A stretch of DNA of 64,000 bases from an uncultured Flavobacteriaceae bacterium (lineage in GTDB: Bacteria > Bacteroidota > Bacteroidia > Flavobacteriales > Flavobacteriaceae), in the NCBI GenBank assembly GCA_947503005.1, contig CANNCA010000009.1, positions 1-64,000 of the forward strand, in the 5' to 3' direction. Shown one piece after another: positions 1 to 64,000 of this stretch. Below the pieces are notes generated by a model. That model saw nothing but the letters and a program-made list of their open reading frames with translations. It searched no databases and was not told the origin of the DNA. The position numbers were made by a program, and so were the translations under genes. How positions within the stretch are numbered: the stretch's first letter is position 1; every line of letters begins with the position of its first letter.

Positions 1-765
1 CGCCCCGCTGAAAGAACTCAGGTCGAACTTGATATAGGTCTCCCTGTTGCCCTGTTCCGTCCGTAGGATCGGGCCCAGGGGACTCGGGTTGCTAGCGCCC
101 ATCAGGTAGGTCGCCTCGATAAGGTCCGCGGGTCCTTCCATGGAACTACAGGTCACCGCAGGGTCGTCGCCGTCCACTAGGCCGTCGCAGTTGTTGTCGA
201 TGCCGTCGCAGACCTCCGTCGCATCCGGGTTCACGTTAGGGTCGTTGTCGTTGCAGTCCACATCACTAAAGAATCCGTCGCCATCATTGTCTATGTTTCC
301 AATATCTCCGGTTGTTAATATTAACTGTGGTGCTTGCGAACTCTCGTCAGAGGCAAAGGCAACATCATTGCCGTTGCTATGTTTGACTATAAGTGTTAAT
401 ATACCGTCACTGGCCAACCGCTTCACATTTAGATTCCAAGTCTTTATTTCGTCAAGACTATATGTACCTGAAATCGAGGCTAAGGGACCTCCTATCACAG
501 TAGGTTTGTTGCTCCCATTGAGACCTGTTTCCGTCCAACTTGAATCGCTTCCCAAAAACACTTCAACCACACCATTACCAGGATCACTGACCACTTGCAT
601 TTGTAAGACTGCCTGAGTAATCGGTTCACTAAAAGTACTCAGGTCGAACTTAAGGTAAGCCTCCCTATTCCCCTGTTCGACCCGTAAAATAGGACCAGTG
701 GGGCTAGGGTTAATCGAACCCTGTAAATAGGTCGCATCGATTAAAGTAGCAAACCCTTCCAAAGC
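1..765 (-). repeat. DNRLRE/CBM96-like copies 1 (partial) and 2, separated by a MopE repeat
   Basis: Copy 2 lies at about 315-765 and copy 1 at about 1-140, running off the edge. The shared signature is ATYL(M/Q)G, NPSP(T/L)GPILR, a YLKFDLSSF-like strand and KHSNGNDVAFASDE. The MopE linker at 170-300 shares a 58-base perfect match with 6081-6138 in the neighbouring gene. Confidence 0.75.
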
Positions 766-3700
766 TTCACAAGTAACGTCCAGATCAACATCATCAATCA
801 GACCGTCACAATTATTATCGATACCATCGCAGACCTCCAAAGCTCCAGGGTTTATCGCTGGATCATTGTCGTCGCAATCCACATCCGAACAGTAACCATC
901 ATTGTCCGCATCATCCGTTTGAGTACATCCTGAAGTTATAATACTGCAACCATTTTCGTCAATGATTTCCCCTGGAGGTGTGTTTGGACAGTTATCATTC
1001 GAATTATTTACATAACCCACTGGTGTTTCGCAAGCCACTATACTGTTATTGAAATCTCCCAAGCCATCACCATCAAGATCTGCATAAAAAGTACTTGACA
1101 ATTGTTCATCAATTTCACCATCGCCGTCATTGTCTATTCCGTCACATTCTTCAATATCACAAACATCACCTATTCCATCATTATCAACATCACTTTGGTT
1201 GGTGTTTGGCGTTTGAGGACAATTATCATCCTCATTTTTAATACCATCGCCATCTGAATCCCCGTCAATTATTAATTGAACAGTGGTGGATTTACCCAAA
1301 TAATCAATCGTCAGAATGTCCTCACCCTCACTTAAACCTTTTAGTAATCCATCATCTCCAACTTCTGCATTACCTTCTTCAAATGAATACGAGAAGTTCT
1401 CAACTTTAGAGATATCACGTTTGATTCCATCATCATATTGCCCAAATACTGTTAGTTCCAATTGCTCACCCACTGAAAGGTAAATAATACTTTTATCGAC
1501 TTCTATTGACTCTAAATTTGCATTGGTCGATACGATTATATGAGTAGAATCAAAAGCTGAATAACCATTTTCATCAAAGCCAACACTGACAATTTCCAAT
1601 CGACCTAAGGCAGTCTCCGGTATTGTGAAACCGAAGCTAGAGTTTGAAACATTTTCTGCCACATGGTTTTGCAAACGCGTTATGGAATTGCCCATAGCAG
1701 ATACAATATTTTGTATTCCATCGCTGCCATTGGCTTCAATTGCTACAGTCTGCCCCGCACTAAATTCTGCTCCCTCAATTGGAAGTACTATTGAAATATT
1801 TTCATCCGAATTGGAGGCTATTGGGCTATTCTGTGCATTAAAATCACTTGTCAGTACTAGAGGATTGAATCCTTGGCGCGAAAAGAATTCAGGATTCCTT
1901 GAATTCTCATTTAGTAAGTCGGCTGTATATTTCTGAATATCTTGATCTTTCGTCGAACTAATATGTGAAAGGTTATCAAAATTTGTCGTATTCTGAACAC
2001 CCCCTATTTGACTTTGCTTTGGCACAAAAATATCATGTTCGTCATTATTGTACAGATAACTACTTAAGGTGAAATTTTGATACGGAACATTATGGTATTT
2101 TATTTGGTTCGCTAAAAATGTAACAAAACTATCTAAAAGAATTCTGGAAGTTATTGCTTCGGTGGTTATCGTATGAATACTTATATTTTCGTATTTATCT
2201 GAATTACCACCTAATCTCAAACGGGTAATAAAATCGCTACTAGTACTTAAATCATCTATTACACCATTATTTGGATTAAATCCCACTTTCTCGCTTAGTA
2301 AATTTAGCCAGCCATAGGATGGGGATTTAAGTAAATCTGCCATTTGGGACCCAGAATGTGGTGTGTTATAAGTGATTAGTTTGTTAATATCATAATCATA
2401 GGAATTACTTTGAATATATTGTCTAGCCAACAAACCGCCATTACTATGTGCTAAAATATCCAGTTTTCCAGCTGAGATATTTTTAATTCGAGCAACTTCT
2501 TTTGCTCCCTGAAGATGATTCTTGAAAATTGTAGCATTTTTACTATTGGATTTATCATTAGGGTAGTTGGCAAAATATATTTGACCAACATCGTACATAC
2601 CACGGTCAATTAAGTCCTCTTTCATTTCTCCAAAAGCTTTTGTACCATTAGACCATATACCATGAACCATAACAATTGACGGTCTTACAATTTTAATCAC
2701 CAAATCCTCTATAATGGCTTCGGTTTCGGAATCAAAAAATTGTACCGTAACTTCCTTTTCCTTTTGATTTTCATTAGGGAAATATTCGGGATGATTATAG
2801 ATTATCGTAAGACTATCGTTAAGTATCTCTCCTAATTCAAAACTTCCAAATATTTCGGCGTTACCGTTTTCATCTTCTAGAATTTTAGCCGCTATTTTAT
2901 CATAGTTAAGTCCAGAATATTTAAATAAAGTCGAAGAAGAACCATCTGCTGCAATCTTTAGGTCATCTAGTTGTAGTTTATGTTCAATTAGCCGCGCATC
3001 AAAATTATATACCGATAAATTACAGGAATTTTCAGTATAACTCCCGGTAGGGAATCCATTCCAATTAGCCGAGCTATAAGCAACATCGTCTACTTGAATA
3101 CAAGTAAGGTTCGGATTATTAAATGCATCGTATGCCCAAAAGTCAGGACTCTTATTGTTTCCATTTTTAACATTTATACTTCTCAAGTCGTTGTTATTAG
3201 CGGATAAAAAATACAAATTGGATTGACCGGACAAATCCAAAGTTTTTAGCTTATTATTACTTACATCTACATAAACCAATTCTTTTTGACTAGATAAATC
3301 CAATTCTGTTAAATTATTATTCTTTATTTCTAACCATCCTAGAGATTCATTTTTAGATAAATCGATATCGGTCCATTTCGTAGAACTAATATCCAAATAA
3401 CCTAAAAGAGGAAGTACGGACAAATCAACATTAGCAATGTCAGTATTTTTAATAATCAAACTCCGAAGCAAGACATTTTTGCTCAAGTCAATACCAGTTA
3501 TCTTCAAATTTCTAAATGCAAGAGTTTCAAGTAAGGTATTTTGACTTAGGTCAAGATTAGAAATATTGGTGCCGCCAAAAGACAAAATTTTCAAATTGTT
3601 ATTCTTGCTTACATCTAATACGGACATAACTTCATCTCCAGTAAACCTTAAATCTTCCAACGAATTATTGGTTGTGACATCTATCGAGGTTAATTTTCCA

Positions 3701-4470
3701 CTTAAAGTCAGTTTCTCTAAATTAGAAGCTCCTCTTACATCGACACTAGCAAGTGCGGGACTAGAACCCGAATCTAAATTAATCAGTGATGTGGCTCCAT
3801 TCGCATTAATAAAATTTAAAAATTCATTGTATTCGCAGAAAACGTCCGTCAATGAATTGGATTCACTTATATCCAAAGAAGTTGTTGCAGTACGTATAAG
3901 ATTCAGCTCTTTCAATGCATTTGCACCGTTCAGTTTTATATTTGCCAAAGAACTAGCCGTAATTTCCAAAAATTCTAATGCGATATTTGTACTAACATCT
4001 AAATCTGTCAGACCAATTGAGGTAATTATCAAATACTCTAAAGAAATTGCTCCTGAAAGGTTTAGAGAATTTAGGTCATTATTACCTTGACAACGTAATT
4101 CTATTAGATTTTGATTGCTACTTAAATCTAAATCAACAATAGGGTTTTCTCCAACGCTGAGTGTTTCCAAAGCAATGTTGCTCGTTAAATCTAATGAGGT
4201 CAAATTATTTCTTCTTACATCCAAGCTTATCAAAGAACTAAAATCCTCTATGCCTACTAGGGATGAAATGTTATCGTTAAATAGATATAAGGAGGCTACA
4301 TCGCTAATATTTGCTGTGTCAACAAAACCATCCAACTGGTTGTCATAGCCCAAATTGATTAATGCTCTTTCAAAATTATCATCTGGAATAAATGTGCGCT
4401 GCGCCGTTAAATATGAAAAAGAAAAAAAAAGAAGAACTAAGAGTATTCCTTTTTGATGAATGCGCCCCAT
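1..4470 (-). CDS. Secreted LRR plus serine-hydrolase mosaic protein, C-terminus outside window
   Basis: Reads from ATG at 4468-4470 and stays open to base 1, so 1490 residues are visible and the end is missing. A signal peptide (residues 1-23) leads into leucine-rich repeats at about 25-485, with roughly 21-residue steps such as LTSLDLTSNIALETL. An alpha/beta-hydrolase domain follows: MVHGIWSNG from residue 601, nucleophile elbow AHSNGG with Ser676, Asp813 in HDIFVP and His836 in LSHISS. This is the residue order of PGAP1/lipase-like serine hydrolases. Then come an Ig-like stretch, thrombospondin type-3 and MopE-type calcium-binding repeats (CDGIDNNCDGLIDD), a DNRLRE/CBM96-like domain, another MopE and the start of a second DNRLRE. 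Bases 1-240 are about 62% GC against about 32-45% in sampled lines of the rest. The substrate is unknown. A T9SS sorting domain is expected beyond the edge by analogy with its neighbours. Confidence 0.85.
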   Translation of the reverse strand, partial: MGRIHQKGILLVLLFFSFSYLTAQRTFIPDDNFERALINLGYDNQLDGFVDTANISDVASLYLFNDNISSLVGIEDFSSLISLDVRRNNLTSLDLTSNIALETLSVGENPIVDLDLSSNQNLIELRCQGNNDLNSLNLSGAISLEYLIITSIGLTDLDVSTNIALEFLEITASSLANIKLNGANALKELNLIRTATTSLDISESNSLTDVFCEYNEFLNFINANGATSLINLDSGSSPALASVDVRGASNLEKLTLSGKLTSIDVTTNNSLEDLRFTGDEVMSVLDVSKNNNLKILSFGGTNISNLDLSQNTLLETLAFRNLKITGIDLSKNVLLRSLIIKNTDIANVDLSVLPLLGYLDISSTKWTDIDLSKNESLGWLEIKNNNLTELDLSSQKELVYVDVSNNKLKTLDLSGQSNLYFLSANNNDLRSINVKNGNNKSPDFWAYDAFNNPNLTCIQVDDVAYSSANWNGFPTGSYTENSCNLSVYNFDARLIEHKLQLDDLKIAADGSSSTLFKYSGLNYDKIAAKILEDENGNAEIFGSFELGEILNDSLTIIYNHPEYFPNENQKEKEVTVQFFDSETEAIIEDLVIKIVRPSIVMVHGIWSNGTKAFGEMKEDLIDRGMYDVGQIYFANYPNDKSNSKNATIFKNHLQGAKEVARIKNISAGKLDILAHSNGGLLARQYIQSNSYDYDINKLITYNTPHSGSQMADLLKSPSYGWLNLLSEKVGFNPNNGVIDDLSTSSDFITRLRLGGNSDKYENISIHTITTEAITSRILLDSFVTFLANQIKYHNVPYQNFTLSSYLYNNDEHDIFVPKQSQIGGVQNTTNFDNLSHISSTKDQDIQKYTADLLNENSRNPEFFSRQGFNPLVLTSDFNAQNSPIASNSDENISIVLPIEGAEFSAGQTVAIEANGSDGIQNIVSAMGNSITRLQNHVAENVSNSSFGFTIPETALGRLEIVSVGFDENGYSAFDSTHIIVSTNANLESIEVDKSIIYLSVGEQLELTVFGQYDDGIKRDISKVENFSYSFEEGNAEVGDDGLLKGLSEGEDILTIDYLGKSTTVQLIIDGDSDGDGIKNEDDNCPQTPNTNQSDVDNDGIGDVCDIEECDGIDNDGDGEIDEQLSSTFYADLDGDGLGDFNNSIVACETPVGYVNNSNDNCPNTPPGEIIDENGCSIITSGCTQTDDADNDGYCSDVDCDDNDPAINPGALEVCDGIDNNCDGLIDDVDLDVTCEALEGFATLIDATYLQGSINPSPTGPILRVEQGNREAYLKFDLSTFSEPITQAVLQMQVVSDPGNGVVEVFLGSDSSWTETGLNGSNKPTVIGGPLASISGTYSLDEIKTWNLNVKRLASDGILTLIVKHSNGNDVAFASDESSQAPQLILTTGDIGNIDNDGDGFFSDVDCNDNDPNVNPDATEVCDGIDNNCDGLVDGDDPAVTCSSMEGPADLIEATYLMGASNPSPLGPILRTEQGNRETYIKFDLSSFSGA

Positions 4471-4666
4471 AATGTTTTAGTAAAAAAATTAATAATTACT
4501 CCGTTAAAATATTCAAATAAGAAACTTAATGAAATGACAAAGAGATGAAATGCATTTATATTAGATATGTGACATCCCAATACAGATTTTACAGATGATC
4601 TAATTCAAAAACAACAAAGAGACCCAAAAATTGAATCTCCTTGTTTTATTGATACAATTTTAAATA
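4471..4666. other. Intergenic spacer with weak terminator-like hairpin
   Basis: AT-rich spacer between two minus-strand giant genes. A 7-bp stem (4616-4622 with 4636-4642, one G-U pair) lies 25-50 bases past the stop of the 3361-residue gene. A broken T-rich tail follows on the minus strand, so it may be a weak terminator. No exact TAnnTTTG box was found for the downstream gene. Confidence 0.4.
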
Positions 4667-7600
4667 TTACCGTTCTATCAGCATCTTTTTCTCGTGCGGT
4701 ACACCGTTAACGTCGAAGGTCCTGACCAGGTACACGCCACTGGGCAGTCCGGCCACGTCCATCTTGTACTCGCCCACCTTGCTCACTTCGCTCGCTGGTA
4801 CGGCCTGTAACAACTTGCCCGTCATGTCGTAGACGAAGATGGCGCTCATCTTCTCGGGCACTTTGAAGCCGATGTCCACCGCGCTCCTGGCAGGGTTGGG
4901 CCATAGGTTCAGCTCGTTGCCGTTAGGCGGTAGTCCGGAACCTGCCGTGGTGAGTATCAACTGTGGTGCCTGCGCCGTCTCGTCCGAGGCGAAGGCCACA
5001 TCGTTGCCGTTGCTGTGCTTCACGATCAGGGTAACAAGACCGCCACTGGGCAGTTGGGCCACGTTAAGGTCCCAGGTCTTGGTCTGGCCCACGCTATGGG
5101 TGCCCGTTATGGTCGCCAGGGCACCTCCCACTTCCGTAGGCTTGTTGCTGCCGTTAAGGCCGTTCTCCGTCCAGTTGGAACCGCTTCCGAGGAAGACCTC
5201 CAAGGTTCCGTTGCCGGGATCGCTCGCCACCTGCATCTTGAGCTGTGCCTGAATGATCGGTGCGTCGATGGATCCCATGTCGAACTTCAGGTAGGTCACC
5301 CTGTTGCCCTGTTCCACCCTTAGGATGGGTCCGGTAGGGCTCGGGTTGGCCGCTCCTTGAAGATAGGTGGCGTCGATAAGGTCCGCAGGCAGCTCTACCA
5401 CGTCGCAGTCCGTACCGGGGTCGTCCCCGTCCACAAGTCCGTCACAATCGTTGTCCTTGCCGTCACAGAGCTCCGGGGCCCCGGGAAAGACCGTTGGGTC
5501 GTTGTCGTCACAGTCCACGTCGTTGTCGAAGCCGTCACCGTCGTTGTCCACCGGTACGATGCTTCCGGCCGTAATCGTCAACCGGGGTGCCTGCGCCGTC
5601 TCATCGGAGGCGAAGGCCACGTCGTTGCCGTTGCTGTGCTTCACGATCAGGGTCAGCGGGCCGCCGCTCGTTAATTGGGCGACGTTCAGGTTCCAGGTCT
5701 TGGTCTGGCCCACGCTATGGGTACCCGTCAGCGTTGCCAAGGCACTGCCGACCGTACTTGGTCTGTTGGCTCCGTTGAGGCCCGTCTCGGTCCAGTTGGA
5801 ACCGCTCCCCAAGAAGACCTCCAAGGTTCCGTTGCCCGGATCGCTCGCCACTTCCATCTGTAGGGTCGCTTCGGTGACGGGTCCGCTAAAGGAACTCAGA
5901 TCGAACTTCAGATAGGTCTCCCTGTTCCCCTGTTCCACCCTGAGGATCGGACCTAAGGGACTCGGGTTGCTCGCACCCATCAAATAGGTGGCCTCGACAA
6001 GGTCCGCCGGACCGCTCATCGCATCACAGGTCACCGTAGGGTCCTGGTCGTCGATCAGACCGTCACAGTTGTTGTCGATCCCGTCGCAGACCTCCGTCGC
6101 ATCCGGGTTCACGTTAGGGTCGTTGTCGTTGCAGTCCAAATTGTTGGCTACGAATCCTGGTTGGATCGCGCACAACTGCGTCGCCCCGTCCGGATCGCCG
6201 AAACCGTCACCGTCCGAATCCACGTAAAAGGTGTCGGTCATCAAGCCATCGTCAACGATATCGTTACAATCGTTGTCCTTGCCGTCGCAGAGCTCGGGCG
6301 CTCCGGGATAGACCGTTGGGTCGTTGTCGTCACAGTCCACGTCGCTGAAAAAGCCGTCGCCGTCGTTGTCCACCGGTGCCTCCACGAAACTGAAGTTTAT
6401 CGTAACAGGGGTGCCCATGGTGCCGCCCAGTGCGTCCGCGCTATAGGGCGTGGCGGTCAGGGTGTACGGGCCTAAAGCGAACATATTGGGGTTGAAGTCC
6501 GTGCCGTTGTTGCCGAAGAGCGCAAAGGGTGCGAAGTTCTCCGTCATCGTATGGGACTGGGTCCCCGAAAGGACCATGTTGACGCTCTCCACATCGCCCG
6601 TTGTGAGCGCATCGATGTTCAGGTTCATGCTAAGGAACGAGCTTACGTCGATCGTGGCACCATCGGTCAAAGGACCGATAACGACATCGTTCTCCGCGTC
6701 GATTAAATTGAAACTTAGTACGGAAAGTACCGTTGGGGCTTCCTCGATTGTGATGGTCTGAACACAACTTGCTGAATTACCTGTCAAATCGGTCGCGGTC
6801 CAGGTTCTGGTGATTATTTGGCCGTCCAATGCATCGACAAAAGTCACTTCTTCGATACCTCCTTCATCGGTGGCGGATGCCGTACCAGTATTCGAGGGAT
6901 CCGTTGGATCGCCTGCGGCAATAGTGACATCGGCAGGGCAAACAATTACCGGTGGGGTCGTGTCCAGTTCAATTGTGACAGATACATTATACACTGTCTG
7001 ATTTTGCCCATTCTGTGCCGTTACCGTGTACGGAACGGATCCTTCTGAAAAATCTACCTGATCACCAGAAGCAGGATTTACCATGGCAAACTCCGAAGCG
7101 GTAATCATAGGTGAAAGCGCTCTTAAATTCGTTCCGAGTGACATGACCACCTGTATATCGGTACCAGAAATCGTTGTAGCCCCCACTTGATCCTCTATAG
7201 TAAAAGCAGTGATATTGCTGCCAGAATTTGGCATGAAGTTCACCGTTACCGTTTGTTGGCAAGTGTCCACATTTCCGGAACTATCGGTCGCGGTCCATTC
7301 GATTAAAGTAGTCTCTAAGGGAAAGGAGTAATTCTGTGGATTCAATGTCAATTCCATCGTGCTCGTATCTGGAAAGGTTGCTATACCAGATAGCGTTATT
7401 TGACCGTCACAATTGTCTACCACCGAAGGTGGTGTTATTTCAATTTCCAATGGCTGTCCACTCAAACTTGTTTGAACAATAGGCTCACTACAAGTCAAAG
7501 TTGGTGCTATTTCATCGACTACGGAAACTTCAGCGGTTACCGCCAGACTCTCATTACCGGCCTCATCCGTGACCATAAAGAATACCAATACAGGGCCACC

Positions 7601-10600
7601 CATATCAGAACAATCAAATTCGGTTTTTGAAGCGGTATAAATTAAGTCTTCCATCAAAGAGCAGTTATCAGTAGAAGGTGACAACGGATTATCCAACTGT
7701 TGCGGATCAAGCAATGCGATGCCGTTTGCGTCGAGCGCGATGGTAATGTTCTGTGCAGAGGCAATCGGTGCTTCTTCGTCATTTACCGTAATCAGTTGGT
7801 CGCAACTATCGGAGACATTACCTGCCTCGTCTGTGGCCGTCCACGTAATCGTGGTCTCCCCTACTGGGAAAGGGTCTGTTAAAGTTAGTAGTTCGCCATC
7901 GCTACGCACAAAATCGATGGTGATATTCTCAGGTTCGGAAATATTATCAGTTGCCATAGCAGGTGTGATAGGGAAACTTGCCTCACATAAACCTACCTCA
8001 TTGCTCATTACAATATCTTCTGGGCAGGTAATTGAAGGCGGTACGTCATCTATGGGGCAATTAAGATCGCCATCGGTGATGGACCAGCCAAAATTATCAA
8101 TTAGGTTTTGTCTTGCTGTTTCGCTTATACAGTATTGGCTGTTACCGCCATCAAAAGTTATGTTTTGGGGGATTTGGGTTTCATTCGGTTCAAGTGTATT
8201 CCAACCTATAAGTGTGCTGTCATAATTCGATTGAGAAAGACCAACATTTCTTAACATACTGGCCATACTTGTGTTTGATGTGGACAAGGACTCAATTCCA
8301 CTTATATCCCAACTTCCCAAATTTTGATCAAAGGCTATCGCATCTGAGAACATGAAACTCATATTTGTTACCTTGTTAACATTCCATTCGCCAATATCCT
8401 GATTGAACGATACGGCATTAGAAAACATGGTTCTCATGTTTGTTACTTTACTAACGTCCCAATCTCTTAAATCCTGATTGAAATCGGTGGCATTGGCAAA
8501 CATAACACTCATGTCGGTTACATTGGACACATTCCAATCACCTATACTTTGATCGAAAGCCGATGCACCATTGAACATGGATGACATATTAACAACGCTA
8601 CTTACCTCCCAACTTCCAATATCTTTATTAAATGAAGTAGCTCCTGCAAACATAGCTCTCATGGAAGTTACGCTACTAACATCCCAAGTATCTAAATCTT
8701 GATTGAATTCTCTAGCACCCCCAAATAACAGTGCCATTTGATTTACATTTGAAACGTTCCATTTATCAATATTTTGATTGAACAACAATGCATTGGAAAA
8801 AGTTGCAAACATTCCCACTACATTGTCTGTGTCCCAGTTCCCAATATTTTGATTAAACAAAATTGCATTTTGGAACATCCATGCCATCTCGGTAATACTA
8901 GAAATATCCCAAGAATTAAATTCCGCTGTGCCAATTAAGGAGGAGCAATCTCTAAACATTGAAGACATAGTTGTAGTCATTGAAAGATCAGGTGTGTCGT
9001 TGGCCGTGACATCTAGATTTACACACCCGTAAAATGCAGAACTCATATTAGTCCATTTAATAGCCCCCCATTGTTCAATTGTTACTATTTTTTCCTTGTC
9101 TCCAACATTATTAAAATATATTCTCGGGAAATCACCTGAAATGCTAATTGTATGAATTCCGATACTAGTATAGGTATGGGAAGCATCTCCAGTTTGACTA
9201 ACCTCAACTGTGCCATCACCCCAGTCTATTGTATAATTATAACCACTACCTGTAGTCGGTATAGTAATACTTTCATTGGCCGTTGTGGTTTGCCAAGTGG
9301 TCACAAATGCTCCAGGAATTAACCCTTGCTCACCGATCAATGCCAAATCATTACCATCTCCACCAACATAGCTAATAGTACCTGTAAAATCACCAAAAAC
9401 TACTTCCTCACCTTCTGCCAAGGCTTCAAAAGAGCCTATGATGGCATCTGTACCGTCGTTATCGATCAATACGATTTCATCACCATCCCCATTGCTGTAA
9501 CCACCTAAAAGATTTAAGGTCGCTCCATTTATTGTGACCGAACCAGTAACTATGATTTGGTCATGTTCGGTACCCGGAGTCGCCCCATTAACTTCGGCAT
9601 CGAATACACTTTCGCTTTCGAAAACTAAATTGCCTGTATTCAGCACGCCAGGGCTAGTGCCAGGTACTATGGTAGATGTACCGCGTAATACTACTGGTCC
9701 TTGAATATTACCCTCTCCTTTTAAAATCGAATTAAAGAATCCGGCCTCACCGAACGTAATAGCTATGCTCGCATCATTTGTGTCAAAAAAACCATTATTA
9801 ACATTGAGACCGGCCACCTGTATATTTGCATTTTCTGCGATGGTGGTCTCCAAATCATTTAAAACCAGGATAGCTCCTACTCTGGACAAATCTAAATTCG
9901 GACCCAATGTTATTGTATTGTTACCTCCTTCACCATTAAAAAATATACCGTTTGGCGTAGCTGGCAAGGGAATTTCCACTGTATTTTCATTAATTTGAAC
10001 GGAACCTGTAACACCTGAGGATATCGTATTCGTTACATTGGTAATTCTCAAATTATTGCCATTGGTTGAAATTTCAAAAGCATCATCAGAATCACCACCA
10101 TTGGCGTCAGAGATAATTAATTGGCCATTACCGTTGAGGGTTACCAAAGTTTCTATTGGGTCCGGAACAACCAATTCTCCTGCATATTCAAATATGGCTA
10201 CTTTACCCGATTGACCCATAAAATCTGGAGTTCCCATTACAAGGACATTACCTACTTTGTTCATGGCAACGTCTTGACCTACACCTGCATATATGGGCTG
10301 ACCCACTTGTTGCCATGTATTGTTGACCCATTGATAGACCCTGCCTGGTTGTATAAAATTACCAATCAATACCACATCACCAATACCGTTGATATCTACT
10401 TGATAACCAGGTTGTTCATTCGGAAAAACTGACAAGTTATTTCCCATTTGTGTCCAGTCGCCATTTGCAAACTGAAATACTTTGGCGTACCTACCTGCAT
10501 TTGCACCAATAACCAGACGATTTCCTGTATCATTAAGGCTGACCCCTACACCAAAAAAATCACTATTAGCATCACCAACAATATCGTTTCCTAGTTGTGA

Positions 10601-13600
10601 CCAATTTCCATTATCGATAACAAAGGTTCTTACGTACCCTGGTAATCCTGTACCTGGACCGTTACCAATTTGATAGGCACCTACCGCGATTATGCTTCCA
10701 TCTGAACTGATACTTACGTCTCTGCCAAAAGTATCGTTAGGATTATCTCCATTCAAAATCTGTCCCAGTTGTATCCAACTACCATTTTGTAGTTCGTATA
10801 CCACCACGAGACCGGTTTGTGAATTAGCTCCGGAATAACCCACAACCAATCGGTTGCCTTCTGAATCAAAATCAACCTTTTGAATAAAGGATTCACCAGC
10901 TGAGGGTATCTCGGCTCCTAATGGTTGCCAGGTACCTGCATTAAATTGATACACCTGTACAGCACCTAAATTCTGACTTACTGCAAGTCGGTTACCAGCA
11001 TCATTCAAATCGATGCCACTCAAACCACGACCAAACAAGCCGCCGTTTACCGGACTACCCATTGGATTCCAGTTCGCACCGATTTTTTCCAAAACGGTGA
11101 CCGCACCTACATTACCAGAACCATTGACATTAGGGTTTACGTAAGCGATAATATTACCCAGGGCATTTATACTTACTCCTGCCCCCAACTGGTTTTCCGT
11201 GCCCCCTACAATTTCAGGTCCGACATTCAACCAACAATCGCCTGTACTCGATACCGTTACCGATTGCTCGCAAGACTCGGAAACGTTACCGGCCTCATCG
11301 GTAGCGGTCCAAGTAATAGTAGTAGTACCTACAAAATAAGTATCATTGAGCGCTCTACCATCGCTTCGTGTTCCTTCAAATACAAAGTTTGTGGACACAT
11401 TATCTGTGGCCGTGGGCTCGGTAATCGACACCAAAGTTGAACAACTCGTCGCTGCATCTGCGGTTATTGGCTGCGGACAGGTAATAACAGGAAGTTCCGA
11501 ATCAACCGATGAATCAATACAGAAGACAAAAGCTTGTTGTGTGCCGAATTGCCCGCCACTAAAGAGTACTACTCCATTTTTGGAGACCTTGTAACTCCCG
11601 TTACCCTGGCCGCAACAAATACCATCACCAAAAGAATCTTCAATGATGAATTGATAGGTGCCATCAGGAAAACCAGAGATTTGCTCCGTTACCGTTGTAT
11701 TGGATTCGGCACTCGTATAACTGGCCTCTGCAAGTTGAGCACTACCATCGGCGTTGATAATACGCCATGAAGTCTCTTCGGCGAAGCCATCGAAGGTAAT
11801 TTCTAATTCCAAATCACCCGACGCGCAGGGCGTATCACCGAACTCGGTAGTAAATTGCCAGACATCGCTAATTGCACCAAAAGCATTGATACCTGCCCAT
11901 GGATTTCCAGAAACATCCGAAAAATGACCTGAAGCGATATTGATATATAAACTCTTATTCGCTGGAAGTGGCTGTTGTGGTGTAATGGTCAAGGTCGAAA
12001 CGTTGCCATCATCCGTCAAAACTAAACCTCCATTCGCGATGCTTAAATCGGCTATTGTGGTAAAGCCTCCGCCTGAACTTGGTTCAAAGATATTTACGAA
12101 AAGATTATCATCTGTACTCTGTACAATTTGATTGAAGGTTACCGTAAATTCTTGGTTCAATGCGGCGCCATACCAACCGTTCGGAGGGGATAAGGTTGTA
12201 ATTATCGGAGTGTTTGAAGCACTACCTAAAAGCACGATGTCATTACCATCACCTCCTATATAACTAATTGTACCAGTAAAATCACCGAAATTGACATCAG
12301 CTCCCTCTATTAGATTATTGAAAGTCCCATTTACTGGATCAGAACCATCATTATCAATTAATATTATCTCGTCTCCCACCGAATTGGCATATCCGCCTAA
12401 CAAATTAAGGTTCGCTTCGTTTAATGTTACCGTACCTGTAACCACTAATCCATCGTGTTCAATTCCGGCATTGGTACCAATGACCTCTGCATTAAATGTT
12501 GATTCCGACAAAAGGCTTAAGTTGCCGGTACCAATCTTACCAAGATTGGTACCCGGTTGAACCGTGGTGTTATTTCTTATTGATACCGGTCCTTCAATGA
12601 CGGCATTACCATTTATAACACTTTCAAACGTTCCCATTTCGCCGAGCGTAAGTTTTATCAAGGCATTATTGAAATCAATTGAGCTATTGTTGAGATTTAG
12701 ACCCGCCAATTCTAAATTTGCATTGTCTGCTATAACTACATCAATATTATTGAAAATCAAGAACTGGCCAAAGCCCGGCAAATTTAAATTATTAGAAATT
12801 GTAGCCGAATTTGAGCCTTCTTCACCCAAGAAGAACAACCCAAGAAACTGGTTTGTCAAATCACTTAGCGCTATTTCTACTGTATTTGCATCTATTTGTT
12901 GAATAAAGCTTAATTGTGTAGAAATGGTATTGTTAGTTGATATTCTGACATTTGTACTGTTCATGGAGATATCAAACGCATCGTCTGAATCTCCCCCATT
13001 TACGTCTTTAAAAATAATTTGACCAGATGCCCCGAGAGTTATCTCGGTTTCAGTTGGGTCGCTGTTGTTCAATAGAACGACGTCATTGCCATCACCACCA
13101 ACATAGCTAATCGTACCTACAAAATCGTCATTTATAATAGCACCCTCAGCTAGTCCTTGGAAAGTTCCTACTACCGGATCTGAACCATCATTTTGAATTA
13201 TAATGAGTTCATTAGCAGCATTGCTTGAAAAATCTCCGTTTAAATCGAGTAACACATCGTTTTCGATGGTAACGGTACCTGTTACATTGATCTGGTCGTG
13301 TTTTATTCCCAGCGCCGTTTCATCATACTCAACCTCATAAGCTGATTCCGCACCCAGTATCAAATTTCCCGAATTCAAGATACCAGGACTTGCCCCTGGA
13401 GCCAATGTGGAGAACATCTGCATATTCAAGATACCTGAAATGGTGCCTGTACCCACAATACCAGAGTCTTCGAAGAAGTTAGCGGCGGTGGTTATGGTTG
13501 TAGTGAGGTTGCTTGTATCAAAGTCAGCGGCATAAACATTAAGCGCGTTTAATTGTAAATTTCCCGTTCCCGTGATGAAAATGTCAGCGTCACGTACGGT

Positions 13601-14752
13601 CAAATCATTGCCTGCGCCGGTTAGATTCAAAGCTGAATCAAGGTGTAGCGTATCTATACCATCTCCGCCATCTATCTCGATGCCATTGGTAATGTTCGCC
13701 AAGGGTACCTCAACGGTATTCGCGTCAATCTGTTGGGTACCATTACCAGAAATAGAAAGGGAACTATTGTTTTGAATCCGAAGATTTTGACCGCTGACCG
13801 ATAGTACAAATTCATCGTCGGATGTTCCTCCGTTCGTGTCGGTAATTTTCAGCTGACCATTACCATCTAAAATGATTTCGGTTTCACTTGGACCATTATT
13901 ATCCGTAGCTAACACCCATCCCATATCTGCCATTTGCCCTCTGGTTATATCACCGACATTATGCTGCGCACTCCCGTTAAAGGTGGCCGGTGTCATTAAA
14001 CTGTTATCGGTGCCTAAATACGTGGTGAAATTCCAATGAGATATGCTGCTACCAAGCGTAAAATTATTCGCCGAAATCTGGGGTCGATTACCGCCTAAGG
14101 CAGCTTTGGCATTCGTGCCATCCATAAATACTTGACCACCGGTTAATGCATCACCTAACTGCACCGTGTTCTCAGGTATATCTAAAAGTCTATTGCCGCT
14201 AGCATCTACTAAGAAGGTATCATATATATAGGGTAAAACCCCGGCAAATTCGCCCTCACCTGCAGCATTTACCCTGGCTTCAGAGAAAAAACCTAAAGCG
14301 TGGCAAGCCTCATGCAGTACAACACTGACCAAATCAAACTGATTTGCGGGCGGATTTCCATCTGTACCATAATAAAAATTAGTGGTACTATTAAGATTCA
14401 TTATTATCTCAGGAGCAGTGCCGTTCAAGTCAGTTTGAGCAAACTCGTTTGCCAATGCCATCGGGTACTTCACATTTGGGTCGGGAGCTCCTTGAAAACC
14501 AAATTGAAAATTTTCTGTTTGCGCATTTCCTGCGGTAAAAAAGCCGAGATTAACATAGTTCACCTGAACCACAATGGGCACGGATGACACTATTTCTGTT
14601 GACCAAATATCGAAGGCAAATTCAACAGCGTTCATCAAAGCAGGGTTGCCCTGAGCCGCCGCGTCATATTCAAAAACAAATTGCGTTGTTTGCGCAGTTG
14701 ACATTTGAAAACAAAATAAAACGGATAATAGAAATAGTAGTGGTTTCCCCAT
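4667..14752 (-). CDS. Giant T9SS-secreted adhesin with N-terminal leishmanolysin-like metallopeptidase
   Basis: This 3361-residue protein has a signal peptide ending MSTAQ. Residues about 22-280 look like a zinc peptidase: HEACHALGF at 147-155, a third His in ISHW (His239) and a Met-turn LMTP (Met253). That is the ligand order of leishmanolysin (M8). Three copies of a module starting GNGQL(K/I)I.D.NGG follow (about 294, 567, 1540), with an Ig-like Big_5 domain (850-970), a HYR domain (about 1080-1170) and a seven-repeat WxxxG propeller (1174-1525). Next are PKD (about 1815), BspA 26-residue repeats (1897-2217), further HYR domains, DUF5018 (about 2507-2597), an unnamed 115-residue module (2680-2785), MopE repeats, two DNRLRE domains and a type A T9SS sorting domain (3277-3361, LWPNPA ... 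KKMLIER). The last ~670 residues are encoded by GC-rich DNA (63-68% in sampled lines). Protease activity is inferred from motifs. Confidence 0.9.
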   Translation of the reverse strand: MGKPLLFLLSVLFCFQMSTAQTTQFVFEYDAAAQGNPALMNAVEFAFDIWSTEIVSSVPIVVQVNYVNLGFFTAGNAQTENFQFGFQGAPDPNVKYPMALANEFAQTDLNGTAPEIIMNLNSTTNFYYGTDGNPPANQFDLVSVVLHEACHALGFFSEARVNAAGEGEFAGVLPYIYDTFLVDASGNRLLDIPENTVQLGDALTGGQVFMDGTNAKAALGGNRPQISANNFTLGSSISHWNFTTYLGTDNSLMTPATFNGSAQHNVGDITRGQMADMGWVLATDNNGPSETEIILDGNGQLKITDTNGGTSDDEFVLSVSGQNLRIQNNSSLSISGNGTQQIDANTVEVPLANITNGIEIDGGDGIDTLHLDSALNLTGAGNDLTVRDADIFITGTGNLQLNALNVYAADFDTSNLTTTITTAANFFEDSGIVGTGTISGILNMQMFSTLAPGASPGILNSGNLILGAESAYEVEYDETALGIKHDQINVTGTVTIENDVLLDLNGDFSSNAANELIIIQNDGSDPVVGTFQGLAEGAIINDDFVGTISYVGGDGNDVVLLNNSDPTETEITLGASGQIIFKDVNGGDSDDAFDISMNSTNVRISTNNTISTQLSFIQQIDANTVEIALSDLTNQFLGLFFLGEEGSNSATISNNLNLPGFGQFLIFNNIDVVIADNANLELAGLNLNNSSIDFNNALIKLTLGEMGTFESVINGNAVIEGPVSIRNNTTVQPGTNLGKIGTGNLSLLSESTFNAEVIGTNAGIEHDGLVVTGTVTLNEANLNLLGGYANSVGDEIILIDNDGSDPVNGTFNNLIEGADVNFGDFTGTISYIGGDGNDIVLLGSASNTPIITTLSPPNGWYGAALNQEFTVTFNQIVQSTDDNLFVNIFEPSSGGGFTTIADLSIANGGLVLTDDGNVSTLTITPQQPLPANKSLYINIASGHFSDVSGNPWAGINAFGAISDVWQFTTEFGDTPCASGDLELEITFDGFAEETSWRIINADGSAQLAEASYTSAESNTTVTEQISGFPDGTYQFIIEDSFGDGICCGQGNGSYKVSKNGVVLFSGGQFGTQQAFVFCIDSSVDSELPVITCPQPITADAATSCSTLVSITEPTATDNVSTNFVFEGTRSDGRALNDTYFVGTTTITWTATDEAGNVSESCEQSVTVSSTGDCWLNVGPEIVGGTENQLGAGVSINALGNIIAYVNPNVNGSGNVGAVTVLEKIGANWNPMGSPVNGGLFGRGLSGIDLNDAGNRLAVSQNLGAVQVYQFNAGTWQPLGAEIPSAGESFIQKVDFDSEGNRLVVGYSGANSQTGLVVVYELQNGSWIQLGQILNGDNPNDTFGRDVSISSDGSIIAVGAYQIGNGPGTGLPGYVRTFVIDNGNWSQLGNDIVGDANSDFFGVGVSLNDTGNRLVIGANAGRYAKVFQFANGDWTQMGNNLSVFPNEQPGYQVDINGIGDVVLIGNFIQPGRVYQWVNNTWQQVGQPIYAGVGQDVAMNKVGNVLVMGTPDFMGQSGKVAIFEYAGELVVPDPIETLVTLNGNGQLIISDANGGDSDDAFEISTNGNNLRITNVTNTISSGVTGSVQINENTVEIPLPATPNGIFFNGEGGNNTITLGPNLDLSRVGAILVLNDLETTIAENANIQVAGLNVNNGFFDTNDASIAITFGEAGFFNSILKGEGNIQGPVVLRGTSTIVPGTSPGVLNTGNLVFESESVFDAEVNGATPGTEHDQIIVTGSVTINGATLNLLGGYSNGDGDEIVLIDNDGTDAIIGSFEALAEGEEVVFGDFTGTISYVGGDGNDLALIGEQGLIPGAFVTTWQTTTANESITIPTTGSGYNYTIDWGDGTVEVSQTGDASHTYTSIGIHTISISGDFPRIYFNNVGDKEKIVTIEQWGAIKWTNMSSAFYGCVNLDVTANDTPDLSMTTTMSSMFRDCSSLIGTAEFNSWDISSITEMAWMFQNAILFNQNIGNWDTDNVVGMFATFSNALLFNQNIDKWNVSNVNQMALLFGGAREFNQDLDTWDVSSVTSMRAMFAGATSFNKDIGSWEVSSVVNMSSMFNGASAFDQSIGDWNVSNVTDMSVMFANATDFNQDLRDWDVSKVTNMRTMFSNAVSFNQDIGEWNVNKVTNMSFMFSDAIAFDQNLGSWDISGIESLSTSNTSMASMLRNVGLSQSNYDSTLIGWNTLEPNETQIPQNITFDGGNSQYCISETARQNLIDNFGWSITDGDLNCPIDDVPPSITCPEDIVMSNEVGLCEASFPITPAMATDNISEPENITIDFVRSDGELLTLTDPFPVGETTITWTATDEAGNVSDSCDQLITVNDEEAPIASAQNITIALDANGIALLDPQQLDNPLSPSTDNCSLMEDLIYTASKTEFDCSDMGGPVLVFFMVTDEAGNESLAVTAEVSVVDEIAPTLTCSEPIVQTSLSGQPLEIEITPPSVVDNCDGQITLSGIATFPDTSTMELTLNPQNYSFPLETTLIEWTATDSSGNVDTCQQTVTVNFMPNSGSNITAFTIEDQVGATTISGTDIQVVMSLGTNLRALSPMITASEFAMVNPASGDQVDFSEGSVPYTVTAQNGQNQTVYNVSVTIELDTTPPVIVCPADVTIAAGDPTDPSNTGTASATDEGGIEEVTFVDALDGQIITRTWTATDLTGNSASCVQTITIEEAPTVLSVLSFNLIDAENDVVIGPLTDGATIDVSSFLSMNLNIDALTTGDVESVNMVLSGTQSHTMTENFAPFALFGNNGTDFNPNMFALGPYTLTATPYSADALGGTMGTPVTINFSFVEAPVDNDGDGFFSDVDCDDNDPTVYPGAPELCDGKDNDCNDIVDDGLMTDTFYVDSDGDGFGDPDGATQLCAIQPGFVANNLDCNDNDPNVNPDATEVCDGIDNNCDGLIDDQDPTVTCDAMSGPADLVEATYLMGASNPSPLGPILRVEQGNRETYLKFDLSSFSGPVTEATLQMEVASDPGNGTLEVFLGSGSNWTETGLNGANRPSTVGSALATLTGTHSVGQTKTWNLNVAQLTSGGPLTLIVKHSNGNDVAFASDETAQAPRLTITAGSIVPVDNDGDGFDNDVDCDDNDPTVFPGAPELCDGKDNDCDGLVDGDDPGTDCDVVELPADLIDATYLQGAANPSPTGPILRVEQGNRVTYLKFDMGSIDAPIIQAQLKMQVASDPGNGTLEVFLGSGSNWTENGLNGSNKPTEVGGALATITGTHSVGQTKTWDLNVAQLPSGGLVTLIVKHSNGNDVAFASDETAQAPQLILTTAGSGLPPNGNELNLWPNPARSAVDIGFKVPEKMSAIFVYDMTGKLLQAVPASEVSKVGEYKMDVAGLPSGVYLVRTFDVNGVPHEKKMLIER
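4940..6010 (-). repeat. Two tandem DNRLRE/CBM96-like domains with MopE linker (copies 3 and 4)
   Basis: Copies lie at about 5560-6010 and 4940-5390, joined by an acidic MopE linker with CDGKDNDCDGLVDG. The two copies are nearly identical over long stretches, including the KHSNGNDVAFASDE block. They sit inside the GC-rich part of the gene. Copy 3 shares the unusual reading ATYLMGASNPSPLGPILR with copy 1 in the neighbouring gene, whereas other copies read ATYLQG. Confidence 0.75.
8100..9065 (-). repeat. BspA-type 26-residue surface repeat array
   Basis: About ten tandem units of roughly 25 residues (75 bases) follow the pattern F(N/D)Q(D/N)(I/L)..W(D/N)VS.VT.M..MF..A. The array is preceded by a PKD-like WGDGT domain and closed by the cap GGNSQYCISETARQ. 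This is the DUF285 / bacterial surface protein 26-residue repeat family. Confidence 0.85.
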
Positions 14753-14812
14753 GATGGTTTGGTTTAATGGTTAAAAAATAGTAGGTCTTGAAAATCACGG
14801 GGCAGTGAGAAT

Positions 14813-14820
14813 CAAAAATA
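14813..14820 (-). promoter_or_regulatory. Bacteroidetes -7 box for the 3361-residue gene
   Basis: The minus strand reads TATTTTTG, an exact match to TAnnTTTG, 60 bases before the ATG. No clear -33 TTG is found at normal spacing; that region is occupied by a perfect inverted repeat at 14843-14860. Confidence 0.45.
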
Positions 14821-14842
14821 ACCGAACATTAAAACTAAACCT

Positions 14843-14867
14843 ATACCCACCAATGGGTATTTTTTTA
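14843..14867 (+). terminator. Orphan plus-strand terminator-like hairpin
   Basis: ATACCCA, a 4-base loop and TGGGTAT form a 7-bp perfect stem followed by seven T on the plus strand. No plus-strand gene precedes it, so it may end an antisense transcript or act as a minus-strand operator or leader element. Confidence 0.4.
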
Positions 14868-14940
14868 CCATTTAACACAAAAACTAGGCATTTCAACGAT
14901 TTTCCGCTATACGTACCACTAATCTTGAGTGGGTAAACAA

Positions 14941-14966
14941 AAAACCCGAGACAAAAGCCTCGGGGT
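14941..14966 (-). terminator. Rho-independent terminator after the 3132-residue gene
   Basis: Stem CCCGAG (14945-14950) pairs with CTCGGG (14959-14964). On the minus strand it is followed by TTTTTTGTTT. It lies about 65 bases beyond the stop of the gene ending at 15029. Confidence 0.75.
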
Positions 14967-15028
14967 ATTTTTTTAATCAAGAACCACTTTTTCTTGCCGT
15001 CAACTTTGACAACCCTGTCACGATGGGT

Positions 15029-18000
15029 TTATTTTTTGATAAGCATTTGCTTTTGATATGCATTGCCTTTTTCGTCAAAAGATTTGACGTAATAGGTTCC
15101 CGTGGGCAGTGATTGTACATCCAGAACATAAGAACTGTCATTTTCTATGGCCGTACCCTCGTAAGAACCAACCATACGACCAAGCACATCATAGACATAA
15201 ACCTTAACTAACTCACCAGGTTCTTTTAGTGTTATGTTCGTTTCATAAGAAGCAGGGTTAGGCGATAGACTAAGGGTGTTCGCACTCTTATTCGATAATC
15301 CAGAACCTCCAGATATGATTGTCAATTGTGGTGCCTGATTCGTCTCGTCCGAGGCGAAGGCCACATCGTTGCCATTGCTGTGTTTTACAATAAGGGTTAT
15401 CTCACCTCCACCTATTAGATTGCTGACATCAAGATTCCAAGTCTTGGTCTGACCAAGACCGTGTGTACCTGAAACAGAAGCAATCGCAGCACCTACAACG
15501 GAAGGTTTGTTGCCACCATTGAGACCGGTTTCAGACCAGTTCGAATCGCTAGCGAGGAATACTTCCAAGGTACCGTTACCAGGGTCACTGGCCACCTGCA
15601 TGGTCAATTGTGCATTGGTAATCGCGCCACTGAAAGAACTCAAATCGAATTTCAGATAAGTTTCCCTGTTCCCCTCCTCAGTGCGTAAAATAGGACCGGT
15701 TGGTTCGGGGTTTCCAAAACCTTGTAAATAAGTCGCATCGATTAAATCGGCGACACCTTCCATCGGAATGTTGCAATTCTCGGCTTTGCCTTCATCGGTT
15801 ATCGTCCATCCAAAATCATCGATTAGTTTTTGACGGGCTGCTTCGCCAAGGCAGTATTGATTCGTAAGGGCACCAAATTGAACCCCACTTTGGAGTTCTG
15901 TTAATTCGCTCCACGAAGTTAATATCGTATCATAGTTTTCATTCGATAGCCCTGAATAGTTAAACATATTCGTCATTATCTTTGCTGAGGTAATTCTCCA
16001 TGAGCTTAAATCTTGATTGAAAGATCCTATCTGGAACATTTCCGTCATGTTTTCCACGTTCGATACGTCCCAATTTGAAATGTCTTGATTGAAAGACGAG
16101 CGCTCAAACATTTCCTCCATATTTGTTACTTTACTTGTATTCCATGAACCAATATCACGGTTAAAGATAGTAGAGGCAAACATTTCTTCCATATTTGTTA
16201 CCCTAGATGTTTCCCATTGGTCAATATTTTGATTAAAAATTTCCGCACTAGAAAACATATATGAAATATCAACAAATGAAGAGGTATCCCAATTATTCAT
16301 GGAATTATTTCCAGTTAAGGAATGACAGTCCGAAAACATAAAACTTGCGTTGCTAACATTTTTTAAGTTAGGTATATCAGTTGCATGAACATCTAAATTT
16401 GTACAACTTGTAAACGCATATGCCATCGACCCCCAAACATTACTACCCCATTGATCAATAGAGATAATTTTTTTACTATCCGAATCTAAATTTGGAGCAT
16501 TTGGAATCCCAAAAACTCCAAAAACTATTCTTGGAAAAAGACCCGAAATTGAAACTGTATAAATTCCTGGATTTGCATAATTATGAGTAATATCACCACT
16601 AACTCCGGCATTTGATGTGCCATCGCCCCAATCTACCGTGTAATTATATATTTCTCCTGGAAAGGTTGGAATCGTAATCTGGTTATCTTCTGAAACACCT
16701 AGGTTATCCGTTTTCCAAGTGGTTATAAATGGTCGTTGAACTTCTGGTTCATTTATAGAGGTTATCAACAACTGTGGCGCTTTCAAAGTTTCATCTGAGG
16801 CAAAAGCAACATCATTACCATTACTGTGTTTGATAATCAAGGTTATCTTGTCGCCACCTACAATATTACTAACGTCAAGGTTCCATGTCTTCGTCTGACC
16901 TAGGCTGTGTGTACCAGAAACATTGGCTAAAGGACTACCGACCGCTGATGGTTTGTTGCCACCATTTAGGCCCGTTTCAGTCCAGTCGGAATCGCTCCCT
17001 AAAAAGACTTCCAAGTCACCGTTACCTGGATCACTTGCTACCTGCATTTGCAAAGTGGCCTCTGTAATCGGTCCGCTGAAAGAGCTCATATCGAATTTCA
17101 AATACGTTTCCCTATTCCCTTCCTCGACCCGTAAAATAGGACCTGTTGGACTTGGGTTTCCGAAACCTTGCAAGTATGTGGCATCAACTAAGTCGGCTAT
17201 ACCTTCAACTACAATATCACAACTATCTGCTTTACCCCCATCGGTAATCGTCCAACCGAAATCATCGATTAGTTTTTGGCGGGCTTCTTCGGCTAGGCAG
17301 TATTGGCTGTTGCCCCCATCAAAAGTGACTCCGTTTTGGAGTTCTTGGGTACTCCAACCTTTTAGGAGCTTATCATAATTTGCCTCAGAAAGCGCTGCTC
17401 CAGTGAACATGTCTGTCATAATTGTGACATTTGTAACATTCCAGTTACCAATATCTTGATCAAACGAATTTGCATCTCTAAACATGGCAAAAAAGCTATT
17501 AACATTTTGAAAATTCCAATTTGATATATCTTGGTTAAAAGCTGTGTTTCCGGCAAACATCCCATACATTCCTGTAGCCTGAGAAACGTCCCAACTACCA
17601 ATATCTTGATTAAAAGGTGATTTTTGAAACATGCCAGAAAATTCACGAACCTTAGAAACATCCCAATTACCGATATCTTGATTAAAGGAAGATTCATTAA
17701 AAACAAATCCCATATCAGTCACATTACTTACATTCCATGATTCGATGGGTTGATTAAAACCTGTATTGGAAAACATATTACTTATATTAGTGACATTACT
17801 TAAATCCCATTGGGCGAATGAACTATTACCTTTTAAATTGGTACATCCCCAAAACATACTTCGCAGAGAAGTTACATTCGACAAATCTGGGATGTCAGTA
17901 GCCAAAACATCAAGATTAGTGCAACCTTTAAAAGCCAACTCCATGGTTGACCATTTAGATGACCCCCATTGATCGACTGATAGCAACCTCTCACGAGAAG

Positions 18001-21000
18001 AAAAACTATTCAAAAAAATCGCTGGATATTGACCTGTTATACTTACTGTATATGTTCCTGGTATTGCATAAGTATGCTTAATTAAACCTGTCACTCCTGA
18101 ATCAATATTACCATCACCCCAATTTACAGTATAGTTGTATGTTTCGAGAGTAGCCGTCCCAATCATTATCTCATTTTCGTTTGTGCCAGGGTTATCTGTT
18201 TTCCATGTGGTGATAAATGCGTCAGGATTTGTACAATCGCTACTCTTTCCCCCATCGGCAATCGTCCACCCAAAATCATCGATTAGTTTTTGACGGGCTT
18301 CTTCGCCAAGGCAATATTGGCTGTTTCCACCGTCGAAGGTTACGCCGTTTTGTAGTTGTTGGGTGCTCCAGCCATTTAACATAGCATCATAGTTTTCTGT
18401 CTTCAAGGTAACGCCGAGTAGTATCTCATTAAAATCGGTTACAGCTCCTATCTGCCAAGCGTCAAGATTTTGATCAAAACTTGTTGCAAACTCGAATAAC
18501 CCATCCATGATTTGAACATTTGAAACATCCCAATTACCAATATCTTGATTAAAAGCGTAGGTATAAGACAGCATACGACTCATATTTGTAACATTTCCTA
18601 CATCCCATGAGCTAATATCTTGATTGAAAGTAATTGCCGACCGCAACATACCTTGCATATTTTCAACCTTAGCAACATCCCATCCTCCTATATCTTGATT
18701 GAAAGAACTAGCACCGCCCAACATCCCAGCCATCTGAGATACGTTGCTTACATCCCAACCACCAATATCTACATTGAATTGAGACGCACCGATAAAAGTG
18801 GATGCCATTTCTGTTATTGTGCTTGTTTCCCATTGTTCCATTGAGCTATTAGCGACAAGTGAAGTACATCCAGCAAACATGTTCGTCAAGCTGGTCACAC
18901 CTGAAAAATCGGGAACATCTTCAGCTACAAGATTAAGATTGGGACAGTACCAAAATGAAGACAACATCGAAGACCATTCTAAATCACCCCATTGGTTTAT
19001 TAAAATTATTTTTTCGTTGTCTCCGCCACTCCCAAAATCAATATGAGGAAAATTACCATTAATTCTAATTTCATAGGTCCCCGGCTCATCATACGTATGT
19101 GTAATGTTTCCGTTCACACCTTCATCAATATTGCCATCACCCCAATCAACTATGTAATCATAACTATAACCTAAATAACTTGCAGATGTGGGAATCGTAA
19201 TCTCATTATCGTTGGAAATACCAGGGTTATCGGTTTTCCAAGTGGTGATAAATGGCCTTTTTTCAGGAGCGCATTCTTCGGCTTGACCCCCGTCAGTAAT
19301 CGTCCAACCAAAATCATCTATTAGTTTTTGGCGGGCTTCTTCGCCGAGGCAGTATTGGCTGTTGCCACCATGAAAAGTTACTCCGTTTTGGAGTTGTTGG
19401 GTGCTCCAGCCTTCTAGCAGTGAATCGTAGTTCTCTATTGAAAGAGTAACATCTTCGAACATATCGGTCATGTCGGTCACATTGCCAACATTCCAATTAC
19501 CTAAATCTTGATTAAAAGAATTTGCGGATTTAAACATCCAAAACATGTTGTTGACATTTGAAACATTCCATCTGGAAATATTCTGGTTAAAAGAGGAAGC
19601 TTGTTCAAACATTTCTGCCATCATTGTTACATTTCCAGTATCCCAATTTCCGATATCCTGATTGAAACTGGAATTTTGTCGGAACATTCCTCCCATACTT
19701 GTCACGTTGCCCACATCCCATCCACTAATATCTTCGTTGAAGTCGGTAAGACCAAACATATTAGCCATACTAGTCACTTTAGCAACATTCCAATCACTTA
19801 TATCTTGATTGAAAGAGGAATCATAAAATAGGTGTTCCATATTTGTAACTTGCTCTACATTCCAACCACCTATGTCTCGGTTAAAGACAGAAAAAGCAAA
19901 CATACCATCCATCCTCACTACGTTACCAACATCCCAATTACTGATATCTTGGTTAAAAGCGCTGCATGAGTTAAACATAGACCACATATGGGTGACATTG
20001 CTAACATCCCAATTGTTTATAGCATCATTAAAAACCAATGATTGACAGCCTCTAAACATATGACCTAAAAAATTGACCTCAGATAAATCGGGTGTGTCTA
20101 AAGCTATAACGTCAAGATTGGTACAACCATCAAAAGCTCCACTCAAATTTGACCATTTCTGAGATCCCCATTGATTTACCTTGAACAATTTCAAATTATC
20201 TTTTTGTTCGCCATTGATTATTCCAAAACTTATTGCCGGAAATTTACCTGAAATTGATATTTCATAAATTCCTGGAGTATCGTAGGTATGCGTAATATCG
20301 CCAGTTACCCCAGTATCTAAAGTACCATCTCCCCACGCTACCGTAAAATCATATGGGCCGACCAAATTACTTCTCGAAGTATGAATGGTTATCTGATTAT
20401 CCTCTGAAACTCCTGGATTATCCGTTATCCAAGTAGTGATGAAAGGTAGTTGTTCTACAACGTCACAATCTTCAGCTTTACCACCATCCGTTATTACCCA
20501 GCCGAAATCATCGATAAGTTTTTGGCGGGCTTCTTCGCCAAGGCAGTACTGGCTGTTGCCACCGTCGAAGGCTACGCCGTTTTGTAGTTGTTGGGTAGAC
20601 CATCCATTCAAAAGAGCATCATAGTTAGCCGTAGAAAGTCCTGCATTAGCGAACATTTCTTCCATATCGTTAACAGTTGAAATATTCCAATCGCTTAAAT
20701 CTTGGTCAAAGGCGATGGCCTCCTTGAACATATCGTTCATTCTTTGTACGTTACCCACATTCCAAGATGATAAATCTTGATTGAATGTCTTCGCCAACAA
20801 GAACATACCGCCCATATACTCTGTATTCGAAAGATCCCAATTTCCGATGTCTTTATTAAAAGAACCGGCCCTTAGAAACATTTGTGATAGATTTTTGGCG
20901 CTACTTAAGTCCCAAGCTCCTATATCTTGGTTAAAGGCTTCGGCACTGGCGAACATATTGATCATGCTTTCCACTTTACCTACGTCCCATGTCCCGATAT

Positions 21001-24000
21001 CTTGATTGAAGATTTTTAATCCACCAAACATACCATTCATGTTTGTAACACTGCTCACGTCCCAACTCCCTATATCTTGATTGAAATATTCGGCATAACT
21101 AAAAAGAAAAGACATATCCGTCACGTTGCTCACATCCCATAATCCGAAGCTCGAATTACCTATCAAGGAGTCACAACTGGTGAACATTCCGCTCATACTG
21201 GTAACCATTTCCAAATTAGGTATATCTGTTGCCTTCACATCTAAATTATGGCAATATTGAAAAGCACTTTCCATAGAGCTCCACTTGATATCTCCCCATT
21301 GTTCTACGGATATTATTTTCTCGTTTTCACCAGAACCGTTTATAAGGTATATTCTTGGGAATTCTCCTGTTATTGAAATGGTGTATGTGTTCGGAACGGC
21401 ATAGGTATGGGTAATATTTCCTGATACTCCAGAATCTATTGTACCATCTCCCCAATCTACCGTATAATTATAAGTTTCTCCTGAAAAGGTGGGAATCGTA
21501 ATCTGATTATTCGCCGAATCACCGGGATTATCCGTTTTCCATGTGGTGATAAAGGGTCTTTGCACTTCTGGTACAACTCTTGTAGTAACAAGGAGCTGGG
21601 GTGCCTCATTCGTCTGATCTGAGGCGAAAGCTACATCATTACCGTTGCTATGTTTTACTATTAAGGTCAGGAATCCACCTGTTTCTATAGTACTGACGTC
21701 AAGATTCCAAGTCTTGGTCTGACCGACATTATGTACTCCTGCGATTGAAGCAATCGCATTACCTACAATAGTCGGTTTATTAGCTCCGTTCAGGCCGGTT
21801 TCGGTCCAGTTCGAATTGCTGCCAACGAAAACCTCCAAAGTACCATTACCTGGGTCACTTGCAACTTGCATCGTCAATTGGGCATTGGTAATCGGGCCAT
21901 TGAAAGAGCTGATATCGAATTTCAGATAGGTTTCCCTGTTACCTTCCTCGATACGTAAAATAGGACCTGTTGGGCTCGGATTGCCAGAACCCTGCAAATA
22001 GGTCGCATCAATCAACTCGGCAAAACCTTCAACTTTCGTATCACAATCCTCAGCTATTCCGGCATCGTTTATGGTCCAACCAAAATCATCAATTAGTTTT
22101 TGGCGGGCTTCCTCAGCCAGGCAATATTGGCTAGTGCCACCAGTCAATTCGATACCTGTAGGTATTTGAGTCTCATTTGTGCTTAACATATGCCACCCTA
22201 TTAGGGTTTTATCATAATTCTCTGGCGAAAGACCAGCTTCATAGAACATAGATTGCATTGTGCTTACATTACTAATATCCCAAGCCCCAATATCCTGATC
22301 GAATGCATTGTTTAGAAAAAACATTCCGGCCATGGTTGTTACACTAGAGACATTCCATGAACCAATATCTTGATTGAAGGCTTCCCCCCTTGAAAACATA
22401 AAATTCAAATTGGTCACATTACTAATATTCCAAGAACCAATATCTTGATTGAAAGACTTAGCTCGATTGAACATACTTCCCATAAAAATGGCGCTGCCAA
22501 CATCCCAAGAACCAATATCTTGATTAAAGGCATTAGTTCTCGCAAACATTCCCGTCATACCGGTCACTTTACTAACATTCCAACTACTTATATTTTGGTT
22601 GAAATTCAGAGCGCCGTTGAACATATTGCTCATATCACTTACATTGGCTACATCCCAGTCATTCATTGACACATTTCCAATAAGTGTAGCACAATTCTCA
22701 AACATCTGGATCATGGAGTTAACTTTAGACAAGTCAGGTGTATCCACCGCCAACATCTCCATATTTTTGCATCCCTTAAATGCATTGAACATTGACCTCC
22801 ATTCTATATCACCCCATTGATCTACTGACAGTAGTTTTTCACCATCAATTATTTCAGATCTGAATTCTTTAGCTTGTACAAGACTTGGAAAAGTACCGGA
22901 AATTGAAACCTGATAAACACCAATTGACTCATACGTATGTGTTATGTCTCCTGTGATTCCGGAAGAAATAGTCCCATCGCCCCAATCCACCGTATAGTCA
23001 TAAACGTACCCATTTTCTGTATTCGTTGAAATTGTAATCTGATTATCTTCTGAGGTACCAGGGTTATCTGTTTTCCAAGTGGTGACAAAAGGTCTTTCCT
23101 CTGCAACTTTAACTACCCAAAAATCATTGCTTCCATAACTTATGGCGGTCTTATCCCCCGAAGGTCCACCATTTGATTGTCCGATCAAAATATATTGACC
23201 ATTACCCAATGACAAAATTTCATTAGCAAAGTCAGATCCCTCGCCTCCTATTGACACATCCCAAATTTTGTTGCCAAACATATCTGTTTTTACTAACCAA
23301 ATATCATTTTGACCATTACTGGTAGCATCAATATTACCTGACCTATAACTGCGTGTACTACCAGCAAAAAGTAATTGTTCATCTGATGCTACAACATCGT
23401 TCAAACCATCATTGAAGAATCCTCCAAATGAAAGATCAAATATTTTATTACCCGATTGATCCAAAGCCAATACCCAACCGTCACCTTGCCCAAATGATGC
23501 TAGAGTTTTATCGCCAGAATTTCCACTATTCGACTGACTTGGTATAATGAGATTTGAATTTATTGAAGCAAACCTTGAAGCGAACTCATAGCTCGCCCCG
23601 CCATAGGTTTTATCCCATAATTTATTACCATCCTCATCAATAGCTAACATCCAAATATCTCTTTCTCCTCTAGAATTTTCTGATTTTTCAGAACTAGCAT
23701 TACTATTTGAAGTACCTAAAATGATTAAACTATTGTCATCTCTAATATAGCTTGAATCAGGAATATCACTAATGCTACCACCATAGGTTTTATCCCATAT
23801 CTTAGTACCATATTCATTAATTTTAATCACCCAATAATCACCGTTTGTCCCTCGATTGTTCTCAGATTTGTCTCCCGAGATGTTGCTTACGGAAGTACCT
23901 ATTACAAAAAAGTTTCCGTCACTTGTTCTTTCAATAGTATAAGGCGCATCATAACCGCTTCCTCCAAATGTTTTATCCCAGAGTACGTTCCCAAACTCGT

Positions 24001-24427
24001 CTACTTTAACTACCCAATAATCTAAATTACCTCTTGAGTTTTCAGATTTATCTCCGCTAATATTACTTTCAGAAGAACCACCTAGTAAGTAGCCGCCATC
24101 GTCGGTTTTTGTGATAGACTGCAAGATATCATCATCCGAGCCACCATAAGACTTTTGCCAAATCAAGTTGCCGTCTAAATCGATTTTCATTAAAAGAAAA
24201 TCCAGTCCGCCATTTTTATTTATTTCACCCTCATAATTAGTAATAGTACCATATTCGTTGAATTCACTAATACCAGCAATTAAGAACGAATCATCATCTG
24301 TAAGTATGGCGTCCGTAAATCTTTCGGTATCCGAAGTTCCGAATGATTTATCCCATTCTTTTGTTATTTGGGAAAAGCAGAGGTTACATATAATGTTACA
24401 AAGCAAAAGGATAGTAATTTTTTTCAT
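15029..24427 (-). CDS. Giant T9SS-secreted protein: seven-repeat propeller plus six PKD-BspA units
   Basis: This 3132-residue protein starts with signal peptide MKKITILLLCNIICNLCFSQ. Residues about 22-443 hold seven ~60-residue repeats of the type DGGYLLGGSS ... SGDKSEN ... DYWVVKVDEFGN..W, consistent with a seven-bladed propeller. Six units follow, each with an opening FITTWKTDNPG, a PKD-like VDWGDGT domain, BspA 26-residue repeats and a cap QYCLGEEARQKLIDDFGW. DNRLRE domains lie after units 1, 5 and 6. The C-terminus (about 3042-3132) is a type A T9SS sorting domain with LSPNPA and YVYDVLGR. The protein is predicted to be exported across the outer membrane and surface-attached. Its role in adhesion is inferred from the domains; no catalytic motif was recognised. 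Confidence 0.9.
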   Translation of the reverse strand: MKKITILLLCNIICNLCFSQITKEWDKSFGTSDTERFTDAILTDDDSFLIAGISEFNEYGTITNYEGEINKNGGLDFLLMKIDLDGNLIWQKSYGGSDDDILQSITKTDDGGYLLGGSSESNISGDKSENSRGNLDYWVVKVDEFGNVLWDKTFGGSGYDAPYTIERTSDGNFFVIGTSVSNISGDKSENNRGTNGDYWVIKINEYGTKIWDKTYGGSISDIPDSSYIRDDNSLIILGTSNSNASSEKSENSRGERDIWMLAIDEDGNKLWDKTYGGASYEFASRFASINSNLIIPSQSNSGNSGDKTLASFGQGDGWVLALDQSGNKIFDLSFGGFFNDGLNDVVASDEQLLFAGSTRSYRSGNIDATSNGQNDIWLVKTDMFGNKIWDVSIGGEGSDFANEILSLGNGQYILIGQSNGGPSGDKTAISYGSNDFWVVKVAEERPFVTTWKTDNPGTSEDNQITISTNTENGYVYDYTVDWGDGTISSGITGDITHTYESIGVYQVSISGTFPSLVQAKEFRSEIIDGEKLLSVDQWGDIEWRSMFNAFKGCKNMEMLAVDTPDLSKVNSMIQMFENCATLIGNVSMNDWDVANVSDMSNMFNGALNFNQNISSWNVSKVTGMTGMFARTNAFNQDIGSWDVGSAIFMGSMFNRAKSFNQDIGSWNISNVTNLNFMFSRGEAFNQDIGSWNVSSVTTMAGMFFLNNAFDQDIGAWDISNVSTMQSMFYEAGLSPENYDKTLIGWHMLSTNETQIPTGIELTGGTSQYCLAEEARQKLIDDFGWTINDAGIAEDCDTKVEGFAELIDATYLQGSGNPSPTGPILRIEEGNRETYLKFDISSFNGPITNAQLTMQVASDPGNGTLEVFVGSNSNWTETGLNGANKPTIVGNAIASIAGVHNVGQTKTWNLDVSTIETGGFLTLIVKHSNGNDVAFASDQTNEAPQLLVTTRVVPEVQRPFITTWKTDNPGDSANNQITIPTFSGETYNYTVDWGDGTIDSGVSGNITHTYAVPNTYTISITGEFPRIYLINGSGENEKIISVEQWGDIKWSSMESAFQYCHNLDVKATDIPNLEMVTSMSGMFTSCDSLIGNSSFGLWDVSNVTDMSFLFSYAEYFNQDIGSWDVSSVTNMNGMFGGLKIFNQDIGTWDVGKVESMINMFASAEAFNQDIGAWDLSSAKNLSQMFLRAGSFNKDIGNWDLSNTEYMGGMFLLAKTFNQDLSSWNVGNVQRMNDMFKEAIAFDQDLSDWNISTVNDMEEMFANAGLSTANYDALLNGWSTQQLQNGVAFDGGNSQYCLGEEARQKLIDDFGWVITDGGKAEDCDVVEQLPFITTWITDNPGVSEDNQITIHTSRSNLVGPYDFTVAWGDGTLDTGVTGDITHTYDTPGIYEISISGKFPAISFGIINGEQKDNLKLFKVNQWGSQKWSNLSGAFDGCTNLDVIALDTPDLSEVNFLGHMFRGCQSLVFNDAINNWDVSNVTHMWSMFNSCSAFNQDISNWDVGNVVRMDGMFAFSVFNRDIGGWNVEQVTNMEHLFYDSSFNQDISDWNVAKVTSMANMFGLTDFNEDISGWDVGNVTSMGGMFRQNSSFNQDIGNWDTGNVTMMAEMFEQASSFNQNISRWNVSNVNNMFWMFKSANSFNQDLGNWNVGNVTDMTDMFEDVTLSIENYDSLLEGWSTQQLQNGVTFHGGNSQYCLGEEARQKLIDDFGWTITDGGQAEECAPEKRPFITTWKTDNPGISNDNEITIPTSASYLGYSYDYIVDWGDGNIDEGVNGNITHTYDEPGTYEIRINGNFPHIDFGSGGDNEKIILINQWGDLEWSSMLSSFWYCPNLNLVAEDVPDFSGVTSLTNMFAGCTSLVANSSMEQWETSTITEMASTFIGASQFNVDIGGWDVSNVSQMAGMLGGASSFNQDIGGWDVAKVENMQGMLRSAITFNQDISSWDVGNVTNMSRMLSYTYAFNQDIGNWDVSNVQIMDGLFEFATSFDQNLDAWQIGAVTDFNEILLGVTLKTENYDAMLNGWSTQQLQNGVTFDGGNSQYCLGEEARQKLIDDFGWTIADGGKSSDCTNPDAFITTWKTDNPGTNENEIMIGTATLETYNYTVNWGDGNIDSGVTGLIKHTYAIPGTYTVSITGQYPAIFLNSFSSRERLLSVDQWGSSKWSTMELAFKGCTNLDVLATDIPDLSNVTSLRSMFWGCTNLKGNSSFAQWDLSNVTNISNMFSNTGFNQPIESWNVSNVTDMGFVFNESSFNQDIGNWDVSKVREFSGMFQKSPFNQDIGSWDVSQATGMYGMFAGNTAFNQDISNWNFQNVNSFFAMFRDANSFDQDIGNWNVTNVTIMTDMFTGAALSEANYDKLLKGWSTQELQNGVTFDGGNSQYCLAEEARQKLIDDFGWTITDGGKADSCDIVVEGIADLVDATYLQGFGNPSPTGPILRVEEGNRETYLKFDMSSFSGPITEATLQMQVASDPGNGDLEVFLGSDSDWTETGLNGGNKPSAVGSPLANVSGTHSLGQTKTWNLDVSNIVGGDKITLIIKHSNGNDVAFASDETLKAPQLLITSINEPEVQRPFITTWKTDNLGVSEDNQITIPTFPGEIYNYTVDWGDGTSNAGVSGDITHNYANPGIYTVSISGLFPRIVFGVFGIPNAPNLDSDSKKIISIDQWGSNVWGSMAYAFTSCTNLDVHATDIPNLKNVSNASFMFSDCHSLTGNNSMNNWDTSSFVDISYMFSSAEIFNQNIDQWETSRVTNMEEMFASTIFNRDIGSWNTSKVTNMEEMFERSSFNQDISNWDVSNVENMTEMFQIGSFNQDLSSWRITSAKIMTNMFNYSGLSNENYDTILTSWSELTELQSGVQFGALTNQYCLGEAARQKLIDDFGWTITDEGKAENCNIPMEGVADLIDATYLQGFGNPEPTGPILRTEEGNRETYLKFDLSSFSGAITNAQLTMQVASDPGNGTLEVFLASDSNWSETGLNGGNKPSVVGAAIASVSGTHGLGQTKTWNLDVSNLIGGGEITLIVKHSNGNDVAFASDETNQAPQLTIISGGSGLSNKSANTLSLSPNPASYETNITLKEPGELVKVYVYDVLGRMVGSYEGTAIENDSSYVLDVQSLPTGTYYVKSFDEKGNAYQKQMLIKK
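15310..15765 (-). repeat. DNRLRE/CBM96-like domain, copy 7
   Basis: Last DNRLRE copy of the 3132-residue protein, directly before the sorting domain. It contains a 33-base block (15341-15373) identical to 4976-5008 in the neighbouring gene, although flanking bases differ. Confidence 0.75.
16755..17205 (-). repeat. DNRLRE/CBM96-like domain, copy 6
   Basis: Sits between PKD-BspA units 5 and 6 of the 3132-residue protein. It shows the signature ATYLQGFGNPSPTGPILR and KHSNGNDVAFASDE. Base composition is close to that of the surrounding gene. Confidence 0.75.
21585..22030 (-). repeat. DNRLRE/CBM96-like domain, copy 5
   Basis: Sits between PKD-BspA units 1 and 2. It shows the signature ATYLQGSGNPSPTGPILR and a YLKFDISSF strand. 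Not GC-rich, unlike copies 1, 3 and 4. Confidence 0.75.
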
Positions 24428-24746
24428 AAACGTTTGGTTGTGGTTTTAAAAAACCAGTTGGAGTTTCTAGAGAAATTTTGGATTATATAAAACGTACTAT
24501 TCGACTTTGAAATTTGCTTCAAAATACGTTTCGAGATTGGAACTTGAAATACTATGAGATTTAGGGTTTGGCGGGGGAAATTTCATGTTAGGCTGGTTTT
24601 CTAGTGGGATATTAAAGGTGCTAATTTCTTACAAATTACTGCGAAGAATTTACTTGCTTACCTTCGCCATGGTATATTTAGATAATCTACAAGAATACTC
24701 GTCCAACTGTAATGATTTTATTCTTGAGACTTAGATAAAACGGAAA
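24428..24746. other. Gene-free spacer upstream of the 3132-residue gene
   Basis: About 320 AT-rich bases with no credible coding sequence. A small perfect inverted repeat (GGTTTT/AAAACC near 24442-24455) sits just before the start of the 3132-residue gene. The promoter must lie here, but no exact TAnnTTTG box was found. Confidence 0.5.
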
Positions 24747-24769
24747 AGAGCCCCAAATATTGGAGCTCT
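24747..24769 (-). terminator. Terminator of the lamin-tail protein gene
   Basis: AGAGC (24747-24751) pairs with GCTCT (24765-24769), extended inward with one mismatch, and is followed on the minus strand by TTTTCC. It starts 16 bases beyond the stop codon at 24785. Confidence 0.65.
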
Positions 24770-24784
24770 TTTTCACTAGAAAAA

Positions 24785-27700
24785 CTATTTATTTATAATC
24801 ACTTGACGTTGATATCGATTGCCTTTATTATCATAAGATTTGATATAATAAGTACCTGCTGGTATTGATTCGATATTTAAAATGTACCTGTCATCATCTT
24901 TAATGGTTTTGCCCTTGTAAGAACCGACTCTACGGCCCAAGATGTCATAGACGTAAATTATTTTTAATTCCGCTGGTTTTTGGAAATTTAAAGTAGTTGT
25001 TGTGGATGCAGGGTTGGGCGAAACACTCATATCATTTGCACTCTTGTCACTTACTTGATCATCTAACAGCTCAAAATTCATGGATAAAGGGGTTCCCATT
25101 TCCCCGCCCAGTTGTGTTTCCGAATACGGAATTGCAGTAATAGAAAACGACCCAGGCGTAAATTCACTACCAAAATAATTTTCAGCCGGAAAGTCGCCAT
25201 ATAGCGCAAATGGAACTACATTTTCGGTTCTTGATGTTGTCAGGTCACCGTCCAACATTAAACGAACACTCTTAACATCTTCTGTTGTATTTGCCCTTAC
25301 GTTTAAATTCAATGTAGGTAAGGTGCTTATATTGATTTGCATTCCTTCGGTCAAGTCCATAATATCTTGATTGGTATCGGCATTCACCAAAGTGAAACTT
25401 TGCACTTTCAATACCGGAGGTACCACCTCAATGGTTTGTACCGCGCTATTTTCACATGCCGTTTCTACGTCGATATACGTGTAGGTAATCTCATAAGTAC
25501 CTATACCAACGGATGGATCGAAAGAATCATTTGTAACTCCTTCACCTGAATACGATCCACCTTCAGGTAGTCCACCAGTTAATTCAAATGAACCAGAATC
25601 TTCAGATACCGTCGAAAAGCTCGAAAGTGTTACTTGAGGAATTTCAGGGTCTTTAAGTTCAAAGGTAAGCTCGGCACTACAATTATTCGCATCTGTGGCT
25701 GTAACGGTATAAATTCCAGCTTTTAAATCAAGGGCCAAATCCGAAACGTTATCTTCATCATGGCTCCAAGAATAGGTCACTGGTAATTGCGCACCTTCGT
25801 TCGATAATAAGGCAAAGCCATCCACGCCTGAACAGGTACTCGGATGAGCAGTATCTAGAATCGTAATTGCAAAATTGGAACATGCTTCTGTGATACTGAA
25901 ATTTAGAGCGATTTCTTGGCCCATTTCACCTTCAAGACCTTTTTCCGTATAAGGTGTGGCGGAGATGGAATATGTGCCTAGTCCGAGGTCATTACCAAAA
26001 TAGTTCTCCGCAGGGAAATCTCCGTATAAAGCAAATGGAGGTACGTTTTCAGTTCTGGTGATACTCTGTTCTCCTGCCAAACTAAGTTGAACGCTCATTA
26101 CATCATCGGTAGCATTTGCCCGAATATTCAAATTCATAGTCGGAAGGTCCGTAGTATTGATTTCCATACCTTCTTCTAGTAGAAATATATCTTCATTCGT
26201 ATCGGCATTGACCAACATAAAATCGGTAATCGAAAGCAACTCTTGGTTCATAGATACAATAACAGTTTCGATGATTGTAGTCGTATTCATACCATCACTA
26301 ACGCTGTAGGAGACTAAAAAAGGACCGCCCTCTACAGAAGTATCTACTTGATCATCACCTAGTATTTCCGAAACTGTAAGGTTTTCATCTATTACGTTGG
26401 TAATCTCTCCGACTACATAAGCATCCCCTACTTCAAGCTCAGTCACAAAATCTTCGGAATTTCCTTTAACTTCAAAAGTTGGGGGTGTGGTATCTTCTTG
26501 AACGTTTACGGTTACCGTCCATTCTTGTTCTGAGCCGTCTTGTGCCTTAACAACATAAATGATGGGTTCAGTGAAATCGATTGTATCTCCCAATTCAGGT
26601 ATACTGGTCGCACTATCGGAAATGTCAAAAGAGGGAACCAACGCCGTTACATCAGTACCAATCGGCATAAGCACCTCGATTGTATTTTCTGTTTGGTCGA
26701 TACTTGTTGCTCCCACTTGGTTCGGTATTGAAAAAGCAAGAATATCATTGTCCATCGAAGCTGTAGATTCAACTACAATGGTCTGAATGCATTCTTCCAC
26801 ATTGCCTGAAGCGTCCGCTGCTTGCCAGTTTATAGTCGTAGTACCCACTTCAAACGGTGCATTCAATTCTTGTTCGTCACTTCTGGAATACGTAAGAACG
26901 GGTGCTGTATCACAGTTATCCGTAACAATCGGTTCCACAACATCTTCAATGGGAACAGCTCCTCCATCAGAACTTGTGGTGATAATGTCGGCACCGCAGG
27001 TGAACGTTGGTTTCAATTTGTCGAGAACGGTGACTTCAACATTGGTCACAGTGCTGGTATTTCCGTTCGCATCCAATACGGAGAATTCTACCGATACAGG
27101 CGTATCTAAATCAGCGCAGGTGAATTCGGTTCTACTTGCCATATACGCGTCGATACCACAATTATCGAATGATGGTGTTTCTGGATTATCCAAATCCTCC
27201 GGGGCGATCGATGCCATGCCGTTTTCATCAAGTTCAACCGTTATATTTTGGGCAATAGCCGTTGGTAGTTCTATCTCTACTACACGAATCATTTGATCAC
27301 AAGGTAACGAAGTATTATTCGCTTCATCCGTGGCAGTCCATGTAACCATGGTATCACCAACAGGAAAAGGTTCCTCTAAATCTAAACCATCGCTGCGAAC
27401 CGCGGAAAATGTAAATTCTGTTGAGATGTCATCCATAGCAGTTGGAACTAGCAATGGAACTACCGATGAACATTCCCCCTCATCATGATTGGTTTCAATC
27501 ATTTCGGGACATTCTATTGTAGGAGGTGTTGTATCGTTTTCTATAGGTACAATTCCTGGTGAGCCAATATCATTGCCTGAATTACCATGGAGCTCATTGC
27601 TCTGAAAGGCATCTGCTATGCCGATTTCACTTAAGGCCCAACTTGCACCTAAAGTATTGTCTTCGTCCACGTCCGTTAGAAAAATAGAACTTGCAGCGTT

Positions 27701-28210
27701 GGAATCTACCCAGCCATTGGCGTCATCGTAAATGACTTGTTCAATGACATTCAGTTGAGAAACATTATCGCCATCATAGGCTTCAAAACTATCCCAGATT
27801 CCAACCGAGTCTCCAGAATTATTCAATCCTGGCCATCCACTTACTGGTATAGCGTTCAAATCGCCCCATACAGCAGTAAATTCTTCCAAGGTCACATCCG
27901 AATCAAAAAGTATTGCGACACCACCTCCTGATATTGAACCACCAAAAATATTGGCGCTGCCCTGTTTTGTATTGTTGTTATCATCCAAAACATATCCTGT
28001 TAAGTCAATTGGTTCAGTACCCTTGTTATAAACTTCAATCCATTCCCAAGCACTATCCGAGCTATTAGGGTGGTACATGATTTCTGTAATCACAAGGTTG
28101 GATTCCATTGCGATAGTAGTTTCGGATGATTTAAAATCGTCCTGGAATTCAGAAGAAGATGATGAAAACAGGCTCAAAAAAAATAGAATGGTCAGTGTAA
28201 AATTTGTCAT
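24785..28210 (-). CDS. T9SS-secreted lamin-tail/HYR domain protein
   Basis: The chosen start is ATG at 28208-28210, giving signal peptide MTNFTLTILFFLSLFSSSSS; an in-frame TTG seven codons upstream is less likely. Near the N-terminus is a lamin-tail domain (NLVITEIMYHPN, WIEVYNKGTEPIDLTGYVL). HYR-type domains follow (PTIECPEMI, PTFTCGADI), then a DUF5018-like domain (IPNQVGATSID) and a DUF5011-like Ig domain (GDAYVVGEITNV). A ~115-residue module appears twice (SFTLVNADTNQDI ... PFALYGDFPAENYFG), separated by a SprB-like YSWSHDED segment. It ends in a T9SS type A sorting domain (SVSPNPASTTTTLNF to RQVIINK). Surface or extracellular function is inferred; no catalytic motif was seen. Confidence 0.88.
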   Translation of the reverse strand: MTNFTLTILFFLSLFSSSSSEFQDDFKSSETTIAMESNLVITEIMYHPNSSDSAWEWIEVYNKGTEPIDLTGYVLDDNNNTKQGSANIFGGSISGGGVAILFDSDVTLEEFTAVWGDLNAIPVSGWPGLNNSGDSVGIWDSFEAYDGDNVSQLNVIEQVIYDDANGWVDSNAASSIFLTDVDEDNTLGASWALSEIGIADAFQSNELHGNSGNDIGSPGIVPIENDTTPPTIECPEMIETNHDEGECSSVVPLLVPTAMDDISTEFTFSAVRSDGLDLEEPFPVGDTMVTWTATDEANNTSLPCDQMIRVVEIELPTAIAQNITVELDENGMASIAPEDLDNPETPSFDNCGIDAYMASRTEFTCADLDTPVSVEFSVLDANGNTSTVTNVEVTVLDKLKPTFTCGADIITTSSDGGAVPIEDVVEPIVTDNCDTAPVLTYSRSDEQELNAPFEVGTTTINWQAADASGNVEECIQTIVVESTASMDNDILAFSIPNQVGATSIDQTENTIEVLMPIGTDVTALVPSFDISDSATSIPELGDTIDFTEPIIYVVKAQDGSEQEWTVTVNVQEDTTPPTFEVKGNSEDFVTELEVGDAYVVGEITNVIDENLTVSEILGDDQVDTSVEGGPFLVSYSVSDGMNTTTIIETVIVSMNQELLSITDFMLVNADTNEDIFLLEEGMEINTTDLPTMNLNIRANATDDVMSVQLSLAGEQSITRTENVPPFALYGDFPAENYFGNDLGLGTYSISATPYTEKGLEGEMGQEIALNFSITEACSNFAITILDTAHPSTCSGVDGFALLSNEGAQLPVTYSWSHDEDNVSDLALDLKAGIYTVTATDANNCSAELTFELKDPEIPQVTLSSFSTVSEDSGSFELTGGLPEGGSYSGEGVTNDSFDPSVGIGTYEITYTYIDVETACENSAVQTIEVVPPVLKVQSFTLVNADTNQDIMDLTEGMQINISTLPTLNLNVRANTTEDVKSVRLMLDGDLTTSRTENVVPFALYGDFPAENYFGSEFTPGSFSITAIPYSETQLGGEMGTPLSMNFELLDDQVSDKSANDMSVSPNPASTTTTLNFQKPAELKIIYVYDILGRRVGSYKGKTIKDDDRYILNIESIPAGTYYIKSYDNKGNRYQRQVIINK

Positions 28211-28444
28211 GTCATTTTGGTTTGATTGCAATTATTTATAGGAAGAAAAACCAAATTAAAACCGATTTTTCTTACGTTAGATAACGGCAAGCAATTCGGT
28301 ATATTGTATGAAATCATCGATAAAGTGTTCACTTTTAGCGATTAACGGTAATTTATTTTATTGAAAATCCCACAATAATCGCTGCTCAATAGGGTTTTGT
28401 AAACAAGTCGATTTTAATCCGACCTATTGATAAAAACAGCTCCC
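28211..28444. other. Divergent intergenic region
   Basis: About 230 bases between the minus-strand lamin-tail gene and the plus-strand small secreted protein. Both promoters must lie here; no exact TAnnTTTG box was located on either strand. Confidence 0.4.
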
Positions 28445-28948
28445 ATGCGTAACAACATATGTGTTGTCTTATTCTTTGTAGTTCTCAATACCATAAGTTT
28501 AAATGCTCAAGAAATGACAGCGGATAAGCTTCATGGACTTATCGCTCAAGCATCGGATACCCTAATGATAAATGGGAATTCCATCAAGTTTTTATATAAA
28601 GAAATGCCACTGATTTGTGTTTACGACGAAAATGCGAATCGCATGCGTATTATTACGCCTATAGTTGAAACAAAAGATGTTGAAGAAGAACAGTTACTGA
28701 ATATGTTGGTGGCAAACTTCCATTCTGCCCTTGACGTAAAATATGCGTTGAGTGATGAAATCATTTGGTCTGTGTTCATCCATCCTTTGGCAGAGTTATC
28801 GGATCATCAAGTTTTGGATGCCATAGATCAAGTCTATTCTGCCGGAGCCACTTTCGGAACCACTTATTCAAGCACCAATTTGGTATTTCCTGGAAACACG
28901 AAGAAGAAAGATGTTCCCAAACAAAAGAAACTCATAGACAGAGGTTAA
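28445..28948 (+). CDS. Small secreted protein, YbjN/type III chaperone-like fold possible
   Basis: The chosen start is ATG at 28445 (an in-frame TTG lies six codons upstream), giving signal peptide MRNNICVVLFFVVLNTISLNAQ and a mature protein of about 145 residues. The core (KLHGLIAQASDTLMINGNSI, MRIITPIV, LLNMLVANFHSALDVKYAL, IIWSVFIHPL) resembles the alpha-beta pattern of YbjN or CesT-type chaperone-like domains, with a lysine-rich tail. This family guess is weak. Its stop codon overlaps that of the convergent acyltransferase gene. Confidence 0.8.
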   Translation: MRNNICVVLFFVVLNTISLNAQEMTADKLHGLIAQASDTLMINGNSIKFLYKEMPLICVYDENANRMRIITPIVETKDVEEEQLLNMLVANFHSALDVKYALSDEIIWSVFIHPLAELSDHQVLDAIDQVYSAGATFGTTYSSTNLVFPGNTKKKDVPKQKKLIDRG

Positions 28949-29487
28949 AAACTATATTCAGGAACCTTTCCCAACACTCCTTTGTAAAAAGCTTCATATT
29001 TCTCAAAATCGGCCTTTATATCATCTGTTGGATAGGTTGGTTCAGATACCTTTACCTGTTTTTTGCCAAAATCAAAGGCGACCATCACTATGGGTACTTC
29101 TGCAGCTTTGGCAATGTAATAGAAGCCAGTCTTCCATTTGTTTACCTTTTTTCTGGTGCCTTCAGGTGCGATGGTCAATCTGAATTTCTTTCGTTCCTTA
29201 AATATGGCGGCAGTGGCACTTACCGTGTCATTGGCTTTGCTTCTATCGATAGGAGCGCCGCCTGTCCATCTGAAAATAAATCCGAATGGGGGTTTGAACA
29301 GACTTTTTTTACCTACATAATTGATTTCCTCGTTCCACACTTTTCGAATCAATAATCCTAAGAAAAAATCGACCCAACTGGTATGAGGCACAACGATAAA
29401 AACACATTTATCCAAGTAAGAGGGAAATTCTCCGACCACCTTCCATCCCAATATTTTAAAATATATAAATTTCGCTATGGCTTGCAT
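28945..29487 (-). CDS. PlsC-like lysophospholipid acyltransferase
   Basis: At 180 residues it is a compact member of the 1-acylglycerol-3-phosphate acyltransferase superfamily. The HX4D motif is HTSWVD (His35, Asp40). A second block FRWTGGAPIDRSK and the substrate-binding APEGTRK follow in the family order. It probably transfers an acyl group from acyl-ACP or acyl-CoA to a membrane lipid on the inner membrane. It is the last gene of the minus run kdsB-HAD-kdnB-plsC, so a role in lipid A, lipopolysaccharide or ornithine/glycine lipids is as plausible as phosphatidic acid synthesis. Confidence 0.85.
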   Translation of the reverse strand: MQAIAKFIYFKILGWKVVGEFPSYLDKCVFIVVPHTSWVDFFLGLLIRKVWNEEINYVGKKSLFKPPFGFIFRWTGGAPIDRSKANDTVSATAAIFKERKKFRLTIAPEGTRKKVNKWKTGFYYIAKAAEVPIVMVAFDFGKKQVKVSEPTYPTDDIKADFEKYEAFYKGVLGKVPEYSF

Positions 29488-29543
29488 AAGATGTTGCAGA
29501 TTACAGAGTAGATGACTAGGAGATGGGGCTTCTGTTATGAAGA

Positions 29544-30671
29544 TTATATCTTTTCGTAAATGGACTTGAGTTTTTCCGGAGTGATTACTTCACGCCATTG
29601 CTTGCCAAGTGCGTTTTCCCAAAGCGGCTGCATCTCCATGGCTACCTTTATCATTGTGTCAAATTGGTCTTTGTCTAGGTTTGCACAAATACCTTTCGGA
29701 AGTTCAATTTGGTGTTTATCCATCATCAAGTGAAACAATGCCACACCTTCAGGATAGAATTCTTTCAAATGTTGGAACACCAAACAATTACCAATACCAT
29801 GTTTAACACCAAGTAAAAAAGAAAGACCGTAGCTCAGTGCATGTGCAACACCTACTTGTGAGTAAGCTATACTCATGCCACCATGCCAAGAGGCCATCAT
29901 CAACTTATCCCTAGATTCTTCTGGAGAAAGTTCACCCAAATAGACTTCTTTGCAAAGGTCAAGCGCTTTTTCGCCGTAGCTCTGGCTAAACGCGTTCAAA
30001 TAGGTACCATTCAAAGACTCGATGCAGTGTATAAAACAGTCCATACCGGTATAAAACCATTGTGTTTTGTCAACGCCCTGTGCCAAATTTGGATCCAGAA
30101 CCACTTGGTCGAAAGTGGTATGATCAGAATTGATGCCCAATTTCATTTTTGGCCCCAAGAGTACGGTGGTTCTAGAAACTTCGGCGCCCGTTCCACTTAT
30201 TGTTGGTATACCAACGTGATAGACAGCGTTTTTTTGAACCAAGTCCCAACCTTGGTAGTCAGCTGCGCTACCCTTATTGGTTAACATTATCGAAACGGCT
30301 TTTGCTAGGTCTAAGAGCGTACCCCCACCAATACCAACGATTCCTGAAGGTAGTTCCGTAAAGTCGGTTCGAATTCTCTTGACTAGATAGTCGACCTGTT
30401 CAGTCTTGGGTTCTTCATCCGCTGAAATGAATATGATTTGGTCATTGAATATCAAGGGGATGCGTTTCACCAACTTAGTACCTTCAAAAATATCGTCTAC
30501 CAAAAAAATAAACGGAGCATCTGAATGCTTCCGATTGGGCATAAGTATCTCGCTCAACTGATTAAAACTTCCCCTACCGAATACCACTCTTGGCACCATC
30601 GGGAAGTTTCTATAGCCTTTACTTTGAACACTGGGATTCTTTTTTTTTCCTATTTCTTTTTTTATCTGCAT
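29544..30671 (-). CDS. kdnB: 3-deoxy-D-manno-octulosonate 8-oxidase KdnB (iron-containing alcohol dehydrogenase family)
   Basis: A 375-residue Fe-type alcohol dehydrogenase with NAD-binding GIGGGTLLDLAKA, GIPTISGTGAEVSR and metal-ligand regions around MDCFIHCIESLNG, GVAHALSYG and KHGIGNC. The N-terminal block YRNF..VPRVVFGRGSF and the stretch WFYTGMDC are features I associate with KdnB rather than generic alcohol dehydrogenases. KdnB oxidises C8 of Kdo to an aldehyde, which KdnA then transaminates to 8-amino-Kdo for lipopolysaccharide. Position beside kdsB supports this. No KdnA aminotransferase is present in the window. The start at 30671 follows the HAD stop by 8 bases. Confidence 0.85.
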   Translation of the reverse strand: MQIKKEIGKKKNPSVQSKGYRNFPMVPRVVFGRGSFNQLSEILMPNRKHSDAPFIFLVDDIFEGTKLVKRIPLIFNDQIIFISADEEPKTEQVDYLVKRIRTDFTELPSGIVGIGGGTLLDLAKAVSIMLTNKGSAADYQGWDLVQKNAVYHVGIPTISGTGAEVSRTTVLLGPKMKLGINSDHTTFDQVVLDPNLAQGVDKTQWFYTGMDCFIHCIESLNGTYLNAFSQSYGEKALDLCKEVYLGELSPEESRDKLMMASWHGGMSIAYSQVGVAHALSYGLSFLLGVKHGIGNCLVFQHLKEFYPEGVALFHLMMDKHQIELPKGICANLDKDQFDTMIKVAMEMQPLWENALGKQWREVITPEKLKSIYEKI

Positions 30672-30679
30672 AACTTATC

Positions 30680-31378
30680 TTACAGGTATTTTAGAATATC
30701 TGTCAATTTATTAATTTTCAGATAATTAAGCTCTCTTTCATCAACTGTTACTTCCTCATGTTGCCATGTCGTATGAAACGGGATATGTACAGCCTGCGCC
30801 CCGATATTGAGGATAGGCAAAACATCTGATTTTAAAGAATTACCTATCATTAAAAACTCATTTACATCGACCTCTAGATTTTCGAGTAAATTCAAATAGT
30901 TCGCTTCTTTTTTGTCACTCAACACCTCAACATGATGAAAGTATTTCGATAGACCAGACCGTTCAATTTTTCGTTCTTGGTCCAATAAATCCCCTTTGGT
31001 CATCACGATCAAGCGATAGGTTCCGTTCAACTTCTCTAGAACCTCTACAACCCCCTCTAACAATTCTACGGGATGGGTTATCATACTTTTACCAAGACTT
31101 AAAATTTCGTTCAAGGTTGCCTGAGAAATTGTGTTATTTGAAATTTCCAATGCCGATTCTATCATCGAAAGCATGAAACCTTTGACCCCATAGCCATAGA
31201 GTTCCAAGTTTTTAATCTCCATTTTAAAGAGCTCCTGATCTATCTTGTTTTTAGTTTCAAACCCATCTAAAAGGCTTGCAAACTTTTCTTCGGTTTCCCT
31301 AAAATAAGTTTCATTAACCCAAAGGGTATCATCGGCATCAAAGCCAATGACTTTAATTTTACTCTTATCTATTTCCAT
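30680..31378 (-). CDS. HAD-superfamily hydrolase in Kdo gene run
   Basis: A 232-residue haloacid dehalogenase-like hydrolase with motif I FDADDTLW (Asp14, Asp16), motif II VMTKGD, the lysine region SDKKEANY and motif [12 protein letters not shown]. An alpha-helical cap follows motif I, so it is the YjjG/phosphoglycolate phosphatase type and not the shorter capless KdsC. It overlaps the 3' end of kdsB by 10 bases, showing translational coupling. Substrate unknown; a sugar-phosphate of the Kdo pathway is an inference from context. Confidence 0.88.
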
Positions 31379-32097
31379 GCGGCCTGTGCCCTTTTCAAGT
31401 CTTCTGGGGTATCAATTTCTATACCAGATACCGTAGTTTCGACCATTTTTATTTTCTTTCCATATTCTAAATAGCGAATGGCTTCGATTTTTTCGGTAGC
31501 CTCTAAAGGCAACATGGGCAGTCGGTGAAAATCCATCAGAGCACTTTTACGGAAAGCATATATTCCTTTATGCTTGTAATAAGTGGTTTCAACATCTGTA
31601 GCTCTTGGGTAGGGAATCGGAGAACGTGAAAAGTACAAAGCGAAATTGCGATTATCAACGATTACCTTAACGGTATTCGGATTGGCGATTTCTTCTTGAT
31701 CCACAATTCTTACCATTAACGATGCCAAATCAATCTCTTTATCACTATCACCTTGAAATACATCAAGAACGCTTGCCAGACTTTCGCGATCCGTAAAAGG
31801 CTCGTCTCCTTGAACATTAACGATAATATCCACATCCATATCGGTAACGGCCTCGGCAATCCGATCACTTCCGCAATCGTGTTCTTTGATACTCATTATG
31901 GCCTTTCCACCGGACTCGGTAATGGTGTCAAAGATTATCGGACTATCGGTCACCACAAAAACATCATCAAAAATTTCAGTTTTAATAGCAGCCTCATACG
32001 TTCTGACAATGACTGGTTTACCCGACAAATCTTGCATCAGTTTCGCGGGGAAACGAGATGCCGCATAACGAGCGGGAATCATGGCTATTACCTTCAT
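31369..32097 (-). CDS. kdsB: CMP-Kdo synthetase KdsB
   Basis: 3-deoxy-manno-octulosonate cytidylyltransferase, which activates Kdo with CTP before its transfer to lipid A. The nucleotide-binding N-terminus [20 protein letters not shown], the block NVQGDEPF and the C-terminal [12 protein letters not shown] are typical, and the length of 242 residues fits. The ATG at 32097 matches the family start; an upstream in-frame TTG would add three residues. It heads the run kdsB-HAD-kdnB-plsC. Confidence 0.95.
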
Positions 32098-32170
32098 TCT
32101 ATCCAAAATGGTATTTCATTATTCTTTTTATAAGCTCACATTGTTTAATGCTCGGTGCAAATGAAGCTAT

Positions 32171-32740
32171 TTAAGTTTTAAATCGTGGTCTTAGTTTTCT
32201 ATAAATCATAAAAATTATAATCAAAATGATGATAACCAGAATGATTGCCACAAAAGGAGCGAATATAGAAGCTGTGGTAACCACCGCCGCAGTACCTGTT
32301 TCCAAAGTCGATACGATGGGATTCCCTAGACCACCGGTCGTCGCCGTAGATGCCAATCTACCCGTGGCGCCCGCACCTTTTATTGCCGTTGCCGTGCCAC
32401 CACCCGCGATAATCGCTAATGACCAGGTCACTACAGGATCAAGATTCGCTACAGTAGACACCATTACCGCAGTACCGGCAATTGCAGCCAAAGGCACAGC
32501 TACACTATCCAACAAATTATCGACCCAAGGAATAAAGTAAGCGAATATTTCGACCAAAGTGGCCACTCCTAAGGTGATAACCGCAGCAAGACTGCCTATC
32601 CATTGCCAACTTTCATTTAATTCCCACACGTCAAAATACGCAGAAAGACTTAAAGCAAACAGTGGAAGGAATATTCGAAAACCTACGGAAGCGGCGAGTC
32701 CAACGCCAAGAAAAATACTGATAATAGTTTCGGAAGTCAT
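32171..32740 (-). CDS. DUF4126 membrane protein
   Basis: A 189-residue inner-membrane protein beginning MTSETIISIFLGVGLAASVG, with about four to five hydrophobic segments. It contains the glycine/alanine-rich block IAGGGTATAIKGAGATGRL and a basic C-terminus after a long hydrophobic helix. This matches the DUF4126 family, whose function is not known. It lies between the helicase and kdsB on the same strand, with 64- to 80-base gaps. Confidence 0.85.
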   Translation of the reverse strand: MTSETIISIFLGVGLAASVGFRIFLPLFALSLSAYFDVWELNESWQWIGSLAAVITLGVATLVEIFAYFIPWVDNLLDSVAVPLAAIAGTAVMVSTVANLDPVVTWSLAIIAGGGTATAIKGAGATGRLASTATTGGLGNPIVSTLETGTAAVVTTASIFAPFVAIILVIIILIIIFMIYRKLRPRFKT

Positions 32741-32821
32741 TTTAAAACTTTACGTATTGGTATTGTTGCAAGCCAAGGTTGAGACCATCTATTGCAAACT
32801 TTTGGCAACTACGAATTTAAC

Positions 32822-34261
32822 TTATTCCTCCCCAAGAAAAAAATCGTTCTTAAAACCAATAAGGTAGAGCTGTTTTTTAGCCCTAGTAACAGCCGTGTAG
32901 AGCCATCGAAGATACTCCTTGTCCACGCCATTGGGCAGATAGGGTTGTTCTACAAAAACAGTGCTCCATTGCCCTCCTTGAGATTTATGACAAGTAATTG
33001 CATATGAGAATTTTACCTGTAGCGAATTAAAGTATTTATTTCCTTTCACCCCTAAGAATTTTTTGTATTTGGAGGTCTCATCCGCATAGTCCTCCATCAC
33101 ATTCTGATACAGTCGATTACCATCTTCATAAGATAGCGATGGCGTTTCTGCTTGTATCGTATCTAAAAGCAAGACCGTTTCAAAGGGTTTTTGATTGGGA
33201 TAGTCTACCATCTGCACCTTTACTTCGGCAAATTTGAACGAATACAATTCTTTGATTGCAAATATTTCGAGAACCTCAATGATATCACCGTTGGCAATAA
33301 ATCCTGCTTCTGACTTCGGGTCCAACCAAAAATAGTTGTTCTTAACGACCATCATGTAATCACCTACAGCGATTTCATTTTCTAAATACAGAATACGGGA
33401 TCGAATATTTTCATTGTACAAATTGGCCCGTTTGTTGGAACGTACAATGAATGCAGTCTCCTCCTTTCCATTTTCGGAATATGATGTGTCTATCGCTTCA
33501 AGAATTTCGTGACCATCAATCAGACGAACAATGTCTTGAAAAGGATCTACATCAAACTGAAAGCTATCGAAGTAACCGCTTTGTAACTGCTCTCGCAATA
33601 AAGTGGCATTGACCAATATTCCCGAATCCTCGGCTTGACGTACCACTTCATCGAGTTCTAATGTGATAACTTGTTTGTTATAGTTCAATTCTAACTTGTC
33701 GGGATCAAGAGCAGGGCTCAAATTCAATTTCACTGGAGGCAACTGCGCCGTATCACCAATTAAAATCAACTTACAGTTATGCCCGGAATAAATGAACATC
33801 AAGAGGTCATCCAACAAAGATCCGTTTTCAATTAATTTGGAATCAGCCGGGGTATCTGGAATCATAGATGCCTCATCTACAATAAAAATGGTATTTCGAT
33901 GCTTATTGGGAGCTAAAACAAATTGAACTCCCCCTCCACTTTGTTTTTTAGGAAAATAAATTTTTCTGTGAATGGTAAAAGCCTGCGTGTTCGAGTAGTT
34001 GGACATAACCTTGGCCGCCCTACCCGTTGGAGCCATTAAAACAGCTTTCATTGCGGTTTTCCAAAGACTATTGACCAACGTACCCACAAGGGTCGTCTTA
34101 CCAGTACCTGCGAAGCCTTTTAGCAAAAAAACGGTATCTTTTTTGTTGTTTAAAATGTAAGTAGCTAATTGTTGTAGGGCAACGTCTTGTTTGAGCGTAG
34201 GCTGATGTGGAAATTTTTCCTTTAAAATGGAATAAAAAGAAGCGTCTGTGAGCATTTCCAT
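32822..34261 (-). CDS. RecD/Pif1-like ATP-dependent DNA helicase
   Basis: A 479-residue superfamily 1B helicase. Walker A is LLKGFAGTGKTTL, motif Ia follows with MAPTGRAAKV, motif II is IFIVDEASMI, motif III is LIGDTAQLPPV, and the C-terminal UvrD_C_2 block is YAITCHKSQGGQW then YTAVTRAKKQ. It is shorter than full RecD and lacks the long N-terminal domain of RecD2, so it is a core RecD-like helicase. A -7 box TATCTTTG (34269-34276) lies so close to this ATG that the transcript may be leaderless or translation may begin at the third-codon ATG (34255). Confidence 0.92.
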   Translation of the reverse strand: MEMLTDASFYSILKEKFPHQPTLKQDVALQQLATYILNNKKDTVFLLKGFAGTGKTTLVGTLVNSLWKTAMKAVLMAPTGRAAKVMSNYSNTQAFTIHRKIYFPKKQSGGGVQFVLAPNKHRNTIFIVDEASMIPDTPADSKLIENGSLLDDLLMFIYSGHNCKLILIGDTAQLPPVKLNLSPALDPDKLELNYNKQVITLELDEVVRQAEDSGILVNATLLREQLQSGYFDSFQFDVDPFQDIVRLIDGHEILEAIDTSYSENGKEETAFIVRSNKRANLYNENIRSRILYLENEIAVGDYMMVVKNNYFWLDPKSEAGFIANGDIIEVLEIFAIKELYSFKFAEVKVQMVDYPNQKPFETVLLLDTIQAETPSLSYEDGNRLYQNVMEDYADETSKYKKFLGVKGNKYFNSLQVKFSYAITCHKSQGGQWSTVFVEQPYLPNGVDKEYLRWLYTAVTRAKKQLYLIGFKNDFFLGEE

Positions 34262-34268
34262 AGGCTTT

Positions 34269-34276
34269 CAAAGATA
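34269..34276 (-). promoter_or_regulatory. -7 box for the RecD-like helicase gene
   Basis: The minus strand reads TATCTTTG, an exact TAnnTTTG match, with a TTG at 34293-34295 as a possible -33 element (16-base gap). It leaves almost no 5' leader before the ATG at 34261. Confidence 0.5.
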
Positions 34277-34321
34277 ATCAGGATTTTTGGGCCAAAAACT
34301 TTTACGATTGAAAAAAAAATG

Positions 34322-34329
34322 TAAATTTG
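34322..34329 (+). promoter_or_regulatory. -7 box for the pseudopilin-like gene run
   Basis: The plus strand reads TAAATTTG, an exact TAnnTTTG match, 34 bases before the ATG at 34364. A T-rich -33 region lies near 34299-34303. It is divergent from the helicase promoter. Confidence 0.55.
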
Positions 34330-34363
34330 TTGCAACCACTAAATTTAATTAACTCGAGACATA

Positions 34364-35008
34364 ATGAAGACCATCATACAAATTGTACTTTGGATTGCGT
34401 GCGCGGTTTTAGCCTATCTTATTTATCAGTCCGTTACCGGACCCATACAATTCGCTCAGGTAAAGAAAGAACGCTTCGCCAAGGTAATTTCTAATTTAAA
34501 GGATATTAGAAATTCACAAGAGGCATATAAAACAGTCAATGGTAAATATGCCAATGACTTTAAGTCACTAGTTAGTTTTGTAGACAGCGGTAAATACACT
34601 ATTACCTCACAGAAAGATTCTTCTTTTATGAGATATAACAAAGCATTTCAAATCGATATGCCGGTCGATACGGTAGTAATCGACACCTTGGGATTTGTTT
34701 CTGTCAAAGATTCACTCTTTAAAAACGATGACCGCTTTAAAAGTATGATGAATGTACCAGGTGCTGATGGTAAAACATTTGAAATGAAGGCAGACATTAT
34801 CGACAAAGGTGGTTATAAAGCCCCTGTTTTTGAAGCTAAGGTGGCAAAAGAATTAGTTTTGGCCGATCAGCCCAAAGACTTGGTTTCTAGAGAAAAAGCG
34901 CAGGTCAGTGTTGAGGAAGTTAATGGAGCTTATATCTCAGTTGGTTCTCTGACACAAGTGAGTAATAGTGGAAACTGGCCACCTATTTATGATCGTAAGA
35001 ACGAATAA
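34364..35008 (+). CDS. Conserved membrane-anchored protein, pseudopilin-like N-terminus
   Basis: 214 residues. A single N-terminal hydrophobic segment (IIQIVLWIACAVLAYLIYQ) is followed by a long helix with KKERFAKVISNLKDIRNSQEAY and GKYANDFKSLVSFV. This is the pattern of type II secretion major pseudopilins (helix, then NGxYPxxxxxL), though without the prepilin peptidase glycine-phenylalanine site. The rest is periplasmic and rich in lysine and aspartate. It heads a plus-strand run with DUF3822, rsmD and an fkbM gene. Function unknown. Confidence 0.85.
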   Translation: MKTIIQIVLWIACAVLAYLIYQSVTGPIQFAQVKKERFAKVISNLKDIRNSQEAYKTVNGKYANDFKSLVSFVDSGKYTITSQKDSSFMRYNKAFQIDMPVDTVVIDTLGFVSVKDSLFKNDDRFKSMMNVPGADGKTFEMKADIIDKGGYKAPVFEAKVAKELVLADQPKDLVSREKAQVSVEEVNGAYISVGSLTQVSNSGNWPPIYDRKNE

Positions 35009-35813
35009 TAGAGATATAGACCAAAAGTTTGATAAACTGTCCATTCAAGTTAGCTTGAATGGACTTTCTTTTTGTGTTTTCGATACTATCGAAAATAGCA
35101 TTCTATACTCCGACAGTATTGTTTTCGAGGAGGAACGCTCCCCATATGGTCTTCAAAAAGGGCTTGTTGCTTTATTTGAAAAACATTCCTTACATAGTAA
35201 AAAGTTCTCAGAAGTAATTATCGTACATCGCAACAATTTGTTCAGTTTGGTACCGAAAGCCTTTTTTGATAGAAATGAAATGCCGAATTACTTAAAGTTC
35301 AACACTAAAATACTGGCAACGGACCATATCGATTACGATGAAATAGAGGGGCATGATATCATGAATGTGTATGTTCCGTTCGTAAATGTGAACAATTATA
35401 TCTACGACCTATATGGCGAATTCACTTTCAAACATAACGGCACTGTGATGGTTGAGTCGCTTCTCAAGGTGAATACCTCTGACAAAGAACCAATTTGTTA
35501 TGTTCATATTGCACATCGGCAACTAGATATTACGGTTTTGGCAAAAAAGAAACTAGAATTCTTTAATAGTTTTAAATTCAGCACTAAGGAAGATTTGGTC
35601 TACTATTTACTTTTTACGATGGAGCAACTGAATTTGGACACTGAAACCACCAAACTCAAGCTTTTTGGGAATGTGGAAGAAGGAGACGAGCTATATGACA
35701 TTTGTTATCAATACATAAAAAATGTTTCGATCTTTGTTTTGCCTACTTCATCGTACCCCTTTGCAAATCTTGATCAAGAGGCTATCGATTTTACGGTTTT
35801 AAATTCACTCTAA
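34989..35813 (+). CDS. DUF3822 family protein
   Basis: About 274 residues from the ATG at 34989, which overlaps the upstream gene by 20 bases; an in-frame GTG at 34968 is possible but less likely. It begins MIVRTNNRDID and shows the two-lobed repeat of DUF3822 (LSIQVSLNGLSFCVFD, then HIAHRQLDITVLAKKKLEFF), an actin/ASKHA-like arrangement. In Bacteroidetes this gene is regularly found directly before rsmD, as here (one-base overlap of stop and start). Function unknown. Confidence 0.85.
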   Translation: MIVRTNNRDIDQKFDKLSIQVSLNGLSFCVFDTIENSILYSDSIVFEEERSPYGLQKGLVALFEKHSLHSKKFSEVIIVHRNNLFSLVPKAFFDRNEMPNYLKFNTKILATDHIDYDEIEGHDIMNVYVPFVNVNNYIYDLYGEFTFKHNGTVMVESLLKVNTSDKEPICYVHIAHRQLDITVLAKKKLEFFNSFKFSTKEDLVYYLLFTMEQLNLDTETTKLKLFGNVEEGDELYDICYQYIKNVSIFVLPTSSYPFANLDQEAIDFTVLNSL

Positions 35814-36364
35814 TGCGAATTATCTCCGGAAGCTTAAAAGGCAGGCGTATCACCGCTCCAAAAAAGTTACCCGTCAGGCCTACCACCGATATGGCTAAAG
35901 AAGGACTATTCAACATTTTGAACAATCGCTTCTATTTTGATGAAATTTCGGTATTCGATCTCTTTTCAGGAACAGGAAATATCAGTTATGAATTTGCCTC
36001 TAGAGGAACTTCAGAGATAACCGCTGTAGATGCGGACTACGGTTGTATAAAGTTTATTGAAAAGACCTCGAAAGATTTTGAAATGGGGATATCACCCCTC
36101 AAAAGTGATGTCTTCTCCTTTTTGGAAAAAACAGTTTTGAAAGCCGACATAATTTTTGCAGACCCACCCTATGCTATGGATGTAGAGGATTTTGAAAACA
36201 TTGCAAAAATTGTTTTCGAAAGAAAACTACTAAAACAAGAAGGGCAGCTCATTATCGAACATGCCAAACAAATGGATCTATCGCATCTTAAAAACTTTAA
36301 TAGCCAACGAAAGTACGGTGGCAGCGTTTTTAGTTTTTTTAATAACGTTCAAATAGTTGAATAG
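35813..36364 (+). CDS. rsmD: 16S rRNA (guanine966-N2)-methyltransferase RsmD
   Basis: A 183-residue AdoMet-dependent methyltransferase. The N-terminus MRIISGSLKGRRI then RPTTDMAKEGLFNIL is the RsmD signature. DLFSGTGNISYEFASRG is the AdoMet-binding motif I, and FADPPY is the catalytic motif IV of N2-guanine methyltransferases. It methylates G966 of 16S rRNA during small-subunit assembly. Its ATG overlaps the last base of the DUF3822 stop, so it is translationally coupled. Confidence 0.93.
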   Translation: MRIISGSLKGRRITAPKKLPVRPTTDMAKEGLFNILNNRFYFDEISVFDLFSGTGNISYEFASRGTSEITAVDADYGCIKFIEKTSKDFEMGISPLKSDVFSFLEKTVLKADIIFADPPYAMDVEDFENIAKIVFERKLLKQEGQLIIEHAKQMDLSHLKNFNSQRKYGGSVFSFFNNVQIVE

Positions 36365-36365
36365 T

Positions 36366-37106
36366 ATGAGTTGGAAACTAAAAATCAGGGATTCTATTTT
36401 TCGAACCACCGGTCTGATGATCTATCAGAAGAAACCCTTTGGTCAAGATCCCTTCCAAGATATAAAGAGAAGTTTTCCCAACTATCCTTTTAATGTTTTT
36501 TTTGATGTTGGCGCCAACATTGGTCAAACCGTATCGGATATCGTAGCTTTTTTTCCAAATGCTGAAATTTGGTGCTTCGAGCCAGTTCAAAAAACCTTTG
36601 AAGTGCTTAAAGAGAGAACAAAAGGTAAAAACATCAACTACCAAAAAATAGCACTGGGTTCGGAGAATATCCAAACCGAAATTTTTGTTGACGAAGATAA
36701 CTTATGGTCCGACATGACCAGCATTGTAAATGCAAAAACAACCAATCCCGAGAATTTGGTAAGTGAACTTATTACAATCGAAAAACTCGATGATTTTTGC
36801 TTGGAAAATTCAATAGAAACAATCGACTACTTAAAAATTGATACGGAAGGTTATGACTACGAGGTGCTGAAAGGAGGAGTGAAAATGCTAGAAGAGCAGC
36901 TGATAGCATTTGTGGAGGTTGAAGTATCAATGAATCCTGAAAATACCTTTCATGTTGATTTTGTAATGGTAAAAGAATTCATGGAGAGCCATGCTTACCG
37001 TCTCTATGGTTTGTATGATCAAATGCATGAATGGCAAACAAACACTCCCATTTTAAGAAGAACAAATCCACTTTTTGTTGCAGATAAAGTGTTCCGTAAT
37101 TACTAA
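36366..37106 (+). CDS. FkbM family methyltransferase
   Basis: The chosen start is ATG at 36366, one base after the rsmD stop, giving about 246 residues; an in-frame TTG at 36357 is an alternative. FFDVGANIGQTVSDIVAFFP is motif I of FkbM-type AdoMet methyltransferases, IWCFEPVQKTFEVL is motif II, and IDYLKIDTEGYDYEVLKGG is the diagnostic central block. Members methylate sugars, glycans or lipids. The acceptor is not predictable here. The gene ends 27 bases before the convergent rnpB. Confidence 0.9.
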   Translation: MSWKLKIRDSIFRTTGLMIYQKKPFGQDPFQDIKRSFPNYPFNVFFDVGANIGQTVSDIVAFFPNAEIWCFEPVQKTFEVLKERTKGKNINYQKIALGSENIQTEIFVDEDNLWSDMTSIVNAKTTNPENLVSELITIEKLDDFCLENSIETIDYLKIDTEGYDYEVLKGGVKMLEEQLIAFVEVEVSMNPENTFHVDFVMVKEFMESHAYRLYGLYDQMHEWQTNTPILRRTNPLFVADKVFRNY

Positions 37107-37132
37107 GCAAAGTTATTGGTTTAAATAAAAAA

Positions 37133-37500
37133 GCAGGTCATAAGCCGGATTCTGTTTCGACCCCAAAGGGATCGACCGTTATCATTTATCTAGGCCTTCA
37201 GTTACCCAAAGGCTCAAACCGCCTACCCTTCAGCTTGGGCGTGCAACCCTCAAACACTGATTTACGTGACGTTTCACCACATAGAGTTTACCTGATTTCA
37301 CTACAGCCTTACCTGTACATTCTTTCTGCTGCACTTGTCCTAATACGCCGAAACGTAATGACGGGCGTTACCCGCTATGCTGCACTATGGTGTCCGGACT
37401 TTCCTCCTTGCCCCGAACTTGATTCGGGATCTGCTGAAATATGCTACCATATTCAACAGGCACTGAAACAAGTTCAGTACACGGCGATAACGTGACCTGC
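37133..37500 (-). ncRNA. rnpB: RNase P RNA (bacterial type A)
   Basis: About 368 bases on the minus strand. The universal core is present: GGAGGAAAGTCCGGAC (minus strand, about 37393-37408), GTAACGCCCG, CAGGTAAGGCTGTAG, CAGGTAAACTC, CCTAGATAAATGATAAC and ACAGAATCCGGCTTAT near the 3' end. The ends pair as GCAGGTCA (37493-37500) with TGACCTGC (37133-37140), followed by TTTTTT. It is the catalytic subunit that matures the 5' ends of tRNAs. Open frames across it on the plus strand are not genes. Confidence 0.97.
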
Positions 37501-37506
37501 CAGCGG

Positions 37507-37514
37507 CAAATTTA
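37507..37514 (-). promoter_or_regulatory. -7 box of rnpB
   Basis: The minus strand reads TAAATTTG, an exact TAnnTTTG match, ending 6 bases before the P1 stem of RNase P RNA. This places the transcription start at about 37500, consistent with the folded 5' end. Confidence 0.7.
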
Positions 37515-37579
37515 GCTTAATTGTTGATAAAAAAGGATTTTAAACCCTAGAAAGAAAATGCTTGATCCAATCCTGTTAT

Positions 37580-37587
37580 TATATTTG
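37580..37587 (+). promoter_or_regulatory. -7 box of dnaX
   Basis: The plus strand reads TATATTTG, an exact TAnnTTTG match, 47 bases before the TTG start of dnaX. No convincing -33 element at standard spacing. Confidence 0.5.
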
Positions 37588-37634
37588 TATTTACCCTAGG
37601 ACAAAGCTTGAAATTGCCTTAAAATCAGTGTAAT

Positions 37635-39500
37635 TTGGAACCTTTCATTGTATCAGCACGGAAATATCGTCCCCAGACCTTCAAAGACGTCGTGGGACAA
37701 AAGGCGATTACCAATACGTTGTTGAACGCTATTGAAAACAACCACTTGGCCCAAGCGCTACTTTTTTGCGGACCTCGAGGTGTAGGCAAAACTACCTGTG
37801 CCAGAATATTAGCCAAACAAATCAACCAAGATGGCACCCAAAAGGAAGATGAAGATTTTGCGTTCAATATTTTTGAACTTGATGCGGCTTCGAACAACTC
37901 GGTAGATGACATTCGAAACCTTATCGATCAAGTACGCATTCCTCCTCAAGTAGGAAAATACAAAGTATATATTATCGACGAGGTTCACATGCTCTCCTCT
38001 TCTGCCTTTAATGCTTTTTTGAAAACCTTGGAAGAACCACCAAAGCATGCTATTTTCATTTTGGCTACTACGGAAAAGCATAAAATCATACCTACAATTC
38101 TTTCGAGATGTCAAATTTTCGATTTCAAACGCATAACAGTTAAGGATGCCGCTGAATATTTAAAATATATTGCGGAGAACCAAGGCATTGAAGCAGAAGA
38201 AGACGCTCTGCATATCATCGCCCAAAAAGCTGATGGTGCAATGCGCGATGCACTCTCCATATTCGATAGGGTCGTTAGTTTTTCTGGTAAGCAATTGACC
38301 CGAAAGGCGGTCACAGAAAATCTCAACGTTCTAGATTATGACACCTATTTTAAGGCGACCGATTTAATTTTACAAAATAATATACCAGAAATACTACTAC
38401 TCTTCAACAAGACTCTGGCACTTGGTTTTGATGGACATCACTTTATAAGCGGCCTAGCTTCGCATTTTAGGGATTTAATGGTTTGCCAACATGAAAGCAC
38501 CATTTCACTTATGGAGGTTGGTGAAGGAGCTAAACAACGTTATCTCGAACAATCAAAAAAAACAGCTCAGAGCTTTCTTTTGAAGGCATTGAATATTGCC
38601 AACGATTGCGACTTAAAGTACAAAACCAGTAAAAACCAACGTTTATTGGTGGAGCTCACCTTAATGAAACTGTCATCCATCGATTTTGATGGGCAAAAAA
38701 AAAATCCTGAATCAGTAGTACTGGACCAAAAAACTGTTGAATTTATTGCTCCTGCCGCCTTTTTCAATGGAATCCCCAAACCCATCGAGGAAAATACCAC
38801 TGAGGTAGCTTTAAATGCTCAATCACAACATATTGAAGTAGCTACACCAATTCAGAAACCACAATCCGGCGCGAGTCCACCAGAAAACGGTATTCCTAAG
38901 GATCAAAAACGAAAGCAAGCAGTTCAGGTTGAAAATCATACTAACTTACTAGTTGAGGAGCCTGAACAAACGGTTATTACAAAAGAAAATTTAGCAAAAG
39001 TAAATGTTGTAAAAAAAATAGAAATAAAAAAAAACCTAAACCGTGTTTCAGGACTTTCAATATCCAGTCTAAAAGCGAAAAAAGCCCACGAGCTCAATAA
39101 GAAAGACGATGCTGTCGATGAAAGTAAGTTACCCAAAGAAGCCTTCACCGAAGCAAACATGCAGCAGCATTGGGCAGACTTTGTTCAAAAAATCGATGAT
39201 GACGGAAGAAAAATATTAGCCTCCAACCTTCATTCTGACATTCCAAAATTAATCGATGAGACAACCATTTGGATCGAATTACCCAATGGCACGATGAAAA
39301 AGGAAATTGAACGTGAACAGTACGATCTCATAGAGTACCTCAAGTTAAAACTGAATAACCATTTTATCAACTTGAAAATTACAGTCAATGAGGAAACGGC
39401 CAAAAAATTTGCGTTCACCCCTGAAGAAAAATACGAGAAACTCCGCGAGAAGAACCCGACTATTGATTTATTGCGAAAAGAATTCGATTTAGACCTTTGA
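37635..39500 (+). CDS. dnaX: DNA polymerase III subunit gamma/tau
   Basis: 621 residues, starting from TTG because the conserved family start (E-F-hydrophobic-SARKYRPQTFKDVVGQ) begins right there. It is the clamp-loader ATPase: Walker A GPRGVGKTT, Walker B VYIIDEVHML, sensor 1 LATTEKHKI and the SRCQIF arginine finger. The usual zinc-binding cysteine cluster after Walker A is absent; only one Cys (KTTCARIL) is left in that stretch. Residues about 370-500 are a low-complexity lysine-rich linker, and the last ~120 form the tau C-terminal domain. No programmed frameshift site was evident. Its 3' end overlaps the convergent TMEM220 gene by 12 bases. Confidence 0.95.
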   Translation: MEPFIVSARKYRPQTFKDVVGQKAITNTLLNAIENNHLAQALLFCGPRGVGKTTCARILAKQINQDGTQKEDEDFAFNIFELDAASNNSVDDIRNLIDQVRIPPQVGKYKVYIIDEVHMLSSSAFNAFLKTLEEPPKHAIFILATTEKHKIIPTILSRCQIFDFKRITVKDAAEYLKYIAENQGIEAEEDALHIIAQKADGAMRDALSIFDRVVSFSGKQLTRKAVTENLNVLDYDTYFKATDLILQNNIPEILLLFNKTLALGFDGHHFISGLASHFRDLMVCQHESTISLMEVGEGAKQRYLEQSKKTAQSFLLKALNIANDCDLKYKTSKNQRLLVELTLMKLSSIDFDGQKKNPESVVLDQKTVEFIAPAAFFNGIPKPIEENTTEVALNAQSQHIEVATPIQKPQSGASPPENGIPKDQKRKQAVQVENHTNLLVEEPEQTVITKENLAKVNVVKKIEIKKNLNRVSGLSISSLKAKKAHELNKKDDAVDESKLPKEAFTEANMQQHWADFVQKIDDDGRKILASNLHSDIPKLIDETTIWIELPNGTMKKEIEREQYDLIEYLKLKLNNHFINLKITVNEETAKKFAFTPEEKYEKLREKNPTIDLLRKEFDLDL

Positions 39501-39848
39501 TCTTCTCTTAACCAAGCCTCTAATGGCCATTGATAGCATTACGATTGAGATAATCAGAAGGCCGTATGCTTCTCTTCCCTCCTCAATATTCTTGATATCG
39601 CCCTGACCTATTTCAAAGCCTTCGAATTGTTCAGGATAAATATAGAAAAAGCCAATTAACGCTGCGATTCCGGTAATTAAAGGAACCGAAAGGCGAATAC
39701 GATTGAATGTATAGCCCAATGTTATTATTCCAGCTATACCCCAAATGACAATCCAAACCAGTGAATCAGGGTCGTTATATTGTAATCCGGCAGATACCAG
39801 AAATAAAATACCAAAAATAATTCCCAAGATTTTAATTACGGTATTCAT
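39489..39848 (-). CDS. TMEM220-like small membrane protein
   Basis: 119 residues from ATG at 39846-39848 (MNTVIKILGIIFGILFLVSA); longer upstream frames lack a sensible start. Four hydrophobic segments with QYNDPDSLVWI after the first one and IYPEQFEGF between the third and fourth match the transmembrane 220 family. Function unknown. Divergent from miaE, with 73 bases between start codons, and convergent with dnaX. Confidence 0.82.
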   Translation of the reverse strand: MNTVIKILGIIFGILFLVSAGLQYNDPDSLVWIVIWGIAGIITLGYTFNRIRLSVPLITGIAALIGFFYIYPEQFEGFEIGQGDIKNIEEGREAYGLLIISIVMLSMAIRGLVKRRSKV

Positions 39849-39921
39849 GATTTGAGATGTTTTGTATAAGAGGTATGAAAATAACGTTTTCTTTCTATTT
39901 TTGTTGCCAAAGAACAGGTCT

Positions 39922-40503
39922 ATGCTAGGTTTGAAGCTCCCAACAGATCCGAGATGGGTCAATATCGTTGAAAAAAACATTGATGAAATACTCACCGATC
40001 ATGCTTATTGTGAACAAAAGGCGGCCAGCACCGCGATTTCCTTAATCGTAAGTTTTCCGGAATACACAGAATTGATAGATGAAATGATAGCACTTTCCCG
40101 TGAAGAAATGGGACATTTTAAAATGGTACATGACCGTATCGTTGCTAGGGGTAAAACGCTTGGAAGAGATCGAAAGGATGAATATGTACTACAACTTGTC
40201 AAGTTTTTTCCAAAAGGAGGAAGTAGAACCACCCAATTGGTCCATCGGCTATTATACGCCGCTTTGATCGAAGCTAGAAGCTGCGAACGTTTTCGGCTAT
40301 TATCGGAAGAACTCGAAGACAAAGAACTAGCGGAATTCTACCATAAACTCATGGTAAGCGAAGCAAGCCATTATACTATGTTCTTAAAATTCGCCAGAAA
40401 GTACGGTGACCGAACCGAAGTTGATAAAAAATGGCAAGAATTATTGGATTATGAAGCTGAAATCATGAAAAACCTTGGCACAAAAGAAACCATTCACGGG
40501 TAG
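39922..40503 (+). CDS. miaE: tRNA-(ms2io6A)-hydroxylase MiaE
   Basis: The chosen start is ATG at 39922 (MLGLKLPTDPRWV), giving 193 residues, the family size. It is a ferritin-like di-iron monooxygenase. The pattern shows an early Glu in DHAYCEQKAAS, then EEMGHFKMVH, then IEARSCERFRLL and SEASHYTMFLKFA, the four-helix metal ligands. It hydroxylates the isopentenyl group of ms2i6A37 in tRNAs reading U-initial codons. No miaA or miaB partner is nearby. Confidence 0.92.
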   Translation: MLGLKLPTDPRWVNIVEKNIDEILTDHAYCEQKAASTAISLIVSFPEYTELIDEMIALSREEMGHFKMVHDRIVARGKTLGRDRKDEYVLQLVKFFPKGGSRTTQLVHRLLYAALIEARSCERFRLLSEELEDKELAEFYHKLMVSEASHYTMFLKFARKYGDRTEVDKKWQELLDYEAEIMKNLGTKETIHG

Positions 40504-40531
40504 AGTGAATAATCAACAATAATTTTCAGCC

Positions 40532-42607
40532 TTATTTTATTCCTAATTTCTCTAAATAGTAATCGTACATGGCAAACTGCGAGCGCAAACTCGGTTTGTC
40601 ACAATTACGATATGAGTTGTCCTGTTTTTCATTGAAAACACGTGCTTTTACATTGTCGCCCCAAGAAATTTCAAAAGTATCCAGAAGTTCTTGTTTAATA
40701 TCTTCATCATAAATGGGACAGCCTACTTCCACACGATAATCAAGATTTCGTGTCATCCAATCGGCGGAAGAAATATAGATTTTAGGATTACCATCATCGC
40801 CGAAAATAAAGATACGCGGGTGCTCCAAAAATTTATCCACTATACTGATGGCTTCAATATTTTCGCTCATCCCTTTTATTCCTGGTACTAGACAACAAAT
40901 TCCCCTGATAATCAATTGTATTTTGACTCCTGCCCTACTTGCTTCGTATAGTTTATCAACCATTTTATAGCTGGTGAAGCTATTCATTTTGATTTTGATA
41001 TAAGCTTCTTTACCAACGATAGCATTCGCGATTTCGTTGTCAATCAATTTCTGAAAAGTACTCTTGGTGTAATGTGGAGAAACAATAAGGTGCTTGTACT
41101 TATTAATTTTATAGGTCGTTTCAAAGAAATCAAAAACTTTGTTCAATTCTTTCAAAATGGCTTCATGAGCCGTGAACAAGGTGTAATCGGTATAAATTCG
41201 TGCCGTTGCTTCACTGAAATTACCGGTACTGATGAAACCGTAGCGTTTTATCCCTTCTTCTTCCTCACGTTCGATAACACAGATTTTACTATGTACTTTG
41301 AGGCCAGGAACGCCAAAAATCAATTTAACTCCCTCCGCCTGCAGTTGTTCCGCATATTCAATGTTGGCTTGTTCATCAAAACGAGCTTGCAGTTCAATCT
41401 GAACCGTTACTTGTTTTCCATTTTTGACCGCATTTATTAGAGAAGCCGCTACTTGAGAATTACTGGCCAGACGATAGACGGTAATTTTAATCGTTCTAAC
41501 TTTTGGGTCTAACGCCGCTTCGCGAAGAAACTTGATGATATAAGAAAATGTATGATACGGCGTGTACTGCAAATAGTCTTTTTGAGCAATTTGTTCAAGA
41601 AGACTACCTTCCATACTAAAACCTTTCACTGGTAAAGGGGCTATCTTTTGGTACATCAAATCTTGTCTTCCCAAACTTGGGAAACCCATATAATCGCGGC
41701 GGTTATGATAACGCCCTCCTGGAATTACACTATCGGTATCCTCAATATTCATTTTCTCTTTCAGAAAACTCAGCGTGTCTTTGCCAATACTTTTATCATA
41801 AACAAATCGAACCGGATCACCAACTTTGCGATGTTCAACGCTTGAAGATATTTTTTCGATAAAACTTTTGCTAAGGTCGTTATCCATATCTAACTCCGCA
41901 TCACGTGTTATCTTAATCATATGTGCAGATATCGATTCAAATTCGAACATGGTAAATATGCTACGCAAACAGTACCGAATAAGGTCGTCTAAAATGATAA
42001 TATAATTTTTGTCCCCTTCTTTTGGCAGTACCACGAAACGATCAATCCCTTTGGGGATTTCTATCAAAGCATACCTTTTTTCCTTTTCTTCGGCGATTTG
42101 ATCCCCTATTATAATCATCTTCACGGCAAGGTAAGCGGCCGTATCTTTCAAGGTGGGAAACTCTGTAAGATCATTCAAAATGATGGTCATCAATTGAGGA
42201 CTCACATTCTGTAGAAAATAGTTTTTAACAAATTCATGTTGATCACCCCTTAGTTCCGTTTCCTTAATGATAAAGATATCTTGCCCCTCGAGTTCGTCTT
42301 GAATTTCTTTTAAGATATTGATACTTCTGGCTTGTTGGTCTATCACTATTTTGGTGATTTCCGCTAAGAGATCTTTCGCTGTTTCACCGCCCAAGACACT
42401 TTTCCCTTTCTTTCCGGCATCAACAATACGCTTTACTGTGGCATACCGAACTTTAAAAAATTCATCAAGGTTATTTGAAAATATTCCTAAAAATCGCAAC
42501 CGCTCGATCAGAGGAACGTTCTTATCCGCACTTTCTTGAAGTACTCGCTCATTGAACCACAACCAACTAATTTCGCGATTGACATATTGATTTTTTGGTT
42601 TAATCAT
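40532..42607 (-). CDS. ppk1: Polyphosphate kinase 1
   Basis: 691 residues of the membrane-associated enzyme that reversibly makes polyphosphate from ATP. The N-terminal domain reads NREISWLWFNERVL and NNLDEFFKVR. The catalytic core has VHSKICVIERE with the phosphorylated His439, and FISTGNFSEATARIYTDYTL. The C-terminal phospholipase D-like part has IIRGICCLVPG and ISSADWMTRNLDYRVEV. Its ATG overlaps the stop of the upstream SixA-like phosphatase by four bases (ATGA), so the two are co-translated. Confidence 0.96.
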   Translation of the reverse strand: MIKPKNQYVNREISWLWFNERVLQESADKNVPLIERLRFLGIFSNNLDEFFKVRYATVKRIVDAGKKGKSVLGGETAKDLLAEITKIVIDQQARSINILKEIQDELEGQDIFIIKETELRGDQHEFVKNYFLQNVSPQLMTIILNDLTEFPTLKDTAAYLAVKMIIIGDQIAEEKEKRYALIEIPKGIDRFVVLPKEGDKNYIIILDDLIRYCLRSIFTMFEFESISAHMIKITRDAELDMDNDLSKSFIEKISSSVEHRKVGDPVRFVYDKSIGKDTLSFLKEKMNIEDTDSVIPGGRYHNRRDYMGFPSLGRQDLMYQKIAPLPVKGFSMEGSLLEQIAQKDYLQYTPYHTFSYIIKFLREAALDPKVRTIKITVYRLASNSQVAASLINAVKNGKQVTVQIELQARFDEQANIEYAEQLQAEGVKLIFGVPGLKVHSKICVIEREEEEGIKRYGFISTGNFSEATARIYTDYTLFTAHEAILKELNKVFDFFETTYKINKYKHLIVSPHYTKSTFQKLIDNEIANAIVGKEAYIKIKMNSFTSYKMVDKLYEASRAGVKIQLIIRGICCLVPGIKGMSENIEAISIVDKFLEHPRIFIFGDDGNPKIYISSADWMTRNLDYRVEVGCPIYDEDIKQELLDTFEISWGDNVKARVFNEKQDNSYRNCDKPSLRSQFAMYDYYLEKLGIK

Positions 42608-43092
42608 TCTTTTAAATGCTTTGGAAAAATGGTTCGTTTGGTAACACCTTTTTCAATGGATGCCCATTGGTCAACATTCAATGCTAAGTGTACCAACCCA
42701 CTAGTGGGAACGTTTTCAATATAGGAATTTCCATGGGAATTGGCAATGTGTGTAAAAGCATGGTTATGCCCAAAAATCATGACAGTTTTCAAGTTATCAT
42801 CCAGGTCTTTGACAAACTGTAATACTTCATCTCCCGAAAAATCATATAACCACTCCGTAGTCCGAAATTTATCCAACGGAAAATATAGTTGTCGACAAAA
42901 AATCATTGCAGTATGTAATGCCCGATTTGCCGGGCTTGAAAAAATCATATCGATATCAAGCCGATTCTCATGAAATTTATTGGAAACCAATAGCGCATCA
43001 TTGATTCCGCGCTCCAATAAAGGCCTATCTTTATCACCTACTGAATACTCCCAGGATGATTTGCCGTGTCTTACTAATATTAGATTCTTCAT
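42604..43092 (-). CDS. SixA-like histidine phosphatase
   Basis: A 162-residue histidine phosphatase-fold protein. LVRHGKSSW carries the catalytic RHG, with FSSPANRALHTA and a second His in IFGHNHAF. SixA dephosphorylates phosphohistidine on phosphotransfer proteins in other bacteria. Coupling to ppk1 by a four-base overlap suggests a role in phosphate or polyphosphate metabolism instead, which is inference. Confidence 0.88.
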   Translation of the reverse strand: MKNLILVRHGKSSWEYSVGDKDRPLLERGINDALLVSNKFHENRLDIDMIFSSPANRALHTAMIFCRQLYFPLDKFRTTEWLYDFSGDEVLQFVKDLDDNLKTVMIFGHNHAFTHIANSHGNSYIENVPTSGLVHLALNVDQWASIEKGVTKRTIFPKHLKE

Positions 43093-43183
43093 GCTTTATT
43101 AATTTTACCGCTGAGACCGTTAAAGCTTCGAAGGCGGGGCCAACGAAAATACTGGAAACCAAATGCTACTGCTTCTAATTTCT

Positions 43184-43831
43184 TTAGGGAGCTAAACGTT
43201 CAATCTTCCAATCATAATCTGCCTGTAATGTATAACGGATTCGATCATGAAGTCGGTTGGGTCTTCCTTGCCAAAATTCTATTGAAACGGGTCTTACGAT
43301 ATAGCCTCCCCACCAATGAGGGCGTTCAATTTCTTTTCCTTTATACTGGTCTTCTAGCATCGATAGCTTTTGTTCCAAAACTTCCCTTGAAGAAATCACA
43401 CTGCTTTGGTCAGATACTATTGCACCTAATTTGCTACCATCAGGACGCGATTCAAAATAACCATCGGAGAGATTTGCTGCGATTTTCTCCGCCCTCCCTT
43501 TTATGATAATCTGTCGTTCTAGATTCGGCCAAAAAAAGGAAATACAAACATTGGGGTTCTCTTCTATCGCCTTGCCTTTTTCACTTTTATAATTAGTATA
43601 AAAGATAAATCCTTCATATGTATATTTCTTTAACAACACTACCCGATTCTTTGGAAACCCATCTAAACCGATGGTGGAAACAGTCATGGCATTCGGCTCA
43701 TCGACACCTTCCGAGGCTTCAACCTCGTAAAACCATTTTTGAAAAAGTTCCATAGGATTATCAGAAATAGAACCTTCCATCAGGGCACTTTTTTCATAGG
43801 CTTTTCTATAATTGCTCAGGTCTTTTTGCAT
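43184..43831 (-). CDS. pdxH: Pyridoxamine 5'-phosphate oxidase
   Basis: A 215-residue FMN enzyme making pyridoxal 5'-phosphate (vitamin B6 synthesis and salvage). Recognised from the N-terminal LSNYRKAYEKSAL, the FMN-binding blocks KNRVVLLKKY, FYTNYKSEKGKAI and the C-terminal HWWGGYIVRPVSIEFWQGRP then LHDRIRY. Length and ends match the family. It stands alone between the SixA-like gene and a divergent SRPBCC gene. Confidence 0.96.
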   Translation of the reverse strand: MQKDLSNYRKAYEKSALMEGSISDNPMELFQKWFYEVEASEGVDEPNAMTVSTIGLDGFPKNRVVLLKKYTYEGFIFYTNYKSEKGKAIEENPNVCISFFWPNLERQIIIKGRAEKIAANLSDGYFESRPDGSKLGAIVSDQSSVISSREVLEQKLSMLEDQYKGKEIERPHWWGGYIVRPVSIEFWQGRPNRLHDRIRYTLQADYDWKIERLAP

Positions 43832-43939
43832 TGCATAGATTTGCCTGCAATTTACGAGATCCTGATTATCTATTTTGGCTTAATACCGTTGTGCTATTTT
43901 TTAATAACTTGTAAGTAACAATCTATAAATGAACATTGT

Positions 43940-44374
43940 ATGGAATTTACATGTACAGTTGACATCAACGCACCGATAGAAAAGGTGGTTGAATTGTTCG
44001 AAAACCCGGACAATCTGCATGAATGGCAAGATGGCTACAGAAGTTTTGAACACATGAGTGGTACTGAAGGAGCGATAGGGGCGAAGTCAAAATTAATTTA
44101 TGACCGATTGGAATTGATTGAAACTATCATACGTAATGAGCTTCCTCATGAATTTAAGGCTACCTACGAGCATAAACATATGGTAAATACAATGTCGTGC
44201 AGATTTAGCGAACTTGATACGGAAAAAACAAGATTGGAACAAGAAATACACTACACTAAATTCAATGGCTTCATGATCAAGCTTATGGCCAAGTTATTCC
44301 CACGTATGTTCAAAAAGCAAGTTCAAAAATGGCTGAATCAATTTAAAGCTTTTGTCGAGAGGGAAAATTCTTAA
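43940..44374 (+). CDS. SRPBCC family protein
   Basis: 144 residues with the START/Bet v1-like helix-grip pattern: an opening strand FTCTVDINAPIEKVVELFEN, WQDGYRSFEH, then LERE/EIHYTKFNGFMIKL and an amphipathic C-terminal helix. Such proteins bind lipids or other hydrophobic ligands. No specific ligand can be proposed. The stop codon overlaps the stop of the convergent rnz gene by four bases. Confidence 0.85.
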   Translation: MEFTCTVDINAPIEKVVELFENPDNLHEWQDGYRSFEHMSGTEGAIGAKSKLIYDRLELIETIIRNELPHEFKATYEHKHMVNTMSCRFSELDTEKTRLEQEIHYTKFNGFMIKLMAKLFPRMFKKQVQKWLNQFKAFVERENS

Positions 44375-45276
44375 AATTCAAATATCTTACCATCGTCAGC
44401 TAGTTCTACATTCTCAAAAACAGTTTGCGCTTCATCTTTGAAAAGTTCTATGGATTTATAACGCGTGGAATAGTGCCCCAAAATTAAAGTACCAACCTGT
44501 GCTTCTTTGGCAATTGTTGCCGCTTCTTTTGCCGTGGAATGTTTTGTTTTGGCAGATAAATGCTCTTCTGAGTCCAAGAAAGTAGATTCATGATACAGCA
44601 CATTCACACCTTTTATCAGTTGAACAATTTCAGGTTTATATGCCGTGTCGCTGCAAAAAGCATAACTTTTAGGTTTTGGAGGGTCATAACTCAACATATC
44701 ATTGGAAACAATCTCGCCATTTTCAAGTACTACATCTTTTCCGTTTTTGATGTTCTGAAAATAAACCTTGTCTATTTTATATTTTGTGGCAGCATCGATG
44801 TTCAATTTTCGTTCACCCAATTTTTCCCGAATCAAGAATCCGTTGGTATACACTCTGTGGTCAAGGGGAATTGTAGTTACAGAAACTTTTTTGTCCTCGA
44901 AAATTAATTGCGGTTCTTTAGACTTCAGCTCATGAAATTTTAAAGGGTAGTTAGTCCACGAATCACCCAGTTTCAGCAGCAATGTTATGGCTTCTTTAAT
45001 TCCCTTTGGGCCATAAATATGCATTTCTTTAGTTCTTCCTAACAAGCGAAAGGTAGAAATCATACCAGGCAGGCCGAAAAAATGGTCGCCGTGCAAATGC
45101 GAAATAAAAATATGATTGATTCTCGAAAACTTCAACTTGCTCTTACGAAGTTGTACTTGTGTACCTTCGCCACAATCGATGAGAAACAGATGTCCTTTGA
45201 TTTCCAAAACTTGGGAAGTCGGGTTGGTCAAGGTCCTTGGAGTGGCCGCGTAACAACCTAGAATATGAAGCTTCAT
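44371..45276 (-). CDS. rnz: Ribonuclease Z
   Basis: A 301-residue metallo-beta-lactamase-fold endonuclease that trims tRNA 3' ends. HLHGDHFFGLPG supplies HxHxDH zinc ligands, DHRVYTNGFLI and CSDTAYKPE follow, with HESTF and the closing GHYSTRY. The exosite typical of RNase Z lies between motifs. It is the last gene of the run pyrR-pyrB-hypothetical-DUF3291-rnz; the gap to the DUF3291 gene is 11 bases. Confidence 0.93.
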   Translation of the reverse strand: MKLHILGCYAATPRTLTNPTSQVLEIKGHLFLIDCGEGTQVQLRKSKLKFSRINHIFISHLHGDHFFGLPGMISTFRLLGRTKEMHIYGPKGIKEAITLLLKLGDSWTNYPLKFHELKSKEPQLIFEDKKVSVTTIPLDHRVYTNGFLIREKLGERKLNIDAATKYKIDKVYFQNIKNGKDVVLENGEIVSNDMLSYDPPKPKSYAFCSDTAYKPEIVQLIKGVNVLYHESTFLDSEEHLSAKTKHSTAKEAATIAKEAQVGTLILGHYSTRYKSIELFKDEAQTVFENVELADDGKIFEF

Positions 45277-45287
45277 TGAGACTATTT

Positions 45288-45764
45288 CTAAAAGTGAGGT
45301 TTATATTTCTGAGCTTCTGTAGCGGTATACTTGCTTTTAAAAGTAAAAGCATAAGGAGTTTCTCCATTCAAATTTAAATACTTTAAACGCTCATTTGCTT
45401 CTTCAGGAGATGGAAAGCTTCCCGCTTCAACATACCAAAATGCCATATGCATATCGGTCATTTTGTGAAACCATTCTTTTTTCCGCTTAAATATTTCTAC
45501 ATGGTCGGATGCGTAGGTAAATTGAAAGAGTGTATCCAAAGAATGCCAGACGGACATGTTAACAATGATAAAGTCGTCGTCAAAAACTTTAAGAGAAGTT
45601 GCGTCTTTACCATCTTCGTCTTTTAAACGCCAGACAAAACCTTCGCTCTTTTCGGCCAACGCATTGATTCGATCCAGATTATTGGCGAAATCTGCCATTA
45701 CCGGGCTATCCATTGGAGCCAGCATTTTGGCAATATTGACTTGTGCCAAATGAAAATTACTCAT
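45288..45764 (-). CDS. DUF3291 family protein
   Basis: 158 residues starting MSNFHLAQVNIAKML, with WRLKDEDG, VNMSVWHSLDTLFQF, and HMAFWYVEAGSFPSPEEANE. This matches DUF3291, a dimeric ferredoxin-like (ABM/antibiotic monooxygenase-related) fold seen from the repeated beta-alpha pattern. Enzymatic activity is unproven. Its ATG overlaps the upstream hypothetical gene by four bases. Confidence 0.88.
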   Translation of the reverse strand: MSNFHLAQVNIAKMLAPMDSPVMADFANNLDRINALAEKSEGFVWRLKDEDGKDATSLKVFDDDFIIVNMSVWHSLDTLFQFTYASDHVEIFKRKKEWFHKMTDMHMAFWYVEAGSFPSPEEANERLKYLNLNGETPYAFTFKSKYTATEAQKYKPHF

Positions 45765-46093
45765 ATTCCCAAGTCCCTTTCAATTTCCTCCATTTCGATG
45801 ATGTCCCTTGCCTCTTGCAGGGTTGGCACCACCAAAATCTCTTCGGGAACTTCATCATACGAAACTTTGTTAGTTACTAGAACAAAGGATTTATCCGCCG
45901 TTCGATGCGTATTTGAAATCTCTAGAAACTCGAGAACATCGCCAGCAGTCAATTTGGAGAAAGAAAAAAGATTGATGATCAGGTTGTCATTTTTAATTTT
46001 TGCATAACCTCCTTTGAGGTTTTCCAAAAACTTAGGTAGCGAAATATTTTCTTGAAAAACGATAGTCGTTGTTCCGTCTTTGTCAAAAATCAT
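45761..46093 (-). CDS. Conserved hypothetical protein between pyrB and DUF3291
   Basis: 110 residues: MIFDKDGTTTIVFQENIS, then KIKNDNLIINLFSFSKLTAGDVLEFL, a central SFVLVTNKVSYDEVPEEILVV and an acidic C-terminal helix TLQEARDIIEMEEIERDLGI. The alternation of strands and helices resembles STAS-like small regulators, but no diagnostic motif is visible. Tight spacing (7 bases after pyrB's stop region, four-base overlap downstream) places it in the pyr-rnz run. Confidence 0.82.
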   Translation of the reverse strand: MIFDKDGTTTIVFQENISLPKFLENLKGGYAKIKNDNLIINLFSFSKLTAGDVLEFLEISNTHRTADKSFVLVTNKVSYDEVPEEILVVPTLQEARDIIEMEEIERDLGI

Positions 46094-46100
46094 GGTCGTC

Positions 46101-47027
46101 TTATTTAATTTTTGAAGCCAAAAGGTAAATGACCGCCATCCGTATGGCTACGCCATTCTCAACTTGGTTTAGAATAATGGACTGCTTGGAATCTGCAACA
46201 TCACTGGTAATCTCCACTCCCCTATTTATAGGCCCAGGGTGCATTATCACGATTTCTTTGTCAAGGCTGTCTAAAAAAGCCTTATTGACCCCAAACTGTT
46301 GTGTGTACTCCCTCGTTGTGGGGAAGTAACTAATATCTAATCGTTCATTCTGAATGCGTAACATGTTGGCGACATCGCACCAGTTCAATGCTTTTCGCAA
46401 ATTGGTCTCTACTCCTACCCCCAAAGATTCCACATATTTTGGCAGTAAAGTTTTTGGTCCACACACCTTCACGTTAGCACCTTGCAATTTGAGCGCGAAA
46501 ATATTTGACAGTGCTACCCTAGAATGGAGAATATCGCCCACGATAACCACATTTTTTCCGGCTACGTCACCCAATTTCTCTCTGATGGAATAGGAATCCA
46601 GTAATGCCTGGGTGGGATGCTCATGTGCCCCATCACCAGCATTTACAATAGATGCGTTTACATGTTTGGATAAGAATATACCTGCTCCGGGATTTGGGTG
46701 GCGCATCACCACCATATCCACTTTCATTGAAAGAATGTTATTTACAGTATCGATCAAAGTTTCTCCTTTCTTGACAGATGATTGCCCTGCGGAGAAATTA
46801 ATGACATCGGCTGACAAGCGTTTTTCAGCCAATTCAAAAGATAATTTAGTACGAGTACTGTTCTCAAAGAAAATATTGGCAATGGTAATATCACGTAACG
46901 AAGGTACTTTTTTGATCGAGCGATTGATAACCTCTTTAAAATGGTCGGCAGTTTCAAAAATGAGTTGAATATCCGATTCGTTCAGATATTTGATTCCCAA
47001 TAAGTGTTTTACACTCAGTTCTGCCAT
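46101..47027 (-). CDS. pyrB: Aspartate carbamoyltransferase catalytic subunit
   Basis: 308 residues, catalysing carbamoyl phosphate plus aspartate to N-carbamoyl-aspartate in pyrimidine synthesis. The carbamoyl-phosphate loop FFENSTRTKLSFE, the site HEHPTQALLD, and HPGPINRGVEI are diagnostic. No pyrI regulatory subunit is adjacent. It starts one base after the pyrR stop, so both are from one message. Confidence 0.96.
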   Translation of the reverse strand: MAELSVKHLLGIKYLNESDIQLIFETADHFKEVINRSIKKVPSLRDITIANIFFENSTRTKLSFELAEKRLSADVINFSAGQSSVKKGETLIDTVNNILSMKVDMVVMRHPNPGAGIFLSKHVNASIVNAGDGAHEHPTQALLDSYSIREKLGDVAGKNVVIVGDILHSRVALSNIFALKLQGANVKVCGPKTLLPKYVESLGVGVETNLRKALNWCDVANMLRIQNERLDISYFPTTREYTQQFGVNKAFLDSLDKEIVIMHPGPINRGVEITSDVADSKQSIILNQVENGVAIRMAVIYLLASKIK

Positions 47028-47028
47028 T

Positions 47029-47568
47029 TTAATTACTTATCAGATAAATTACGTCTTTGCCATCATTCTCTTCCCACATTACTTTTACCTTTTCATCGTT
47101 GATGGCATCGACCTGTCTTCCCCTGTAATTAGGTTGAATGGGTAAGTGCCGGCTAAACCTTCGGTCGATTAACGTTAAAAGCTCAATCTCTGAAGGTCTT
47201 CCGAAAGATTGAATTGCGGTAAGCGCAGCCCTAATGCTTCTCCCTGTATATAATACATCATCAATTAAAACTACCTTTTTTCCTTCTACCAAAAAATCGA
47301 TTTTAGTCTCCGTAGCCGCTAATGTTTTGTCTCCCCTGCGAAAATCATCCCTATAAAAAGTAATGTCAAGAAAACCGACATTGATATGTTTTACCCCGTA
47401 TTCTTCTTTCAAAATTTTGGTTAAGCGATCTGCTACAAAAGTGCCCCTTGGCTGTATACCAATGAGCACTGTATTTTCAAAATCCAAGTGATTTTCAAGA
47501 AGTTGGCAAGCCAAACGGTGAAGGATGATGTTAATTTCTTTTGAGGAAAGCAGTACTTTTTGACTCAT
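47029..47568 (-). CDS. pyrR: PyrR-type uracil phosphoribosyltransferase/regulator
   Basis: 179 residues with the PRPP-binding motif VVLIDDVLYTGRSIRAA and IGIQPRGTFVADRL, plus RRFSRHLPIQPNYRG, matching PyrR. In Gram-positives PyrR binds attenuators in pyr mRNA. Here the 5' leader is only about 20 bases and has no attenuator, so RNA-based control of this operon is unlikely and the enzyme role may dominate. Confidence 0.92.
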   Translation of the reverse strand: MSQKVLLSSKEINIILHRLACQLLENHLDFENTVLIGIQPRGTFVADRLTKILKEEYGVKHINVGFLDITFYRDDFRRGDKTLAATETKIDFLVEGKKVVLIDDVLYTGRSIRAALTAIQSFGRPSEIELLTLIDRRFSRHLPIQPNYRGRQVDAINDEKVKVMWEENDGKDVIYLISN

Positions 47569-47594
47569 AGTCGGTCTTCAATACTTTGGTGGCA

Positions 47595-47602
47595 CAAAGT
47601 TA
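47595..47602 (-). promoter_or_regulatory. -7 box of the pyrR-pyrB-rnz run
   Basis: The minus strand reads TAACTTTG, an exact TAnnTTTG match, 26 bases before the pyrR ATG. It predicts a very short leader. Confidence 0.6.
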
Positions 47603-47648
47603 GGGAATTCCACCGAATTAAAAACTCCCAAGGCGTAGAAACAATAAA

Positions 47649-47672
47649 AGCCCTAACTCAAAAGTTAGGGCT
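47649..47672 (-). terminator. rpsA terminator
   Basis: A perfect 10-bp stem (AGCCCTAACT with AGTTAGGGCT) and a four-base loop, followed on the minus strand by TTTATTG, beginning 24 bases after the rpsA stop. Confidence 0.85.
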
Positions 47673-47695
47673 CTCAAATTCTATAAATGAAAAAC

Positions 47696-49576
47696 TTACT
47701 TCTTCTTAGAACCAGCTTCCATTTTATCTTTCAACGCCTGTAACGCTTCATTGGCATCACCTAAAGTAGGTTTAGCTTCATCAGCGGCGGCAGCTTGTCT
47801 TTTAACTGCTGCTTTTACATTACGTTTCTCTTCTTCTCTAAAGATTGCGGTGTGACTTGCTACTACACGTTTGAAATCTTTATTGAATTCGATGATCTTA
47901 AATTGAGCTTCCTCGCCTTTAGCAAGCTTCTTACCATCTTCCTTCTCTAAATGACGTTGCGGTACGAATGCCGTAATGTCTTCATTGAATTCAATGATAG
48001 CGCCTTTGTCAACGATTTCACTGATAGCTGCTGTATGAACACTGTCCAATCCAAACTCCTTCTCATATTTGTCCCAAGGGTTATCAGTTGTTTGTTTGTG
48101 GCCCAAACTTAACTTACGACCGTCAACATCCAATTCCAATACTTCCACTTCTAAAGTATCACCAACAGTTACAAATTCGGATGGATGCTTGATTTTCTTA
48201 GTCCAAGAAAGGTCTGAAATATAAATCAATCCGTCGATTCCTTCTTCCAATTCTACGAACACACCAAAGTTGGTAAAGTTTCTAACGATACCTTTATGTC
48301 TGGAACCAACAGGATACTTTGTAGTAATATCGGTCCATGGGTCTGGAGTCATTTGCTTTATCCCAAGAGACATCTTTCGATCTTCCCTATCCAATGTCAA
48401 AACAATTGCTTCAATCTCATCACCAACTTTTACGAAATCTTGCGCAGAACGTAAATGCGTAGACCAAGACATTTCAGAAACGTGTATCAATCCTTCAACA
48501 CCTTCTACAACTTCGATGAAAGCACCGTAATCTGCAATGACAACGACTTTACCTTTTACTTTATCGCCAATCTTGATTTCATCGCTCAAGGCATCCCAAG
48601 GATGTTTCTCCAATTGCTTCAATCCTAATTGGATACGAGATTTATTCTCATCAAAATCAAGGATAACCACGTTCAATTTCTGATCTAATTCAACAACCTC
48701 GTTCGGGTGATTGATGCGGCTCCAAGAAAGGTCGGTAATATGCACCAGACCATCTACACCACCAAGATCGATAAAGACTCCATATGAAGTGATGTTTTTC
48801 ACAACACCTTCTAAAACTTGGCCTTTTTCCAACTGACTGATAATCTCTTTTTTCTGCTCTTCGATATCTGCTTCGATCAAAGCTTTATGCGATACAACAA
48901 CATTCTTGAATTCATGGTTGATTTTAACCACTTTGAATTCCATCGTCTTATTTACATACTGATCGTAATCACGAATTGGTTTCACATCGATTTGAGAACC
49001 TGGCAAGAACGCTTCGATTCCGAAAACGTCAACGATCATACCACCTTTGGTTCTACATTTTACAAAACCACTAACTACTTCTTCGTTATCATGGGCTGCG
49101 TTCACACGATCCCATGCCATAATGGTACGCGCCTTTCTGTGCGAAAGCACCAATTGACCACTTTTATCTTCACGAATGTCGATCAAGACCTCAACCTTGT
49201 CACCAACCTTTAAATCAGGATTGTAACGGAATTCGTTCAAAGAAATAACGCCTTCCGATTTTGCGTTGATATCAATTATAGCCTCACGATCAGTCAAATA
49301 AACCACCGTACCGGTTACTACCTCTTCATCAGCGGTGTCAACAAAATTTTCTGAAACCAGTTTTTCGAATTCCTCTAATTTGGAATCCTCGACTTTCTCA
49401 ATGCCTTGTTCGTATTTCTCCCAATTGAAGTTCTCTAAAAATTCTTGGGGGTCTACCTCAGGAACTGCAGGTTTTGTTTCTTCTACCGTTTCGGTAGCTT
49501 CTTGAACTACCTCAGTAGTCTCTTGAATTGCTTCAGCCGTTTCCTTTGCCGGAGCTTTTGTTTTTTCTTCAGCCAT
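47696..49576 (-). CDS. rpsA: 30S ribosomal protein S1
   Basis: 626 residues with six S1 (OB-fold) domains, recognisable by repeats such as GVVKNITSYGVFIDLGGVDG, GKVVVIADYGAFIEV and GIVRNFTNFGVFVELEEGID. It binds mRNA and helps place it on the small subunit. In Bacteroidetes, where Shine-Dalgarno sites are weak, S1 is important for initiation. An acidic, threonine-rich extension of about 70 residues precedes the first domain (TTEVVQEATETVEE). A clear promoter, a structured leader and a strong terminator make it a single-gene unit. Confidence 0.96.
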   Translation of the reverse strand: MAEEKTKAPAKETAEAIQETTEVVQEATETVEETKPAVPEVDPQEFLENFNWEKYEQGIEKVEDSKLEEFEKLVSENFVDTADEEVVTGTVVYLTDREAIIDINAKSEGVISLNEFRYNPDLKVGDKVEVLIDIREDKSGQLVLSHRKARTIMAWDRVNAAHDNEEVVSGFVKCRTKGGMIVDVFGIEAFLPGSQIDVKPIRDYDQYVNKTMEFKVVKINHEFKNVVVSHKALIEADIEEQKKEIISQLEKGQVLEGVVKNITSYGVFIDLGGVDGLVHITDLSWSRINHPNEVVELDQKLNVVILDFDENKSRIQLGLKQLEKHPWDALSDEIKIGDKVKGKVVVIADYGAFIEVVEGVEGLIHVSEMSWSTHLRSAQDFVKVGDEIEAIVLTLDREDRKMSLGIKQMTPDPWTDITTKYPVGSRHKGIVRNFTNFGVFVELEEGIDGLIYISDLSWTKKIKHPSEFVTVGDTLEVEVLELDVDGRKLSLGHKQTTDNPWDKYEKEFGLDSVHTAAISEIVDKGAIIEFNEDITAFVPQRHLEKEDGKKLAKGEEAQFKIIEFNKDFKRVVASHTAIFREEEKRNVKAAVKRQAAAADEAKPTLGDANEALQALKDKMEAGSKKK

Positions 49577-49596
49577 TATATAGCTTAAAATTTGTA

Positions 49597-49634
49597 TTCT
49601 ACGATGTTACAAGAGTTAAACAATTATCGTAGAA
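49597..49634 (-). promoter_or_regulatory. Hairpin in the rpsA leader
   Basis: A 9-bp perfect stem (TTCTACGAT at 49597-49605 with ATCGTAGAA at 49626-49634) encloses a 20-base loop, ending 20 bases before the rpsA ATG. It could be the site of S1 autogenous control, as S1 represses its own mRNA in other bacteria. Confidence 0.5.
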
Positions 49635-49695
49635 GTTGTTATTGACTTCTTTTTTACTTCCCTCTTCACTCTTGAATATTTGTCAAAAAGGGCTG

Positions 49696-49726
49696 CAAAA
49701 ATACGTTTTTTATATAAGTATCACAA
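49696..49726 (-). promoter_or_regulatory. rpsA promoter
   Basis: The minus strand shows TTG (49724-49726), a 20-base spacer and TATTTTTG (49696-49703), a full match to the Bacteroidetes TTG-N20-TAnnTTTG promoter. The predicted leader is about 115 bases. Confidence 0.7.
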
Positions 49727-49738
49727 TACTTTTTAACA

Positions 49739-49811
49739 ATGCCTCCAAATTGTCATACAATTTGTACTGTTTTGGTTTGAATTCGAGCAATAATCATTAT
49801 CTTGGAGGCAT
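49739..49811. promoter_or_regulatory. 10-bp inverted repeat upstream of the LysM gene
   Basis: ATGCCTCCAA (49739-49748) and TTGGAGGCAT (49802-49811) are perfect complements, 53 bases apart, in the divergent rpsA/LysM region. The right arm overlaps the ATG of a tiny frame (49810-49836, MNINEQIH) ending just before the LysM start. Confidence 0.4.
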
Positions 49812-49839
49812 GAATATTAACGAACAAATACATTAACTT

Positions 49840-50220
49840 ATGAGTGTTAAAGCAAAATACCAAGGCGTTTTAAGCCTAGGTGAGCAATTAGGAATCAAAG
49901 ATGGCAAAGTAACCGAAGAAAACGGTGTTCTTAAAATTAAGGGACAAGCGGCTACTCCTTATGAAAAAGACCTTCTTTGGGATAAAATAAAAGAAGCCGG
50001 TGGCGAGAACGCCTCGGATATTAAGGCAAATATTACTGTTGAGGACGAATCTGTCTATCACAGACATACTGTTGCAAGTGGAGAATCATTGAGTAAAATA
50101 GCCAAGCATTACTATGGTGATGCCATGAAATACAACAAGATCTTTCAAGCAAATACCAATATTTTGAAAAATCCGGATGTAATTCATCCCGATCAGGTTT
50201 TGGTTATTCCTAATATCTAA
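49840..50220 (+). CDS. BON/LysM-domain protein (YgaU/Kbp-like)
   Basis: 126 residues without signal peptide. The first ~60 residues (LKIKGQAATPYEKDLLWDKI) match the BON domain of YgaU, and residues about 73-125 are a LysM domain (HTVASGESLSKIAKHYYGD, ANTNILKNPDVIHPDQVLVI). The E. coli relative Kbp is a cytoplasmic potassium-binding protein; potassium binding here is inferred from that homology. A bidirectional hairpin terminator follows. Confidence 0.9.
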   Translation: MSVKAKYQGVLSLGEQLGIKDGKVTEENGVLKIKGQAATPYEKDLLWDKIKEAGGENASDIKANITVEDESVYHRHTVASGESLSKIAKHYYGDAMKYNKIFQANTNILKNPDVIHPDQVLVIPNI

Positions 50221-50242
50221 GAATACAAGAATTAGTCACATA

Positions 50243-50271
50243 AAATGCCATTGAAATTTTCAATGGCATTT
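50243..50271. terminator. Bidirectional terminator between LysM gene and cmk
   Basis: Nearly perfect 14-bp palindrome centred on AATGCCATTGAAA and its complement, with A-rich and T-rich flanks, positioned between two convergent genes. Confidence 0.8.
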
Positions 50272-50964
50272 TTATTGCTTGTCTATCACCCGCAGCGCAA
50301 AGTTGTACATTCGCTCGAATTGCTCGTCAAGCCCCATATCACTATTATCGAACTGAATGGCATCTTCCGCCAGTCTAAGAGGTGAAAATTCACGGCTTGA
50401 ATCAATTTTATCGCGGTACTGGACATTTTTCAATACGTCTTCGTAGTCAACTGACTCTCCTTTGTCCAACAGTTCTTTGTATCGTCTATATGCTCTTTTT
50501 TCAGGGGAAGCTGTCATAAATATCTTGAGCTCGGCATCAGGAAAAACCACGGTTCCGATATCTCGCCCATCCATCACAATACCCTTTTCGGCACCCATTT
50601 TTTTCTGCATATCGACCAACATGTGTCGAACCTGTTCAATTTCGGCTATTCTACTAACATGTTTTGATACTTCAAGTGAACGGATTTCTTTCTCCACATT
50701 TTCTCCGTTTAAATACATCTCCGAATACCCTAGGGTATCATTATACTTAAAAGCTAATTTAATTCGACTTAATAATTTGACAAGGGGCTGAAGGTTTTCA
50801 GAATCTTGGCCGATAAACCCGTTGCGCATGGCAAAGAGGGTCACTGCTCTGTACATGGCTCCTGTATCTACATATACGTAGCCAAAAGCCTTTGCCAACT
50901 GTTTGGCAATTGTACTTTTTCCGGTAGACGAATAGCCGTCGATGGCGATGGTGATTTTCTTCAC
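50272..50964 (-). CDS. cmk: Cytidylate kinase
   Basis: A 230-residue (d)CMP kinase. The P-loop is IDGYSSTGKSTIAKQLA, then DTGAMYRAVTLFA, VMDGRDIGTVVFPDAELKI and RAYRRYKEL, all canonical. The start is GTG at 50962-50964, since the family N-terminus MKKITIAIDG coincides with it. It lies 115 bases after lon on the same strand. Confidence 0.95.
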   Translation of the reverse strand: MKKITIAIDGYSSTGKSTIAKQLAKAFGYVYVDTGAMYRAVTLFAMRNGFIGQDSENLQPLVKLLSRIKLAFKYNDTLGYSEMYLNGENVEKEIRSLEVSKHVSRIAEIEQVRHMLVDMQKKMGAEKGIVMDGRDIGTVVFPDAELKIFMTASPEKRAYRRYKELLDKGESVDYEDVLKNVQYRDKIDSSREFSPLRLAEDAIQFDNSDMGLDEQFERMYNFALRVIDKQ

Positions 50965-50969
50965 GAGAT

Positions 50970-51079
50970 AAAAGTAAAGCTTTTTCTCCGTGGACCACGG
51001 CGTTTTTTCCTCTGTATGGCCTCGCGAAATAATTTTACCGAGTTCCGCAGAGGAACACAGAGTTGCACAGCCCTTCTGC
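50970..51079. repeat. Possible dispersed intergenic repeat between lon and cmk
   Basis: The spacer contains repeated CTCTG-type words: on the minus strand CTCTGTG, CTCTGCGG, and ATACAGAGGAAA in succession, with a short CCGTGG/CCACGG hairpin (50990-51000). Such runs resemble degenerate intergenic repeats seen in Bacteroidetes genomes. Only one copy is in this window. Confidence 0.35.
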
Positions 51080-53530
51080 TTAAAGCTTCTTAGGGTTTTT
51101 GACCTTTTGTTTTGTCACAGCAATATCGATAACCTCATGCATATCGGTCACGTAGTGAAAAGTCAATCCTTTTAGGTAATCGGCTTTGATTTCAAGAATA
51201 TCTTTTTCATTGTCCTTACAAAGGATGATTTCTTTAATTCGTGCCCGTTTGGCCGCTAGGATTTTTTCTTTAATGCCTCCAACCGGCAGCACTTTCCCGC
51301 GCAGTGTTATTTCACCGGTCATTGCAAGACTTTTCTTGACTTTTCTTTGTGTAAATAATGAAACCAAAGAGGTCAACATGGTAATACCAGCGCTTGGTCC
51401 GTCTTTTGGTGTAGCTCCTTCAGGAACATGAATATGCACATTATATTTTTCAAATACTTCAGGGTCAATTTCGAAACGGTCAGCGTTAGATTTGATGTAT
51501 TCCATCGCGATCGTTGCCGACTCTTTCATTACTTTACCGAGATTTCCGGTAATGTTCAAAGTCCCTTTTCCTTTTGATAATATGGATTCAATAAAAAGGA
51601 TATCTCCTCCCACACTTGTCCATGCAAGTCCCGTAACTACACCGGCAACCTCGTTGTTTTCGTATTTATCACGTTCCATTCTGGATGGGCCTAGTACTTT
51701 TTCAACGATTTCATTGCTGACCTTCACCTCATATGCTTCTTCAGTCGCAATTGATTTTGCCGCGTAGCGAACCATTTTTGCAATTTGTTTTTCGAGCGAA
51801 CGCACGCCTGATTCCCTAGTATACCCTTCAACAATTTTTTCAAGCTGCGGTTTACCTATTTTCAGGTGCTTCGTACTCAAACCGTGTTCCTTCAATTGCT
51901 TCGGCAGTAAATGCCGTTTGGCAATCTCCACTTTTTCTTCAATAGTATACCCGGTGACATTGATGATTTCCATACGGTCACGCAGAGCAGGTTGAATCGT
52001 AGAAAGATTATTGGCAGTAGCAATAAACATCACTTTTGATAGGTCATAACCCATTTCCAGAAAGTTATCGTAAAACTCGCTATTTTGTTCTGGATCCAAA
52101 ACTTCGAGCATGGCAGAGGAGGGATCGCCTTGATGGCTGCTCGATAACTTATCGATTTCATCTAAAATAAACACAGGATTAGAAGTGCCAGCCTTTTTTA
52201 AGCTCTGAATTATACGACCTGGCATCGCACCTATATACGTTTTTCGATGCCCCCGTATTTCGGCTTCATCTCTTAGGCCGCCTAAGGAAATGCGTACGTA
52301 TTCCCTACCAAGAGCTTCCGCTACAGATTTTCCTAAAGAGGTTTTACCGGTACCTGGAGGTCCGTATAGACAAAGAATGGGTGATTTCATATCATTCCGC
52401 AACTTTAGCACCGCCAAATATTCTATGATACGTCGTTTTACATCCTCAAGCCCGTAATGGTCACGGTCAAGTATGCGTTGAGCACGCTTCAAATCGAATT
52501 TATCCTTAGAGAATTCATTCCAAGGTAAATCCAAAAAGAGATCTAGATAATTTCTTTGAATGGAATACTCCGCAACTTGCGGATTCATTCGCTGCATTTT
52601 GGCTAACTCTTTTTCGAAGTGCTCTCCTACTTTTTTAGACCACTTTTTCTTCTTTGCCCTTTGACCCATTTCATAGAACTCCTCGTCATAGGAGACACCG
52701 CCCAACTCTTCTTGAATAGTTTTCATCTGTTGGTGCAGAAAATATTCGCGCTGCTGCTGGTCCATATCCGTCCTGACCTTCGATTGAATATCGTTCTTGA
52801 GTTCGAGTTTTTGTAACTCGATGTTCATATATTTTAAGGTAGCCAATGCACGGTCTTGTAGGTTTCCGATTTCTAGAAGATCTTGCTTGTCCTTAACATC
52901 TAAATTAAGGTTGGATGACACGAAATTGATCAGGAAAGAATTGCTCTGAATGTTCTTGATTGCAAACGAAGCCTCACTCGGAATATTCGGATTATCCTTT
53001 ATAATACGCAACGCCAAATCCTTTATTGATTCAATGATCGCCAAAAATTCAGGATCGTTCGGATCTGGTCTCTCCTCTTTGGTTTCTCGTATGGTTGCGG
53101 TGATATAAGGGTCTTTGGTCAATACTTCGGCTATCTCAAAGCGTTTTTTACCTTGAATGATAACGGTAGTGTTGCCATCGGGCATTTGCAAAACACGAAG
53201 TATACGGGCTACTGTACCCAGGGTATTGATGTCTTTGACATCGGGATTTTCGGTCTCCTCGTCCTTTTGGGAAACAACACCAATGACCTTAGAACCATTA
53301 TTGGCGTCTTTAACGAGATTGATCGATTTATCCCTCCCCGCAGTAATAGGAATAACGACCCCTGGAAACAAAACCGTATTGCGCAAAGGCAAAATAGGCA
53401 AGGTAGCTGGTAAGGCTTCGCCGTTCATCTGTTCTTCATCTTCAGGCGTCAATAATGGAATTAATTCCGCATCTTCCTCAATGGAATGTAAAGACATATT
53501 GTCAAAATTTGAAAACTTAGGGTCTCCCAT
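51080..53530 (-). CDS. lon: ATP-dependent protease Lon
   Basis: 816 residues. The N-terminal LON substrate domain opens [20 protein letters not shown], the AAA+ module has [19 protein letters not shown] and Walker [11 protein letters not shown], and the protease domain carries the catalytic serine in DGPSAGITM and lysine in [13 protein letters not shown]. It degrades misfolded and regulatory proteins in the cytoplasm. A perfect inverted repeat lies 17 bases upstream of the ATG. It is divergent from the sigma factor gene and probably co-oriented with cmk. Confidence 0.97.
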
Positions 53531-53932
53531 AGCTATATATCGGTCATTCTGTCATTAAACCGACAGAAATCAATTAATAAATTTGTTCGTAATCTTCGTA
53601 AAGTACTGTTTTTGAATTGGATTCGCTCAAAGTACAGTACCTGCTCACCCGATTAGGACAATTGTTATGCCAATTTCAGGAACGGTCCGCTTTAAGTTTT
53701 GTTGGGAAGATTTTATTATCTGGCCAGTTCCTTCTTAAATCCCTCCGAAAAACAACTTTATCTTCATATTTTTAAAGCTTGTTAAGATTTTAAGCATTTG
53801 GGCAGTAATTCCATATACTAATTGGCGGAGCGGCTAATTAGGGACCCCGCATGAATAAGAAAGTTTCATTTTTTCTTCCTAAACTGTAACAATCCGTAAA
53901 TTGACTTATCTCTAAGACAAACCATTCATTTT
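53531..53932. other. Divergent lon / sigma-factor regulatory region
   Basis: 402 bases without a gene. The lon side holds an inverted repeat (53547-53568). No exact TAnnTTTG box was found for either gene, which would fit use of alternative or stress-type promoters. Confidence 0.5.
53547..53568. promoter_or_regulatory. Inverted repeat in the lon leader/promoter
   Basis: TTCTGTC (53547-53553) and GACAGAA (53562-53568), perfect 7-bp arms with an 8-base spacer, overlapping direct repeats of GTCATT. It could be an operator for heat-shock or stress control of lon, or a leader hairpin. Confidence 0.5.
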
Positions 53933-54487
53933 TTGAGCCACAAAAAAGAACATACTGATGCTTTATTGCAGTTGTGTTTGGAAGGAAAACAGTCCGCACA
54001 ATTGGAAATTTACAACCGCTATTACAAAGCCATGTACAATACATCGGTGCGAATTGTAAAAGATAGTGCAGAAGCCGAGGATGTGATGCAAGAATCGTTT
54101 TTAAACGCGTTTACGAAGCTGCACACATTTAAAGGAGAGGTGACTTTCGGATCATGGCTGAAGCGCATCGTGATAAACAACAGTATATATCATTACAGAA
54201 AACAACAAAAGAAAAATGAAGTTGCTCTGGATGATGTAATCTATAAGGTCGAAGATAATGACGGAGATGTTTCAGATCATGGGATCACGGAATTGAAGGC
54301 TCAAAAAGTGATGGAAACCATGAACTTGTTAAAAGACAACTACAGAGTTTCTTTGACCTTACATTTAATCGAAGGGTATGATTATGAAGAAATAAGTCAA
54401 ATAATGAATATCAGTAATGCCAACTGTCGCACAACGATAAGCAGGGCAAAAGAAAGCTTAAGAAGTAAATTAACAATCCCCTACTAA
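53933..54487 (+). CDS. ECF-type RNA polymerase sigma factor
   Basis: 184 residues, starting at TTG (53933), since the next in-frame ATG (codon 33) would remove part of region 2. Region 2 shows SAEAEDVMQESFLNAFTKL and WLKRIVINNSIYHYRK, region 4 shows LTLHLIEGYDYEEISQIM and SNANCRTTISRAKESLRSKL. It directs transcription of its own regulon and is probably held by the next gene's product. The stop overlaps the downstream start by one base. Confidence 0.93.
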   Translation: MSHKKEHTDALLQLCLEGKQSAQLEIYNRYYKAMYNTSVRIVKDSAEAEDVMQESFLNAFTKLHTFKGEVTFGSWLKRIVINNSIYHYRKQQKKNEVALDDVIYKVEDNDGDVSDHGITELKAQKVMETMNLLKDNYRVSLTLHLIEGYDYEEISQIMNISNANCRTTISRAKESLRSKLTIPY

Positions 54488-55047
54488 TGGAAAACGAAAA
54501 TATAGAAAACCTGTTTGATAGCCTTAAAGGTACTTTCGACATCGAAGAACCTCGGGAAGGACACCAACAACGATTCTTAGAGAAGTTACAAACGTCTCAA
54601 GGTGTAGTGTCCATTCAAAAAAAGAAAAAATCTTGGTGGAAGCCCTTATCTATAGCTGCATCAGTAGTACTGCTTTGCGCAGTAGGCGTGGGTTTTTTCA
54701 ACTCGGCGCCCACTCGTGATGAACAAGTCGCAGAGATATCTCAGGAAGTATCGCAAACTCAGTTTTACTTTGCCAGTCTAATCGAGGAGCAAGTAAAGGA
54801 GCTTGAAAATGAAAGCACTCCTGAAACTAGAAGAATTATTGATGACACCATGATTCAATTGCAGCGACTTGAAACCAATTATAAAACCTTGGAACAAGAT
54901 CTTCTGAACGGAGGTAATAGCAAATTAATCTTGAGTGCAATGATTACCAATTTCCAGACTAGGATCGACCTTTTGGCAAATGTACTAGACCAAATAGAGA
55001 ATATAAAAACCTTAAAAAATCAAAATGATGCGAACTATACTATTTAA
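54487..55047 (+). CDS. Probable membrane anti-sigma factor
   Basis: 186 residues: an N-terminal cytoplasmic part of about 50 residues, a transmembrane segment LSIAASVVLLCAVGVGFF near residues 55-72, and a periplasmic helical part (LIEEQVKELENEST, LIQ/IDLLANVLDQIENI). It resembles no zinc-binding anti-sigma domain, but its position directly after the sigma gene and single-span topology are those of an anti-sigma factor. That role is inference. Its end overlaps the next gene by 23 bases. Confidence 0.82.
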   Translation: MENENIENLFDSLKGTFDIEEPREGHQQRFLEKLQTSQGVVSIQKKKKSWWKPLSIAASVVLLCAVGVGFFNSAPTRDEQVAEISQEVSQTQFYFASLIEEQVKELENESTPETRRIIDDTMIQLQRLETNYKTLEQDLLNGGNSKLILSAMITNFQTRIDLLANVLDQIENIKTLKNQNDANYTI

Positions 55048-56116
55048 ATATGTAACCCTACTGTTTCTAACGGTACCGATAATGCTTTCGGCGGGCGACG
55101 GCAAGCTGAAAGGCAAATACACCAAAGAAAAAACCATTAAAAAAGAGTTTGTTGTAAACTCAGATGCGTTGCTCAAAGTAAGGAATAGCTATGGAAACCT
55201 TAATCTCACTTCTTGGGAAGGAAATAAAGTGATGATCGAAGTGCATATCAAGACCAATGGGAATAACGAAGAGAAAGTTCAAAAAAAACTCGATGGAATT
55301 ACCGTTGATTTCGAAGCCAGTAGCAGCATGGTTTCAGCAAAAACAATTTTCAACAAAGATGGCAATCGTTGGGGTTGGTGGGGAAATAACAATAACATCA
55401 ACATGCAAATCAACTATACCATAAAATTGCCTGTTAAAAACAGTGTTCACCTAAACAATGACTACGGCAACATTATTCTGGATCGTATTGACGGACATGC
55501 AAAAATCAATTGTGACTACGGCCGATTAGAGATTGGTGAGCTAAGAGGAAGGAATAATCAATTAAACTTTGATTATACTTCAAAATCAACCATCGATTAT
55601 ATGAATAGCGGTACTATAGATGCCGACTACTCAGGATTCACTATCGGAAAAGCAGGTGATTTGACTATTAATGCCGATTACACCAATTCAACAATTGAAA
55701 AAATGGGGAATCTTGTTTATAGCACCGATTATGGTAAATTGGAGGTAGGTGAAGCAGATAACGTTCAGGGCTCCGGGGACTATATCGGAGTGAAACTAGG
55801 TACCCTGCATGGCAATGTTGACATTACTGCAGACTATGGCTCCGTAAAAATCGATAAAATGGCAGCAGACGCTGGAAACCTTCAAATAAACGGCGACTAT
55901 ACAGGAATAAAAGTAGGATATGATGCCCAATATCACTTTAGTTTTGAACTAAAAACATCTTACGCCGGAGTAAGTGGCAAGGATGATTTTCAATTGAGCA
56001 TTAGCGAGGTCAAAAACAATAGTAAGTACTACAAAGGATATTACGGCTCCGCAAATAGCGGAAATTCAGTGAATATCTCCAGTGATTACGGTGGAATTAC
56101 ATTTACAAAAAATTAG
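55025..56116 (+). CDS. Secreted DUF4097-like beta-solenoid protein
   Basis: 363 residues (a second ATG lies at 55028) with signal peptide MMRTILFKYVTLLFLTVPIMLSA. The mature part carries repeated short strands of the type DYGNIILDRIDGHAKINCDY, DADYSGFTIG and SDYGGITF, an elongated beta-solenoid typical of the DUF4097 putative adhesin family. It contains an asparagine/tryptophan patch NRWGWWGNNNNIN. Cotranscribed with the sigma and anti-sigma-like genes, so it is probably a member of the regulon. Confidence 0.85.
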   Translation: MMRTILFKYVTLLFLTVPIMLSAGDGKLKGKYTKEKTIKKEFVVNSDALLKVRNSYGNLNLTSWEGNKVMIEVHIKTNGNNEEKVQKKLDGITVDFEASSSMVSAKTIFNKDGNRWGWWGNNNNINMQINYTIKLPVKNSVHLNNDYGNIILDRIDGHAKINCDYGRLEIGELRGRNNQLNFDYTSKSTIDYMNSGTIDADYSGFTIGKAGDLTINADYTNSTIEKMGNLVYSTDYGKLEVGEADNVQGSGDYIGVKLGTLHGNVDITADYGSVKIDKMAADAGNLQINGDYTGIKVGYDAQYHFSFELKTSYAGVSGKDDFQLSISEVKNNSKYYKGYYGSANSGNSVNISSDYGGITFTKN

Positions 56117-56194
56117 AATAACTTAGTCTTCAATTAATTAACAATCAAAAACAGATTCTCGCCGTTGCGGGAATGGAATTAAAAACACTTCATC

Positions 56195-56920
56195 ATGAAA
56201 AAAATCATCACTTTAAGTTTAGTAGTAGCCTTCACGTTTTCCTGTTCTGCCCAATGGGGAAAACGAATCAAAGGAAATGGAAACAACGTAACTATAGATA
56301 GAAGCGTTGGCGAATATGATGCCATTGCATTGGCCGGTTGGTTCGATGTAGATTTGGTTGATGGCAAAGAGGGGGAACTTACCTTGGAAGGGGAATCAAA
56401 CCTGTTAGAATACATCAAAACCGAGGTCAAGGATGGTAAATTGGTTATCAAAGTTGAGAAAGGTGTCAACCTCAAACCTTCTTCTTGGGATGACGGCATT
56501 CGAATCACCGTGCCCGTAGAAACCATAAGCTCTTTAGCACTATCGGGATCTGGGGATATCGTTGGAAAAAAGACCATCAAAACAGATAAATTTAAAACGG
56601 CCATGTCAGGCTCAGGGGATATTACTATTTCCGTTGAGGCGAATATGGTAGATGCCTCCATGTCAGGTTCAGGTGATATTACCTTGAGTGGCAGCACCAA
56701 TGATTTTGAAGCTACTATATCAGGAAGTGGAGATATCAAGGCTTATGATCTAGAAGCGGATAACGTTGATGCTACGGTTTCTGGTTCTGCCGACATAAAG
56801 GTCACTGCGAACAAAATGCTCAAAGCAAGAGTATCCGGTTCAGGAGATATTAGCTATCGTGGAAATCCTGATAAAGTAGATACCAAGGCTTCTGGTTCAG
56901 GAGACATTTCGAAAGGATGA
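56195..56920 (+). CDS. Head-GIN domain surface protein (DUF2807)
   Basis: 241 residues. N-terminal export signal MKKIITLSLVVAFTFSCSAQ (a lipobox-like FSC is possible). The body has DAIALAGWFDVDLVDG and VETISSLALSGSGDI, then many GSGDI/SGSADI repeats, giving the right-handed beta-helix of the head-GIN family. It follows the DUF4097-like gene by 78 bases. Function is unknown; an outer-surface or periplasmic location is predicted. Confidence 0.88.
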   Translation: MKKIITLSLVVAFTFSCSAQWGKRIKGNGNNVTIDRSVGEYDAIALAGWFDVDLVDGKEGELTLEGESNLLEYIKTEVKDGKLVIKVEKGVNLKPSSWDDGIRITVPVETISSLALSGSGDIVGKKTIKTDKFKTAMSGSGDITISVEANMVDASMSGSGDITLSGSTNDFEATISGSGDIKAYDLEADNVDATVSGSADIKVTANKMLKARVSGSGDISYRGNPDKVDTKASGSGDISKG

Positions 56921-56949
56921 ATTACATCAAAAAACGAACAAAAACTCTA

Positions 56950-56975
56950 AAGCCTCTGATCATTCAGGGGCTTTT
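56950..56975. terminator. Bidirectional terminator between head-GIN and MFS genes
   Basis: AAGCCTCTG (56950-56958) pairs with CAGGGGCTT (56965-56973, one G-U), loop of six, followed by TTTT. The MFS stop codon lies in the loop. Confidence 0.8.
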
Positions 56976-58303
56976 ACATTCCTGGGTACCCTAAAAAGTA
57001 AAATTATGCCGATCAAAAAGAACAAAAACAGGAAGAGGATCGCGTAACGCATATTGTAATTTTCATCGACGATCGCAAACAAAATCATTCCGATGACGAT
57101 GCCTATTTTTTCCGCAACATCATAAAAACTAAAGTAGCTCGCCGTGTCTTCCGTTTCAGGTAAAAACTTTGAGTAGGTCGAGCGCGCCAGTGCCTGTACG
57201 CCTCCCATTACCAATCCGACAAAACCAGCGGCGATATAAAACTGTGTAGGTGTCTCCATAAAATACGCGTAAAAACACAAACACATCCAAATGGCGTTTA
57301 CTACTATTAACGTTCTTATATTCCCGAATTTATCGGAAGCTCTTGAAGTTAGCACCGCTCCTAAAATAGCTACTAACTGAATCACTAAGATACTTATGAT
57401 AAGGCCCGTTGTTTTCTCGCCATCGTCTGCCCACGCTATTTCCTTTTCACCAAAATAAACTGCAATCAGCATAATGGTTTGTACGGCCATACTAAAGACA
57501 AAGAACGCCTGTAGATATCTTTTTAACCGCAAATCTTGTTTTAGCTGTTTCCAAACTGCTTGTAATTCTTTGAAACCGTTTAATAAAACGTCCTTAGTGA
57601 CCTTATGACCGTTTGAAATTCCTTTAGGTAAGACCGCAAACGTATATTGACTGAACAAGGCCCACCAAATACCCACGGTAATGAAAGAAATTTTCATGGC
57701 CTCGAACTTCGCCAGGTTAAGGTCTTCTTGCGTAGTACCAATATCAAATCCGAACCATTCGGGTTTCATTACCATAGCGAGATTGAATAGAAGCAAGAGT
57801 ACACTACCTATGTATCCCATTGAAAAACCTTTAGCACTGATGCGATCTTGTTGCTCCTCAAAGGCAATATCAGGTAAATATGAATTGTAAAAAACTAAAC
57901 TTCCCCAATAACCCAACAAGCCCATAAAATAAAACAATAGACTAGTGTGAATATGATTCAAATCAAACCAATAAAGGCCTACACAACCAATGCTACCTAG
58001 GTAACAGAAGAATTTCATGAAATTCTTCTTGTTGCCTACATAATCTGCGATACCCGACAATATTGGAGAGGACACTGCTACCACTAAAAATGTAAAAGCG
58101 GTAATGATTTCGATGAGTACGGTAGGTTTCATTTCAAAACCAAATGCCGAGACCAGCTCATCTTCTGATGTGAACAAAGCAGAATAGAAAATGGGGAATA
58201 TGGAAGAGGCAATCGTTAGCGTATAAACAGAATTCGCCCAATCATAAAACGCCCAAGCATTCAATAATTTTTTACTTCCTTTAGCCGCTAAGGTTTTTGC
58301 CAT
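56960..58303 (-). CDS. MFS transporter, UMF1/Atg22-like
   Basis: About 447 residues from the ATG at 58301-58303 (MAKTLAAKGSKKLLNAWAFYDWANSVY); the nine residues upstream fall in a terminator. The opening AWAFYDWANSVYTLTI and the mid-chain GGVQALARSTYSKFLPE then FSFYDVAEKIG are hallmarks of the Atg22-like efflux branch. About twelve hydrophobic segments. In bacteria these proteins are putative amino-acid or drug exporters; the substrate is unknown. Confidence 0.9.
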   Translation of the reverse strand: MAKTLAAKGSKKLLNAWAFYDWANSVYTLTIASSIFPIFYSALFTSEDELVSAFGFEMKPTVLIEIITAFTFLVVAVSSPILSGIADYVGNKKNFMKFFCYLGSIGCVGLYWFDLNHIHTSLLFYFMGLLGYWGSLVFYNSYLPDIAFEEQQDRISAKGFSMGYIGSVLLLLFNLAMVMKPEWFGFDIGTTQEDLNLAKFEAMKISFITVGIWWALFSQYTFAVLPKGISNGHKVTKDVLLNGFKELQAVWKQLKQDLRLKRYLQAFFVFSMAVQTIMLIAVYFGEKEIAWADDGEKTTGLIISILVIQLVAILGAVLTSRASDKFGNIRTLIVVNAIWMCLCFYAYFMETPTQFYIAAGFVGLVMGGVQALARSTYSKFLPETEDTASYFSFYDVAEKIGIVIGMILFAIVDENYNMRYAILFLFLFFLIGIILLFRVPRNVKAPE

Positions 58304-58315
58304 ATTACAATAAAA

Positions 58316-58341
58316 AAAACCGTTCTTCAAGGAACGGTTTT
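58316..58341 (-). terminator. Terminator after the M48 peptidase gene
   Basis: AAAACCGTTC with GAACGGTTTT form a 10-bp stem and 6-base loop, followed by eight T on the minus strand. It separates the glgB-GH31-M48 run from the MFS gene. Confidence 0.88.
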
Positions 58342-58365
58342 AAATATACGATTATTACTTTGACT

Positions 58366-59175
58366 TCATTCAAAGGTAGTAACCCCGAACTTCTTGGCCT
58401 CTTGTTTGGCTATCGGTGCCCAAGCAGTCAAATTCTGTATTCTGGTATCATTTGATGGGTGCGTACTCATAAATTCCGGAGGCGCTTGACCCCCACTTTT
58501 AGCTTTCATACGTTTCCAAAGTTCAGCGGCCTCGGTTGGATCATATCCCGCAATAGCCATTATCTGTAGACCAATACGGTCAGCCTCGGTTTCATGACTA
58601 CGGCTAAACGGTAGCATAATACCTAAAGTGGATCCTAGACCGTATGCCTGATTGAACATATTTCGCTTTTTTGGATCTTGTATGGCAACATTGCCGGCCA
58701 CGGCACCAATTTGTTGTAACGTACCTGCACTCATACGTTGAGCCCCATGATCTGCCAAAGCATGCGCTACCTCATGGCCCATTACTACCGCAACACCTCT
58801 TTCCGTTTGTGTAATTGGCAGGATTCCGGTATAAAAAACGATTTTACCTCCCGGCATGCACCAGGCATTGACAGTTTCATCTTTTACCAAATTATATTCC
58901 CATTTGTAATCATTCAAATACCCTTGATAACCGTTAGCATTCAACCATCTTTCGGCAGCGGAGGCTATGCGTTGGCCTACCTTGGTAATCATACGTGATT
59001 CAGCAGTATTCTCAACGACCGCGTTTTCAGTCAAAAACTGGTCATATTGTGCAAAGGCCATCGGAAAAATTTGCTTATTCCCGTAAAAATTCAACATTTT
59101 TTTCCCTGTAAAAGGGTTCACCTTACAGGCGGTCACACCCAAAAATATGGCTATGATTAAGACTACTTTTTTCAT
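58366..59175 (-). CDS. M48 family metallopeptidase, lipoprotein
   Basis: 269 residues. The signal peptide ends in a lipobox (GVTAC), so the mature protein is membrane-anchored by Cys. Zinc motif HEVAH at 134-138 in VMGHEVAHALADH and a third ligand in SHETEADRIGLQIM. This is the M48C BepA/LoiP-like type of outer-membrane quality-control protease. It lies 40 bases downstream of the GH31 gene, with a terminator after it. Confidence 0.93.
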   Translation of the reverse strand: MKKVVLIIAIFLGVTACKVNPFTGKKMLNFYGNKQIFPMAFAQYDQFLTENAVVENTAESRMITKVGQRIASAAERWLNANGYQGYLNDYKWEYNLVKDETVNAWCMPGGKIVFYTGILPITQTERGVAVVMGHEVAHALADHGAQRMSAGTLQQIGAVAGNVAIQDPKKRNMFNQAYGLGSTLGIMLPFSRSHETEADRIGLQIMAIAGYDPTEAAELWKRMKAKSGGQAPPEFMSTHPSNDTRIQNLTAWAPIAKQEAKKFGVTTFE

Positions 59176-59214
59176 TGTTTACTAGTGTTTAGTTTGATGT
59201 AAAATACGAAAAAA

Positions 59215-61614
59215 TTATTTTCCAGTAATGTGCAAAGTTGTAAAGTCTTTGCTCACCTCAATAGAATCATTACCATTTCGTTTTAAATCTTTTAAATTCA
59301 CTTTTTCATTATCAATCACTATGCCATCTATTTCGAAAGGCAAACCGTGAAACTTGAATTCAAAAGTTTTATACGAAGTGATAAAGGTTCCGTCTTTGTA
59401 TTGTTGTATACTCAATTGTTTTGGTTTACCAACCAATTTGAACTTCCGAAGACTATACCGTCCTTTGGTATAGTCATAGCCGTCTTCACCATCTTCGTAT
59501 ACCGTTGAATTCTCCACTCCTTCTTTAAAATAAACTTCAAGAATCAGCTTATCGATTTCTTTTTCTCCTACATACTGTTGAACTGGATATTTTGGGATGA
59601 TGGCTCCCTCCTTAATGAATAAGGGGATACTATCTATATCCGCTGCAACCCATTTTTCTTTACCGCCTTCAGAAATTTCATCGGTCCAGTAATTGTACCA
59701 TCTTCCCCTAGGAATATACATTCTTCTTCCTTGAGCATTGGGTTCTTGTATCGGACAGACCAAAATCTGATCCCCGAACATAAACTCATCCGTTCTAAAA
59801 TGGGTTTGCGGGTCTTCTTGATCCAACATGACCAACGATTTCAACATGGCTATTCCGTCCTTTGAATACTCATAGAACAGGGTATAGAGGTATGGAAGCA
59901 ACTGATAACGTAGTTCAATAAACTTTCGGACAATATCGGTAACATCACTATCAAAAGACCAAGGTTCTTGGTCTCCATGATCACCACTCGAGTGAACACG
60001 GCAAAATGGATGGAAAATACCCAATTGTATCCATCTCGCAAAAAGTTCACCATTAGGTTGTTCTGCAAATCCTCCAATATCAGAACCGACAAAGGAATAG
60101 CCGCTCATACTCATACGTTGCATTTGCACGTTGGCAAGCCATAAATGTTCCCATGTAGCTACATTGTCTCCAGTCCAAGTGCACGCGTAACGCTGTGTAC
60201 CAGCATAAGCAGCCCGAGTTATTACAAAAGGTCTTTTTGGGTATGTGTGTTTTTTGACACCTGCATAGGTAGCCCTGACCATTTGCATACCGTAAACGTT
60301 ATGTGCTTTTCGATGTGTACAGGGGTTACCTTCATAGTTGTGGCGAGTGTCCAAGGGAGCAGTTTTGGAAGGTACCTCCATGACCGCCGGTTCGTTCATA
60401 TCATTCCAAACGGCATGAACACCAATTTCAGCCATAAATTCCTTATATAATTCGGCCCACCAAGCCCGGACTTCTGGATTGGTAAAATCAGGGAAATGAC
60501 ATTCGCCGGGCCATACCTTGCCATGCATATAAGGCCCATCTCCGCGTTTACAGAAATAATCATTTGCCATGGCTTCTTGGTACACCCAATAATCACGATC
60601 TATTTTTATACCCGGGTCGATCATCACTACTGTTTTGAAGCCATCTGCCTCCAATTCGCTTATCATTCGTTTTGGATCGGGAAAATGCTGCTTGTCCCAC
60701 GTGAAGCAACGAAAACCGTCCATATAATCAATATCTAGATATATAGCATCACAAGGTATTTTCAAATCTCGGAACTTTTTGGCAATTTTCTTTACATTAC
60801 TTTCAGGGTAATAGCTCCATTTTGATTGTTGAAACCCTAGGGCCCACAAAGGTGGTAGCTCAGGTTTACCGGTTAGATCGGTATACAAGCGCACTACTTT
60901 TGACATTTCAGGACCGTAAATGAAATAGTAGTTCATCTCACCCCCATCAGCCCAAAAACTTGTTGTATTTCGCCGCTCATGGGCGAAATCAAAATGAGTT
61001 TTAAAAGTATTGTCGAAAAAGATTCCATACGCCTTTCCGTTCGTAAGCCCTACGTAAAAGGGAATGGCTTTGTACAAAGGGTCCATATCCTTACCATAGG
61101 CATAAGAATCGGTTACCCAGTTCTCAACACGCTTGCCTTTTAAATTCGTATGTGTAGCTTTATCGCCCAAACCGTAAAAACTTTCACCTGTCTGTGTGAT
61201 TTTGCTCATTTTAACGGTATTGCCTCCGTATTCGTAGTTTTCTTCCCAATGAAAACCAATTTCATCTTCATTGATAATATTTCCATCAGGGTCCGAAATC
61301 TGAACACGCATAGTCTTTTTATCAATCAACACTTTCATTCGAATGGTCTCCACCAAGTATTCCGTTTTGGTTTCCGAGACATCAAGACGGTCGTATCCTC
61401 TTAATCCGTCTTTCGAGATTGCATAGGAAAAATCCGGTTCAAAAGTATACTCGGTGGCATACCTGAAACGCAGGGCGCTATTGCGTAGTACGGTTAGTTG
61501 AAGTATTACACCGTTCTTGCTTGTAAAATAAAGTTTATCAACGTCTTGTTTGAAATCGACTATTTCATCAGGATAAAGATTGCCCTTATATTCTAATTCT
61601 GTATTTGTTATCAT
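59215..61614 (-). CDS. GH31 alpha-glucosidase family protein
   Basis: 799 residues of glycoside hydrolase family 31. The catalytic nucleophile is Asp405 in WNDMNEP, and the probable acid/base is Asp483 in TWTGDN. SWA domain MIDPGI, IYLDIDYMDGFRCFTWD and FVGSDIGGF complete the core. The N-terminus has no export signal, so it is probably cytoplasmic. Coupled to glgB upstream, it may act on maltooligosaccharides or glycogen-derived chains; specificity cannot be fixed from sequence alone. Confidence 0.94.
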   Translation of the reverse strand: MITNTELEYKGNLYPDEIVDFKQDVDKLYFTSKNGVILQLTVLRNSALRFRYATEYTFEPDFSYAISKDGLRGYDRLDVSETKTEYLVETIRMKVLIDKKTMRVQISDPDGNIINEDEIGFHWEENYEYGGNTVKMSKITQTGESFYGLGDKATHTNLKGKRVENWVTDSYAYGKDMDPLYKAIPFYVGLTNGKAYGIFFDNTFKTHFDFAHERRNTTSFWADGGEMNYYFIYGPEMSKVVRLYTDLTGKPELPPLWALGFQQSKWSYYPESNVKKIAKKFRDLKIPCDAIYLDIDYMDGFRCFTWDKQHFPDPKRMISELEADGFKTVVMIDPGIKIDRDYWVYQEAMANDYFCKRGDGPYMHGKVWPGECHFPDFTNPEVRAWWAELYKEFMAEIGVHAVWNDMNEPAVMEVPSKTAPLDTRHNYEGNPCTHRKAHNVYGMQMVRATYAGVKKHTYPKRPFVITRAAYAGTQRYACTWTGDNVATWEHLWLANVQMQRMSMSGYSFVGSDIGGFAEQPNGELFARWIQLGIFHPFCRVHSSGDHGDQEPWSFDSDVTDIVRKFIELRYQLLPYLYTLFYEYSKDGIAMLKSLVMLDQEDPQTHFRTDEFMFGDQILVCPIQEPNAQGRRMYIPRGRWYNYWTDEISEGGKEKWVAADIDSIPLFIKEGAIIPKYPVQQYVGEKEIDKLILEVYFKEGVENSTVYEDGEDGYDYTKGRYSLRKFKLVGKPKQLSIQQYKDGTFITSYKTFEFKFHGLPFEIDGIVIDNEKVNLKDLKRNGNDSIEVSKDFTTLHITGK

Positions 61615-61713
61615 TGTAGGTCTTTAATAAGCCGACAAAAAAAACACTTTAACTTCTAAAAAAGAAATTCAAGCCGATTCAATCGCCAACTATTACATTT
61701 TAATCGCTAAAAG

Positions 61714-63612
61714 TTATTGAAAAATCACAATACTCAGAGGAGGAATGCTCATTACCACGGATTTATCATAACCATGCCACGCCTTTTTAGAAAGTTTTGA
61801 GATTTCAATAGGCATTCCTGAACCTCCATATTTTTTGGCATCGCTATTAAAAAGTTCTTTAACTAAACCGGATTTCTTAGGAAGCCCAATACGATAATTC
61901 TCGCGCGGAACAGGGGTTAAATTCAATACTACGTAAATATCATTTTTTGTGTCATGGCCCTTTCGGATATAGGTTAATACTGAATTTTCGTGATCTCCGT
62001 AATCGATCCACTGAAAACCTTCAGGACTGAATTGTTTTTCATACAAAGCGGGGTGCGCTTTGTAAAAAGTATTCAAGTCCTTGACCATTTGTTGAATACC
62101 AGAATGTACTTCATATTGTAGCAAATGCCAGTCAAGACTGTGTTGAAAATTCCATTCAGAAGTTTGACCAAACTCGCCACCCATAAATATCAAATTGGTG
62201 CCAGGATGTGTATACATGTAACCAAAGAGCAATCTTAAGTTCGCAAACTGTTGCCATTCATCACCTGGCATTCTGTAAACCAATGACTGTTTTCCATAGA
62301 CTACTTCATCATGTGAAAAAGGCAACATGAAGTTTTCTGTAAAGGCGTAAGTCATACTGAACGTTAGATCATTCTGGTGATGTTTTCGGTATATGGGTTC
62401 TTTTTTAAAATACTCTAAAGTGTCGTGCATCCATCCCATCATCCATTTCATTCCGAAACCTAGTCCACCCATGTTTACGGGTTTTGAAACACCGGTAAAA
62501 GCAGTAGATTCTTCAGCGATCATCTGAACCCCTTCAAAATCCTTATAAACAGTTTGATTGAGTTCCCTAATGAAAGATATGGCATCAAGGTTTTCATTAT
62601 TTCCGAATTCATTGGGCTCCCATTCGCCGTCTTCTCGAGAATAATCCAAATATAGCATAGATGCCACTGCGTCAACACGAAGTCCATCTACATGAAACTG
62701 GTCAAGCCAAAAAAGAGCATTACTAATCAAGAAAGCCCGCACTTCATTACGCCCATAATTGAATATCAAACTTTTCCAATCGGGGTGGTAGCCTTTTCTT
62801 CTGTCAGGGTGTTCAAATAGGTGAGATCCGTCAAAAAATCCAAGTCCGTGTGCATCTTCAGGGAAATGTGATGGTACCCAATCCAAAATCACTCCGATGT
62901 CATTTTGATGTAAGGTATCGACCAACAATTTAAACCCTTCAGGCTCTCCAAAACGAGATGTTGGAGCAAAATAACCGGTTAATTGATAACCCCATGATGG
63001 ATCATAAGGGTATTCCATAATAGGCATGAATTCTACATGTGTAAAACCCATTTCCTTGACATATTCGGTCAAATCCTTAGCTAAATCTGCATACGATAAA
63101 AACTCGTTTCCATTTTTCTTCTTCCAGGAACCTAAATGCACCTCATATACGGAGTAAGGTCTGTCAAGTCCGTTTTTATCGGCTCTATAACCCATCCATT
63201 CTTTATCTTTCCATTTATAATCGGCTTCCCAAATTATCGAGGCGGTTTTAGGGGGGTGTTCACAATACCGGGCAAAAGGGTCTGCTTTTTCAGTAACGAC
63301 ACCATGATTATTGGAGTGTATCTTATATTTATAAATCTCACCATGCCCAATTCCGGGAATAAAGCCTTCCCAAATTCCACTAGAATCCCATCGAACATTC
63401 AATAGGTGGGTATGGTCGTCCCAAGCGTTGAAATTGCCAACAACAGAAACGGTACGCGCCGTTGGGGCCCAAACTGCAAAATAGGTGCCCTTAATCCCGT
63501 CCACCTCCATTGGATGTGAACCTAATTTATCATATAGCCGAAAATGCTTTCCAGATTTAAATAAATTAATATCAAAATCAGAAAATAAGCTATGTACAAT
63601 TACTTTGGTCAT
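61714..63612 (-). CDS. glgB: 1,4-alpha-glucan branching enzyme
   Basis: 632 residues, GH13 family: an N-terminal CBM48 (GTYFAVWAPTARTVSVVGNFN), then the barrel with DWVPSHFP, nucleophile Asp314 in GLRVDAVASMLY, acid/base Glu367 in MIAEESTAF and FSHDEVVYGK. It forms alpha-1,6 branches in glycogen. The N-terminal N1 domain of longer GlgB proteins is absent. A -7 box lies just upstream. It heads the glgB-GH31-M48 run. Confidence 0.96.
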   Translation of the reverse strand: MTKVIVHSLFSDFDINLFKSGKHFRLYDKLGSHPMEVDGIKGTYFAVWAPTARTVSVVGNFNAWDDHTHLLNVRWDSSGIWEGFIPGIGHGEIYKYKIHSNNHGVVTEKADPFARYCEHPPKTASIIWEADYKWKDKEWMGYRADKNGLDRPYSVYEVHLGSWKKKNGNEFLSYADLAKDLTEYVKEMGFTHVEFMPIMEYPYDPSWGYQLTGYFAPTSRFGEPEGFKLLVDTLHQNDIGVILDWVPSHFPEDAHGLGFFDGSHLFEHPDRRKGYHPDWKSLIFNYGRNEVRAFLISNALFWLDQFHVDGLRVDAVASMLYLDYSREDGEWEPNEFGNNENLDAISFIRELNQTVYKDFEGVQMIAEESTAFTGVSKPVNMGGLGFGMKWMMGWMHDTLEYFKKEPIYRKHHQNDLTFSMTYAFTENFMLPFSHDEVVYGKQSLVYRMPGDEWQQFANLRLLFGYMYTHPGTNLIFMGGEFGQTSEWNFQHSLDWHLLQYEVHSGIQQMVKDLNTFYKAHPALYEKQFSPEGFQWIDYGDHENSVLTYIRKGHDTKNDIYVVLNLTPVPRENYRIGLPKKSGLVKELFNSDAKKYGGSGMPIEISKLSKKAWHGYDKSVVMSIPPLSIVIFQ

Positions 63613-63631
63613 ATAGTTGATAATTAGGGTG

Positions 63632-63639
63632 CAAAACTA
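63632..63639 (-). promoter_or_regulatory. -7 box of glgB
   Basis: The minus strand reads TAGTTTTG, an exact TAnnTTTG match, 19 bases before the ATG. Confidence 0.55.
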
Positions 63640-63783
63640 ACGAACTTGCTCGAAATATAAGAAAAAACACGTGCATACTTTACCATTAGATGATTTACTT
63701 TTATACTATTCAAAAAAAGTGGAACGCTTTTTGAAACAAGAGATTATGATAAAAAAATCAAACAATTATTTAAAAAATAAATT

Positions 63784-64000
63784 ATGAAAAAATTAAGTCT
63801 AGTTTTCGGAGCTTTTTTAACCCTATTTTTAGTGTCATGCGAAGGCCCAATAGGCCCTCCCGGGTTCGACGGGCTTGATGGTCGTGATGGACAAGATGGT
63901 GAAGACGGTATCAACATTCTTGGAACCGTCATAGATATTGAAGGAACGTTCAATCTTGATAATGACTACACCATAGGCTATGAATTTCCGAATACGGTCG
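63784..64000 (+). CDS. Collagen-like lipoprotein, 5' part only
   Basis: Begins at ATG 63784 and runs off the right edge (72 codons seen). Signal peptide MKKLSLVFGAFLTLFLVSC ends in a lipobox cysteine, immediately followed by Gly-X-Y triplets (GPIGPPGFDGLDGRDGQDG). Then comes INILGTVIDIEGTF, the start of a globular part. Surface-exposed lipoprotein with a short collagen-like stalk; function unknown. Confidence 0.8.
   Translation, partial: MKKLSLVFGAFLTLFLVSCEGPIGPPGFDGLDGRDGQDGEDGINILGTVIDIEGTFNLDNDYTIGYEFPNTV

Follow-up and report, generated by a model that had tools for sequence, protein, structure and literature searches.

The window, a stretch of 64,000 nucleotides that begins at the very start of contig C9, carries four large open reading frames (P0001, P0002, P0003 and P0004) in a row on the minus strand, in agreement with the original prediction of four very large secreted proteins encoded side by side on one strand. 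DNRLRE/CBM96, MopE, PKD-PARCEL-cap and HYR modules and T9SS tails recur across these genes. The proposed module pool common to three genes was correct as to the sharing and too narrow in extent, since P0004 also belongs to the pool through its HYR and SFNL modules and its tail. The seven DNRLRE copies expected in three neighbouring genes were found, two in P0001 (one truncated by the contig end), two in P0002 and three in P0003, and six of the seven exceed the Pfam CBM96 cut-off. P0002 holds one PKD-PARCEL-cap block and P0003 six; HYR exceeds the Pfam cut-off both in P0002 and in P0004, and so does the T9SS C-terminal sorting domain PF18962 in P0002, P0003 and P0004 as well as on contigs C10 and C16. 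SFNL, a module of about 118 aa without Pfam match at E 0.1, was named in this analysis. On the basis of these sequence features, the giant proteins are predicted to be surface proteins secreted by the T9SS. The layout is as follows, in window coordinates unless a contig is named.

1..4470, minus: P0001, 1490 aa, running off the contig end; in order leucine-rich repeats (aa ~26-413), lipase-like domain (aa 599-775), MopE, DNRLRE, MopE, DNRLRE (cut)
310..753, minus: P0001 DNRLRE 1, host-like GC3 0.40
1..261, minus: P0001 GC-rich 3' part, from near the start of the second MopE, GC3 0.81 against 0.28 before
4..132, minus: P0001 DNRLRE 2, first 43 codons; bases 1-77 identical to C16:1-77
4667..14752, minus: P0002, 3361 aa; in order matrixin-like N-terminus (weak), Big_5, HYR, PKD-PARCELx8-cap, HYRx2, SFNL, MopEx2, DNRLRE, MopE, DNRLRE, T9SS tail
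8069..9307, minus: P0002 PKD-PARCELx8-cap block
4667..6703, minus: P0002 GC-rich 3' cassette (SFNL, MopE, MopE, DNRLRE, MopE, DNRLRE, tail), GC3 0.78 against 0.36 before
6371..6724, minus: P0002 SFNL module
5567..6010, minus: P0002 DNRLRE 1, GC3 0.79
4946..5389, minus: P0002 DNRLRE 2, GC3 0.76
4670..4909, minus: P0002 T9SS sorting tail, second tail type, GC3 0.81
15029..24427, minus: P0003, 3132 aa, host-like GC3 0.34; beta-propeller, six PKD-PARCEL-cap blocks, three DNRLRE, T9SS tail
23093..24364, minus: P0003 N-terminal beta-propeller
22055..23089, minus: P0003 PKD-PARCEL-cap block 1
21581..22024, minus: P0003 DNRLRE 1, GC3 0.43
20477..21553, minus: P0003 PKD-PARCEL-cap block 2
19283..20443, minus: P0003 PKD-PARCEL-cap block 3
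18245..19252, minus: P0003 PKD-PARCEL-cap block 4
17231..18217, minus: P0003 PKD-PARCEL-cap block 5
16757..17200, minus: P0003 DNRLRE 2, GC3 0.43
15785..16729, minus: P0003 PKD-PARCEL-cap block 6
15314..15754, minus: P0003 DNRLRE 3, GC3 0.45
15032..15271, minus: P0003 T9SS tail, GC3 0.33
24785..28231, minus: P0004, 1148 aa; lamin-tail domain, HYRx2, SFNLx2, T9SS tail
28945..29487, minus: acyltransferase gene (PF01553), constant flank
C10:7725-8435: yebC, opposite constant flank

P0001 is incomplete because the contig starts within it, and its tail would lie past that end. Enzymes had been expected at the N-termini of two proteins; P0001 instead has leucine-rich repeats there, its lipase-like domain (PF01674, E 1.7e-8) being internal, and the N-terminus of P0002 resembles matrixin (PF00413) with E 0.0049, under the cut-off, and gave an uninformative structure model (pLDDT 35). 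The propeller expected in one protein was located in P0003, where it matches CylK both by phmmer (2e-25) and, as a single-sequence model (mean pLDDT 62), by Foldseek (E 2.3e-15). The repeat model TIGR02167 (cut-off 30) scored 270.5 bits on P0003 and 57 bits on P0002, and NF045896 (cut-off 500) scored 669.7 bits on P0003.

The locus is not confined to the window: it continues on contig C10 and probably on C16, the C9-C16-C10 linkage being drawn from contig ends and flanks rather than from reads. C10 also has a G8 tract, which may be a sequencing error or a site of phase variation. We found no description of it in open-licence papers. The genus has 13 further genomes, of which nine (G002-G007, G009, G011 and G013) were picked for this comparison because they match P0004 or P0006, leaving G001, G008, G010 and G012 out of the flank comparison; G239, which belongs to another genus, was compared as well. 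Both flanks lie on a single contig in eight relatives (G002, G004, G005, G006, G007, G011, G013 and G239), and one flank was seen in G003 and in G009. Between the same two flanking genes, the relatives differ in which genes they carry, in how many modules these contain and in the N-terminal domains, and the eight interiors range from 2.1 to 30.6 kb and hold anything between a single broken remnant and four genes; the locus is thus not fully conserved among these species. Relatives of P0004 lie inside the hotspot in five of these eight genomes. This is a comparison between species, with one genome each and flank proteins roughly 57-97% identical, and the differences could be old. The hotspot of G239 contains an unrelated 315-aa gene with GC3 0.61, which indicates that such a site can accept GC-rich DNA. 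Counting the own genome, DUF285 is present in 14 of 39 genomes and in 6 of 26 genera.

Several observations indicate that neighbouring genes have copied and swapped shared modules. The original prediction of perfect paralogous matches over tens of bases held, the longest in a self-comparison of 1-29000 being 58 bp (203-260 against 6081-6138), a run reached in 20 of 20,000 random placements of the mismatches of that 256-bp pair. On C10, positions 1-510 and 7146-7655 are identical at 503 of 510 bases (98.6%), all seven differences are synonymous, and the identity stops at the stop codon; the first copy lacks its upstream part solely because C10 begins there. P0001 DNRLRE 2 and the DNRLRE of the C16 gene share 117 of 120 bases with unrelated DNA upstream, and C10 and C16 have 95 of 96 bases in common across the DNRLRE-tail link, after which the tail types diverge. 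Contig ends also fall inside identical DNRLRE stretches whose neighbours are unrelated. In the MopE-DNRLRE units of P0002 and P0006, 44 sites up to nt 284 group the units by position and 4 by gene, against 4 and 19 afterwards; this discordance between DNRLRE halves was reached in none of 50,000 permutations, and at third codon positions alone it is weak (1856 of 50,000). Two of the 15 inner branches of the DNRLRE tree are starred. A conversion signal within the locus was thus found, in the near-identical 3' ends, the module-bounded identity and the DNRLRE discordance. These same observations, together with jumps of GC3 at module edges or close to them and the unrelated neighbours of identical segments, speak against a reading as ordinary multidomain T9SS proteins, in which old duplications diverged independently and neighbours never exchanged sequence. 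That reading, already disfavoured, draws on the fact that most modules belong to common named families (SFNL and cap being unnamed), on the second-half DNA identity of 64.5-72.4% among the P0003 DNRLRE copies and on some PARCEL blocks that are orthologous between species by position, and we consider it quite improbable. Since this positional orthology is partly kept (5 of 27 inner branches starred in the block tree, with unsettled bootstrap), not all modules shuffle freely. The idea of a module-shuffling locus is thus supported in part, by the exchange signals and the variable interior, a role as a dedicated device that alters binding or enzyme cargo within the lifetime of a strain being hypothetical.

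Some of the shared modules unexpectedly stand out by a markedly foreign base composition. Four genes carry a 3' cassette with GC3 0.65-0.81 as compared to 0.38 for the genome (mean 0.379, sd 0.080, maximum 0.68 over 2058 windows from 318 own genes), and the jump in GC3 falls no more than about ten codons from a module edge. The change point was placed at codon 1403 in P0001 (support 1396-1404) and at codon 2683 in P0002 (support 2680-2699). The enrichment starts near module starts and ends at the stop codon where this is visible (P0002, P0006 and C10:1-510). Among the 25 genome-wide T9SS-tail matches, 21 of them above the cut-off, three have GC3 0.77-0.83 and one has 0.55, and all four of these lie inside the locus. 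Codon optimisation was ruled out as the cause of the high GC3, because GC1 and amino-acid make-up shift as well. An assembly or binning artefact, with GC-rich fragments of another organism joined onto these genes, would fit the three contigs that end inside modules and the exact 77-bp overlaps at their ends, which resemble k-mer graph overlaps. We nevertheless consider it very improbable: the jumps in P0002 and P0006 are internal to contigs, in open frame and flanked on both sides by low-GC DNA, the GC-rich modules have low-GC counterparts beside them, and genome completeness is 99.96 with contamination of 0.21.

No donor of the GC-rich cassette was detected among strong matches in 397 family, 395 class, 395 order, 198 G239-relative and 394 own-relative genomes (E 1e-15, 1e-50, 1e-50, 1e-40 and 1e-40, respectively; the groups overlap). 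GC was measured on the strong matches, weaker ones occurring in 24 further genomes; those strong matches that lie outside the own genome (G004, G011, G013, G239 and G1145) have GC3 0.20-0.50 over DNRLRE modules or the whole gene. A plasmid search yielded five records, all below 60% identity, and a phage search gave no match; a scan of named genomes gave MopE-driven matches of up to 61% identity among the matches listed, which says little on donors.

These empty searches would suit an origin in place, by repeated GC-biased gene conversion that is confined to interconverting copies and lifts their GC3 from about 0.4 to 0.8, a process that has been argued for in bacteria (PMC4450053). Also in its favour are the enrichment from module starts to the stop codon, the shift of GC1 and amino-acid make-up along with GC3, and the GC3 of 0.42-0.51 in the well-matching P0003 caps against 0.34 elsewhere in the gene. 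At the amino-acid level, the GC-rich DNRLRE copies resemble the genome's own GC-poor ones slightly more closely (69-74%) than those found in other genomes (up to 68%), a relation that the tree leaves open. Furthermore, the P0002 and P0006 cassettes have diverged and yet stayed GC-rich: 40 of their 155 synonymous differences are C/G swaps at a GC3 of 0.76-0.77 in both, to which a single import followed by long drift in this AT-rich host does not fit. Against conversion in place, a shift of this size would be extreme, P0001 DNRLRE 1 and the three P0003 copies remain at 0.40-0.45 beside GC-rich ones, and well-matched repeats in relatives (10 pairs of 13 found) show GC3 little above that of the remainder of their open reading frames, six being higher (by 0.01-0.19) and four lower. 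Of the longest, the G011 repeat (1059 bp, 97.9% identity) has GC3 0.24 against 0.27 in the rest of its frame and the G006 repeat (765 bp, 91.2%) 0.39 against 0.31. We therefore regard GC-biased conversion as unlikely, and as more doubtful still an active conversion neighbourhood where cassette copying itself drove this rise and the resulting direct repeats let segments like C16 loop out and swap sorting tails.

The locus is, in our view, probably a hotspot of homologous recombination at which mosaic T9SS surface proteins exchange 3' display cassettes, of which one family was probably introgressed from an unsampled GC-rich relative. The N-terminal part varies from protein to protein (propeller, lipase plus LRR, protease-like or receptor-L-like) and is joined to display modules (SFNL, MopE, DNRLRE/CBM96 and PKD-PARCEL) that are repeated in the C-terminal part, and to a T9SS sorting tail. 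Homologous recombination of the RecA type, together with gene conversion between like modules, would copy 3' cassettes between genes, and recombination in conserved flanks or modules would import genes from relatives. Most likely, the GC-rich cassette family entered from the unsampled GC-rich relative and afterwards spread inside the locus. From their families, DNRLRE and propeller modules are predicted to bind polysaccharides or surfaces, so new combinations would alter cell display. The GC-rich and GC-poor module versions act as a natural dye in giant surface proteins, so that recombination break points can be read directly in the sequence; both the way in which Bacteroidota build new T9SS surface proteins and the GC bias of bacterial gene conversion thereby become testable. 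It is to be noted that short-read assemblies can break exactly within such genes.

In antigen variation by segmental gene conversion, neighbouring surface-protein genes copy homologous segments from one another. The conversion tracts between paralogues at this locus are similar (weak at third codon positions alone), whereas we recognised neither a store of silent cassettes with one expression site nor any switching. Core-gene-flanked integration hotspots, many of them without recognisable mobile elements and recombining at their flanks (Oliveira et al. 2017, PMC5635113), share the constant core-gene flanks and the quick turnover of interior genes; unlike them, the present hotspot is dominated in the genus by a single protein class (giant, modular and mostly T9SS-tailed), and its interior genes also swap modules. 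As in PARCEL (palindromic amphipathic repeat coding elements; Roske et al. 2010, PMC2996958), for which spread by transfer and intragenomic shuffling was proposed, 25-residue DUF285/TIGR02167 repeats occur in large surface proteins with a patchy distribution among related genomes. In contrast to PARCEL, the clearest exchange involves the DNRLRE/MopE/tail cassette rather than the PARCEL repeats, and anchoring would be by the T9SS rather than as lipoproteins. The DNA dyad score of 25 PARCEL units of the window was reached in 38 of 100 synonymous-codon shuffles and so shows no excess, in a simple test of our own that differs from the published one. The DNRLRE copies above the CBM96 cut-off resemble the alginate-binding modules described in PMC9971899, and one window copy matches the solved alginate-lyase chain 7vbo weakly (E 0.0017). 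Hotspots and PARCEL shuffling are thus already known, and what is new here is the composition-labelled exchange of cassettes.

The first part of the window (1-28231) carries four large genes, all on the minus strand, whose modules were assigned with Pfam, NCBIfam and module models built in this analysis. The labels PARCEL, DNRLRE and MopE are the names of the models matched, and SFNL is a name we coined for a module of ~118 aa.

P0001, minus strand: LRR, lipase-like, MopE, DNRLRE, MopE, DNRLRE (cut)
P0002, minus strand: matrixin-like (weak), HYR, PKD-PARCELx8-cap, HYRx2, SFNL, MopEx2, DNRLRE, MopE, DNRLRE, T9SS sorting tail
P0003, minus strand: propeller, six PKD-PARCEL-cap blocks, three DNRLRE, tail
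P0004, minus strand: lamin-tail, HYRx2, SFNLx2, tail
Window 6371-6724, 25052-25408 and 25877-26233: SFNL copies, repeated in the locus

These four module maps confirm the mosaic surface-protein locus with shared modules proposed in the original prediction, and the locus could be extended onto another contig of the same genome, C10, and probably onto a third, C16. The SFNL copy of P0002 had no Pfam match at E 0.1; the module was present in all ten relatives from which stretches were fetched (G002-G007, G009, G011, G013 and G239). A sequence match to CylK (2e-25) and a moderate structural model support the assignment of the P0003 N-terminus as a propeller. Judging from their tails, the proteins would be exported by the T9SS, and the CBM96 and propeller families suggest carbohydrate or surface binding. 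The genome also encodes, outside the locus at C3:186374-194452, another large PARCEL protein, which has 2693 aa and 32 repeats arranged in two blocks; in the block tree it separates from the locus copies.

The locus continues beyond the window, which starts where contig C9 starts. Searches of the genome recovered more DNRLRE copies at the C10 start, at C10:6.3-7.4 kb and, partially, on C16 (7794 bp), both ends of which lie within the same modules.

C10:1-510: second half of a DNRLRE and tail
C10:1564-7655: further surface-protein gene, frameshift-split at an eight-G run; yebC comes next
C16 5184-5696 and 5739-6251, minus strand: two tandem phage-tail-collar proteins (PF07484), 170 aa

C9:1-77 is identical to C16:1-77, and a stretch of exactly 77 bp at the other C16 end recurs unchanged at both C10:192-268 and C10:7337-7413, overlaps that probably mark k-mer assembly at a collapsed repeat. 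A C9-C16-C10 chain fits these data, and C9-C10 with a looped-out C16 fits too. The eight-G run (C10:5223-5230), where the P0005 reading frame switches to that of P0006, could reflect either an error in sequencing or a tract prone to slippage in this surface-protein gene. The tandem PF07484 proteins sit amid surface-protein genes and adjoin a small dioxygenase-like protein.

The cluster is bounded by an acyltransferase gene (28945-29487) and yebC. Among relatives chosen for matching P0004 or P0006, both flanks lie on a single contig in seven genomes of the same genus (G002, G004, G005, G006, G007, G011 and G013) and one of another genus (G239), and the distance between them is ~2.1 kb in G002 (a broken remnant), ~4.3 kb in G007, ~4.4 kb in G011, ~8.6 kb in G005, ~8.7 kb in G239, ~21.1 kb in G006, ~27.7 kb in G004 and ~30.6 kb in G013. 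P0004 relatives occupy this hotspot in five of the eight (the G002 copy being broken), and the hotspots of G013, G011 and G239 yielded no gene that begins like P0004. In G002 the sole content from yebC to the acyltransferase gene is a P0004-like remnant whose reading frame is interrupted (G002:C247 ~5202-6739). The G006 (4124 aa) and G013 (3549 aa) proteins share the same kind of start, a Sortilin/BNR-type propeller, yet the latter has three DNRLRE and the former none. The G013 protein and P0003 have six blocks and three DNRLRE in common but differ in their N-termini, and that of P0003 found no match in those loci of relatives that were searched. A 1521-aa gene of G004 combines a P0002-like N-terminus (37% identity) with a different module order, and malectin, kelch and CBM6 are further domains in relatives.

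Exchange between genes is indicated by several alignments. C10:1-510 and C10:7146-7655 differ at seven of 510 bases (503 identical) and contain a perfect match of 335 bp; each difference is a synonymous third position, and similarity stops at the stop codon. DNRLRE of P0001 and of the C16 gene agree at 117/120 bases from the module edge, the upstream DNA being unrelated, and over the DNRLRE-tail link C10 and C16 share 95/96 bases before two different tail types. When both MopE-DNRLRE units of P0002 and of P0006 were aligned, 44 sites up to nt 284 grouped the units by position (the two first ones together, the two second ones together) versus 4 by gene, and past nt 284 19 sites paired by gene versus 4 by position, a discordance reached by none of 50,000 permutations, though weak on third positions alone (1856/50,000). 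Same-gene copies cluster in the cross-species DNRLRE tree for G013 (97/91) and G004 (97/95); most of the remaining forks lack support. These signals and the varied interiors of the relatives partly support the predicted module shuffling; free shuffling is disfavoured, because some PARCEL blocks are orthologous by position (G006 B1 with G013 B1, 100/97).

The 3' cassettes carry a compositional label. GC at third codon positions (GC3) rises from 0.28 to 0.81 at codon 1403 of P0001, about ten codons or less from the second MopE start, and from 0.36 to 0.78 at codon 2683 of P0002. For P0006 the corresponding values are 0.46 and 0.76, and for C16 0.36 and 0.65; in the last three the best change points lie within ~6 codons of the SFNL start, with support ranges up to 41 codons wide. 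In C16, a GC-rich SFNL (0.80) is separated from a GC-rich DNRLRE (0.86) by a low-GC insert. Past the stop codon GC falls to 0.23 (P0002), 0.29 (P0006) and 0.40 (C10:511-710). The background comprises 2058 windows, each 50 codons long, from 318 genes of the genome in 19 stretches and has a mean GC3 of 0.379, sd 0.080 and maximum 0.68; its only two windows at 0.68 fall in C10:40001-60000, where the genes look conjugation-like by eye. The genome contains 25 matches to the T9SS tail (21 above cut-off): three have GC3 0.77-0.83, all in the locus, that of C16 has 0.55 and the remaining 21 have 0.28-0.45. Homologous modules of G004, G011 and G013 range from 0.10 to 0.50, and genes of G239 and of G1145, a further genome with a cassette match, lie at 0.42-0.43.

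Such GC jumps are usually read as import from a GC-rich relative, which we consider the more likely origin here; no donor was found when one was sought. GC-rich DNRLRE share 69-74% aa identity with the genome's own GC-poor copies versus up to 68% with other genomes, a slightly nearer kinship without firm tree support. Over the 486 residues they share, the P0002 and P0006 copies differ by 155 synonymous changes, of which 40 are C/G swaps, and despite this divergence both remain at GC3 ~0.77; therefore either several GC-rich copies were imported or a bias acts locally. GC-biased conversion would explain why the GC-rich stretches stop where homology ends, but repeats of high mutual identity in relatives show no consistent enrichment over their surroundings (6/10 GC-richer, 4/10 lower). 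Import is favoured by an unrelated gene in the G239 hotspot:

G239:C33 ~4626-5571, minus strand: 315-aa gene, PorP/SprF-like by eye only

Its GC3 is 0.61 (windows up to 0.70) against a mean of 0.40 in surrounding windows. The top three G239 windows, all at least 0.65, are inside it, a fourth at least 0.65 being counted but not placed; the other stretches scanned (nine genomes) held no window at or above 0.65 except one of G013 at 0.66, outside the hotspot.

We conclude that stepwise module recombination at the hotspot is most likely. Neighbouring genes hold similar modules, which general homologous machinery would recombine; 3' display cassettes would thereby be replaced beneath differing N-terminal parts, an outcome seen in the present genes, and new genes may come in through the flanks. 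This proposal makes no claim of phase switching or immune evasion. Both the hotspot and modular surface-protein exchange are of known kinds, and the composition-labelled cassette is the unexplained and most interesting part.
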